Below are positions 1-37,154 of a DNA stretch of 37,154 bases, piece after piece. The translations under genes and the position numbers were made by a program. The stretch spans positions 1-37,154 of IMG/VR virus record IMGVR_UViG_3300035698_003662. One strand, 5' to 3'. How positions within the stretch are numbered: position 1 is the stretch's first letter; every line of letters starts with the position of its first letter. The notes under the pieces were generated by a model, which was not told the origin of the DNA, searched no databases, and saw only the letters and a list, made by a program, of their open reading frames with translations. The stretch is from a virus.

Positions 1-205
1 GCAAGGTACTGCGGTTTCAATGGTGGCCAGTTTTCCTCAATGGCACGTCCTTTTGTTTGGAAAACGTCATTTGCAATACTTTTTTAAGTTCAACTGTTGT
101 TTTCCTAAATGCCGCCTTCCAATTTCCCATTCCCTCACGGACCCCTCGAAGGTTACGCAAAAGTTGTTGCTCTCCTTCTATATTCCATGAAAGTTGAAAT
201 GCCAT
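1..205 (-). CDS. virion morphogenesis protein (Mu gpG / HK97 gp10-like), N-terminal part, frameshifted, runs off the window
   Basis: This is probably a neck or tail-completion protein acting between connector and tail terminator. The uninterrupted frame from ATG at 205 stops at TGA 17-19 after 62 residues. A -1 slip at the A4 run (51-54 on the plus strand) would instead continue as FSKQ-KGRAIEENWPPLKPQYL to the window edge. The W-x-P-L-x-P-x-Y-L pattern is typical of this family; the zero-frame ending KTGHH is not a full domain. I infer an indel (sequencing error near a contig end, real mutation or frameshift) rather than a 62-residue protein. It starts 3 bases after the connector stop at 208. 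The matching C-terminal part is at 37006-37154. The family call rests on pattern and synteny. Confidence 0.6.
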
Positions 206-207
206 AG

Positions 208-1128
208 TTAGTAATCTTTATCAATAGTAAACAACCGTTCCGGCGTGTCTACGTCGTCGCTTCCGTCATTCAATGGGAAACTATCTAACTTGCCGGCGTT
301 TGTATTCCTTGTAAGCTCGCTTCCGTCCTCGCCAATAAGTATTTGTGTTCCGCTTTTAATCGACTTCAACATTCCCCGGGCTTCACCTAACCACTTTTTA
401 CCTTCGCCCTCGGGTCCAAACTCCTCAAAGTCAATATAACCACCGGCCAATAAATCACAAATGGTATTAAGAAGTGGTGGCACTTCTGATAATGGCAATG
501 GGTATAGTGAAGCAATGCAACTATTAATTTCGTTTTCTGCTTGTTTTCTTTTTCTCTCAAGTCGACTGTCGTTAATATAAGGATTGTTTGTAAGTCCGGC
601 TTGTACTCTGATTTGGTAAATCGAAGTGTACCGTTTGCTTTCGTCGGCCTCTACTGCCTCGGCGTCGTCGGTGCTTGTTTCGTCTGACGTTTCTACATTA
701 AAATATGTTGACTTAAAATGTGTGTAACCCTCGACACCGGTGTACTCAAGGATTGTGCCTTGTGGGTCGTCAACTTGAATTGCTTTTGGTGAGCCGTCGG
801 ACGTAAGCTCTACGTACGTTCCTGTTGCGCTTGTAGCTCCGTAAAACTTCCGTTGATTATATCTATATAAAGTAACTGGCTCGCCTTTCTTGTGTGCAAA
901 CTTAAGAGTCGCAACTTGAATTGCGGTACCCGCCACAACCGCCGCGTCGAGTTGTTGAAGTTCTGCTTTTTCGGACCCTTCCCGGCCAACAACGATATAG
1001 TCATTATCCGCTAACCCGTCATTACTCAATAGGGTAAGTGCAACACTTGACCCCGCCGAAGCGTCCGCGTCAAGTACGCTTCGCTCTAGCTTTATAAAAT
1101 CCTCTGTTGGTGCAATTAGTGTTTTCAT
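208..1128 (-). CDS. head-tail connector/adaptor (Mu gp36/DUF1320-like C-terminal half)
   Basis: A 306-residue protein. Residues about 185-275 read like DUF1320/gp36-type connectors: an N-D-S-R-L-x-R helix, an A-E-N-E-I-N-S helix, L-Y-P-L-P-L, then a helix with L-L-N-T-I-C-D-L-L-A. These proteins form the ring under the portal. The N-terminal half is an additional beta-rich domain with a GREGSEKAEL segment and an acidic linker (DETSTDDAEAVEADE). It is longer than the usual 130-150 residues, so this is an extended or fused form. The start overlaps the stop of the repeat protein by 4 bases (ATGA), showing translational coupling. Function is inferred from the C-terminal pattern and the position before the gpG-like gene. 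Confidence 0.6.
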   Translation of the reverse strand: MKTLIAPTEDFIKLERSVLDADASAGSSVALTLLSNDGLADNDYIVVGREGSEKAELQQLDAAVVAGTAIQVATLKFAHKKGEPVTLYRYNQRKFYGATSATGTYVELTSDGSPKAIQVDDPQGTILEYTGVEGYTHFKSTYFNVETSDETSTDDAEAVEADESKRYTSIYQIRVQAGLTNNPYINDSRLERKRKQAENEINSCIASLYPLPLSEVPPLLNTICDLLAGGYIDFEEFGPEGEGKKWLGEARGMLKSIKSGTQILIGEDGSELTRNTNAGKLDSFPLNDGSDDVDTPERLFTIDKDY

Positions 1129-3284
1129 AATATTGTTTTTTCTTGGTTATTTGACCTCAAAACATGTTTGTCCTGTTGCTTTGATTTTACCACATTTCTA
1201 TCTTTACGATAAGTCAAGGTTGTTGTTATGTCCTTCCTTGCTGTACCAACAACCGTTAATTGAGGCTTGCTTAATAATACACTTCCCGGTTTCCCACTTA
1301 TTATATTTCGACCGCTTATTTCGGCGCCACGTTCGCTTGAAGAACCTAATACACCTGTCATTTCTGCGGCGCGCTCGTCGGTGGCCGTTGTCTGTCCGGT
1401 TATCTCTGCGGGCCTAGTGTCTGACGCTATACTTGACCCCGTAATTTCTGCGGGCCGGTCATTAGTTGCTGTTATGCTACCGGTAATTTCTGCGTCGCGC
1501 TCGTCGTTTGTTCCTAATACACCTGTGACCTCGGCCCCTCGTTCTGCATTTGTTATTTCTTCACCATGCAATTCGGCCGGTCGAGTATCGTTTGTTGTTT
1601 CTTGGCCATGTATTTCTGCCGGCCGGGTATCGTTCGCGGTTGACTGGCCATGTATTTCGGCGTCGCGTTCATTTCCGATTATAGCGATACCGTGAAGCTC
1701 TGCGTCCCGTTCGTCATTGGCTCCAAGCACTCCGGTAATTTCTGCGTCGCGCTCGTCCGTATCTGACGATTGACCGTGAAGTTCGGCGTCCCTCTCGTCG
1801 GTTACTGTTGCAACACCATGAAGTTCGGCGTCGCGTTCGTCGTTAACAGTTATTGCCCCGGTAATTTCTGCCGGTCTTTCGTCTGTTGTTATATCCTCAC
1901 CGTGAAGTTCGGCCGGTCTTTCGTTTGTTGCGTCTAATGAGCCTGTAATTTCTGCGGGCCTTGCGTTTCCTATTGTTGCAATACCGTGGACCTCTGCGGG
2001 TCTGGTATCTGTTACGGTTATTGACCCGGTAATTTCTGCGCTTCTTTCATTATTTGTTGTATCTATTCCATGTATTTCTGCGTCGCGTTCCGCATTGGCT
2101 GTTGCTTCACCGTGCGTTTCTGCGGGTCGTGTGTCATTTGTTATTGCTTCACCATGAAGCTCGGCCGGTCTAGTATTGGTAGCCGTAATTGACCCGGTTA
2201 TTTCCGCGTCCCTTTCGTCATTGGCCGTTGACTCACCGTGCAATTCTGCGTCCCTTTCGTCGTTTGCGGTTGCTTCCCCGTGAAGTTCGGCCGGGCGAGT
2301 GTCATTCGCTGTTAGTTGGCCGTGTATTTCCGCGTCGCGTTCATCATTTGTTGCTGTCCCCGACGAGTAAGTGACACAATCGCTGTTTGAGTAATTGCTT
2401 TCGTCTGCAAGGTTTTTTACTCGGTAACAATATTCGACACCATTTGTAAGTGGTCCTGTGTCCGTATATAAAAAGTCCCCGGATACTTCATTAATTACAA
2501 TTGTTGCCTCAATTTCAACCCACCCCGCGCCGTCGTCGTTTCTTTCAATTACCCAAGTGTCCGGGTCTAGTTGGCCGTAAACTTCTGCGTCGCGTTCGTC
2601 GTTTGCCGTATCCTCTCCGTGTGTTTCTGCGTCACGTTCGTCATTTACCGGAGTGCCGGCGGCCGGCCCGTATGTAACAACTGCCATTACCGGTGTTGAG
2701 CCGGAAGAAGCAAAGTTTGCTGTGATTGCAAGTGTTCCGTCGCTTGCTGTTGCGTCACTACCACCCGAGTAAGTAACGTAAGTTTCCATTGTGCCGTCAA
2801 ACTCCTCTGTTACTCCTGTCCAAGTACATGACGAGCTAGAGTTTGAAAGTGCAATTGCTATAGCAAAACCCCCGTCCTCAATGTCAACTGTTACGGTTGG
2901 GTCTGCGGAGCCGTCCGTGTCGGAGTCAACCGGTGCGGACATATCGTACTCACTATCAAGCGCCCGGTAAACAGAAATGGCGGCACGCACCATACCGGCT
3001 CCAAATGTAACTACGACGTCCCCGGTTGTACCAGTTGGCACGTTCGCCACGGCAATACCCACAATATCCGAGTTGGCGTCGGAGTTTGAATATTGAGTAA
3101 CAATTGTTGCTGTAACGCCACCAATTGTTACCCCCGTAATAGTTGTCGCTGACCCCGCTTTACGAGCTACGATACCAACAATTATGTGACGGCCACTATC
3201 GGCACTTCCAAGACTCGCCGAGCTAAATGTATATTCGGTTAGGTTACTTGTGTCTGTGTATTCGCTTTGAAATGAATAAGCCAT
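1125..3284 (-). CDS. virion fibre or decoration protein with 25 tandem 14-residue repeats
   Basis: A 719-residue protein. Residues 1-210 form a beta-rich, Gly/Ser/Thr-rich domain. Two repeat copies follow (about 214-241), then a fibronectin-III-like segment (about 242-307, starting DTWVIERNDDG and including NGVEYCYRVKN). Residues 313-662 are 25 uninterrupted 14-residue repeats with core R-x-A-E-x-x-G, and the last 57 residues are basic. The repeats come in two flavours, ERDAE and TRPAE, mostly followed by IHG/LHG or ITG. Sitting between the capsid genes and the connector, it is most likely a head or neck fibre, or an outer decoration that binds cells or glycans. That role is inference; I do not recognise the whole protein. 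It overlaps the next gene by 4 bases. Confidence 0.65.
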   Translation of the reverse strand: MAYSFQSEYTDTSNLTEYTFSSASLGSADSGRHIIVGIVARKAGSATTITGVTIGGVTATIVTQYSNSDANSDIVGIAVANVPTGTTGDVVVTFGAGMVRAAISVYRALDSEYDMSAPVDSDTDGSADPTVTVDIEDGGFAIAIALSNSSSSCTWTGVTEEFDGTMETYVTYSGGSDATASDGTLAITANFASSGSTPVMAVVTYGPAAGTPVNDERDAETHGEDTANDERDAEVYGQLDPDTWVIERNDDGAGWVEIEATIVINEVSGDFLYTDTGPLTNGVEYCYRVKNLADESNYSNSDCVTYSSGTATNDERDAEIHGQLTANDTRPAELHGEATANDERDAELHGESTANDERDAEITGSITATNTRPAELHGEAITNDTRPAETHGEATANAERDAEIHGIDTTNNERSAEITGSITVTDTRPAEVHGIATIGNARPAEITGSLDATNERPAELHGEDITTDERPAEITGAITVNDERDAELHGVATVTDERDAELHGQSSDTDERDAEITGVLGANDERDAELHGIAIIGNERDAEIHGQSTANDTRPAEIHGQETTNDTRPAELHGEEITNAERGAEVTGVLGTNDERDAEITGSITATNDRPAEITGSSIASDTRPAEITGQTTATDERAAEMTGVLGSSSERGAEISGRNIISGKPGSVLLSKPQLTVVGTARKDITTTLTYRKDRNVVKSKQQDKHVLRSNNQEKTIL
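1299..2348. repeat. 42-bp tandem repeat array, 25 units, protein-coding
   Basis: Twenty-five back-to-back 42-bp units encode the 14-residue repeats of the 719-residue protein. The core codons for R-x-A-E-x-x-G are conserved while the four linker residues vary. The DNA units are diverged rather than identical, so this is an old, selected array. There are no unique spacers between units. Two further units lie at about 2560-2645 in the same gene and two degenerate ones at about 3375-3450 in the neighbouring gene. Confidence 0.9.
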
Positions 3285-3293
3285 GTTTTATTT

Positions 3294-4610
3294 TTACGTT
3301 GGGTACTGCCATACCAAGTCAATTTCGGTACCGTTTTGTGTGGCAATTAACGTTGGTACTGGTATACCAAAAAGGTTTGCCGGTCGAGTGTCACTTGCCG
3401 TCGTTTCTCCGTGTACTTCCGAGTCCCGCTCGTCGTTTGTATTAACCGTTGCCGAAAGTAAAAAGTTCATTCCTATTTGATTGACACCCATACTTCCTGT
3501 TGAGCCACCAAGTAAAATATAGTGGTTTATCTTGTCCTCGTCTGATGTATTGACCGTACTTGATGTGTCGCTAAAAGTTCCTGTTGAGGTTGCCGTAATA
3601 GAAACGGCCAATGCCGAGTCTGACCCGTTTACTCTTAAAGTAATTGTGCTTGTACCGTCCCTTGAGTTTCCATTAATCTGTGCGTACATTTCGTCAAATG
3701 CACCCGCAAAAAAAGTGGCTTGATTTTCGGTTTCTGTTGTACTTTCACTTCCACCAACAATTGGCGTGTACTCTGACGACCAGTTATCACTACTTGTATT
3801 TCTACAATACAAATACGGTTGCTCTCCATTTACTGTGTTTTCATACTCGCTCGACACGGTTTCCCCTGTAATTGTTCCGGTGCCTGTACCAGTTGTAAAT
3901 CTATATCCGGCCGTGTCGTCCACAATGTATGCGTCGGTGTTTGACGTATCCTCAAAAATACCTGTTGTGCTACTTGTTATTGAAATTGAAGCATTGCCGT
4001 CACTTCCATTTTTTCTTGACGCAAGCGTGGTTGCTGTACTTCTTGCATTTGCCGAAATATTAATCTGCATGTTCTTTGCTGTCCCGGCAATTCGCAAGAT
4101 TTGGTCGTTTGCCCCGTCAAAGAAGCGACCGGCCATAAACGTTAGATACGAAGTCGTACTTGCTGACGACCTATTAACTCCACCTTCCGAAACAACACAT
4201 ACCATTACTGTATTCGACGACGCGTCAAACTGCGCCATTTGCGCTGTCCAAGAAAAAGTCCCGGACCCGTTACCTATCGCATTTGAAAAAGCAACCTCGT
4301 CGCCGGCGCTTATACTGTCGGTATTTGACGTGTCCTCAAAAGTACCTGTTGAGGTTGCGCTAATAGATACTGACTGGTTCCCGTTTGTACCATTTATCCT
4401 CGCACGTACTGTTGCTGTTTGGTTGGCCGAGTTAACGCTAACGTATGTGCGTATGTTTGATAGGGTCCCGGCGCTTCTATACGTTATTTGTCGGTTTGCC
4501 TCTACTGTATCTAAACCACTAAAACCAGTACCACCGGCATAATGAAAAGTGTTACCGTTTGCGGCAAATGCACCCGCACCACTTTGTTGTAGTATTCCAA
4601 CTTTCGCCAT
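3294..4610 (-). CDS. beta-rich virion protein with three internal modules and a 14-residue repeat tail
   Basis: A 438-residue protein rich in Ser, Thr, Asn and Gly. The motif TSTGTFEDTSNTD recurs three times with changes (near residues 88, 215 and 340), each time after an R-x-N-G-x-x-x-x-S-x-S-I strand, so it contains about three copies of a 100-125-residue beta module. Near the C-terminus are two units of the neighbour's repeat (NDERDSEVHGETTA and SDTRPANLFG), followed by a short LIATQNGTEIDLVWQYPT tail that resembles the start of a fibronectin-like strand. It precedes the repeat protein by 9 bases. Shared repeats suggest the two proteins work together or that one grew by exchange with the other. 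It is probably a surface fibre or decoration; function is not known. Confidence 0.6.
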   Translation of the reverse strand: MAKVGILQQSGAGAFAANGNTFHYAGGTGFSGLDTVEANRQITYRSAGTLSNIRTYVSVNSANQTATVRARINGTNGNQSVSISATSTGTFEDTSNTDSISAGDEVAFSNAIGNGSGTFSWTAQMAQFDASSNTVMVCVVSEGGVNRSSASTTSYLTFMAGRFFDGANDQILRIAGTAKNMQINISANARSTATTLASRKNGSDGNASISITSSTTGIFEDTSNTDAYIVDDTAGYRFTTGTGTGTITGETVSSEYENTVNGEQPYLYCRNTSSDNWSSEYTPIVGGSESTTETENQATFFAGAFDEMYAQINGNSRDGTSTITLRVNGSDSALAVSITATSTGTFSDTSSTVNTSDEDKINHYILLGGSTGSMGVNQIGMNFLLSATVNTNDERDSEVHGETTASDTRPANLFGIPVPTLIATQNGTEIDLVWQYPT

Positions 4611-4623
4611 AGATTAAATAGCC

Positions 4624-5082
4624 CTAGCGTATTTCAACATCAATGTCGATTTCTTTACTAGAGCGCTTTGTTGTTAAGGCACTTGTTAGTGCGGTTTTTA
4701 ATGTTGGTTTTAGTGTCTTTCCTTCCTTAAATGCAATAACCAACTTTCTGCTTCCGTCAAACGACCATGCCGGCTCATGTCCTCTTTTAAACTGTTTTAC
4801 ATTATCCCCCGACGGGTCTTGTATTGTTTCGGTAATGTCGCCGTCGTCTGTTTTTACAATTTCTGCAAGTACTTTATTTTTCCCTGTGTTTTCTTTAATG
4901 ACTTTCGCCATTATATTTATTGCACGTTTCTTTTCGTCAACCTCTGCGTCCGGGTGCGCCTTGCATGTCTTTATCACCTTTGACGCTGTGTGTACTCGGT
5001 TATTTTCGTCTAGTGCGTCGTCCCATTCGTACTCGAGGACACAACCGCAAGTATCGGGACTCCATTGTGTTTTTCTAATCAT
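4624..5082 (-). CDS. conserved phage protein of unknown function, Cys-containing N-terminus
   Basis: A 152-residue protein beginning MIRKTQWSPDTCGCVLEYEW, with C12, C14 and a later KTCKAH segment that could bind metal or form a small Cys/His site. The C-terminal half is charged with a Lys-rich amphipathic segment. I have an impression of having seen the KTQWSPDTC start in other phage structural regions but cannot name a family. It lies among virion genes, 18 bases downstream of its neighbour. It could be a small accessory virion protein or a chaperone for the decoration proteins. Confidence 0.55.
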   Translation of the reverse strand: MIRKTQWSPDTCGCVLEYEWDDALDENNRVHTASKVIKTCKAHPDAEVDEKKRAINIMAKVIKENTGKNKVLAEIVKTDDGDITETIQDPSGDNVKQFKRGHEPAWSFDGSRKLVIAFKEGKTLKPTLKTALTSALTTKRSSKEIDIDVEIR

Positions 5083-5100
5083 GTTATTTTACTCATTTAA

Positions 5101-5532
5101 TTATGTTAATAGTGTCCAAGCATTGTGCGTTTCATTGTCGACCCACAATTGCAACTTGGTACCGTTTTCGTATTCCGCTTCTGCAACTGTGTATAGGTCT
5201 TGGTTAATAACTTCTGCTTGTTGTGTGTTTGTTCTTTGCATTACGTCACCACCGGCCTTTCTAAACATTTTGTATTTAACCGGTTTTTCTGCTACCGCAA
5301 AGGCATGAAACTTTGGATTGTTCCCGGCACTAGGTAACACAAAACGCCGACCCTCTCTGTTGTATAGAGAAAGCGACGTTATTTTTAATTTATTTTCTTC
5401 AAGGTAAACAAGCAAACGTTGCCAAGGTGATAATTCCCCGGGGATTGTTTCGTATTTACCTTTTTCCTCATAGATTGTTTCGCCGTTTGAAAGCGACACG
5501 CTCCATAAGATAGTATGTTGAGTCCTATTCAT
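5101..5532 (-). CDS. conserved hypothetical protein in the virion gene block
   Basis: A 143-residue protein with an N-terminal beta segment (ILWSVSLSNGETIYEEKG), then a Ser-Pro-Trp helix (SPWQRLLVYLEENK) and an LPSAGNNPKF loop. There is no signal peptide or membrane segment. It is plausibly a small soluble beta-alpha domain found in metagenomic phages, but I cannot assign a function. It sits between putative head decoration genes, and the start has no Shine-Dalgarno sequence. Its place in the late operon is the only functional clue. Confidence 0.55.
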   Translation of the reverse strand: MNRTQHTILWSVSLSNGETIYEEKGKYETIPGELSPWQRLLVYLEENKLKITSLSLYNREGRRFVLPSAGNNPKFHAFAVAEKPVKYKMFRKAGGDVMQRTNTQQAEVINQDLYTVAEAEYENGTKLQLWVDNETHNAWTLLT

Positions 5533-5559
5533 GGCCTCTTTTTATGTTATTTGATAATT

Positions 5560-6129
5560 CTACGAGTACGTCAATTCGATACGAAGTGTAAACGCGTCTT
5601 TAAGTCCTACACTTTCCGGTGACGCTGTAACTGCAATGTAATAATCGTGGTCCGTTGCTGTCGTGTCGTCTGCAATTGCAAGTGCCGCCGCGCTACCTTC
5701 CGCGTTAGTAAAGTTGGTGTCGCCAACTTCTGACGCATAAAACGTAACTCCTGTCGGTACTGCTGTTGTGGTACTTCCGTCGTAAGCATAGAATATAGCG
5801 CTTTCAGTAATAACCGAAGAAGCGTCGGAAAAGGTGATTTTTAAGGTCGCCTCTCCCGCCAACATTGCGTCTATATCTTCTGTTCCGTCGCCCCAATCCG
5901 CTTGTGAGTCACCCCCACCACCACCGGCGGTTGAAATAAACTTTACGTTATTTGGAGTGTTACCACTCGAGTCGTCGGCACCACCTGACGCCTTAACGTG
6001 CGTTGTGTCGTTATATGCGGCTACGGTAATTTTAGAGTCGAAACCCCCCGCGCCGGCAAACTTCACAATATCCGTTGCGTCAATTGTTGTCGGTGATGTT
6101 CCTTGTAGGAGCCATACAAATGTTGCCAT
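5560..6129 (-). CDS. putative head decoration or fibre protein
   Basis: A 189-residue acidic, Thr/Ala/Gly/Asp-rich protein with few Lys or Arg and a GGGGG hinge in the middle. The N-terminal part reads as strands (MATFVWLLQGTSPTTIDATD) and the C-terminal part (residues about 95-189) as a separate beta-rich domain. This composition is typical of capsid-surface proteins. It is the fourth gene downstream of the major capsid gene. No enzyme motif is visible. Role inferred from composition and neighbours only. Confidence 0.5.
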   Translation of the reverse strand: MATFVWLLQGTSPTTIDATDIVKFAGAGGFDSKITVAAYNDTTHVKASGGADDSSGNTPNNVKFISTAGGGGGDSQADWGDGTEDIDAMLAGEATLKITFSDASSVITESAIFYAYDGSTTTAVPTGVTFYASEVGDTNFTNAEGSAAALAIADDTTATDHDYYIAVTASPESVGLKDAFTLRIELTYS

Positions 6130-6152
6130 AGTAATTGTGTATTAATTAATAA

Positions 6153-6578
6153 TTATTTCAAGAAAGCCGTTACAGAATAGGTAAACGCTATGGTGTCAAC
6201 TTCTGTTGTAATTCCACGGTACCTGATATTGTCGCCAAACCCTATTTGCAATGCGGCGCTTTCTGCTTGTTCTGCCGTTGCCAATACCGAGTTTGACGCA
6301 ACTAATGGTAGTGCTTTGAAAGACATTATATATTTCTTTGCACCACCATTTCCTAGCACTTGAGTAAACAAACCAATGTTGACCCAACTTGTGCCACCGT
6401 CAAATGAAGTATCAATGTAAACGTCGAGCAAGTCCGTCACCGCCGTTGCCGCCGACGTAACGTCAAGCGTAACTACCATTTCAGTATATGCGCGTTGTAG
6501 TTTTATTGCGTCGCCTGTTTCCGTTGTTGCTGTTGCAACTGCGGCCGACGCTCTCAATGTTTCAATTGCGGTTTTCAT
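6153..6578 (-). CDS. putative virion protein, small beta domain
   Basis: A 141-residue Ala/Thr-rich protein with a segment LDVYIDTSFDGGTSWVNIG that resembles strands found in phage head-surface or neck proteins. No membrane or catalytic motif is seen. It is followed after 23 bases by the next putative decoration gene. Position after the major capsid gene and composition support a virion role; the exact role is unknown. Confidence 0.5.
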   Translation of the reverse strand: MKTAIETLRASAAVATATTETGDAIKLQRAYTEMVVTLDVTSAATAVTDLLDVYIDTSFDGGTSWVNIGLFTQVLGNGGAKKYIMSFKALPLVASNSVLATAEQAESAALQIGFGDNIRYRGITTEVDTIAFTYSVTAFLK

Positions 6579-6592
6579 TGTTGGTTTTTAGA

Positions 6593-7024
6593 TTAAAGGT
6601 TGTCGTCTACTTTGGCAATCAACCCTTCTGCAAAGTTGCTAGCTTCCTCGTCTGTGAGTTCAAGTACCGCGTCGACTTCGTGTACTGTTCCCTGTGGATA
6701 CTCTAGCCCTTGCAATACTTTATATTGTGACTTTACCGGTTCGTTGTTTTCGTTGTCTTGGTTGTCACCCGGTTGTGGTTTTTCAACTGTTCCCGGTTCA
6801 ACTTTTACTTCACCGTCCACTTGGTCGCCCTCTCGTTTGACTTCGTTAACTGGTGGTTGAGGTGTTTCTATTTCCTCGTCCTCTACGTCCTCTGCGTTTA
6901 CGTCAACAATAATGTTGTCGTTTAATAGCGCTTCGGCTGTTGCTTCGTCAAGGTCGATAACGTCGCCCTTTTTAAAGTCCTTACCGTTGTGTCTTAGATT
7001 TGATTTTACTTTGTAATCACTCAT
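6593..7024 (-). CDS. acidic two-domain protein with a Pro/Glu-rich linker
   Basis: A 143-residue, very acidic protein. Residues 1-45 (SDYKVKSNLRHNGKDFKKGD...) and the C-terminal 45 residues (YKVLQGLEYPQGTVHEVDAV) look like two copies of a small beta domain of the type seen in short phage head or tail proteins ('K-x-G-D-x-I-x-L-D/E-x-x-E-A'). The middle 50 residues are a Glu/Pro/Asn-rich, probably disordered linker. I infer an internal domain duplication. It may be an accessory virion or assembly factor. Start ATG at 7024 follows an A-rich leader. Confidence 0.5.
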   Translation of the reverse strand: MSDYKVKSNLRHNGKDFKKGDVIDLDEATAEALLNDNIIVDVNAEDVEDEEIETPQPPVNEVKREGDQVDGEVKVEPGTVEKPQPGDNQDNENNEPVKSQYKVLQGLEYPQGTVHEVDAVLELTDEEASNFAEGLIAKVDDNL

Positions 7025-7045
7025 GTTTTTTTATTATTATTATTG

Positions 7046-7585
7046 TTAATCACTAATTAAGTACTCAACGAATATTACCATTTTTCCGGCGGTCAATGCG
7101 GCCACCGCTACTGTAACGATAATTTCTTTTTCTGCTGATAACTTAATGAATGTACCCGCTATCAAGGCGCCAACCTCAAGTGCGGTATCGTGTGCCGCGT
7201 CTGCACCAAGAGCCGGAGCGCCCGGTATTGCGTGGTGTAGTCCCGCGTTAAATGGGTCTGTTGTGTCTGCAATGTCGTCTGCAACCAATAGGTCACCGGC
7301 GCTTGCAACGTGCAAGGCAATAGTCGCTGTATCTGTTGCGCTTGTAAACGTTGTAACAACGTCATACCAAGCCCTTGTAATAACAGCATTGTCCGGTACA
7401 TAAACACCGGTTCCATGCGCGGCTATTGTTGTGTTTGCAACTCCGGCACTATCTGTACCGGCCGTGTCAAATGTTGCTGTTGCAACTTTCGATACGGTTA
7501 ACCCGTCTTGTCGTGTAACTGCTCCACGCTTCATTTTGAAGTCGGGGGCTGATACTCTTTGTCCAAACTTTATATCTTTTGACAT
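7046..7585 (-). CDS. putative capsid-associated virion protein
   Basis: A 179-residue Ala/Thr/Val-rich protein and the first gene after the major capsid gene. Its first 30 residues (SKDIKFGQRVSAPDFKMK...) are basic and polar; the rest alternates short strands with Ala-rich turns (ATFDTAGTDSAGVANTTIAA, residues 36-55). It lacks membrane segments, Cys clusters or catalytic signatures. In phages with this gene order, such proteins decorate the capsid or form a head fibre base. This is inference from position and composition. The 100-base gap before it holds two strong hairpins. Confidence 0.5.
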   Translation of the reverse strand: MSKDIKFGQRVSAPDFKMKRGAVTRQDGLTVSKVATATFDTAGTDSAGVANTTIAAHGTGVYVPDNAVITRAWYDVVTTFTSATDTATIALHVASAGDLLVADDIADTTDPFNAGLHHAIPGAPALGADAAHDTALEVGALIAGTFIKLSAEKEIIVTVAVAALTAGKMVIFVEYLISD

Positions 7586-7623
7586 AATATTTTTTGAGTT
7601 AATACGGCGAGTTTGTGACCCTT

Positions 7624-7667
7624 ACTCTTGGTCCCTTCGAGGCCGAGAGTGGGGGCCACAATGGCCC
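7624..7667 (-). other. two adjacent hairpins in the 3' region of the capsid mRNA
   Basis: Between the capsid stop and the next gene, 7653-7667 is a perfect hairpin (six-base stem GGGCCA/TGGCCC, loop of three). 7624-7650 forms an eight-base stem (ACTCTTGG/CCGAGAGT, one G-T pair). No U-tract follows, so a classical intrinsic terminator is unlikely. They may stabilise or process the capsid message, or partially attenuate transcription. Confidence 0.5.
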
Positions 7668-7685
7668 ACCATAATCCTAATAACT

Positions 7686-8603
7686 TTAAGCTACTGCGTT
7701 TTTGATAAGATAAGCCGCTTCAACTGCCACAAACTTTTGTGTGTAGTTTTCATTAGCTCGTACATATCGTGCTTCTGCGTCCACGTCGTCCCACTTCTTA
7801 ACCTTTCTGTCCTCATACTTGAAGGTAAACCCAAGTGTGATTGAGCGAAGGCGAGCGGCCGGCGCAATATACATTAGCCATGCGTGCTTTCCCCAAATAT
7901 ACCCCATGCTACTTGTAGCACCTTCGGTTGCGGTTTCATAAATTGCCGCCGCAACAATCACTTTGCTAACACCAAATAGGCGCGCTAGTAATTCCTCTGT
8001 TGCTACTCCGAGTTGAGAGTATTTAATTTTTTCTACAATGTCCGGGTGTTCAATCAAAGTGTCAAACACTTCTTGACTCAATACTAGAGTGTTTGGCTTT
8101 CGGCCAATCGCTTTTTGTACTGTTTGTCGTCCCGTTTTAACGTCCCCTAGTGGGTCCGAGTTTGTGTAATCACTCCATTGTGATGTACCGGAAAGAGTCG
8201 TGTTTGCGGTCATTATAGCTGTACTCGCCATAGAAGTTGCAAGTGCAATTTCTTTGTCGATTTGCAACTGCTCGGTAATGTTTTCGGTTGCGTCCATTTC
8301 CGGGTTAAGTGCGCTATCTGCCTGTCTGATAATCTCCCATGGTGTTTTCTCTTTCAATGCGTGGTCCTCTGTTGTAAAGCTAGCTGTTGAAAGCCCGTAC
8401 TCTACTTCATTAGCTTTGGCACCCGCCGCACGTTTTGTTGTGTTGCGTCTAAACTTTGCTTTATCGTATACGTAGTATTTACCGGTTTCCTTTCCTGTTG
8501 GAAAAGAAGGGAAAAGCATATCTGCAACATACATTTCGTTACTGTACGCTTTTGATACGTTTGACAATACCGGGTCTACTACAACATCTGTTCTAACTAA
8601 CAT
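7686..8603 (-). CDS. major capsid protein (HK97 fold)
   Basis: A 305-residue protein, the main shell subunit. Features typical of short HK97-fold capsid proteins are: an N-terminal arm (MLVRTDVVVDPVLSNVSKAY), ADMLFPSFPTGKETGKYYVYDKAKF, the TTEDHALKEKTPWEIIRQAD spine-helix segment, and NTLVLSQEVFDTLIEHPDI in the P/A-domain region. The C-terminal ITLGFTFKYEDRKVKKWDDV segment is close to those in related capsid proteins. There is no N-terminal delta domain, consistent with a separate scaffold fused to the protease upstream. It follows a decoration-like gene by 28 bases. Leader is A-rich, no Shine-Dalgarno. Confidence 0.85.
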   Translation of the reverse strand: MLVRTDVVVDPVLSNVSKAYSNEMYVADMLFPSFPTGKETGKYYVYDKAKFRRNTTKRAAGAKANEVEYGLSTASFTTEDHALKEKTPWEIIRQADSALNPEMDATENITEQLQIDKEIALATSMASTAIMTANTTLSGTSQWSDYTNSDPLGDVKTGRQTVQKAIGRKPNTLVLSQEVFDTLIEHPDIVEKIKYSQLGVATEELLARLFGVSKVIVAAAIYETATEGATSSMGYIWGKHAWLMYIAPAARLRSITLGFTFKYEDRKVKKWDDVDAEARYVRANENYTQKFVAVEAAYLIKNAVA

Positions 8604-8631
8604 AGTGTTTTTTAAATTAAGTTAATAATGC

Positions 8632-9009
8632 CTAAGCAACGGATAGAGTGAAGATACCAAGTTGTACCTCGATAACGTCCCCGTCTGTGGCGCTTGTTTC
8701 TAATGCTCGACCGATTATTACGTCTAAGTCGGTAGTTGTTGTAAGCGCTCGTCCGTCTGACTTTGCGGTTACCCAATCACCAAGAGTTACTACACCCCCG
8801 GCTACTACCTTTGAAGTTCCAAGGAAACGGTAAATTGCCGCTTCGCCGGACGCTGGCTTGTTTTGAAGTACACCAACTATAAGGTCGGTTGCCCCTTCGG
8901 CAATCTCGACATTACCGGAAGCGTCAAGCTGTACAATATGATACTTTGCTGACGCTAAACTTTCGCCGGCTGTACCTGTTCTCTCAAAATCTGCTATTGA
9001 TTGACTCAT
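8632..9009 (-). CDS. capsid decoration / stabilising protein (DUF2190-like)
   Basis: A 125-residue protein of the small beta type found between scaffold and capsid genes. Residues 15-60 (ESLASAKYHIVQLDASGNVEIAEGATDLIVGVLQNKP) and the later GGVVTLGDWVTAKSDGRA match the DUF2190/RecA-like-named phage decoration pattern 'G-x-V-x-x-G-D-x-V'. Such proteins bind the outside of the shell at three-fold sites. Gene order protease-decoration-capsid is conserved in many siphophages. No SD sequence. The family call is from pattern. Confidence 0.65.
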   Translation of the reverse strand: MSQSIADFERTGTAGESLASAKYHIVQLDASGNVEIAEGATDLIVGVLQNKPASGEAAIYRFLGTSKVVAGGVVTLGDWVTAKSDGRALTTTTDLDVIIGRALETSATDGDVIEVQLGIFTLSVA

Positions 9010-9037
9010 GGTATTTTAAGTTTAATTTGTTAATAAA

Positions 9038-9856
9038 TTATTTCTCTGACTCGTAACGGTGAGCAAGTGCGGGGTTTTCTTCACAAACTCGTTTTACTGC
9101 GTCTGTGTATCCCATACCTTTATTTTCACTCATTACCTTTTTGGCTTTTGCGTCAAGTTCTGCAAATGCTGTACCTTCTGTGTTTCCACCGTTACCAATC
9201 TCGTTAAACAAGTTGGTTGCCGGGATAGCATTTACTAAATCTGCAAACTCCTTTCTCTGCACGTCTGTTGTAAGTCCCTTCATAAAGCTAAATACTTTTT
9301 CGCTTTGTGCCGGTAAAAATCGTCCTTCTGAGTTCTGCTCTGAAAAGACAAGTTTATTTGACTGTGTTTGTATTTTAGACATTCTCAATTCCTCTGACGC
9401 TTCGTAACCCGCGTTTGCCTTTGTTGAAAGCACTTTTGCTTCTGCTATTGACATAATCACGTTACCTTTACCGTCTGTCTTAAAATCTGACGCCTCTGTT
9501 GGTGCGCCTTCCTCTTTCTTTTCCTCTACCGGAGCGTCGGGTGCTTTCTCTGACCCGTCCTCATTCTTGCCGGCTTCAACGTTGGCTTGCTTTTCTGCGT
9601 CGGTCAATTCTACAGGTGCGTCTTTTGCTGACCCGTCGCGGTTAAGGCCCTTTGCCTCGTTAGCGTCGCCTACCTCTTTTGCTTCACGTGTTGCTTTTTC
9701 CTCGTCGGTTTCTGCGGGTGCTTCCTCAACTTTTAGCACGCTTTCAAAAGTGGTTTTTTGTTCGTCGTTGAGTTCGTCTTTATGCTCAACTACAAACGCT
9801 TTTTCTTCTGCCGAAAGTTCCTCAACTTTCTTGGCTAATATTTCTTGTAAGTTCAT
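9038..9856 (-). CDS. possible nested scaffold gene (internal start in the protease gene)
   Basis: An in-frame ATG at 9856 begins MNLQEILAKKVEELSAEEK, exactly where the protease domain ends and the helical scaffold begins. It is preceded by an A-rich stretch (GAAAATAACAACATG) like that of accepted starts in this genome. It would give a 272-residue scaffold alone. Nested scaffold genes are known for lambda C/Nu3 and Mu I/Z. Whether this start is used is inference. Confidence 0.5.
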   Translation of the reverse strand: MNLQEILAKKVEELSAEEKAFVVEHKDELNDEQKTTFESVLKVEEAPAETDEEKATREAKEVGDANEAKGLNRDGSAKDAPVELTDAEKQANVEAGKNEDGSEKAPDAPVEEKKEEGAPTEASDFKTDGKGNVIMSIAEAKVLSTKANAGYEASEELRMSKIQTQSNKLVFSEQNSEGRFLPAQSEKVFSFMKGLTTDVQRKEFADLVNAIPATNLFNEIGNGGNTEGTAFAELDAKAKKVMSENKGMGYTDAVKRVCEENPALAHRYESEK

Positions 9857-10405
9857 GTTGTTATTTTCGTTAAGATTAAATTGATTGTTAATAATAGGTT
9901 CACTCATTACGACCGCCGTTAATTCCTTGAAGTATGGTTTGTTTGTTAACGCGCCACCTACAAGTACGTTGGTGTATATTGCCCGGGTTTCCGGGTCCTC
10001 ATACTCCGAGTAAAACTCGGGGCTAAAAAACTTAAACGCTTTTTCGGCCAAGAGGGTTTTTCCCTTCTCGGTCCATTCTACCACGGCAAACAAGCCGTTA
10101 GCGCCTCTGTCAATTAGTTCCGTAAACCAAGCAATGGCCGGTAACTCACCGCCACCCATTCCGTTATCGTGGCCCTCTGTAATGGGTATGCCTTTACGTA
10201 AGCCGTTATCGAAGTTCTGTTTAAATTGTGCTATATCCTCGCGTTCAATTACGAGTGGACCATAAGCCGGGTGGTTCCACTTGCCTACTGGTAAAACGTG
10301 TATTTCTCCGGGTGCGCCTTCGCTTGCGGTTCTTTCCGCAAACATGTGCATTTCGATTGGAAATATAACCGGTAACCGTTTTGTTTTTTGGTCCTTTAGT
10401 TTCAT
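9038..10405 (-). CDS. prohead protease (Mu gpI-like) fused to scaffold
   Basis: A 455-residue protein. Residues about 20-170 match Mu gpI-type head maturation proteases: GKWNHPAYGPLVIEREDI, IPITEGHDNG with the likely catalytic His, AIAWFTELIDRGANGLFAVVEWTEKG and FKFFSPEFYSEY with the likely catalytic Ser. Residues about 185-455 are a Glu/Lys/Ala-rich, helical scaffold with a disordered centre (DAPVEEKKEEGAPTEASDF). The protease cleaves the scaffold, and perhaps itself, during shell maturation. The start ATG at 10405 lies six bases after a TATAAT box. It directly precedes decoration and capsid genes. Catalytic residues are assigned by family pattern. Confidence 0.75.
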   Translation of the reverse strand: MKLKDQKTKRLPVIFPIEMHMFAERTASEGAPGEIHVLPVGKWNHPAYGPLVIEREDIAQFKQNFDNGLRKGIPITEGHDNGMGGGELPAIAWFTELIDRGANGLFAVVEWTEKGKTLLAEKAFKFFSPEFYSEYEDPETRAIYTNVLVGGALTNKPYFKELTAVVMSEPIINNQFNLNENNNMNLQEILAKKVEELSAEEKAFVVEHKDELNDEQKTTFESVLKVEEAPAETDEEKATREAKEVGDANEAKGLNRDGSAKDAPVELTDAEKQANVEAGKNEDGSEKAPDAPVEEKKEEGAPTEASDFKTDGKGNVIMSIAEAKVLSTKANAGYEASEELRMSKIQTQSNKLVFSEQNSEGRFLPAQSEKVFSFMKGLTTDVQRKEFADLVNAIPATNLFNEIGNGGNTEGTAFAELDAKAKKVMSENKGMGYTDAVKRVCEENPALAHRYESEK

Positions 10406-10411
10406 GTTTTT

Positions 10412-10417
10412 ATTATA
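10412..10417 (-). promoter_or_regulatory. -10 box for the protease/capsid genes, leaderless spacing
   Basis: TATAAT (minus strand) is followed by six bases (AAAAAC) and then ATG at 10405. A start of transcription about seven bases after the box would put +1 at the ATG. No convincing -35 is seen; TTGCAT lies 15 bases upstream. Confidence 0.5.
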
Positions 10418-10453
10418 CTATAAAATTATGTAATGCAACAAGCATGTGTACAA

Positions 10454-12823
10454 CTACTGGCCGGCTTCTTTATCTTTAATTTTCTTTGCGGCCGGGCTTG
10501 TCTTTTTAACAATCGGTGTTTTTGGTTGTAACAATTCGTTTGTTGCGTCGCCTACTCGGTCCCGGATACTCACCGGTACACCACTAATCTTTGGCTTGTT
10601 TTCCTCTGCTTGTAATATCTCGACCCATATACCACGGCAACTACTATGGAAAACTCCCACCTTCCCGAGTGGGTCCGTTTTTTCAACTATCCTTTCGTCA
10701 ATACTCAAGCAAAAATTACATGTCTTTGAGTCTAGTATTTCTGACCTCTGTAATGCGTAAATCTTTGTTTGGTTTTTATCAAATACCGTTTTACGTCCAA
10801 GGTTGATATGTCCGGCAATAACAATGTTTGCTGTGTCCCGGGTTACTTTATCTACAACCTTAACAATTGCGGCGTCCATTGCTCCAATAGTGTTTGCGGT
10901 GCTTTCACCTTTTGCCAACTTGTCGGCCAATACAGTTTTGGCACTACTGGTAATTGCTTGTGCATGCTTCGCCGCGATTGTGTCGGACCCAATACTTATT
11001 GAGCGCAACACGTCTTTGTTGTCGGCCGGTGCCTTAACTCCCATTTCTCTTGCCGCGTTATTCTTTGCAAAGTTGTATGCCTTGCGCATTATTTCGTTAA
11101 GTAATGTTGTGTACTTGGCCGTAAACTTTGTTTCCAACTTTTTAATTCCGGCAACGTCGCGTTTATCAATAAGTGGTGTTAACTTTTTAAGGTATTCGTC
11201 CTTTGAGTCCTTTAATAGTTTTCGGCTTTCTGTGGTCAACTCTTTTTCGAGCTTGTCCATGTTTGCCTGTATGCTTTTGAAGTTAACTTTTTTTTCTGCA
11301 AAAGTGAGCTTGCGCCAACCCTCGAAGTCGTTGTTTTCTTGGAAGTAACGCCATGTCAAACTGCCGTGTTGTTCTGCAAGTACTGTGGTGGCCATTGAAA
11401 ACAACTCACGGTGTTTTTTAATTCCTTTTATTTGCTCGAGCTTGTCACTTACAAAGTCGATTTGCTCGGCCATGTCCATGCTGACAAGTGCGGTTTTTAT
11501 TGCGCTCTCAACGTCTTTTTCTGATACTTTTTTTTTACGTATTAAATCTGACATTCCCAACTCGTCGGCCACGTCGTCAATCTCTTTTTGTTCTGCCTTT
11601 TTTTCGTTGTCTTTTTCTGTGTCGTCCTCGGTCCTTGTGGGTAATCCCATAAGCTCACGCAAGTACTGGTCGTCTGCGTCGATTGGTCGAAGTCCACCGG
11701 ATTGTGTAAGTCGTTGGTATGAGGTTGAAAGTTTATCAACGTCAACACGTGAAATACCGTTGTAATCGAGTTGTGGGTACACGTCTACGTTTTCAAAGTT
11801 AAGGTCCACCAATTCTTTTATCGCGTACTTGTTAATGACGTCGACAACACCGTTGGCTATTGCTTCGAGTGATTGTAAAAATAAACTTGTATGGTCCTCG
11901 GACAATGCCCGGCTTCCGGTGCTTCCACTTCCAAGGTCAAGAAATTGCGCTAATACCGAAAGTGTAATCTCTCTATTGTGATATGCAATTGCGCGCGACG
12001 GGTCACGTACAGTAAGCCCCTTCATGTCTTTAAACTCAACGTCCATGTCGTCCGGCTCAAGCAAGTATCCTTGTTCGCTTGCTCGTAGGTTTTGCAATAC
12101 TGCTTTTGCCCGGGTAACGTCTGCCTCGGTATAACCGTTTGGCATTTTTACAAATGGTACACCAAGCCCTTGTCGCTCATGTGCTACCGCGTCAATCTTT
12201 TCAATTTTATATTTAATATCGTAATGCTTGTATGCGGCACGTAACAAAGAAGTACCCCACCAGTTCTCACCTTCCATTTCGTTTACAAAAATAAGTAGCT
12301 TCTCAATTGGTATTGAAACATTGTCGGCCGCGTTCGGTGCTTGCTGTTGTATTCCTTTTTCACCGGTTGCCGTTTCCCAATGCGTAATACTAATTGGCAT
12401 GCGCGGACCAAACTTACCCCATATCACACGTTGGATTCCGTCTACTTCTCGAAGTGCATATACTTTTTCAAAAACCATTACACCAAACGGCAACATCAAA
12501 AGAGCTTGTCGCAAGAAGTCGTCCCAAGTAATAGACATTTCCTCAAAAAGCGCCCTCTCTATGAAGTCGCGTATTTCAATATCCTTTTCGTCCTCACTTG
12601 CTGAATTGACAAACCAATTGGCACGTCGTATAGGAAGTTGACAAGCTGACATTGCCGCTCTCACCGTTGCGTCTGACTTACGCATTTTGTCGAAAACTTT
12701 TATGCCCTTAACGTCGGAAAGGTCCGAGTTATATTCTTCGGTTATAATTCCCGAAAAAATGTTTGTACCGGAAACTCCTATTGCCGGTGATTGTGTCTTT
12801 TTTTCTTTGGGGTCTTTAGCCAT
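10454..12823 (-). CDS. portal protein (DUF935/Mu gp29-like) fused to a MuF-like minor head domain
   Basis: A 789-residue protein. The first ~430 residues match the DUF935 portal family: TVRAAMSACQLPIRRANWFV, RDFIERALFEEM, WGTSLLRAAYKHYDIK, GLGVPFVKMPNGYTEAD and GSGSTGSRALSEDHTSLF. The C-terminal region ends with the MuF-type pattern, RSEILDSKTCNFCLSIDERI then FHSSCRGIW, with Cys pairs and a His-Ser-Ser-Cys likely binding zinc. In Mu these are separate proteins (gp29 and gp30); here one chain would form the portal and carry the minor head domain. I chose ATG 12823 (MAKDPKEKKTQ) over the upstream ATG at 12871 because a TGG-TATAAT box ends 13 bases before it. It begins just past the terminase stop. 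Confidence 0.8.
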   Translation of the reverse strand: MAKDPKEKKTQSPAIGVSGTNIFSGIITEEYNSDLSDVKGIKVFDKMRKSDATVRAAMSACQLPIRRANWFVNSASEDEKDIEIRDFIERALFEEMSITWDDFLRQALLMLPFGVMVFEKVYALREVDGIQRVIWGKFGPRMPISITHWETATGEKGIQQQAPNAADNVSIPIEKLLIFVNEMEGENWWGTSLLRAAYKHYDIKYKIEKIDAVAHERQGLGVPFVKMPNGYTEADVTRAKAVLQNLRASEQGYLLEPDDMDVEFKDMKGLTVRDPSRAIAYHNREITLSVLAQFLDLGSGSTGSRALSEDHTSLFLQSLEAIANGVVDVINKYAIKELVDLNFENVDVYPQLDYNGISRVDVDKLSTSYQRLTQSGGLRPIDADDQYLRELMGLPTRTEDDTEKDNEKKAEQKEIDDVADELGMSDLIRKKKVSEKDVESAIKTALVSMDMAEQIDFVSDKLEQIKGIKKHRELFSMATTVLAEQHGSLTWRYFQENNDFEGWRKLTFAEKKVNFKSIQANMDKLEKELTTESRKLLKDSKDEYLKKLTPLIDKRDVAGIKKLETKFTAKYTTLLNEIMRKAYNFAKNNAAREMGVKAPADNKDVLRSISIGSDTIAAKHAQAITSSAKTVLADKLAKGESTANTIGAMDAAIVKVVDKVTRDTANIVIAGHINLGRKTVFDKNQTKIYALQRSEILDSKTCNFCLSIDERIVEKTDPLGKVGVFHSSCRGIWVEILQAEENKPKISGVPVSIRDRVGDATNELLQPKTPIVKKTSPAAKKIKDKEAGQ

Positions 12824-12836
12824 ATTCTTATTAAAA

Positions 12837-12845
12837 ATTATACCA
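12837..12845 (-). promoter_or_regulatory. extended -10 promoter upstream of the portal gene
   Basis: TGG-TATAAT on the minus strand ends 13 bases before the portal ATG at 12823. The -35 region is weak (AACAAC at 17-base spacing); a TTGACA is present but at 23 bases. The extended TG probably compensates. Confidence 0.5.
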
Positions 12846-12854
12846 TGTAAGCGA

Positions 12855-14453
12855 TTAATGTTGTTTGTCAATAAGACCTGTTGTGCGTAGCGACGTTATA
12901 AGTGGGTCATTTTCTACCTTTTCGTCCGTATCTGTATTTGGTGGGTTTTTAAAATGTCCACGTTCTTGTCCTAATGGCCAATGCTGTAATGCACACATTG
13001 TTGCGTCCGGTATGTGGTCGTCTTTCTTTACTGGCTTGTTGGTCCCTTCAATGTACCGGTATCTTTTGTGTTGCCATTTTGCAATCGGCATGGTAGTTGG
13101 GATTTTCATTTTGCGCCTTTGGAAGTGCGCACGGTAGTTTCCTAACATTCCTACTTTCTCCTTACTAAATACTACCTCAACAACCTTGCAACGTAAACGT
13201 CTTTTTGTTAACTCTCTTTGTAATGCGTCGTTCTCAAACTTCCCCGCACTATCGGCATAAATAACTCTAATATCAAACTTCGCTACGTCTTTGCAAACGT
13301 CGTCAATAATTACTTCACTTGCAACTTGCGTATAGTTCTTATTTTTTAACGTCACCTTCACGGCGTCGATATGGTTCATAAGGGCAACCCATGACGTCAT
13401 GCTTGAAAATCCCCAGTCAAGGCCACCAATCACTTGCGCACCTTTAATATAATTATACTTTTTTGTGCGCTTTTTATCAAACATTGCGGCCTCAACGTCC
13501 ACCGGGTCGTTAACCAATCCGCTTGCACTTGGTCGCGTTCCCATAAACTCAACTAAAAACCAATCCTTTGTTGATTTTCCTTGCCATGCCGATATTATGT
13601 TTTCAATCTGTACCCAACCCTCGGGGTCACCCGTTCTATTTCCGCACAACTCTTTAAGCTCTTGCAAGTCCGGTATCTGTCTGTTCAATTCCTCGTCGTC
13701 CCAAATGTTCGGATTAAAACTTTCTGTTACGTCGAAAATGTCCCAACTGAAACGTGTATACCCTCGCTCGTCGGCTTGGTCCCATATCTCTTGAAATATC
13801 CCAAAGATTTTGTGAAAGGTTGAAGTAAGAATTGTTAACGGTTCCTTGCTCGAGGTAACCATTGGCAATGCGTCATTCATTATTTCGTCCTTGGCTTCGC
13901 AAACTTCGTCGGCCAACAATACGTCCGGGTGAGGTCCACGCACCGCTTTTGGTGACGCCGGCAATGCTTTAAAGTATTTGCCTTTCTTGTCCTCGGTGTG
14001 TTCCATTAACGGGTCCTTCTTACAGTATTTTAAAATGTTGTCGTTGGAAAAAATAATTGCCGAAAAATAACCGTAAACGATTTTGGCTTGAGCGAGTGAC
14101 CCGCCCATGTCTACGATTGACCTTTTACGTAGAAACCAAAGACAAAAACCAAGTGCGCCCATGAGTACGCTTTTACCACCACCTCGAGGACCGGTAATAA
14201 TTATTTTCTTTCCCGCTCGCCCGGTCCATATCTCACCAAATATATATTGAAACTTTGCCGGCCATAGAATATCCGGGTATGTTGCACGTAAAAGTTTAAG
14301 AGGTTTCCCGTGTGGGTTCTCTTTTGTACTCCTAGAGTAATTATCCCTAAAGTGTTCGGGGTCATGCGGTTTTACTTCCACCGCTTCACTTAAAATATTA
14401 AGTGTTGACGCCGGCTCTTTTGGCTTCGTCAATGAGGTCAACGAGGGTATCAT
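12855..14453 (-). CDS. terL: terminase large subunit
   Basis: A 532-residue packaging motor from ATG 14453. ATPase: Walker A GPRGGGKS (about residues 88-95) and Walker B VLLADE (about 177-182, catalytic Glu), with a probable coupling motif near TILTSTFH. Nuclease: GGLDWG with the first Asp (about 345), VIYADS with the second (about 400) and DHIPDA with the third, the RNase H-like triad of TerL. It cuts concatemers and drives DNA into the prohead through the portal. A start at 14540 is open but would overlap the small-subunit gene by 143 bases; 14453 (leader AAAATAAGTTTTATG) overlaps by 56. It is followed directly by the portal gene. Confidence 0.9.
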   Translation of the reverse strand: MIPSLTSLTKPKEPASTLNILSEAVEVKPHDPEHFRDNYSRSTKENPHGKPLKLLRATYPDILWPAKFQYIFGEIWTGRAGKKIIITGPRGGGKSVLMGALGFCLWFLRKRSIVDMGGSLAQAKIVYGYFSAIIFSNDNILKYCKKDPLMEHTEDKKGKYFKALPASPKAVRGPHPDVLLADEVCEAKDEIMNDALPMVTSSKEPLTILTSTFHKIFGIFQEIWDQADERGYTRFSWDIFDVTESFNPNIWDDEELNRQIPDLQELKELCGNRTGDPEGWVQIENIISAWQGKSTKDWFLVEFMGTRPSASGLVNDPVDVEAAMFDKKRTKKYNYIKGAQVIGGLDWGFSSMTSWVALMNHIDAVKVTLKNKNYTQVASEVIIDDVCKDVAKFDIRVIYADSAGKFENDALQRELTKRRLRCKVVEVVFSKEKVGMLGNYRAHFQRRKMKIPTTMPIAKWQHKRYRYIEGTNKPVKKDDHIPDATMCALQHWPLGQERGHFKNPPNTDTDEKVENDPLITSLRTTGLIDKQH

Positions 14454-14910
14454 AAAACTTATTTTGTTTATCTTCTGGTAATTTCTCGACCAATGCTCTA
14501 ATGTCGCCCTTTGAAAGTTGCAACTCGTTTGCAAACTCAATCACTTGCTTACGGTCCCAACCTTTAACATAGGCAAGGTACAACTCCATTTCGTAAGCGT
14601 AGCCGTATGTTTCCAACCGGTCCATAAACGAGGCCCAAGCGTTGGGACTCCTTGCGTCTAGTACACGCATTTGTTCTTCGTTTGTGTTGTCTTTGAATAC
14701 TCGAGTGTTCGCCCATAACGATAACGTGTCCTCGGATATGCCGTACTGTTTCGCAAAATCTTTTTGAAAACGCATATTAACGTTCTTTTTTTGTTTATCA
14801 GTAAGCACGTACCAAGCAACAAAGCGTTGGTAAATATCTTTCTTGTAGGGTCCCTTCTGCTCGAGCATATCTGACCCCCCCCTATTATCTGATTTTCGCG
14901 CCGTTATCAT
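14398..14910 (-). CDS. terS: putative terminase small subunit
   Basis: A 170-residue helical protein immediately upstream of, and overlapping, terL. It contains a helix-turn-helix (DFAKQYGISEDTLSLWANT) as expected for a DNA-recognition subunit, then a helical region ending in LSKGDIRALVEKLPEDKQNK. I start it at ATG 14910 because TGT-TACAAT ends nine bases upstream. ATG 14868 (MLEQKGPYKK) is an alternative, preceded by a run of eight G that could act as a Shine-Dalgarno sequence. That run (14875-14882) lies inside the coding region of the longer form and is slippage-prone. The function rests on position and the HTH. Confidence 0.65.
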   Translation of the reverse strand: MITARKSDNRGGSDMLEQKGPYKKDIYQRFVAWYVLTDKQKKNVNMRFQKDFAKQYGISEDTLSLWANTRVFKDNTNEEQMRVLDARSPNAWASFMDRLETYGYAYEMELYLAYVKGWDRKQVIEFANELQLSKGDIRALVEKLPEDKQNKFYDTLVDLIDEAKRAGVNT

Positions 14911-14919
14911 AGTAAGTTC

Positions 14920-14928
14920 ATTGTAACA
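14920..14928 (-). promoter_or_regulatory. extended -10 promoter of the packaging/late region
   Basis: TGT-TACAAT on the minus strand, ending nine bases before ATG 14910, predicts a leader of only a few bases. It is the first promoter-like site upstream of the terminase genes, so it is a candidate late promoter. The -35 is poor, which may mean activation by a phage factor. Confidence 0.5.
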
Positions 14929-15016
14929 TGTAGCTAAATTAAAGGACATTAAGGTTTGGGTGTCCACTTCTCAACTTCGGATTTTTACTTTTCCATTTGG
15001 TAAAAAAATATAACCT

Positions 15017-15160
15017 CTAGTGGTACATGTCCTCGTTGTACAATGCCTCGTAACGTATCCAATCAACCATGGTGACAATGAATGACGGTACAAACCTACT
15101 GTCCCGGAAATAACTTAATTTCTGCCATAGCCAAAAGCGCTTCGGGTTTTTTATACTCAT
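15017..15160 (-). CDS. small aromatic-rich protein, 47 residues, unknown function
   Basis: ATG at 15160 overlaps the stop of the HNH-AP2 gene (ATGA), and the frame runs 47 residues to TAG at 15017. It begins MSIKNPKRFWLWQKLSYF and contains a hydrophobic helix (FVPSFIVTMVDWIRYEALYN) with many Trp, Phe and Tyr. The tight overlap and non-random composition support a real gene. It could sit at a membrane or be a small protein-protein adaptor; nothing identifies it. About 100 bases without a gene follow before the terminase promoter. Confidence 0.5.
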   Translation of the reverse strand: MSIKNPKRFWLWQKLSYFRDSRFVPSFIVTMVDWIRYEALYNEDMYH

Positions 15161-15678
15161 ATCTTATTTTGATACGCAAGGTCACCGTAAAGCTCTTTTG
15201 CTCTTTCGTTGTATACCTCTGCCGCTTCTTTTTCTGTATTGAAGTTCCCTAAATGATATTTAGTACCTTCTTTCGATACTGTCGCGGTCCAAACCTTTTT
15301 GTGTCCCGGAGTTCTCTTTTTCTTTTTATACACACCTTTATATTTCGACGTTGGCACTCTTTCCTTGAAACTATACTTGCCGTCCCTTATCTTTTTCTCG
15401 CTAAATGTACCCAATAAAAGGTTGGTTTTTCGGAAGTCAAAATGGTTTCCGTTCTTGTGCAAAATAACAAACTTGTCGTTGTCTTTGTTTTCTACAAGAA
15501 ACTTCCCCATTGACACAAATAAGCTCTTTTCTTTGTAAAAACCAATGAATGTTACTACTTTGTCGAGGCGATTTTTTTCTACGTCACTACGTATACACCA
15601 ACTAAAACGTTTGAGGTATGGGTAATCCTCGTCGTCTACAATTGCGTATTTTCCTTGTGTTAATTTTATTTTTTTCAT
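15157..15678 (-). CDS. HNH homing endonuclease with AP2 DNA-binding domain
   Basis: A 173-residue protein. It starts with the usual 'I-x-L-T-x-G-K-x-A-I-V-D-D-E-D' segment (IKLTQGKYAIVDDEDYPYL). An HNH core follows at about residues 70-95 (VILHKNGNHFDFRKTNLLLG), then an AP2-type three-strand domain at about 108-165 (SKYKGVYKKKKRTPGHKKVW, LGNFNTEKEAAEVYN, ELYGDLA). The conserved 'D-H-x-N' is L-H-K-N here, so the first Asp is lost and activity could be reduced. These are selfish mobile nucleases. The gene is inserted between the methyltransferase and terminase genes, overlapping the methyltransferase stop (ATGA) and coupled to a 47-residue gene downstream. Confidence 0.85.
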   Translation of the reverse strand: MKKIKLTQGKYAIVDDEDYPYLKRFSWCIRSDVEKNRLDKVVTFIGFYKEKSLFVSMGKFLVENKDNDKFVILHKNGNHFDFRKTNLLLGTFSEKKIRDGKYSFKERVPTSKYKGVYKKKKRTPGHKKVWTATVSKEGTKYHLGNFNTEKEAAEVYNERAKELYGDLAYQNKI

Positions 15679-16625
15679 ATTTCCATGTAGCTCAATATGT
15701 GCTTCACTACTTCAACGTTAAACCCATTCCCCAATGCTTTTACCCTCTGTGTCTTTGGCACACCTTCGGTATAGTTATCGGGCAAACTTTGCAAACGTTC
15801 ACACTCCACCGGTGTTAATGGCCGGACGTACTTTTTGAGGTCTGCGCGTTTTTCCTTTTCCTTTGAGAAATCATACAACCCGGTCTTTGCTCCACTTCCA
15901 CCACCCCCGGCTTTCAACGTTACACTCTTACCGTCTATCGAGTAAACACGCCCCGACATTCCTTTGGCCACGGTTCCAATTTGTATTGGCTTGAGCCAAA
16001 CCAGTTGCCTTTCTCTGTGAGTACCGAGGTTGAGCGCCGTCACGGTCCTTGCTTTCGTTTCTGCAACGTACCCACTTTCTATAATGTCTTTAAGAGCAAT
16101 ACCCCGGTCGGTCGGTTGCTCAACTCCGGGTATATTGGTCCAAAACAAACGCTTGCGAGATTGAGCGGAAACTAGCGCGGCGTCAATCATTATTGGTTCT
16201 ACTCCCACCGCTTTAGTAATAATGTCCTTGTTTTTATTAGACATACTGGCCACGTTTTCAAGTACAAAGTATTTTGGTTTTAATGTTTTAAGTATCCTTA
16301 AATACTCGTAAAACAATATGCTCTTTTCCCCCTCGAGCCCTTTTCTGTCCACCTTGGCCACACTTAAATCTTGGCAAGGCGAACCACCAATAAGAAGGTC
16401 TATTTTTTGGTCGTAATCGGTACCAGAAATACGGCCGTCTAACTCTACGCTTAATTTACTTACGTCCCCAAGCTGTATTGTGTCGGGGTGGTTTTTTTGA
16501 GTAATTGTTATTGGGTGCTTTTCAATTTCGCTTGCGTAATAATTCGTTTTATATCCAAGCTCTTTAAGCGCGACTTGCGCGCAACTGATACCGTCAAACA
16601 AACTTAATACTTTAATTTTTTTCAT
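15675..16625 (-). CDS. DNA cytosine-5 methyltransferase (orphan)
   Basis: A 316-residue enzyme transferring methyl from S-adenosylmethionine to cytosine C5. Motif I is LSLFDGISCAQVAL (residues 7-20), motif IV GGSPCQDLS with catalytic Cys84, motif VI VLENV (Glu123), motif VIII QSRKRLFW (155-162), then RPLTPVECERLQSLPDNYT (IX) and ALGNGFNVEV (X). The target-recognition region between VIII and IX is short, as in phage and mono-specific enzymes. No cognate restriction gene is adjacent, so it likely protects phage DNA from host restriction. It overlaps the HNH-AP2 gene. The target sequence cannot be read from the protein. Confidence 0.92.
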   Translation of the reverse strand: MKKIKVLSLFDGISCAQVALKELGYKTNYYASEIEKHPITITQKNHPDTIQLGDVSKLSVELDGRISGTDYDQKIDLLIGGSPCQDLSVAKVDRKGLEGEKSILFYEYLRILKTLKPKYFVLENVASMSNKNKDIITKAVGVEPIMIDAALVSAQSRKRLFWTNIPGVEQPTDRGIALKDIIESGYVAETKARTVTALNLGTHRERQLVWLKPIQIGTVAKGMSGRVYSIDGKSVTLKAGGGGSGAKTGLYDFSKEKEKRADLKKYVRPLTPVECERLQSLPDNYTEGVPKTQRVKALGNGFNVEVVKHILSYMEI

Positions 16626-16631
16626 ATTTTA

Positions 16632-16724
16632 TTATCTATCGTTTTCGTCCGGGTGACATACTTCGCAAGGGTAGTTATTACAACCCCCGTTATCGTTACA
16701 TTCCGGCTCTCTTGTGTGTGTCAT
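16632..16724 (-). CDS. 30-residue Cys-rich microprotein
   Basis: A short frame from ATG 16724 reads MTHTREPECNDNGGCNNYPC then EVCHPDENDR. Four Cys (x5, x4, x2 spacing) plus His are compatible with one zinc site. TATATT lies six bases before the ATG with an AAAAAC leader, the same context as accepted starts nearby. It sits just upstream of the methyltransferase gene, seven bases away. It is too short to assign function; it may be a metal-binding peptide or only a leader peptide. Confidence 0.5.
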   Translation of the reverse strand: MTHTREPECNDNGGCNNYPCEVCHPDENDR

Positions 16725-16728
16725 GTTT

Positions 16729-17043
16729 TTAATATATTACTTTTCCAATAATTCTGTCGTGCTGATATTCAAGCAAGCTCATTTGGTCCAACACGTGCCA
16801 CGCCGGCCGTTGTGCCATTACTGCGGCCGTTTCGTAGCAAGCAATCTCATAGCGTCCACATGGCGTTTTCATTGACCAACAATACCGAAAAGCCCGGGTC
16901 TTATAAAAGCTACCGGGGTGTCTAACAATCACCGGCTCAACGGTAATTCCAAACATATATTTAATTCGGTCTTGTAGTAGCAAAGCCAATGTTGACGGTT
17001 GCCGTACTGCACCCGGAAAGGGTACTTGCTCTAATATGCTCAT
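16729..17043 (-). CDS. hypothetical protein, 104 residues
   Basis: A soluble mixed alpha/beta protein beginning MSILEQVPFPGAVRQPSTLA. It has a segment ITVEPVIVRHPGSFYKTRAF, a Cys-containing strand pair (YCWSMKTPCGRYEIACYETA) and a C-terminal MSLLEYQHDRIIGKVIY. There is no known motif. It lies in a run of small early genes upstream of the methyltransferase. I do not recognise a family. Start ATG 17043 follows an A-rich leader (AAAAAAACACATG). Confidence 0.55.
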   Translation of the reverse strand: MSILEQVPFPGAVRQPSTLALLLQDRIKYMFGITVEPVIVRHPGSFYKTRAFRYCWSMKTPCGRYEIACYETAAVMAQRPAWHVLDQMSLLEYQHDRIIGKVIY

Positions 17044-17086
17044 GTGTTTTTTTATTTATCTATCAATCTCTAACCCTCAACAATTT

Positions 17087-17302
17087 TTAATCGTTAATTT
17101 CTCCGTGTTCATTTTCTGCCGCTTCGATAGCGTCGCTAGTTTGACTTGATACAATTTCGTTGTATCGGCCTTCCCTTATCTTAAACCCGCAATCGTGCTT
17201 GAGTAAGTCGCCGACTTGTTCAATACCAAACGCAAAATCCTTGTTACATTACGGGCATTTGTTGTTCCGTAAGTTCCGCCATTTCATTTTTTTATTTTCC
17301 AT
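17087..17302 (-). pseudogene. zinc-finger protein interrupted by an in-frame TAA
   Basis: From ATG 17302 the frame reads MENKKMKWRNLRNNKCP, then TAA (17249-17251), then continues in the same frame CNKDFAFGIEQVGDLLKHDC...EHGEIND to a TAA at 17087. The stop falls inside a C-P-x-C zinc knuckle, where Lys is usual (AAA/AAG to TAA is one base). A His and Cys (KHDCG) complete a C2HC-type site. No in-frame ATG restarts translation. It is most simply a recent nonsense mutation or an assembly error. Stop readthrough is possible but unsupported, since TAA ends most genes here. Confidence 0.6.
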
Positions 17303-17305
17303 TTC

Positions 17306-17527
17306 TCAATCGAAGTAGTTAATTTTTAATGATAGTCCTATACCAAACAAAATAACGCCTAAATCAAAGCGTGCCAAAAATTGGTCACGGTCGATATAAG
17401 CGTTAATGAGGTCAAAAGAAAACGGCTCGTCTGTTTCTTTTTTCCATTGGTTAACGGTGTGAAAATACACCGTTGGCGTAACGTATAGGACTATATTGTT
17501 TTGCTCTTTTCTTATCTTAATGCTCAT
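17306..17527 (-). CDS. small phage protein of unknown function, 73 residues
   Basis: I start it at ATG 17527 (MSIKIRKEQNNIVLYVTPT). The upstream extension to 17644 overlaps the zinc-ribbon gene in another frame, and TAAGAGCAA lies four bases before this ATG. The protein ends with a hydrophobic stretch (LGVILFGIGLSLKINYF) that could be buried or membrane-associated. It is soluble-looking elsewhere. It follows the zinc-ribbon gene by ten bases. No family is recognised. Confidence 0.55.
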   Translation of the reverse strand: MSIKIRKEQNNIVLYVTPTVYFHTVNQWKKETDEPFSFDLINAYIDRDQFLARFDLGVILFGIGLSLKINYFD

Positions 17528-17537
17528 TTTTTTGCTC

Positions 17538-17705
17538 TTAGTTTTCTTCGGTTCTTGCGTCGCGTTCGTTGCGTCGTTTATCTCTGCACTCTTGGCAACG
17601 CTTCGGTAGGTACATTCCTTTGTCGGTGTAAAACTTTTCCTCACCTTCCGTAATAGTAAAGGTGGTGGGACATTCGCGCTCTACACATTTTATTTCTTTA
17701 TCCAT
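17538..17705 (-). CDS. zinc-ribbon protein (zf-trcl/PF13451-like)
   Basis: A 55-residue protein from ATG 17705. It carries C7/C12 near the start, then the signature TEGEEKFYTDKGMYLPKRCQ-ECRDKRR: F-x-x-x-x-G-E-x-x-F-Y, then L-P-K-R-C-x-x-C-R. This matches a known small zinc ribbon of phages and bacteria, thought to bind nucleic acid or ribosome components. It starts six bases after a TGA-TAGAAT box, so its mRNA may be leaderless. An inverted repeat lies immediately upstream, and the stop TAA begins the TAAGAGCAA leader of the next gene. Confidence 0.7.
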   Translation of the reverse strand: MDKEIKCVERECPTTFTITEGEEKFYTDKGMYLPKRCQECRDKRRNERDARTEEN

Positions 17706-17711
17706 TTTTTT

Positions 17712-17720
17712 ATTCTATCA
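17712..17720 (-). promoter_or_regulatory. extended -10 promoter at the zinc-ribbon gene
   Basis: TGA-TAGAAT is followed by six A and ATG 17705, so a start about seven bases downstream falls on the ATG. The left arm of the 15-bp inverted repeat begins at the next base (17721), where it would occupy the -35 region. Confidence 0.5.
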
Positions 17721-17781
17721 CATTGACGGTTGAGCGATAACCCTTTTTTGTTTATAAAGGACCATTGCTCAACCGACAATG
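17721..17781. promoter_or_regulatory. 15-bp imperfect inverted repeat overlapping a promoter
   Basis: The arms are CATTGACGGTTGAGC (17721-17735) and GCTCAACCGACAATG (17767-17781), 14 of 15 paired, with a 31-base centre. The arms flank the -35 region of the zinc-ribbon promoter. It could be an operator for a dimeric repressor or a transcript hairpin after the 130-residue gene. The inner AAAGG/CCTTT sequences would extend a hairpin. No clear U-tract follows on the minus strand. Confidence 0.55.
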
Positions 17782-17797
17782 CCGGTTAAGTTAGTAA

Positions 17798-18190
17798 TTA
17801 CGCTTTTGCTGGTGTACCTTCTTCTTTTGGTTCGTCGGTCCCTTCCTCTTTTGGTTCCTTTTTTCCCATGTTAACAGGTACATTCTCCAATTGTGACCAT
17901 GACTCTGCTAATTTTCCTTCTGTATCTGCCTTCAAAAGCTCGTTAATAACTGTCACATATTCCCTTGCGTTCAATGCGGCTTTGCGGTAGCTGTCTACCA
18001 ATTCGTCGATATTTACAAACTGCCCGGTCTGTTTGTTTTGTCGTTGGTAACTTGGGTCAACTGACATAATTTGTAAGTGGCGTCTGTAGTCCAATACGTT
18101 GTCAATCAATTGCTTGTTGAAAGCGTTTAACTGATTTGTTAGTAACTCTTTATTTGTTACAATTTCTACTTCTTTTTTTTCTTCTGTCAT
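17798..18190 (-). CDS. helical hypothetical protein, 130 residues
   Basis: A highly charged, mostly helical protein beginning MTEEKKEVEIVTNKELLTNQ, with a likely coiled coil over residues 10-105. It ends in a low-complexity tail made of two EPKEEGT repeats. It has no enzymatic motif. The leader AATAAAAACATG matches other starts. It lies downstream of the basic 71-residue gene and upstream of the inverted repeat. The function is unknown. Confidence 0.55.
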   Translation of the reverse strand: MTEEKKEVEIVTNKELLTNQLNAFNKQLIDNVLDYRRHLQIMSVDPSYQRQNKQTGQFVNIDELVDSYRKAALNAREYVTVINELLKADTEGKLAESWSQLENVPVNMGKKEPKEEGTDEPKEEGTPAKA

Positions 18191-18209
18191 GTTTTTATTA
18201 AGTTAGTTT

Positions 18210-18425
18210 TTAATTATTTGTTGCCGTTCTAATGGCATTGCCTCTAGCTTTCTTTTGTTGTGCCAAGGTCTTTTTGCTTAATTTGTTTTTCTTACTTGCC
18301 GGCAATACACCTTCGCCCGCTTTGAGTTTAGGATTTTGGCCGGAGTTGTTGCGCGCAACGTTACGTTTCTTTTTGTAATCCTTGCGACGCTTCTTTGCTT
18401 TTGCTTTTTTCTCTAATGTACTCAT
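18210..18425 (-). CDS. very basic small protein, 71 residues
   Basis: I start at ATG 18425 (MSTLEKKAKAKKRRKDYKKK) because the upstream extension overlaps the ribbon-helix-helix gene, whose stop is at 18430. Lys and Arg dominate and the rest is Asn, Gly and Ala, as in a disordered nucleic-acid-binding protein. It includes NVARNNSGQNPKLKAGEG and a KKNKLSKKTLAQQKKARGN segment. It may coat DNA or RNA. No family is recognised. Confidence 0.55.
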   Translation of the reverse strand: MSTLEKKAKAKKRRKDYKKKRNVARNNSGQNPKLKAGEGVLPASKKNKLSKKTLAQQKKARGNAIRTATNN

Positions 18426-18429
18426 GGCT

Positions 18430-18564
18430 TTATTTTGTGGCCTTAAACTTTTTTTCGACCAATTCCGCAATGCTCACCCCTTCTTTTTCTGCTTCCTTGG
18501 CCAACTTCTTGTGTCGAGTTGGTGATACCAATACTCGAGGATATTTTGGTGCTATATAACTCAT
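18430..18564 (-). CDS. ribbon-helix-helix-like DNA-binding protein, 44 residues
   Basis: From ATG 18564 (leader AATAAAAACATG) the frame reads MSYIAPKYPRVLVSPTRHKK then LAKEAEKEGVSIAELVEKKF. The layout, a short strand (PRVLVSPT), a helix (RHKKLAKEAEKEG), a turn with V-S-I, and a second helix (AELVEKKFK), is that of Arc/CopG-type repressors that bind as dimers. It could be the regulator for the inverted repeat at 17721-17781 or other early sites. The target is inference. It overlaps no gene, and its stop is five bases before the next ATG. Confidence 0.6.
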   Translation of the reverse strand: MSYIAPKYPRVLVSPTRHKKLAKEAEKEGVSIAELVEKKFKATK

Positions 18565-18590
18565 GTTTTTATTTGGTTATTTTTTAATAA

Positions 18591-18869
18591 TTACTTACCG
18601 GTTCCCGACCCAACAACAACCGGTTTACCTTCACCCGTTCCTTCGGTCTTTTTTTCTTCCGGCTTTTCAATTTGTTTTGCAAACTCCACTTTTAGAGTTT
18701 CCAAGTCTGTTGTCGCCAACTTCATAAGCTCTATAAAGTCGGTAATTTCTGCAAGTGCCGTTTCCGGGTTTGATACTTCAAGGTCAAACTCAAACGTTAC
18801 GTCGTTTGAATATCGAAACTTGCGTGTTTCAAACTTCTCAATTGCTATTTCTTTTTTTTCTTCTGCCAT
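18591..18869 (-). CDS. hypothetical acidic protein, 92 residues
   Basis: A small acidic protein: MAEEKKEIAIEKFETRKFRY, then strands (VTFEFDLEVSNPE), a helix (TALAEITDFIELMKLATTDL) and a Glu/Lys/Gly-rich tail. It has no known motif. It follows the 140-residue gene by four bases and shares the AAAAACATG leader. The short beta-alpha core suggests a single-domain accessory protein. Function unknown. Confidence 0.5.
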   Translation of the reverse strand: MAEEKKEIAIEKFETRKFRYSNDVTFEFDLEVSNPETALAEITDFIELMKLATTDLETLKVEFAKQIEKPEEKKTEGTGEGKPVVVGSGTGK

Positions 18870-18873
18870 GTTT

Positions 18874-19296
18874 TTAATCGTTAAGTGTTAATTTCTTTTT
18901 CAATGCTTCTAACTTCGAGGCAATATCGACCATTTGCCCGCTAACAATCGCCGGCGGACCGTTCCCGAAGTAATGCCCGGCGTGTACCTCAAGCTCTTTA
19001 TAAAACTGCGCTCTATTTCTCATTTTGTTAATGAGCGAGTTTATAACGGTTGAGGACATGATTGTTGCTATCGAAGGACCAAGATTTTTGTAACTTCTGT
19101 CGGCAAGAAAATACAACATGATTTGCTCAAGTTGCGTTTGGTTCAATATTTCAGTATTCAATATATTTTTAAGTTGTTTGGCGTCCTTGGGGCTAATCTT
19201 TGGACGAAAGCCCCGTGTCTTTAATGCCGTGTCTGAAAAAAACTCAATGAGTTGTCGGTATACTGTTTTTTCTTTTTTTATTTCTCTATCAATCAT
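18874..19296 (-). CDS. helical hypothetical protein, 140 residues
   Basis: An all-helical protein (MIDREIKKEKTVYRQLIEFF ... MLYFLADRSYKNLGPSIATI) with a segment KNLGPSIATIMSSTVINSLI that I have seen in small phage proteins but cannot name. The start ATG 19296 has TAAGAGCAA five bases upstream and a structured RNA about 40 bases further up. No catalytic residues stand out. It could be a replication accessory or structural helper; the annotation remains hypothetical. Confidence 0.55.
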   Translation of the reverse strand: MIDREIKKEKTVYRQLIEFFSDTALKTRGFRPKISPKDAKQLKNILNTEILNQTQLEQIMLYFLADRSYKNLGPSIATIMSSTVINSLINKMRNRAQFYKELEVHAGHYFGNGPPAIVSGQMVDIASKLEALKKKLTLND

Positions 19297-19332
19297 ATAT
19301 TTTGCTCTTAATTAACAACAAAGCCCGGTCGT

Positions 19333-19393
19333 GTTGGCACGTGTCCGGGGTTCGTCGGGGTATTGCTACCCACTACCAGTATAACGTGCCAAC
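19333..19393 (-). ncRNA. candidate structured RNA or 5' leader element
   Basis: On the minus strand a 10-bp closing stem GTTGGCACGT/ACGTGCCAAC (19384-19393 with 19333-19342) encloses a CUGG/CCGG helix and a GGGTA-GCAA-TACCC hairpin (19358-19371). GCAA is a GNRA tetraloop only on this strand, which assigns the strand. An extended -10 (TGC-TACAAT) ends about 12 bases upstream. It resembles no riboswitch I can name and lacks a U-tract. It may be a small RNA or a regulator of the 140-residue gene. Confidence 0.5.
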
Positions 19394-19405
19394 TTTTATA
19401 ATTCA

Positions 19406-19414
19406 ATTGTAGCA
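19406..19414 (-). promoter_or_regulatory. extended -10 promoter of the structured RNA
   Basis: TGC-TACAAT on the minus strand, just after the stop of the HNH-like gene (19424). The predicted start is near 19399, about six bases before the closing stem. A TTTGTT lies 16 bases upstream as a weak -35. Confidence 0.5.
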
Positions 19415-19423
19415 TATCCATAA

Positions 19424-19795
19424 CTAAAACAAATCAAACTTAGTAGGGCGCTTGGGGATACCGTACTTCCCAATTAAATAATCGTACAGTTGGCCCCAAT
19501 TTGTTTTCGGATATTTTTCTAATTCCTCGGCCGTTGCTCTGACCAATGCAACGTACTGGTTTTTTTCTTTGTCTAGGTTACCGCCGTCTTGGTATTGGTC
19601 AACGTCATGTGACCATGCGCATATCGCAATAATGGCCCACTTCTCGTTTATCTGTTTGCCGGCATGTATAAAGGCATGCTCGAGCGTAAGACGTCCCCGG
19701 CAAATGTGGTCGTTGAAGTACGCTTGCCTCATGCAAAAGTGGTACTCCGGGTCGTCCAACATTTCCTTTTTCATTTTTTCTGGTATTCTTCTCAT
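19424..19795 (-). CDS. HNH-like conserved phage protein, 123 residues
   Basis: Contains CMRQAYFNDHICRGRLTLEH, then AIIAICAWSHDVDQYQDGG, a C...C-x-G-R-x-T-L-E-H / C-x-x-x-H layout found in HNH-type or recombination-associated phage proteins. Residues C21, C33, H40, C60 and H64 could bind metal. The C-terminal half (LVRATAEELEKYPKTNWGQL) is helical. It starts 6 bases after TGT-TACAAT and overlaps the previous gene by 4 bases. It may be a nuclease or a zinc protein without activity. Confidence 0.55.
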   Translation of the reverse strand: MRRIPEKMKKEMLDDPEYHFCMRQAYFNDHICRGRLTLEHAFIHAGKQINEKWAIIAICAWSHDVDQYQDGGNLDKEKNQYVALVRATAEELEKYPKTNWGQLYDYLIGKYGIPKRPTKFDLF

Positions 19796-19998
19796 GTTTT
19801 TATTGTAACAATGTTCTTAAATGAAAGGTCAATGCCCGGTACTAACCTGTGACATTCGAGGCAAGCTATCTCGTCGCCGGGTTGGAAGGGTTCGCCCACT
19901 ATATCGTCGGCCATGATTGGAAACCGGCCTACTGGCATTTTTTTATACTCAAAGGCATGTTCCCCGCACTCTTGGCATTTGTGGTAATACTTTTCCAT
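19792..19998 (-). CDS. zinc-ribbon protein, 68 residues
   Basis: Start ATG 19998 (MEKYYHKCQECGEHAFEYKK) follows the upstream stop (20000-20002) by one base; an earlier ATG at 20025 lies inside that gene. Two C-x-x-C pairs, CQEC near residue 8 and CLEC near residue 46, would hold one zinc, with a hydrophilic loop between. It is likely a nucleic-acid or protein adaptor. It overlaps the next gene by four bases (ATGA). Confidence 0.6.
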   Translation of the reverse strand: MEKYYHKCQECGEHAFEYKKMPVGRFPIMADDIVGEPFQPGDEIACLECHRLVPGIDLSFKNIVTIKT

Positions 19999-19999
19999 A

Positions 20000-20506
20000 T
20001 TAGTTTTGGTTACCCCTATCGGCAATCTTTGCTTGCATCATTTCTTGCTCGCGCCAACGTACTGTCGTTTGAATAAACATAACAATACGGTTGCACATAT
20101 CGGCGGCGGTAGCGTAGTTTTTCGACCTTTGCTCGCGCGCCAATGCGTCCACTTCCGCGTCCTGTGTCGACATTGAGGCGGCCGCCCTCGCGGACGTTAC
20201 GTTATTGTGTTCGCTTTTGCTTGCAAGCATGAGTGCGTCCCGCACCGACTTATAAGCAATTTCCGCGCTCTTGTGTTCGCCCCATGCAATGTTTGCCCTT
20301 CCGTCGAGTATGCCGGCGTACTGCGCTAACTCCATGCCCTTTTTAAGTAGCCACTCGACATTGTTAATGCTGTTTTGTTGTACGAGTTGTCGGCTTATTG
20401 CAAATACAAGGCCCACTATTTCGTCCGATTGCTCAAACTCTTTTAGTGTCTGCATTTTTGCCAATAGGGCCACGCGCTTTTTTTCATAATCTTGGAAAAC
20501 TGACAT
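20000..20506 (-). CDS. helical hypothetical protein, 168 residues
   Basis: A Gln/Ala/Lys-rich, long-helix protein (SVFQDYEKKRVALLAKMQTL ... KKGMELAQYAGILDGRANIA) without membrane segments or catalytic motifs. Helical packing and many Ala in the second half suggest a coiled-coil or four-helix protein. It starts with TAAGAGCAA eight bases upstream and follows the HNH gene by one base (stop at 20508). I do not recognise it. Confidence 0.55.
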   Translation of the reverse strand: MSVFQDYEKKRVALLAKMQTLKEFEQSDEIVGLVFAISRQLVQQNSINNVEWLLKKGMELAQYAGILDGRANIAWGEHKSAEIAYKSVRDALMLASKSEHNNVTSARAAASMSTQDAEVDALAREQRSKNYATAADMCNRIVMFIQTTVRWREQEMMQAKIADRGNQN

Positions 20507-20507
20507 T

Positions 20508-20942
20508 TTATTTTTTGCTCTTAACTTTTAATTTGTGTGGACACTTCCCGTAAAATCCCTTTGCCAAGTTACAGTTGTAACAAAGTACTTGAAATCCTTT
20601 TTTCGGATAGCCATTTTTTTTGAGCCACCTATACATTGAAGCTGTCCCGCCACCTTCTTTTTTTATTGCTCGTCTGTGTTCATTTCCACCACCATTTACA
20701 TGGTCAATACTTAAAAACTCAACTTGGGTTTCACCACAACATTTGCATTTTCCACCGTACTTTTTCAATATATCCTCTTTAACCCTTCGTTGGTATTTCC
20801 TGTTGTATTTGTTTATTTTAAGCCGGTTTTTTTCTTTCCATTCTTTGCTATTTTTGTTTGTACAATCACGACAAAAATAATGGTATCCGCCCCCGGGTGG
20901 TTTATAAACTTCTTTCTTTTTGCATGCTCTACAAAGTTTCAT
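20508..20942 (-). CDS. HNH homing endonuclease with zinc-finger N-terminus
   Basis: A 144-residue free-standing HNH nuclease. C-x2-C knuckles occur at the start (KLCRACKKK ... YFCRDCTNK). The nuclease core is KYGGKCKCCGETQ, then LSIDHVNGGGNEHRR with D-H and N-G-G-G-N-E-H, then GFQVLCYNCNLAKGFYGKCP. This fits the classic ββα-Me/zinc HNH fold, and the conserved His residues are all present. It begins six bases after TGA-TATAAT, so it has its own leaderless-type promoter, as expected of a mobile gene that brought its promoter. Codons look AT-rich relative to neighbours. Confidence 0.9.
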   Translation of the reverse strand: MKLCRACKKKEVYKPPGGGYHYFCRDCTNKNSKEWKEKNRLKINKYNRKYQRRVKEDILKKYGGKCKCCGETQVEFLSIDHVNGGGNEHRRAIKKEGGGTASMYRWLKKNGYPKKGFQVLCYNCNLAKGFYGKCPHKLKVKSKK

Positions 20943-20948
20943 AATCTT

Positions 20949-20957
20949 ATTATATCA
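20949..20957 (-). promoter_or_regulatory. extended -10 promoter of the HNH gene
   Basis: TGA-TATAAT is followed by six bases (AAGATT) and ATG 20942. The -35 is weak. Confidence 0.55.
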
Positions 20958-20968
20958 CAAGTTTACTA

Positions 20969-21100
20969 TTATTTGTATAACTTGCAATGCTCCTTACATC
21001 GTGCCGCGCCCTTTGCTCTTGTTGTTGTGCAACCTTCATTTTTACAAGGCAACACCCGACCGGTTCCGTTATGCTCTCTTTTTGGTGGTTGTCTTTTCAT
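20969..21100 (-). CDS. 43-residue zinc-binding microprotein
   Basis: From ATG 21100 the frame reads MKRQPPKREHNGTGRVLPC, then KNEGCTTTRAKGAARCKEHC, then KLYK. Four Cys (C-x4-C ... C-x3-C) with a following His fit one zinc site and the basic residues fit nucleic-acid binding. The ATG sits 3 bases after the stop of the upstream gene. Its promoter-proximal position before the HNH gene suggests a small regulator; function unknown. Confidence 0.55.
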   Translation of the reverse strand: MKRQPPKREHNGTGRVLPCKNEGCTTTRAKGAARCKEHCKLYK

Positions 21101-21102
21101 AT

Positions 21103-21324
21103 TTACCGTTCGCCGAAGTTTGGCATTTGCGCCTCTGCTTCAATTTCTAATAATGTGCCGGCATAGTTGACCGATTGCTTGCTAAACTTTTCGTGCAACT
21201 TTTCAATGGCCTTTATTGTTCCCACCATTTCTTTGTACTGCCGGTTGGCTCGACCCTTTAACCTCTTGAGTGTTTTGTTTTCCGGGTACTCAATCCCCGC
21301 TTTGCTCTTTTTCTTTTTAGCCAT
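21103..21324 (-). CDS. small coiled-coil protein, 73 residues
   Basis: A basic, helical protein (MAKKKKSKAGIEYPENKTLK, then long helices with Leu/Ile heptads ending in GTLLEIEAEAQMPNFGER). It starts 3 bases after the nuclease gene's stop and ends 3 bases before the microprotein's ATG. It may be an accessory to the recombination genes upstream. No family seen. Confidence 0.5.
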   Translation of the reverse strand: MAKKKKSKAGIEYPENKTLKRLKGRANRQYKEMVGTIKAIEKLHEKFSKQSVNYAGTLLEIEAEAQMPNFGER

Positions 21325-21326
21325 AC

Positions 21327-21947
21327 TTAATACTTTGCAAAGTCCCCGGCTTCTATCCGAGTAACCATGTTGTTAATCCTTGTAATTAGCGCGTCAAAGT
21401 CCGCCTTGGTTCGCTTGGCCCAAAATACGCGAGGTATGCCGTTGTTTCCGTTGTAGCTTTGCAATCGAAGCTTCGGCATTTTTCCGTACTTCACGTAGTA
21501 AGACATCATGTACCAAGTAATTTGCGTGCTTTCCTCGACTGTCTTTTGGGTCCACCACTTACCCATTTTATTTTCCGTAATAGTGTGTATGTCTAGCTCG
21601 AGGCCGTCCATAATCGAAAGTAGCTTATAGTCCGCCACGTCCGGGTGTTCAATCTCAAGCCGTTTTTCTGTTTTGTTTTTGGCAAGTCGCACCGCTTCCT
21701 TGTGAGCCAATGCCGTTTCGATAACCCGGACCTTGTCGCCATTAAAGCCGGCTTCTTTGAGCTTATCGCGCCACGGGTACTTTGGGTCCGACCATGCCTC
21801 TTGAAATACCTTACCCAATATCATTTTGTCCGTCGGTTCGTCTATGCGGCAAACAAAGTATTGTTGGTAGTACTCCATGGGGTCGTTTTCAAACAACCAA
21901 AATTGGGAGTGCGAAATATAGGGGAGTGGTAACTTTAATTTGCTCAT
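21327..21947 (-). CDS. PD-(D/E)XK nuclease (RecB/Cas4-like exonuclease)
   Basis: A 206-residue protein beginning with the 'S-x-S-Q-x-x-L-F-E-x-x-P-x-x-Y-Y' entry helix (PYISHSQFWLFENDPMEYYQ). The active-site region includes LLSIMDGLELDIHTITENKM-GKWWTQ: an Asp, then I-T-E-N-K as the E-x-K element, then Thr-Gln, followed by the Gln-Tyr helix (STQITWYMMSYY). RecB-type nucleases degrade or trim DNA ends. Next to the annealing-like protein (overlap of four bases), it likely forms a recombination pair for concatemer formation. The fit is by motif order. Confidence 0.75.
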   Translation of the reverse strand: MSKLKLPLPYISHSQFWLFENDPMEYYQQYFVCRIDEPTDKMILGKVFQEAWSDPKYPWRDKLKEAGFNGDKVRVIETALAHKEAVRLAKNKTEKRLEIEHPDVADYKLLSIMDGLELDIHTITENKMGKWWTQKTVEESTQITWYMMSYYVKYGKMPKLRLQSYNGNNGIPRVFWAKRTKADFDALITRINNMVTRIEAGDFAKY

Positions 21948-22729
21948 AGTTTTTTTAGGTAGCCGCCAATCTTGCGTTTGATTTGTGCGCGCTGTTTATT
22001 GCTCACCGGTAGCTTTTCGACGTTAGCCAATGCGTCGTGTAGCGACTTCTTGTTGCTCTTTACGTGTGTTACTCGTTCCATTGTAGCACGGTACATTTTG
22101 TCGTCCTCGGTTGGCTTTGGTGCCACCTTCCGGGTTTCTGTTTTCGGTGCTGTGATTTTCTCAACGTTGGCACTTTCTTTTGCTAGGTCGGCAATTACCT
22201 TTTCGACAAGGTGAGCCGGTAGCAAGTTAAACATTGCGTTACGCTGTGCTTTCGACAATGCCGTTTCCCGGGCAAACCGGTTGTACTCGGTGCTTCCTTT
22301 GCCGTCGTTTACCGACCGTTGGTACGGCTCAAACTTAATACCCCATGACCCGCCGCCGCTTTCTATATCTTGCGCGTAAACCATTACTTGTACACCTTCT
22401 TGGCCGTTGGCCGTTCGGTCCTCAATCATTGGTGGCTTATCCGATATTTGGATAATGTGGCCACTCGACCGGTCGCGGTTAATAACCCGGACGGCCTCGC
22501 GCACACCTTGGTACGATAGCCCCCGGATTGTTTGGTCTTGTTCGTCCTCATACTCGTAAATGAGGGTCTTTGTTGCTTGCCCCAATAACTCTTGGCCAAT
22601 CAATTTGTCGTCTGCTAATTCCGAGGCGACAAAGTATTGTGCTTCCTTCTTTACCGGGCTTGTTACCGCGATAAGGTTTGTTTTCTTGGTACGACGAGTT
22701 GGGGTTTTTTTCGTAGTTTTTTTAGCCAT
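21944..22729 (-). CDS. putative ssDNA-annealing/recombination protein
   Basis: A 261-residue protein with a Lys-rich N-terminus. It shows a LSYQGVREAVRVINRDRSSG segment, a central strand-rich part (QEGVQVMVYAQDIESGGGSW), and a RFARETALSKAQRNAMFNLL helix, resembling the 'A-x-T-x-A-x-x-R-N-A' helix of phage recombination proteins. A linker rich in Lys/Thr/Pro leads to a C-terminal basic helical region. The adjacent PD-(D/E)XK nuclease gene overlaps it, supporting a two-component recombinase. Family assignment (ERF/RecT-like) is not certain; it could be a different DNA-binding protein. Confidence 0.5.
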   Translation of the reverse strand: MAKKTTKKTPTRRTKKTNLIAVTSPVKKEAQYFVASELADDKLIGQELLGQATKTLIYEYEDEQDQTIRGLSYQGVREAVRVINRDRSSGHIIQISDKPPMIEDRTANGQEGVQVMVYAQDIESGGGSWGIKFEPYQRSVNDGKGSTEYNRFARETALSKAQRNAMFNLLPAHLVEKVIADLAKESANVEKITAPKTETRKVAPKPTEDDKMYRATMERVTHVKSNKKSLHDALANVEKLPVSNKQRAQIKRKIGGYLKKL

Positions 22730-22733
22730 ATTA

Positions 22734-23156
22734 TTACTCGGTTACTTCCTTTATGCTCACGCGTGGCGACAACTCTTTTTCCTTAAATGCTGTTTGCTTC
22801 ACGTCAACCGGGATAATTCCTTTTTCCACTAGGTCCTCAAACTTTGCTTTGTCGAGTTCCCGGGTGATTGCGCCGACCGCTTCCATTTCCTTGCGCATTT
22901 TCGGTGTGGTCATGCCTTCGACAACGTCAATGTCGTACCACTTCTTAAACGCCGGGGAGTACGTAACTTTGATTTTGTCGTTTGCAATGTTCGTTTTGTG
23001 GTTCTCTTTTACGTCCGTCTTTAATGCTTCCTCGGCGTCTTGCGCTCTAATTTTCAAGCTGTCGAGTTCGTCAAATACTTTGCGGTGCTTTTTCCTATAC
23101 TCGGCCATTGCTACCAATGCGCCGGTGTATTGCTCTAGGGTTTTAATTTTGCTCAT
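22734..23156 (-). CDS. hypothetical protein of the recombination cluster, 140 residues
   Basis: I start at ATG 23156 (MSKIKTLEQYTGALVAMAEY) because the longer frame overlaps the HTH gene and TAAGAGCAA lies seven bases upstream. It has an N-terminal charged helix (coiled-coil-like), a strand-rich middle (NDKIKVTYSPAFKKWYDIDV) and a C-terminal helix and strand. The layout loosely resembles Gam/Gp157-type proteins that protect ends, but no signature is decisive. It precedes the annealing protein by four bases. Confidence 0.5.
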   Translation of the reverse strand: MSKIKTLEQYTGALVAMAEYRKKHRKVFDELDSLKIRAQDAEEALKTDVKENHKTNIANDKIKVTYSPAFKKWYDIDVVEGMTTPKMRKEMEAVGAITRELDKAKFEDLVEKGIIPVDVKQTAFKEKELSPRVSIKEVTE

Positions 23157-23169
23157 ATTGTTATTGCTC

Positions 23170-23418
23170 TTAAATGTGGTGGGTGCCGTCCTCGACACTT
23201 ACCACAAACTTAATAATGTTCTCGCCCTTAATGCGGTACTGCTTTTGCCGACCGGTTCCGATAACAACCGCCTTTAGCAAGTTGCTATTTTTCCGGTCCG
23301 ATAAAATGTGTCGTCGGTATGTTGCAATGTTCTTGCACCAACTAAACACTTTCTCGTCGACCATTTCGCTTAAGTTGTACCACCTTTCGGGGTCAATCCT
23401 CTGTGCTTTATCCTTCAT
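23170..23418 (-). CDS. helix-turn-helix DNA-binding protein (excisionase-like)
   Basis: An 82-residue protein: RIDPERWYNLSEMVDEKVFS, then CKNIATYRRHILSDRKNSNL, then a wing-like AVVIGTGRQKQYRIKGENII. This helix-turn-helix plus wing with 'Y-R-I-x-G-x-x-I' is typical of excisionase/MerR-type regulators. It is the first gene after the second copy of the promoter/operator, so it may regulate itself and the recombination genes. The stop TAA opens the leader of the next gene. Its targets are inference. Confidence 0.6.
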   Translation of the reverse strand: MKDKAQRIDPERWYNLSEMVDEKVFSWCKNIATYRRHILSDRKNSNLLKAVVIGTGRQKQYRIKGENIIKFVVSVEDGTHHI

Positions 23419-23426
23419 ATATTAGT

Positions 23427-23455
23427 ATCTTACTCTTGTTGTTAATCGTTGTCAA
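23427..23455 (-). promoter_or_regulatory. second copy of the early promoter (TTGACA-N17-TAAGAT)
   Basis: TTGACA (23450-23455) and TAAGAT (23427-23432) are 17 bases apart, and the box ends eight bases before ATG 23418. The -35 neighbourhood, ATAACAACGATTGACAAC, closely matches that at 25.98 kb. The short direct repeat ACAACGATT overlaps the -35. Confidence 0.7.
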
Positions 23456-23461
23456 TCGTTG

Positions 23462-23470
23462 TTATCCACA
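23462..23470. promoter_or_regulatory. DnaA-box-like site next to the second promoter
   Basis: TTATCCACA on the plus strand is a perfect match to the DnaA-box consensus, 7 bases upstream of the -35. A similar pairing occurs at 25.99-26.02 kb. Confidence 0.55.
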
Positions 23471-23482
23471 ACTTATACAGTT

Positions 23483-24010
23483 TTATTGCGGCCTATACTC
23501 GCCTTGTCCTATTTCTCGATATTCGACCTTTATAACGCCACTTTGTAAATCTGCAATTTCCTTAAATGCAAAACTGCTTAAGTCCAACGTCCGGTCCGGG
23601 TGTACGCTCAAGTCCGGGCCGAAGTCGTTTATAAGTACCTCAACCGTTTTTCCGTTCTCGAGGTTTGTAACCTCAACCATGGTTCCGCGCTCATACTCAT
23701 TTGAGGCGGCCGTGCGGTGGTCCTTGCTCCACGGGATACCGTCAAGGTCATAGTCGTACCAACTCGCGTTTGTTTCTTTAAGCGGCTCTATCATTTCCGG
23801 CACGTCGCCGTACCCTTCCTCATGCTCACAAATAACCGTGTTGAGTGTGCATATTTCCCAATGCCTCACTCGTTCCTCTAAGCCCTCAATGCTGTTTGCT
23901 TTTTTGTAGTTAGACACCCCAAGCGTTACGGCAACGACCGTAATTACTACTATGTAGAGAAGCAATAAATATGCCGCTCGCTTCGCCTTACTGTGTTGTT
24001 TTAATTCCAT
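23483..24010 (-). CDS. membrane-anchored RlpA-like double-psi beta-barrel protein
   Basis: A 175-residue protein. Residues 11-32 (AAYLLLLYIVVITVVAVTLG) form one membrane anchor. Residues about 85-165 match the RlpA-like double-psi barrel: NASWYDYDLDGIPWSKDHRT, AASNEYERGTMVEVTNLENG, KTVEVLINDFGPDL, DRTLDLSSFAFKEIADLQ and GVIKVEYREI. In RlpA lytic transglycosylases the sequence is TAAH; here it is TAAS, so the usual His is missing while the Asp of IND-x-GP remains. It may bind or remodel cell-wall glycan at the host membrane rather than cleave it. Being in the early region, not by the lysis genes, suggests exclusion or envelope modification. Confidence 0.75.
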   Translation of the reverse strand: MELKQHSKAKRAAYLLLLYIVVITVVAVTLGVSNYKKANSIEGLEERVRHWEICTLNTVICEHEEGYGDVPEMIEPLKETNASWYDYDLDGIPWSKDHRTAASNEYERGTMVEVTNLENGKTVEVLINDFGPDLSVHPDRTLDLSSFAFKEIADLQSGVIKVEYREIGQGEYRPQ

Positions 24011-24028
24011 AATGATTGTGTTTACTTT

Positions 24029-24694
24029 TTAGAATAATGCGCCGTCCTTGACGCCGTAATAATTGGACCAGTCGGCCGGGTTGTAGTTCCCAATGTCGCC
24101 CCGGTAATCCGAGCGCACCGACTTACTGCGTGCAATTGCTCTTTGCACTAGGTCGGTATGCGTCTTAAACATTTGCGACAAGGTGGTTGTATCGTCGCTT
24201 CGTCCTTGCATTTCGCCTTGCCAATAATAGGCACTTCTTGGTATTGATTGACCTTTAAGCGCTTTCCAAGCCCAATTGGTAAGCACCCAATAACCAGTAT
24301 TCCTTAATGTGTCGGGTTGCTTCACAAGGCCCAAATAATCGCATTTGGTTTGCCTCTTAATCGTTGTGTTGCTTACCTCGAGCTTTGGCATGTGTACTTT
24401 GTTTGCTTCGGTAAACTCCATGCCTTTCTCGTTTTGGTTCTGCCGTACCTTCCGGGCCATGGCCAATATAAGTAATGCGTCGTGAAGGTCTGCCGTGTAC
24501 TCAACTATTTTCATGCTCATATTGCAATTGGGGCATTTGGTACGGTCGGTTACTTCCGGTACTGACTGACGCAAGCATGCCATTAGATAGTCGATATTGT
24601 CGGCCGCTTCCGGGTTCTTTTGGACCACCCGGGCAACCACTTGTATTATTGGCTTTATCTTGCCGGGGTGGTATTTCACTTCTTTTTTGCTCAT
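24029..24694 (-). CDS. zinc-binding, winged-helix-like hypothetical protein
   Basis: A 221-residue protein. A helical N-terminus is followed by KCPNCNMSMKIVEYTADLHD, a C-x-x-C knuckle near residue 54, then KCDYLGLVKQPDTLRNTGYW and VLTNWAWKALKGQSIPRSAY, which looks like a winged helix. The tail is Arg/Ser/Asp-rich. A DNA-binding or replication-initiation role is possible because it lies between the two DnaA-box regions, but there is no proof. Leader AAAAAATCTATG. Confidence 0.5.
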   Translation of the reverse strand: MSKKEVKYHPGKIKPIIQVVARVVQKNPEAADNIDYLMACLRQSVPEVTDRTKCPNCNMSMKIVEYTADLHDALLILAMARKVRQNQNEKGMEFTEANKVHMPKLEVSNTTIKRQTKCDYLGLVKQPDTLRNTGYWVLTNWAWKALKGQSIPRSAYYWQGEMQGRSDDTTTLSQMFKTHTDLVQRAIARSKSVRSDYRGDIGNYNPADWSNYYGVKDGALF

Positions 24695-24701
24695 AGATTT
24701 T

Positions 24702-24974
24702 TTACTTTACTTGCTCGGGGTCGCATATAAGTACGTCCCCCACAATTTCCGATTGGTTCCCGTATATGTAATAGTCGGTTGCCAATGCATTAAAGGGTAG
24801 CTTTTTACGTAACCCTTCCTCGTTGGCAATGAGGTATCGACCGTCTTTTGTTTGGGCCATTTCTATATGCCCGCCAACAAAAGCTTGTAGCTCGTCCAAC
24901 TGAAAGTCGGTACCGTTCTTTGGTTCGACTTGTATAATTTCCCCACTCGTTTTTATGTGTATTGCTTTGCTCAT
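24702..24974 (-). CDS. DUF3846-like small protein
   Basis: A 90-residue protein: SKAIHIKTSGEIIQVEPKNG, TDFQLDELQAFVGGHIEMAQ, DGRYLIANEEGLRKKLPFNA, then NQSEIVGDVLIC. The order 'F-x-L-x-E-L-Q-x-x-V-G-G', 'x-N-E-E-G-x-x-x-x-L-P-x-N' and 'I-V-G-D-V-L' fits the DUF3846 pattern found in phages and conjugative elements. Role unknown. It overlaps the next upstream gene by 4 bases and precedes the 221-residue gene by 7. Confidence 0.65.
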   Translation of the reverse strand: MSKAIHIKTSGEIIQVEPKNGTDFQLDELQAFVGGHIEMAQTKDGRYLIANEEGLRKKLPFNALATDYYIYGNQSEIVGDVLICDPEQVK

Positions 24975-25192
24975 ACTTGTAATACTTCCTCGTTACGTAA
25001 CACGCCAAGCGCTGTATATCCGGGTTCTGTTCCGATACCGCTACTCGCACCCATAATTGCAAACATTTTGCCTACTCCGTCAAAACACTTTTCCTTTTCG
25101 TTTGCAACAAATACCTCTACGTCGCCAAGTTCTTTTTGCCACCCCTCGAGTTGCTTTATAACTTGTGAAATGGTTGTTGATTTTTTGCTCAT
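24971..25192 (-). CDS. small protein, 73 residues, unknown function
   Basis: A compact protein: TISQVIKQLEGWQKELGDVE, VFVANEKEKCFDGVGKMFAI, with a Gly-rich end. The pattern 'L-x-x-W-x-x-E-L-G-D-x-E-V-x-V' recurs in small phage proteins. It is translationally coupled to the DUF3846 gene (ATGA). The leader is TAAAAAACTATG. No functional claim can be made. Confidence 0.5.
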   Translation of the reverse strand: MSKKSTTISQVIKQLEGWQKELGDVEVFVANEKEKCFDGVGKMFAIMGASSGIGTEPGYTALGVLRNEEVLQV

Positions 25193-25198
25193 AGTTTT

Positions 25199-25450
25199 TT
25201 AGTATGCCGGGTTGAGCCGGCGGTTAATAAGTTCCTCGTCCTCGGTCCTCGACTTCACCTTAAGCGTTACGCTGTATCCGTAGCAATGTACGTTTACGTC
25301 GTCGCTATCTGCCTTTTGTCTTATGTTGCAAAATCCCGCGCCGACTGCTTTACCATGTAACACTTTCGCAATGTCGCTGTGGTTTGTTCCTTTGCCGAAA
25401 ATTGCGAAGTCGCCATGCTCTGTTACTACGTACTTTTGTTCAATGTCCAT
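25199..25450 (-). CDS. small conserved phage-like protein, 83 residues
   Basis: Reads MDIEQKYVVTEHGDFAIFGK ... HGKAVGAGFCNIRQKADSDD, with the A-G-F-C-x-I segment and a beta-rich C-terminus (VNVHCYGYSVTLKVKSRTED). It carries no nuclease or DNA-binding motif. It follows the 78-residue zinc protein by 8 bases and ends 6 bases before the next ATG. Position in the early operon near the promoter suggests host takeover or anti-defence, but that is only context. Confidence 0.5.
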   Translation of the reverse strand: MDIEQKYVVTEHGDFAIFGKGTNHSDIAKVLHGKAVGAGFCNIRQKADSDDVNVHCYGYSVTLKVKSRTEDEELINRRLNPAY

Positions 25451-25458
25451 AAATCTTT

Positions 25459-25695
25459 TTATTGCTCTAGCTTACAATCCGGGCAAGGCGCCGTGCCTAT
25501 GTCTGCCATGTGAGGTTCGCCCGGGTAAACTTGTTCCATGGTTGATACCTCACCCTCGCCCCCGCACGTTTCGCACTCCGGCTCTTTGCTTCCGTCTGCC
25601 CCGCATGCAATACATTGATTGGTCGGTAGCATTTCACTTTCGCAACACATGGAAAGGGGAGTGGTAACTTTGATTTTCTCTAGTGTATTTTCCAT
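25459..25695 (-). CDS. zinc-finger protein with several C-x-x-C pairs
   Basis: A 78-residue protein with CC at 17-18, CIAC near 28, CETC near 41 and CPDC near 71, giving DnaJ-like 'C-x-x-C-x-G-x-G' in CETCGGEGEV. Two zinc sites are plausible. It could be an adaptor or chaperone-like protein. Its last codons, L-E-Q then TAA, contain GAGCAA 12 bases before the next gene's ATG. Early in the operon, directly after the first gene. Family unknown. Confidence 0.55.
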   Translation of the reverse strand: MENTLEKIKVTTPLSMCCESEMLPTNQCIACGADGSKEPECETCGGEGEVSTMEQVYPGEPHMADIGTAPCPDCKLEQ

Positions 25696-25696
25696 A

Positions 25697-25930
25697 CTAT
25701 TTTGTTTCCCTTTCGTTACTAAACTCCGGTGTTAGTCCGACCTTTTGCATAAACTCGCGCATGCTCATTTCGACCGCTTGGCCACCATGCACAATTGCGA
25801 CTTCCACCACTTGCTCGTCCTTCCACCCTTCCGTAAACTCTGCAATCTTGGTTGGGTAGTCGGCCCCAATGGTGAGTAGTAAGTAAACTGGCTTACGCCC
25901 ACCAAAAGGTATTAAATCTTTTTTGCTCAT
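25697..25930 (-). CDS. first gene of the early operon, 77 residues, unknown function
   Basis: Reads MSKKDLIPFGGRKPVYLLLT, then IGADYPTKIAEFTEGWKDEQ and VVEVAIVHGGQAVEMSMREF. It looks like a single alpha/beta domain. The TTGACA/TATACT promoter lies 32 bases upstream and TAAGAGCAA six bases before ATG 25930. As the first gene after the strongest promoter it should be made early and in quantity, the place for host-takeover proteins. No homology is recognised. Confidence 0.55.
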   Translation of the reverse strand: MSKKDLIPFGGRKPVYLLLTIGADYPTKIAEFTEGWKDEQVVEVAIVHGGQAVEMSMREFMQKVGLTPEFSNERETK

Positions 25931-25961
25931 AACCTTTTGCTCTTAACTTGTTAATACTTAA

Positions 25962-25990
25962 AGTATATATCCGTTGTTATTTGTTGTCAA
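25962..25990 (-). promoter_or_regulatory. early promoter, consensus -35/-10
   Basis: TTGACA (25985-25990) and TATACT (25962-25967) are separated by exactly 17 bases on the minus strand. This is the best sigma70-type promoter in the window. The surrounding ATAACAGCGTTTGACAAC is repeated at 23.43-23.47 kb. Confidence 0.8.
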
Positions 25991-25996
25991 ACGCTG

Positions 25997-26019
25997 TTAT
26001 GCACATAACTTGTGGATAA
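25997..26019. promoter_or_regulatory. two DnaA-box-like sites
   Basis: TTATGCACA (25997-26005, plus) and TTATCCACA (26011-26019, minus), both matching TTATNCACA, lie just upstream of the early promoter. They could recruit host DnaA for replication or for promoter control. Confidence 0.55.
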
Positions 26020-26032
26020 GTCCCTAAAACAC

Positions 26033-26058
26033 AAAAAACCCTTATAACTAGGGCTTTT
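26033..26058 (-). terminator. intrinsic terminator ending the late region
   Basis: On the minus strand, AAAAGCCCT/AGGGTTTTTT pairs around a 7-base loop and ends in a run of T followed by GTGTTTT. It lies between the holin-like gene and the early promoter, where late transcription should stop. Confidence 0.65.
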
Positions 26059-26061
26059 GAC

Positions 26062-26134
26062 CACTCCCCTACCCTACCGGGTGGGTCCGGTAAACGTCCG
26101 GGGGAGTGAAAATTGGGTACCCCCTCGGTGGGGG
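26062..26134. other. GC-rich stem-loops in the regulatory hub
   Basis: An 8-bp stem CACTCCCC/GGGGAGTG (26062-26069 with 26101-26108) encloses repeated CCGG and ACCC/GGGT elements. A second hairpin CCCCC-TCGGT-GGGGG is at 26120-26134. No gene is seen here. The function may be origin structure, packaging site or a second terminator. Confidence 0.5.
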
Positions 26135-26158
26135 ATAGGGGACCGCTTACAAAAAGAT

Positions 26159-26196
26159 AACCGACACCACTTTGTTTTTTTCGAGTGGTGCCGGTT
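26159..26196. other. inverted repeat, 13-bp arms
   Basis: AACCGACACCACT (26159-26171) and AGTGGTGCCGGTT (26184-26196) pair at 12 of 13 positions around a 12-base T-rich loop (plus strand). It lies just downstream of the holin-like gene (about 40 bases). It may be a terminator-like hairpin or a protein-binding cruciform. Confidence 0.6.
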
Positions 26197-26232
26197 GCGT
26201 GGGCTTCGTTGTCGCTGTTTTGCAATTGACCT

Positions 26233-26538
26233 TTACCCGGTATACCCTGTGTCTGCTTCTTTACTGCCAGTCAATCCGGTTGTCTTGTATCCTAGGTAGG
26301 CCACGAAGTACGATACCAACCCTTGGGCGACTACTCCCAAGTACTCGGTAAATTGCGCGCTTTCAAGTTGACCATTTGCAAGTGCGAAGCCAAACACACC
26401 CCCAAATGATAATACGGCGGCAACTGTTCTTATGGCCGTTTTGTTTTTGTCGCTAAGGGGTATTCCCTTCGCTCTTTTGGCTAACTGTACTAATGCCGTT
26501 GTTATAACGCCGACGGCAAGCGTAATTGGGTCAATCAT
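26233..26538 (-). CDS. holin-like membrane protein
   Basis: A 101-residue protein with hydrophobic segments at about 3-19 (DPITLAVGVITTALVQLA), 37-54 (TVAAVLSFGGVFGFALAN) and 65-85 (YLGVVAQGLVSYFVAYLGY), plus charged ends. Small multi-membrane proteins next to the endolysin usually make the membrane lesions that release it. It follows the endolysin gene by 10 bases. Holins vary in sequence, so this is by topology and place. Confidence 0.6.
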   Translation of the reverse strand: MIDPITLAVGVITTALVQLAKRAKGIPLSDKNKTAIRTVAAVLSFGGVFGFALANGQLESAQFTEYLGVVAQGLVSYFVAYLGYKTTGLTGSKEADTGYTG

Positions 26539-26548
26539 AGTTTTTTAT

Positions 26549-27688
26549 TTAATATAGCTCGTTTAATTTCTTAAGTGTCTTTGGGCCACATACTCGACCT
26601 CGCAAATAATTAAGCTCGGCGTCCGAAGCTACTTTGTGCTTCTTTTGCCATGCTAGTACCGACTTAGCGGTAATTTGCAAGTACCGGCCCGTGCTTTGTA
26701 CGTTGCCCGGAAATAGGCCCTCGTACTTAAATATATTTTGCATGGCCACAACGTCCCGGCTTGTTTCGCCAAACGTCATACGCCTATCAAAATTATAACT
26801 CGGTTTCTTACTTGGTGGTACTGGTTGAGGTTGTGGGGTTGGTGTCGGTGTTGGGGTTGGGGTTGGTGTCGGTGTTGGGGTTGGGGTTGGTGTCCCGTCG
26901 CGCCAAGCATTGCTCAAGTCGTGTAGTGAGGCACAAAATGTCATGTGCTTATTTATCCACTCTTGGTCAATCAATCGTATACCGTCAAATGTTGTTGAGT
27001 GGTGGCCCCAACTGTCTTGGATTATGAGTACTTTTCGTCCCCGATAAATGCCGTAGTCCAATGCGGTAACGCTGTGGTGTACGGTCTTTGGTAAGCCAAG
27101 GTCTTTTGGTTCCCCGGTCCACTCTTTGTAATTAAATCTGTACCACGTCATAACCGGTTTTGCGATACCGTCTTTTCGGTTCGCTTCCATGTATGACGCT
27201 ATGCGCTCAACGTCGAAGGGGTGTTGTACGTATCCGCCACCCTTGAAAATGAGGCCCATTTGTTCGTCCGATACTTTCCGGTCAATGTCCATAATGGTTG
27301 CCTCGTTCATGTTCTGCGAAGGCATAAACGCCTCGAGTGTCGAGCCATGCTTGCTTGCGATACTTAAACCGTCAACGCCCCACATGCCACCCCCGGGCTT
27401 ATTCTTGCGCCTGTCGTAAATGTCGGCCGCCGAAATGTCAACAAACCTTCCTTCCTCGCGCATGTTCTCAACACCAAGCATAAGCGCCAATGTCTGCGCA
27501 ACGCATGAAAACGAGCCGTCTTGATTGCGGACCTCGTAGCGTGGCCAATCGTTTTGGCCTTTGTCTACCCAAACCGGCGGGCTAAAGCTCGCTATTTCCT
27601 CGGCTTGGTAATCAAGCCCTTTTTCCTCAAGTGTTCGTGGGTCCTCTGCGGCCCCGGTAAACACGTTTTCCTCAAGTTTTTTTGCCAT
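26549..27688 (-). CDS. endolysin: papain-like cysteine peptidase plus peptidoglycan-binding domain
   Basis: A 379-residue protein. Residues about 45-260 have a papain/C39-like order: GSFSCVAQTLALML with Cys62, KTVHHSVTALDYG with His204/205, and LIIQDSWGHH with Asp225, the expected Cys-His-Asn/Asp set. Residues about 266-295 are a Thr-Pro repeat linker. Residues about 300-379 are a PG_binding_1 domain (RRMTFGETSRDVVAMQNIFK ... YLRGRVCGPKTLKKLNELY). It likely cuts a peptide bond in the wall. No signal peptide, so a holin should be needed. TAAGAGCAA lies four bases before ATG 27688, with a promoter about 75 bases upstream. Confidence 0.8.
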   Translation of the reverse strand: MAKKLEENVFTGAAEDPRTLEEKGLDYQAEEIASFSPPVWVDKGQNDWPRYEVRNQDGSFSCVAQTLALMLGVENMREEGRFVDISAADIYDRRKNKPGGGMWGVDGLSIASKHGSTLEAFMPSQNMNEATIMDIDRKVSDEQMGLIFKGGGYVQHPFDVERIASYMEANRKDGIAKPVMTWYRFNYKEWTGEPKDLGLPKTVHHSVTALDYGIYRGRKVLIIQDSWGHHSTTFDGIRLIDQEWINKHMTFCASLHDLSNAWRDGTPTPTPTPTPTPTPTPTPTPQPQPVPPSKKPSYNFDRRMTFGETSRDVVAMQNIFKYEGLFPGNVQSTGRYLQITAKSVLAWQKKHKVASDAELNYLRGRVCGPKTLKKLNELY

Positions 27689-27739
27689 ATATTTGCTCTT
27701 AGTTATTAAACGCCTTAATCGGCTGTATTTGCCCCTTAG

Positions 27740-27755
27740 AGAGCTTGCATGCTCT
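27740..27755. other. hairpin in the endolysin leader
   Basis: AGAGC-TTGCAT-GCTCT forms a five-base-pair hairpin in the ~75-base leader of the endolysin mRNA. It might delay or tune expression. The rest of the leader holds no gene. Confidence 0.4.
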
Positions 27756-27764
27756 GTTGGGTAT

Positions 27765-27773
27765 ATTGTACCA
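27765..27773 (-). promoter_or_regulatory. extended -10 promoter upstream of the endolysin gene
   Basis: TGG-TACAAT on the minus strand sits in the gap between the two small membrane proteins and the endolysin. It gives a leader of about 70 bases containing a hairpin. No good -35. Confidence 0.5.
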
Positions 27774-27804
27774 TTTCACCCTTGAAACGATACGGGGGAC
27801 CCCC

Positions 27805-28044
27805 TCACGTTAGTAATTTGGCCCCTCTCTTAGTGTGATAGGCCCGCATATCTGCCTTTTGCAATTGCTTGACTACTTTATGAAAGTGTACCACGGTTTC
27901 GTCAAACTCGCGCAATTGTTTTACTTCACCATTTGCCGGCTGTCTGCTCGCATACCTCAAACCGATAATACTAAATGCACTTACACCGGTTGCGGTGAGT
28001 ATTGCGACAACTATTAGTAATTCACCAATTATTGACATAAGCAT
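27805..28044 (-). CDS. small membrane protein of the lysis region, 79 residues
   Basis: An N-terminal hydrophobic segment (IIGELLIVVAILTATGVSAF, residues 5-24) is followed by a charged, helical, probably cytoplasmic or periplasmic part (EVKQLREFDETVVHFHKVVK). It is coupled to the gene upstream (overlapping stop and start). It may be a holin or antiholin partner, or a spanin-like component. It ends at a GGGGGTCCCCC palindrome. No specific family. Confidence 0.5.
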   Translation of the reverse strand: MLMSIIGELLIVVAILTATGVSAFSIIGLRYASRQPANGEVKQLREFDETVVHFHKVVKQLQKADMRAYHTKRGAKLLT

Positions 28045-28262
28045 TATTTATGGTCGCGCCCAACGCGCTCTTTAATTACTGTTGTGCTTTCAATGAGTTT
28101 GTCGACCTTACTTATAAACTCGTCCCATATCCACTTTGGCACGGTATTTTTCATTGTGTAATGCCATTGGTAAACAACAACACCCGCAAGGACCATAACG
28201 ACCGTTGCCAGTATTGCAATTATTGGGTTTGGATTATTTGCTAATGTTTCAAATGCGTTCAT
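28044..28262 (-). CDS. small membrane protein, 72 residues
   Basis: One membrane segment (PIIAILATVVMVLAGVVVYQ, residues 13-32), then a charged tail (MKNTVPKWIWDEFISKVDKL) with a short amphipathic helix. Such proteins with an N-terminal anchor and a coiled C-terminus lie near lysis genes. The next gene starts on the same bases as its stop. It is probably part of a two-gene lysis unit. Function is inferred from location. Confidence 0.5.
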   Translation of the reverse strand: MNAFETLANNPNPIIAILATVVMVLAGVVVYQWHYTMKNTVPKWIWDEFISKVDKLIESTTVIKERVGRDHK

Positions 28263-28265
28263 ATT

Positions 28266-29504
28266 TTAAGCAAAGATTGTATTAGCGGTTATTACTGACG
28301 CGCCCTCGGCACCACCGCCGCCACCACCGCCGCCGCCACCGCCGCCGGCTTCGTATTGGTTAGCTCCACAAGTTGGTGCGCCTGTCCCACCGGCACCCGC
28401 CGCTCCGGCTGTACCGCCTGTTGTACCCGCGCCCGCTCCACCGGCACCACCGCTAGTACCAGTATCACCCGGGCCACCAATGGCCGGTCCACTATTACCG
28501 CCACCGCCACCGGCACCGCCCACACCACCGGCACCCGCATAACTTCCGCCACCGGCTCCACCGCCACCGCCACCGTCGCCCGGTTGTCCCGAGCTTGTAC
28601 CCGCTTGACATGAGGTTGTGTCGCCACCGTCCCCACCGTCGCCGCCGTCGCCGCCGCTAAAATCAACCGTACCGCTACTAGCCGTTAGTGTATTGTAAAG
28701 TGCTAAAAACATACCGGCCGAGCCACCGCCGCCGCCACCGCCGCCGCCGGGGTTATTGTCGGTTGGATAATCTGTACCGGCTACACCGGCCACTCCGGCA
28801 ACCGAAATACCTAAAGTAGTTGTAAAGTTCCAAGCACCGCCACACTCGATATAGAGTGCGCCCGCACCTAATCCACCCGCGCCTTTACTGGTTGAGTGGT
28901 TGCCACCGTCCGAGCCGTCCGAGCCGGCCGAGCCACAAGACAAATAAAATGCTCGTCTGTTAACTTGTATTGCTGTTGCTGTGTATAAGTTCAATTGCGC
29001 GCTGTTGTATGCGGGGCCGGCTGTTCCACCCGTACCACCGCTACCCGGAGTACCACCACTAACTCCCGTACCGGCTGTTGAAGCGCCCCCGGTGTGGTCC
29101 GTAGCGTCTAGTACTTCGGTTGCTACATTTCCAACCGCCGCGCCCATACCTACGGCACTAAGCATTGGCGTTGCCGACGACGTAAGCGTAACGTCGCCTT
29201 GAGATAGCATTTTAATAAGTGTTCCGTCTGCGTGTGGGTTTTCAAAGTCAACGGCACCCGTACCGGTTATAGAAATACTTGTATAATTCAAAATTACTAT
29301 TGCCGCGTTTGAAAGGTCAATAGTTGTAGTTCCCGAGGAAACCGAAAGTGCGCCGTCGCTACCGTCGCCACCAAATGCTCCAATTATACTTTTATTCAAA
29401 ACACCCGCCGCATTAAGCTTAACGCCCTTGCCGCTATCCGAGGCACCGGTTGACGCGTCTATGAAATCTGCCGCTAGTATGTCGCTTCCTGCTGTTATTG
29501 CCAT
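28266..29504 (-). CDS. glycine-rich tail fibre or adhesin
   Basis: A 412-residue protein. Residues 1-150 are beta-rich and Ala/Thr/Ser-rich, with ADFIDASTGASDSGKGVKLN and a VVILNYTSISITGTGAVDF-like strand. Residues 150-405 are dominated by Gly runs (up to ten) with Ala, Ser and Thr, like polyglycine type-II adhesins (T4-type gp38-like) that recognise receptors. A short end, EGASVITANTIFA, closes the chain. It lies at the end of the tail genes, after the hub, where receptor binding proteins are expected. The role is inferred from composition and place. Confidence 0.65.
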   Translation of the reverse strand: MAITAGSDILAADFIDASTGASDSGKGVKLNAAGVLNKSIIGAFGGDGSDGALSVSSGTTTIDLSNAAIVILNYTSISITGTGAVDFENPHADGTLIKMLSQGDVTLTSSATPMLSAVGMGAAVGNVATEVLDATDHTGGASTAGTGVSGGTPGSGGTGGTAGPAYNSAQLNLYTATAIQVNRRAFYLSCGSAGSDGSDGGNHSTSKGAGGLGAGALYIECGGAWNFTTTLGISVAGVAGVAGTDYPTDNNPGGGGGGGGGSAGMFLALYNTLTASSGTVDFSGGDGGDGGDGGDTTSCQAGTSSGQPGDGGGGGGAGGGSYAGAGGVGGAGGGGGNSGPAIGGPGDTGTSGGAGGAGAGTTGGTAGAAGAGGTGAPTCGANQYEAGGGGGGGGGGGGAEGASVITANTIFA

Positions 29505-29514
29505 AGTATTAAAA

Positions 29515-29844
29515 TTATGTCCTAATTATCTCTTTACCTTCCTTCATGCGTCGCGCCACGTTTTCATTTGTGGCCGGGTCAATCTCGGTGCGGTCCTTAA
29601 GCCATTTTGGGGCTTTTGGTAAAGCGGTTGCGCTTACGCTATCGACCTTTTTTAATGGTATATCCTCAATTGCTTTTCCCGTTGTATTAAACTTTCCACC
29701 CTTGTACCCAACTTCGGCAACCTTAACCTCGGTGTTATTAAACCGAGTGAGAAAGTGGTACAAGAAATTGCGGGCCGGCATGCCGTTGTGTTCGTCCGGG
29801 TCGTAATCCAATGTAAGCGTAAATGTTAGTTTTTCTTTTGCCAT
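29515..29844 (-). CDS. small tail-region protein, 109 residues
   Basis: Reads MAKEKLTFTLTLDYDPDEHN, GMPARNFLYHFLTRFNNTEV and VAEVGYKGGKFNTTGKAIED. It is a soluble alpha/beta protein with no cysteine. It stands between a probable tail protein and the glycine-rich fibre, so it may be a chaperone or tail accessory. No family recognised. Leader is ATATATG with A-rich bases. Confidence 0.5.
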   Translation of the reverse strand: MAKEKLTFTLTLDYDPDEHNGMPARNFLYHFLTRFNNTEVKVAEVGYKGGKFNTTGKAIEDIPLKKVDSVSATALPKAPKWLKDRTEIDPATNENVARRMKEGKEIIRT

Positions 29845-29848
29845 ATAT

Positions 29849-30445
29849 TTAAGAAACTGTGTATTGACATGATACCGTCATACTTTCACTTGCCGACTTA
29901 ACCCAACTACCCGTAAGCGCATGCGTCCACATTTGCCCGGTGTCGGCCGACCCCGTCCCGTCAATGAAAGTTCCAAACTCCTCATACGTTCCGTTGGTGT
30001 CTGACTTCGAGTAAAAGAAATCAATAAACGCAATGTTGTTTGTGGTACTTGCTGACGCAACAACTTTTCTAAATACCTCGGCCGTCATTTGCGTATCACC
30101 GTTAACCGGTGCCGTCGCACTTGAGCCAAGCACACCGTAATTTATTATACCGGTGTATGTGGTGTCGTTGGCCAAACGGTCCGCGATAACTGCGCGGCCC
30201 TCGGTTGTAATAAGATTTGTAACCTCGTACTCACGTACCAAACATAGCGCCCGAAGCTCTGCGACGAGTGCTTTATATTTTTCTGTATATCCTTGGAAAC
30301 GTGGCCCGTCAATAAGTCGGACAATTGCTTGCTCGATACGGTCCGCGCCCGGGCGTGTGCTGTCGTAAATCGAAGCAATCATTTTGCCTTTAATGGCCAT
30401 TGCCTCGGTTACTGTTTTTTTGATGTTTTTAGTTGCTGTTGACAT
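29849..30445 (-). CDS. putative tail or baseplate protein, 198 residues
   Basis: Residues 1-80 are helical (TKNIKKTVTEAMAIKGKMIA) and residues 90-198 beta-rich, with EGRAVIADRLANDTTYTGII, YGVLGSSATAPVNGDTQMTA and EFGTFIDGTGSADTGQMWTH, resembling receptor-binding or fibre-base domains ('Y-x-A-L-G-x-G-x-x-A-P' type). It comes directly after the hub gene. This suggests it links fibre to hub. The function is an inference from position and pattern. Confidence 0.5.
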   Translation of the reverse strand: MSTATKNIKKTVTEAMAIKGKMIASIYDSTRPGADRIEQAIVRLIDGPRFQGYTEKYKALVAELRALCLVREYEVTNLITTEGRAVIADRLANDTTYTGIINYGVLGSSATAPVNGDTQMTAEVFRKVVASASTTNNIAFIDFFYSKSDTNGTYEEFGTFIDGTGSADTGQMWTHALTGSWVKSASESMTVSCQYTVS

Positions 30446-30463
30446 AGTATTAAAATTATTGTT

Positions 30464-31984
30464 TTATCCCCACTCTGACGCGTTCCATACTCCTTGCGGT
30501 GAGCCACCGGCGCCGTACTGAAATGGTGGTGTGTCAAAGTTTTCTGAAATTACCTCGCTTATCGTTACAGTTTCGGCAACCTCTTTTAGCAAGCCGTCGC
30601 GTGTAATAACTTCGGCAATCGTTACTTCCTCGGTAATGGCCTTTATCGTGTCTATTTCCTCGGTGGCAAACACCGGGTCCTCTCGACTGGCCAAACTTTC
30701 AAGAAACGCTGTTGCGTCAAGCAACCTTCCACCAAACCTTACACTATAAGTATACTCAATTGTCGAGCCGTCCTCAACTAGCGCAATTTCTACTTCCTGT
30801 ATTAAGTACTTCGTATCGGTCGAAATGCCCCATACTGGCGAGTTAACCGTAAGCTCTTGACCCGGTGTAAATATCGAGCCGCCGGTAAGTAATCCGGTGC
30901 GTGTAGTGAAACGACCGTTAACGAGTGGGTTTGCATATTCGACAAGTTCCTTAAGTGCGCGTTGCCTTGCTTCCGCCTTCGACTTAATCGAGCTTTCGTT
31001 AATCGTAAACTCATGCAACCCGTCGCCCCCCTCGAGCGCCGCCATTGCCGCAATACTGGTTGCCTCTTGCAAAAGTACGATAACCGGTACCTCGTATTTG
31101 TATGATACCTCAATTGCTACTCCGGCCGTTGGTGTTGGGTCTGCGGTAATTACACGTACGTACTTTTCCGCTTTGTTGTACATGTAGTCGTTGCCCGTTT
31201 CCTCGTCTGTTGGGTCCTCGCCGATTGTTTGCGTAACCGTGGCCTCTTTTATAAACTCAATCTCGGTTGGTTTTTCTCGCAATATCCACTCCCGGGCGGT
31301 GCCGTCTGCTTCGATTGTCTGCGAAAAGTACGCGCTCGTTTCCTCTTTACCACCACGTACAACAATTGAGTTACGCACTTGTGAGGCGTCGGTATCAATG
31401 TTTAACCTTTCGTGGTTGTCCGAGCTATCGGTTATTTGTTCCGGTGCGGTGTCCGTCGTCTTGGCCTTAAAGTGTATGTCCTTCTCGTAATCAATCCACC
31501 ACTCGAAGCTCGATATTTTCGCTAATTTCTCAAATGCTTTTCGTAACGTAACGTGGTTAAAACTTATTGTGTCGATTGTCGGGCCTGTTTCAACGTTTGT
31601 TTCTGTAAGCCCGTACCCGGCGTCAACGTATACACTTAAAAGGTTGGTTACAATAGCGGCCAACGTCTGTGCCGAGTAAACTTTTTGCGCGTTCTTGTTC
31701 GATAAAATGTACGAGTAGTCCGTGGCCTCAACTTTGTATATGAATAATTGCCCCTCGCCAACCTCTACCGGTTCCACTCGAGTAATAAACCCCCCGAAAA
31801 GAAAACGTGCGCCGTCCTTAAATATAATTTCCTTTCCTTCCTCGGGTGCCGACTGTGCCGACGACTTCGTAAAAGCAAGCCGCATGGTGTTGGCCCTATG
31901 TTGCAAAGTTTCTTTTATGACGGCGGAGTTTGTTTTATATTGTGGCTTAAAGTCTGCCCCGCCGATTGTTAAAGTTACTGCCAT
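30464..31984 (-). CDS. tail hub / tip protein (gp27-like)
   Basis: A 506-residue protein. The first ~330 residues have the hub pattern: AVTLTIGGADFKPQYKTNSA, HRANTMRLAFTKSS, GKEIIFKDGARFLFGGFITR, KVEATDYSYILSNKNAQKVY, LLSVYVDAGYGLTETNVETG, and SSFEWWIDYEKDIHFKAKTT. These are the barrels seen in phage tail-tip hubs (Mu gp44/T4 gp27 type). The last 100 residues form repeated 'I-x-E-x-V-x-I-x-E-V-I' strands ending in GSPQGVWNASEWG. Position after the tape measure fits. Confidence 0.7.
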   Translation of the reverse strand: MAVTLTIGGADFKPQYKTNSAVIKETLQHRANTMRLAFTKSSAQSAPEEGKEIIFKDGARFLFGGFITRVEPVEVGEGQLFIYKVEATDYSYILSNKNAQKVYSAQTLAAIVTNLLSVYVDAGYGLTETNVETGPTIDTISFNHVTLRKAFEKLAKISSFEWWIDYEKDIHFKAKTTDTAPEQITDSSDNHERLNIDTDASQVRNSIVVRGGKEETSAYFSQTIEADGTAREWILREKPTEIEFIKEATVTQTIGEDPTDEETGNDYMYNKAEKYVRVITADPTPTAGVAIEVSYKYEVPVIVLLQEATSIAAMAALEGGDGLHEFTINESSIKSKAEARQRALKELVEYANPLVNGRFTTRTGLLTGGSIFTPGQELTVNSPVWGISTDTKYLIQEVEIALVEDGSTIEYTYSVRFGGRLLDATAFLESLASREDPVFATEEIDTIKAITEEVTIAEVITRDGLLKEVAETVTISEVISENFDTPPFQYGAGGSPQGVWNASEWG

Positions 31985-31987
31985 AAG

Positions 31988-34153
31988 TTAAGCGCTTATT
32001 TTGTGGTTAACAAGCAACGGTCTAAAGTACTCGTCGAGCATACGTCGCATGCGCCTTTCGTCGTCCTCGTTTGAAAACTGCGGATTGTTTATTACAACAT
32101 TAAATGTCGACCCACCCCCGGGCTTTCCGCCGGCCGGTATAATTGTTTCTTGTCCATGCGCCATAATCGGTACCGCTTGTCCTACTGCTCCCGGGACCGT
32201 TCCGCCATGCTCAAACCCTAGCGCTGACCTTCCCCTTTCAATTGCATTATTAAAGAAGTTGCCAACCGAGGCGCCGGCCCTTCCTACTGCTTTTATTGGC
32301 TTCGACAATAACGCCTTCATGCGTTCGTACATGTCGATTGCTTTTTGTATTTTGTCTATTATGAAATCAATTACGGAAGCAAACGCCTCTTTTACCGGTT
32401 GCCATAATCCCACGAAAAACTCGGCCACCGCCGCCCAAACAATAACCCATTGCTCCCTTACTTTGTTTAAGAAGTTTCCAATATGGCCACTTAGCCAATC
32501 GAAGGCACCGCCCACCACTTCTTTTATGACTTCCATTATTTCCGAGGCCTTGGCGCTAAACGCGTCCCAACCTTCCCGCCATGCTTCGCCCATTGCTTGC
32601 AAGTTCTCTTGCCAATTTGGAAATATCCAATCTATAAACTCGAGTACAAGCCCAACAATAAGTGCCAATGCTGTTTTAAGTATTGTTACGTGTAGGTCCC
32701 ACCATGCTTTAAGAAATCCCATAAAGAAATCGAAGGCCGCTTTTAATCCGTCGAGTACTCCGCTTATTTTTTCTTGTATCCAATCCCATGCAACACCGGC
32801 CGCCCACTTTATCGTGTCCCAATTCTTAACGAGCAAAACACCAATTGCGATAAGTGCCGCAATGATAAGAATTATTACACCGATTGGACCGGTCATAATC
32901 GTAAAGGCCGCGCCAACTGCCGGTGCAATCATTACAATTTGTCCTAGGATAAATAGAAGGGGACCGAGGGCCGCCACAACTGCCGCACCAATGAGTACGG
33001 CTTTTTGCATTTGAGGCGATAAGTTACCAAACCACTCCGCCATTTTTGCCGCCGCGTTCGCTACCTTTTCCATTATTTCTTTAAGCGCCGGCATAATCGC
33101 GGTGCCTAACTCAATCATGGCAACGTTAAGCTTGTTTTTCATTAGTTGCCATTGCTGTTGAAACTGTTTGTTTTGCGCCTTCACGGCGTCGCTCATTGCG
33201 TCCGCACCGTCCAATAGGTCCTCTTGAGTTGCTACGTATGCGTGGTTTGCTGACGTAAGCAATTGGAAAACTGCGGTGCCACCTTCGGCCGAGCTAAACA
33301 AGTTCTTAAACTCTGTATCGGTAAGGCCCATTGCCCTTTTGGCTTTTTGAAATCCGGCCACCAAGCCCTCGCCATTTTGTATTGTGTCGTTTAGTTCCTC
33401 AAGTGAAAATCCATTTTCTGCAAGTCCCTTATCCAATTTCCCCCCGGCAACTGTAAGCTCGAGGAAAACTTGGGCCAATGCGTTTTGGCTTTCCGAGGTC
33501 TTACCGGTTACGGTCGTAAGTGCGGCCGTAGCGGCTTGTACGTCGATAAGTGATACCCCGGCCGCCGAAGCGTTACCGGCCATTTTACCAAAAGCTTGTG
33601 TCATGTCGGCCACCGTTGTTTTACCGGCCTTCACCGTCTTAAACAATATGTTGGCCACGGCGTCGGCTTCGCTTGCGTCCTTACCAAACGCGTTAAGCGC
33701 TGTGGTTAAAAGGTCGGTTGCCTGTTCTGTTGTGGACAACCCGGCAACTGCTAGGTCTGACGAGGTTTTCAAAACTTTTAATGCTTCGTCTGCGTCTGAT
33801 ATTCCGGCCGACACAATAGAATACGCCGCCGCTCCGAGTTCGTCCCCCGACTTAGGGGACACTTTCATTATTTCCTTTAGGCCTTTCTCGAAAGTTGCCA
33901 TGCTCTCGGTTCCTTCACCAACCAATGTTGATAGGTCCCCCAACGACTTTTCAAAGTTACCGGCCGCGACAACTGACGCGGTACCAAGTGCGGCAAGCGG
34001 CAACGTTAAGCCGGCGGTCATTCGTTTGCCCGCCGACTTCATGTTTTCGCCTGTTCTCTTAACCCGGTTTTCGAGGGTCGCAAAAACTTTGCTTGCCTCG
34101 TCCTTGGCTTTGATAACTATTTGTAATGATTGGTCGCTGTCGAAAAATGCCAT
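31988..34153 (-). CDS. tape measure protein
   Basis: A 721-residue protein setting tail length. It has an N-terminal coiled coil (KAKDEASKVFATLENRVKRT), then the TP901/PhageMin-tail signature region: KSPKSGDELGAAAYSIVSAG-like MKVSPKSGDELGAAAYSIVS, SDLAVAGLSTTEQATDLLTT, KAGKTTVADMTQAFGKMAGN. Hydrophobic segments at about 385-445 (AVLIGAAVVAALGPLLFILG, GPIGVIILIIAALIAIGVLL) probably insert in the host membrane. The end is Gly/Pro-rich. At this length a tail of roughly 100 nm is expected from the usual ratio; no sheath gene exists, so it is non-contractile. Confidence 0.92.
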   Translation of the reverse strand: MAFFDSDQSLQIVIKAKDEASKVFATLENRVKRTGENMKSAGKRMTAGLTLPLAALGTASVVAAGNFEKSLGDLSTLVGEGTESMATFEKGLKEIMKVSPKSGDELGAAAYSIVSAGISDADEALKVLKTSSDLAVAGLSTTEQATDLLTTALNAFGKDASEADAVANILFKTVKAGKTTVADMTQAFGKMAGNASAAGVSLIDVQAATAALTTVTGKTSESQNALAQVFLELTVAGGKLDKGLAENGFSLEELNDTIQNGEGLVAGFQKAKRAMGLTDTEFKNLFSSAEGGTAVFQLLTSANHAYVATQEDLLDGADAMSDAVKAQNKQFQQQWQLMKNKLNVAMIELGTAIMPALKEIMEKVANAAAKMAEWFGNLSPQMQKAVLIGAAVVAALGPLLFILGQIVMIAPAVGAAFTIMTGPIGVIILIIAALIAIGVLLVKNWDTIKWAAGVAWDWIQEKISGVLDGLKAAFDFFMGFLKAWWDLHVTILKTALALIVGLVLEFIDWIFPNWQENLQAMGEAWREGWDAFSAKASEIMEVIKEVVGGAFDWLSGHIGNFLNKVREQWVIVWAAVAEFFVGLWQPVKEAFASVIDFIIDKIQKAIDMYERMKALLSKPIKAVGRAGASVGNFFNNAIERGRSALGFEHGGTVPGAVGQAVPIMAHGQETIIPAGGKPGGGSTFNVVINNPQFSNEDDERRMRRMLDEYFRPLLVNHKISA

Positions 34154-34161
34154 AATTTTTT

Positions 34162-34703
34162 TTATTGTTTGCCTCTCTTTGCCTTCTTTTCCTCTGCCTT
34201 CGCGTTGGTACTGTCTATTTTCATTTTCTCAATTATTAAGTCGAGAAACCAAGACGGTTGCGCAAGGTAGGTGTTAAGGTCCCATTTGTAGGTCCGGCAA
34301 ACCTCGACAATGACCATGTCGCCGGACAACTTACCGTCTGCGTAGTCGGTAATGGCTCTTAGTTGGCGGCGTCCCCTTTTTTTGGTTCTGTAAGTTCCTT
34401 TACGTAATCCATTATTTGCTCACTCTCGATTGAGGGTAAGTCAAGTACAAGGTCAATTACATTTTCCGCGTTGCCGTCAACTGATACCACGACCGCTTTA
34501 ATTTGCATGTCTTGGCGGTCGCTTAACATACTACCCTTAAACCCGGTAATCTGTTGTGCGCCGTCCTTTTGGCTCATTTCTAACTTATCCATCATTGCAC
34601 TTTCGATACCGCGCAACTCGCGCCCGGTAACGAAGGTGTGGACCATAACTTTATGCTTCCCAATGGTAAGCTCTTTTTCCTCTCTTGGTATATTTTCACT
34701 CAT
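34162..34703 (-). CDS. tail assembly chaperone, frameshifted long form (gpGT-like)
   Basis: After a -1 slip at the A7 run, the frame continues RGRRQLRAITDYADGKLSGD, then MVIVEVCRTYKWDLNTYLAQ, then PSWFLDLIIEKMKIDSTNAK and a Lys/Glu-rich tail to TAA at 34162. The total of 542 bases plus one re-read base gives 181 codons, an exact fit. The T part has no start codon of its own and ends 9 bases before the tape measure ATG. In lambda the fused T domain recruits tail tube subunits. This reads as the same arrangement. Confidence 0.88.
34359..34703 (-). CDS. tail assembly chaperone, short form (gpG-like)
   Basis: A 114-residue protein (MSENIPREEKELTIGKHKVM ... MDYVKELTEPKKGDAAN). It has the size and place of gpG-type chaperones that coat the tape measure before tube assembly. 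Its last codons contain CCA-AAA-AAA-GGG, the slippery site at which ribosomes can enter the -1 frame. Normal termination is at TAA 34359. It lies between tail tube and tape measure, as in lambda. Leader AAAAAACTATG. Confidence 0.8.
   Translation of the reverse strand: MSENIPREEKELTIGKHKVMVHTFVTGRELRGIESAMMDKLEMSQKDGAQQITGFKGSMLSDRQDMQIKAVVVSVDGNAENVIDLVLDLPSIESEQIMDYVKELTEPKKGDAAN
34376..34383 (-). promoter_or_regulatory. -1 ribosomal frameshift site A-AAA-AAA-G
   Basis: In the zero frame CCA AAA AAA GGG, both tRNAs can move back one base to AAA AAA AGG. The slip joins the G and T parts of the tail chaperone. The A7 run is 34377-34383, followed by four G. Confidence 0.85.
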
Positions 34704-34734
34704 AGTTTTTTCTCGTTAGTTTTTTAATAATAAT

Positions 34735-35715
34735 TTAGTAGTCCGAGCCGGCGTCCTCGTTTGTTACAACAACGGTAATGTCGGTGTCGGTTGCTCCATA
34801 CTCAAGCTCAAACTCTTGGTTGAGTATCAATAGCCCGTCAAGGTTATGCTCAACCGGTGGGCTTGTGAGTACCAACTTACCAAGGTTAATGTCGATTTGT
34901 TCCGCTTCACCCGCTCCGATAAGTCCGCCAATGAAACTTACGATTGCCGCGTTTTTGGTATTAGCTTTGTACTTGTCTAGCTCGGTTGTGTTCTCGAAGT
35001 GCAAAGAGTAAGAGCCGGTAATTTGCATTGCTCCCGCTATCAATCCGCCGGCCGTAATTCCATTTGACCCGCTCAAAAATGCTTCGTCTAGCAAAACATT
35101 ATTGTTGATATTTAAGCTAAATGCTTTAACCGGTGTTGCGCCGTTTCCGCTTGCGTTGGAAATTGAAGTACCAAACTTAATTGTCATTTGGTGGTAAGCA
35201 AACTCCGTTTCCTCTGTGTACGCTTCGGTTACTGTATCGGTACCCGGAAACATGCCTATAACTTCCATGCTCATTGACGCGTAATTGTCCGATACGTCAA
35301 GGTTGAGTGAGTTACAAACTACGTTTGAGTATTGGGTTGTCTGTACCCCGCCTTCCTCAATCGTAAGTGTTGCCGGCTTCATTGAAGCATTACTATTTTG
35401 CACCGAGCAAGTATGCTCGTATGCGCTGTCGACTGGTCCGGTAGTTCCTACCGTTCCAAGTGCCATACCGAAAAAGTACGGCGCGTTAATTACGTTAGGG
35501 ATAACGCTTATTGACCCTTGCGCATACTTGCGCCTTATCATTGAATTGGACGCCATATTGCGTACGCCCCGAGCCGAGTTAAAAAGTGCTTTCTCTGCAA
35601 TCCCTTGCACACTCAACGAAGCCCATGGAAAAAAAACTGTTTCCGCAACCGGTGTACCGGCTGTGGCCTCAATCCCTAGTCCAACATGTACTTGTCGTCC
35701 GCCTGTTTTTGCCAT
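34735..35715 (-). CDS. major tail tube protein
   Basis: A 326-residue protein: GIEATAGTPVAETVFFPWAS, QGSISVIPNVINAPYFFGMA, EEGGVQTTQYSNVVCNSLNL, GATPVKAFSLNINNNVLLDE and GLLILNQEFELEYGATDTDI. The 'G-T-P' N-terminus and the 'L-x-x-x-N-N-V-L-L-D' segment fit siphophage tail tube proteins. It precedes the chaperone genes, the normal order. Start ATG 35715 with A/T-rich leader. It is longer than lambda V, so it may include an extra C-terminal domain. Confidence 0.8.
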   Translation of the reverse strand: MAKTGGRQVHVGLGIEATAGTPVAETVFFPWASLSVQGIAEKALFNSARGVRNMASNSMIRRKYAQGSISVIPNVINAPYFFGMALGTVGTTGPVDSAYEHTCSVQNSNASMKPATLTIEEGGVQTTQYSNVVCNSLNLDVSDNYASMSMEVIGMFPGTDTVTEAYTEETEFAYHQMTIKFGTSISNASGNGATPVKAFSLNINNNVLLDEAFLSGSNGITAGGLIAGAMQITGSYSLHFENTTELDKYKANTKNAAIVSFIGGLIGAGEAEQIDINLGKLVLTSPPVEHNLDGLLILNQEFELEYGATDTDITVVVTNEDAGSDY

Positions 35716-35741
35716 ATTAGTATTGGTTAAATGTTAATAAT

Positions 35742-35975
35742 TTATTTGTCTTTGGCTTCGCTTTTTGCTTCACCTTCGACCTTGGGTTTTTCTGCGTCCT
35801 TTTGGACGGCTTCTCGTCTGTCTTGGCTCTTTGACTTTCCTACCTCGACGATTGCCGGGTGAGCCATGATTGCCTCGGCCGCGTCCTTGTCCTTCGGCAA
35901 CTCTTTTTCGTCGCCTCGGGCAATTCCCCAACCTAGACCCGGAAAGTCGATTGTTTTATTGCTTGTTACTTTCAT
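35742..35975 (-). CDS. small protein between tail terminator and tail tube, 77 residues
   Basis: The first ~45 residues (MKVTSNKTIDFPGLGWGIAR, GDEKELPKDKDAAEAIMAHP) look like a small folded domain with an 'F-P-G-L-x-W-x-I-x-x-G-E-x-x-x-L-P' loop; the rest is a Lys/Glu/Ala tail. Small proteins like this lie in many neck/tail operons. The role is unknown; it could be an assembly factor. Confidence 0.55.
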   Translation of the reverse strand: MKVTSNKTIDFPGLGWGIARGDEKELPKDKDAAEAIMAHPAIVEVGKSKSQDRREAVQKDAEKPKVEGEAKSEAKDK

Positions 35976-35983
35976 AATGTTTT

Positions 35984-36499
35984 TTATCTTAATTGTGTAA
36001 AGTGGGCTATAAACTCAAGTTGTGCTTCTACCGCCCATGCTTCTTGCTCTCGCTTGCCAACGGTTAGTCCGTAGTCGACCCGGGTAATACTTCCAAGGTC
36101 GGTGCGCAAGCCAAGGGTGGTGTCAACATCAACGTTATTTCTCAAAATATGTAAAAGTGACTTTGTTTTGAGCTTTAATGTCGCGCTTTCCCTACCTTCC
36201 ATTATATCATAAAGCGTTGAAATGCCCGGTGCAATAGCTTTATCGTCGTTAATATCGTTGCGTATATCAGTAATGACCGTAAGCGTGAGCGCCATTAAAT
36301 GCGTATCGTCGACGTTCGACCCACCGTCTAGTGCATTACTCGCTCGCGTTTCGTCTTTTGAAATTATAATTGCCGGCAAACTACTATTCGGTACTCGTAT
36401 TGGGTCCCCTTGGTAATAAAACTTAAAAAAGCTATCGCCAACGACGCTTTTGATAAGGTCAAAGTACTTGGTTATGATTGGGTCTTGGTAAGTGGTCAT
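35984..36499 (-). CDS. tail terminator / tail completion protein (gpU-like)
   Basis: A 171-residue protein (MTTYQDPIITKYFDLIKSVV ... LGSITRVDYGLTVGKREQEA). It shows a beginning helix, the LPAIIISKDETRA strand, a LMALTLTVITDIRNDINDDK segment and a final strand ending in AWAVEAQLEFIAHF, as in proteins that cap the tail tube and join it to the head. The HNH gene overlaps it by four bases upstream. Assignment is from gene order and general fold pattern. Confidence 0.65.
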   Translation of the reverse strand: MTTYQDPIITKYFDLIKSVVGDSFFKFYYQGDPIRVPNSSLPAIIISKDETRASNALDGGSNVDDTHLMALTLTVITDIRNDINDDKAIAPGISTLYDIMEGRESATLKLKTKSLLHILRNNVDVDTTLGLRTDLGSITRVDYGLTVGKREQEAWAVEAQLEFIAHFTQLR

Positions 36500-36984
36500 G
36501 ATTTTTTGTTTCTTAGTGAGTCAATTCCATTTGTATAAGTTCTATTTTTGTCATATACCCTATGGCATGAACGACATAACATTATAAAGTTTTCTCTTTT
36601 TCGTTCGTACTGTTTTTTTCTTTTTAATGCCCATTCAAATATTTTACTTTTATTTTTACAGTTCCTATTACCACAAGAGGTCGCTTTTCCAAACTCTCTC
36701 CTTAGCCATGCGTGTATTCCAATGTATGTTAACTTTTCTTTTAATGGTCTACTTTTGACAGCTATTGATATTTTTTCTCTTGTTTTTGTGCTATGCCTAA
36801 AACTTTTACCGTAAAAGGGATTACCCGTTCCTTTGTATTTTTCTCTTTGTGCAATTCCTTTACATTTACAACTGCAATAAATTGCTGGTGTTCGTCTTTC
36901 AAACTTTTTCCTACAAACAGAACACAAGTATTTTTTTACTGCCAATCTTCCTTTTTTGTTTTTTGAACCTTTTGGTCTACCCAT
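36496..36984 (-). CDS. HNH homing endonuclease with NUMOD3-like motif
   Basis: A 162-residue nuclease. N-terminal basic region and zinc-knuckle Cys (KKYLCSVCRKKFERRTPAIY, CSCKCKGIAQ), NUMOD3-like FYGKSFRHSTKTREKISIAV, then an HNH-type end: YIGIHAWLRREFGKATSCGN, KSKIFEWALKRKKQYERKRE, then FIMLCRSCHRVYDKNRTY. This matches phage 'H-x-W-x-x-x-x-x-G ... C ... C-x-x-C-H-x-x-Y-D' nucleases. It has its own TATAAT promoter and is inserted between the neck genes. Confidence 0.88.
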   Translation of the reverse strand: MGRPKGSKNKKGRLAVKKYLCSVCRKKFERRTPAIYCSCKCKGIAQREKYKGTGNPFYGKSFRHSTKTREKISIAVKSRPLKEKLTYIGIHAWLRREFGKATSCGNRNCKNKSKIFEWALKRKKQYERKRENFIMLCRSCHRVYDKNRTYTNGIDSLRNKKS

Positions 36985-36992
36985 ATAATGTA

Positions 36993-37022
36993 ATTATAGC
37001 ACGCTTTATGTATTCTTGTTAA
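36993..37022 (-). promoter_or_regulatory. promoter of the HNH gene, overlapping the end of the upstream gene
   Basis: TTAACA (37017-37022), 18-base spacer and TGC-TATAAT (36993-36998 with TGC at 36999-37001) precede ATG 36984 by eight bases. It overlaps the last codons and stop of the gpG-like gene. Confidence 0.65.
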
Positions 37023-37154
37023 TCTTGTTAATAAAGTGTGTGTGGAAAATCTTTACCACCATTGTTTTCTGGTCGTTACCTATCTTCATCATTGCACGAC
37101 GGGGTAGGTTGCTTCTACGTGGCCGGTTTGATTGGTGGTACTTTGAGTAAAAAA
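37006..37154 (-). CDS. virion morphogenesis protein (Mu gpG-like), C-terminal part, runs off the window
   Basis: An open frame without a start enters at the right edge and reads YSKYHQSNRPRRSNLPRRAM then MKIGNDQKTMVVKIFHTHFI to TAA at 37006. This fits the C-terminus of gpG-type proteins: 'Y-A-x-Y-H-Q-x-G ... P-x-R-P-x-x-x-x-x-x-x-x-x-x-I-V-x-I-x-x-x-H-x'. With the N-terminal part at 1-205, it completes one gene if the genome is circular. A direct join leaves a gap of about 40-50 codons by family comparison, so some sequence is likely missing at the junction. Confidence 0.6.
   Translation of the reverse strand, partial: FYSKYHQSNRPRRSNLPRRAMMKIGNDQKTMVVKIFHTHFINKINKNT

Follow-up and report, generated by a model that had tools for sequence, protein, structure and literature searches.

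The question raised by this viral DNA is why it holds no GATC. The first-pass annotation had claimed that the tetranucleotide is completely absent, and this was borne out: in the window, by which we mean the whole stretch of DNA that was analysed, GATC was not found once when all 37,154 nt were counted. The roughly 140 sites expected in the annotation agree with mononucleotide composition (134) but not with stricter nulls (29-56), and dinucleotide composition, which had been named there as a possible explanation of the absence, gave 56 sites (sd 7) when the window was shuffled accordingly. The suggested comparison of 4-mers with a Markov model yielded an expectation of 29 (order 2), and 52 sites (range 35-69) were obtained in 200 shuffles that permuted synonymous codons with codon usage and protein preserved; with uniform synonymous codons the expectation was 127. 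Other four-base palindromes are common, as had been noted: CCGG occurs 285, GTAC 196, TCGA 146 and ACGT 170 times. These counts confirm that the absence of GATC is real and not a product of composition.

The avoidance of GATC sits at synonymous sites, and the choice of codon depends on the next base. Asp preceding a codon that starts with C is encoded in the window by GAC in 98 of 98 cases and never by GAT, whereas GAT is used in 86 of 215 cases (40%) before A and in 48 of 98 (49%) before T. None of the 105 Ile codons following a G is ATC, compared with 45 of 283 following an A, and no Gly or Arg codon that ends in GA stands before TCN. In contrast, the relative G002 (see below) uses GAT in 66 of its 75 Asp codons preceding a C. 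In aligned genes, GATC of G002 mostly corresponds to GACC in the window, and GATC of another relative, G004, mostly to GATT.

GATC is not the only missing word: GATG/CATC, GGAGG, RAATTY, GCAGC, GAGAC, GDGCHC and others are likewise absent or nearly absent on both strands. Word counts are written here as observed/expected under a codon-preserving type of null, in genes. Counts far below the composition- and coding-corrected expectation, by which restriction-site avoidance is recognized, were found for GATC (0/52) and, with both strands summed, for RAATTY (0/57), GCAGC (0/49), GAGAC (0/47), GGAGG (0/61), CATCG (0/50), GATGC (1/49), CCATC (1/42), GGATG (0/30), GDGCHC (1/42), CASTG (0/42), CCWGG (0/29), GAWTC (1/33) and CMGCKG (0/25). 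Loss on both strands, as expected from avoidance of Type II and IIS sites, was seen when the strands were counted separately: 0/41 and 0/8 for GCAGC and GCTGC, 0/41 and 0/6 for GAGAC and GTCTC, 0/25 and 0/25 for CATCG and CGATG. GGAGG, which forms the core of strong ribosome-binding sites, has no occurrence on either strand of the whole window; thus no gene start in the window uses it.

To tell primary words apart from words merely containing them, we used a conditional model in which synonymous codons were Gibbs sampled with the already chosen words held down. Codon usage was refitted, the word then showing the strongest depletion joined the list, and the procedure ended once no word passed a fixed deviance. 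Candidates were 4- to 6-mers, one- or two-stranded, and REBASE sites of up to 7 bases. The model found 21 depleted words in the window, GATC among them:

Two-stranded words: CATC, GATC, CAGG, GGAGG, GCAGC, RAATTY, CCAG, GAGAC, GAAGA, GDGCHC, GAATC, CACTG, CTNAG, AGCCT, AGACT, CMGCKG, GGAGA
One-sided words: GTTC, ATTC, CTGC, GCTG

No word was found by the same model in three codon-shuffled versions of the window. Known Type II or IIS sites in the list are GATC, RAATTY, GCAGC, GAGAC, GDGCHC, GAAGA, CTNAG, CACTG and CMGCKG, and about half of the words (CATC, CAGG, CCAG, GGAGG, AGCCT, AGACT, GGAGA and the one-sided words) equal no listed enzyme site. The chosen 5-mers coincide with REBASE sites above chance in the window and in the relatives G001 and G004 (P 0.002-0.004).

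Relatives were found in IMG/VR by searches with two genes of the window:

10454 to 12871, minus strand: Mu-type portal protein (PF06074)
12855 to 14540, minus strand: putative large terminase (remote match to an annotated terminase)

The terminase is 31.5% identical to an Altiarchaeum virus terminase over 27% of its length and has no Pfam match. G001 (26 kb, 66.5% mean amino acid identity to the window over 26 genes) has no GATC, and an independent run of the conditional model gave 16 words, mostly the same as in the window. G004 (37.6 kb, 69.1% over 34 genes) shows a partial loss of GATC (39/70). It has its own word list and shares with the window CTNAG, GAATC, AGCCT, one-sided GTTC and parts of CATC; the list is headed by ACGT, absent in G004 (L018-L019; 0/78) yet common in the window. 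In G002 (39 kb, 62.7% over 25 genes) GATC is normal (114/94); the four words found are GAGAC, CTNAG, TCGA and ACGT, and GDGCHC is also nearly absent (1/15). All four genomes have fewer CTNAG, GAGAC and GDGCHC than expected, and strong loss of GATC, RAATTY and GCAGC is confined, among the four, to the window and G001. More distant relatives have lost GATC with short word lists (L067 0/48, L051 1/33.5). The same procedure gave 13 words for L027, two for L033 and seven for L038, and no word for the Nitrobacter relative G007. In the remote relative L062 GATC (0/7), GATG (0/11), CTGC (0/12) and CCGG (0/13) are missing, and CCGG is missing from two others, L060 (0/33) and L061 (0/31). A turnover of lost words among phages that resemble each other in their proteins fits restriction repertoires that change over time; neither mismatch repair nor a fixed mutational bias fits it. 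As relatives with similar proteins lost different words, the clade could serve to time the gain and loss of restriction systems.

Within the window the motif GANTC is distributed unevenly between two blocks of genes:

1 to 14970, minus strand: GANTC only mildly reduced, 19 found and 30 expected; residual GASTC sites present
14971 to 36984, minus strand: GANTC nearly absent, 2 found and 34 expected (motif counts in genes)

The contrast between the blocks has a p value of 4e-5, for one of 384 motifs tested, and the two blocks may have differing histories.

We are confident that long selection by several host restriction-modification systems is the best explanation of these losses. Very probably at least one host system cuts GATC in the manner of DpnII, MboI or Sau3AI, the type of restriction that the first-pass annotation had proposed and that is still the best reading for GATC. 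Unmodified phage DNA entering a cell would be cut wherever a site is unprotected, the chance of survival would rise as the number of sites in a genome falls, and over time nearly every site would be replaced, mostly synonymously, until none was left. About 20 further words would have been removed by the same process. Most of these are lost on both strands, in line with the action of Type II and IIS enzymes; the few words removed on one strand would fit enzymes needing two inverted sites (Type III-like). A portal protein search in a genome collection for the host gave no close match and six remote ones (the best 46%), and nothing was found with the lysin and an early gene as host links; since the host search gave no host, we infer the enzymes only. 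The sample of G004 belongs to work on chimneys of deep-sea vents, where Campylobacterota were the dominant group in the active chimney and Aquificae came second (PMC7329443); as a pointer to the host this origin is only a hint. L007, a remote relative, is from Nitrobacter vulgaris. The list of lost words represents a testable prediction of the restriction enzymes carried by the host lineage.

Composition, dinucleotide bias or codon usage alone has practically no chance of being the explanation. The order-2 Markov expectation is indeed below that from base composition, but no site was found where the stricter nulls demand 29-56, codon choice depends on the next base, and the codon-preserving shuffle (0 vs 52) rules such biases out. 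Functions specific to GATC, such as Dam methylation, MutH mismatch repair and SeqA-like binding, do act on this word and could select against it, but would leave the similar losses of RAATTY, GCAGC, GAGAC, GDGCHC and other words unexplained; we regard them as very improbable. Mismatch repair, another cause offered by the annotation, does not fit because about 20 unrelated words were lost, many of them known Type II or IIS sites, and the relatives differ in their words; it was rejected together with Dam effects. Just as improbable is a phage-made nuclease cutting GATC in host DNA, with the phage genome devoid of the site for self-protection. The window carries three HNH genes (15157-15678, 20508-20942 and 36496-36984), but the families they match are of the homing and endonuclease VII types, and one nuclease cannot account for about 20 words. 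It is unlikely that many words were lost to sequence-specific DNA defences of other kinds (BREX, Type I, Type IIG): several of the words have no counterpart among the listed Type II sites, but four- and five-base words are short for BREX or Type I sites, and in a survey the sites of Type I and IIG systems were not avoided (PMC6286503).

The one-sided words deserve separate consideration. On the coding strand of the window GTTC is nearly lost (5/73) and its complement GAAC kept (174/193); similarly, CTGC is absent (0/34) and GCAG frequent (128/201). The respective values for GTTC and GAAC are 6/45 and 93/134 in G001, 16/48 and 149/166 in G004, and 60/56 and 165/152 in G002; thus, the GTTC loss is common to the window, G001 and G004, with none in G002. 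A word kept in one orientation and missing in the other is what escape from Type III enzymes would leave behind. These enzymes require a pair of inverted sites; in T7 the 36 EcoP15 sites all point the same way, which lets the phage escape that enzyme, and GCAG is the recognition sequence of HP0593, a Type III enzyme of Helicobacter pylori (PMC3874151). A large survey saw no systematic strand asymmetry (PMC6286503). We tentatively consider it possible that the one-orientation losses (GTTC vs GAAC, CTGC vs GCAG) represent Type III escape through a strand-biased placement of sites. Part of the losses, above all the one-sided words, might also stem from a strand-specific process that acts on mRNA or during translation, such as an RNA endonuclease or codon-pair bias, although we find this somewhat doubtful. 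The losses of GTTC and CTGC are restricted to the coding strand, which is the same DNA strand for all genes used, so that effects of orientation and of coding coincide; however, the GTTC loss differs between the relatives and hits all three reading frames in the window, and such a process would leave GATC and the other two-strand words untouched. In the same test T7 also showed one-sided words, which are without explanation. If the one-sided losses are due to Type III escape, they would be a natural case beyond T7, and together with the two-strand losses and the GANTC mosaic they would form a layered record of the host restriction repertoire in a small phage clade.

Loss of restriction sites is known in kind, but its breadth in the window is unusual. 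Rusinov et al. reported sites to be lost completely or almost completely in roughly one viral genome in ten. The share was higher among non-temperate phages, where loss of Type II sites is common, and in the 46 phages with a host carrying a listed GATC enzyme, GATC was under-represented in every case (PMC6286503). Like the non-temperate dsDNA phages of this survey, in which short sites, mostly palindromic or of IIS type, are almost entirely missing and GATC is a typical case (PMC6286503), the window lacks such sites; unlike them, it has lost many words at once, some on one strand, and the enzymes are inferred. The same word-finding procedure gave 16 words for T7, seven each for the Helicobacter phages KHP30 and 1961P, and at least 17 for the Flavobacterium phage FPSV-S1; with its 21 words the window ranks near the top of this small sample, and other phages are comparable. 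T7 resembles the window in that GATC is nearly absent (6/126) and in having sites in one orientation, published for EcoP15 (PMC3874151), but its words are different, and GTTC/GAAC and CTGC/GCAG of the window are tied to no known enzyme. As the T7 words include AAAAA, some words may have other causes. FPSV-S1 has also lost GATC (2/60); in contrast to the window, where CCGG and GGCC are over-represented, it has lost both, and its other words differ too.

Among the genes of the window is one for a predicted methyltransferase:

15675 to 16625, minus strand: predicted cytosine-5 DNA methyltransferase, 316 aa (PF00145, E 6.5e-39)

Its nearest phage homologue (47%) is in Flavobacterium phages (FPSV-S1). 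Matches to it were found in G001 and G004, and none was found in G002. The match in G001 (L010, 10337-11098) spans one internal TGA, which indicates a broken gene or an assembly error. CCGG is over-represented in genes of the window (272 vs 131 expected), G001 (184/85) and G004 (157/68), less so in G002 (62/42); the three genomes with the strong excess are those with the cytosine methyltransferase. GGCC is in excess in the genes of the window as well (150 vs 101 expected). Phages that avoid restriction sites usually, though not necessarily, have a non-temperate life cycle. Among the genes scanned, many of which had no match, none was recognised as coding for an integrase, a GATC methylase or an anti-restriction protein. 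Other genes recognised encode a Mu-type protease, Mu-type Gp36, a tail tube protein, a tape measure protein, a major head protein and a lytic transglycosylase domain. The gene at 1125-3284 encodes a 719-aa protein with TNDERDAEIHG-like repeated units; it contains a unit of about 14 codons repeated in tandem at a spacing of 42 nt, with 16 copies of the reference unit, and the product is possibly a tail fibre or adhesin.
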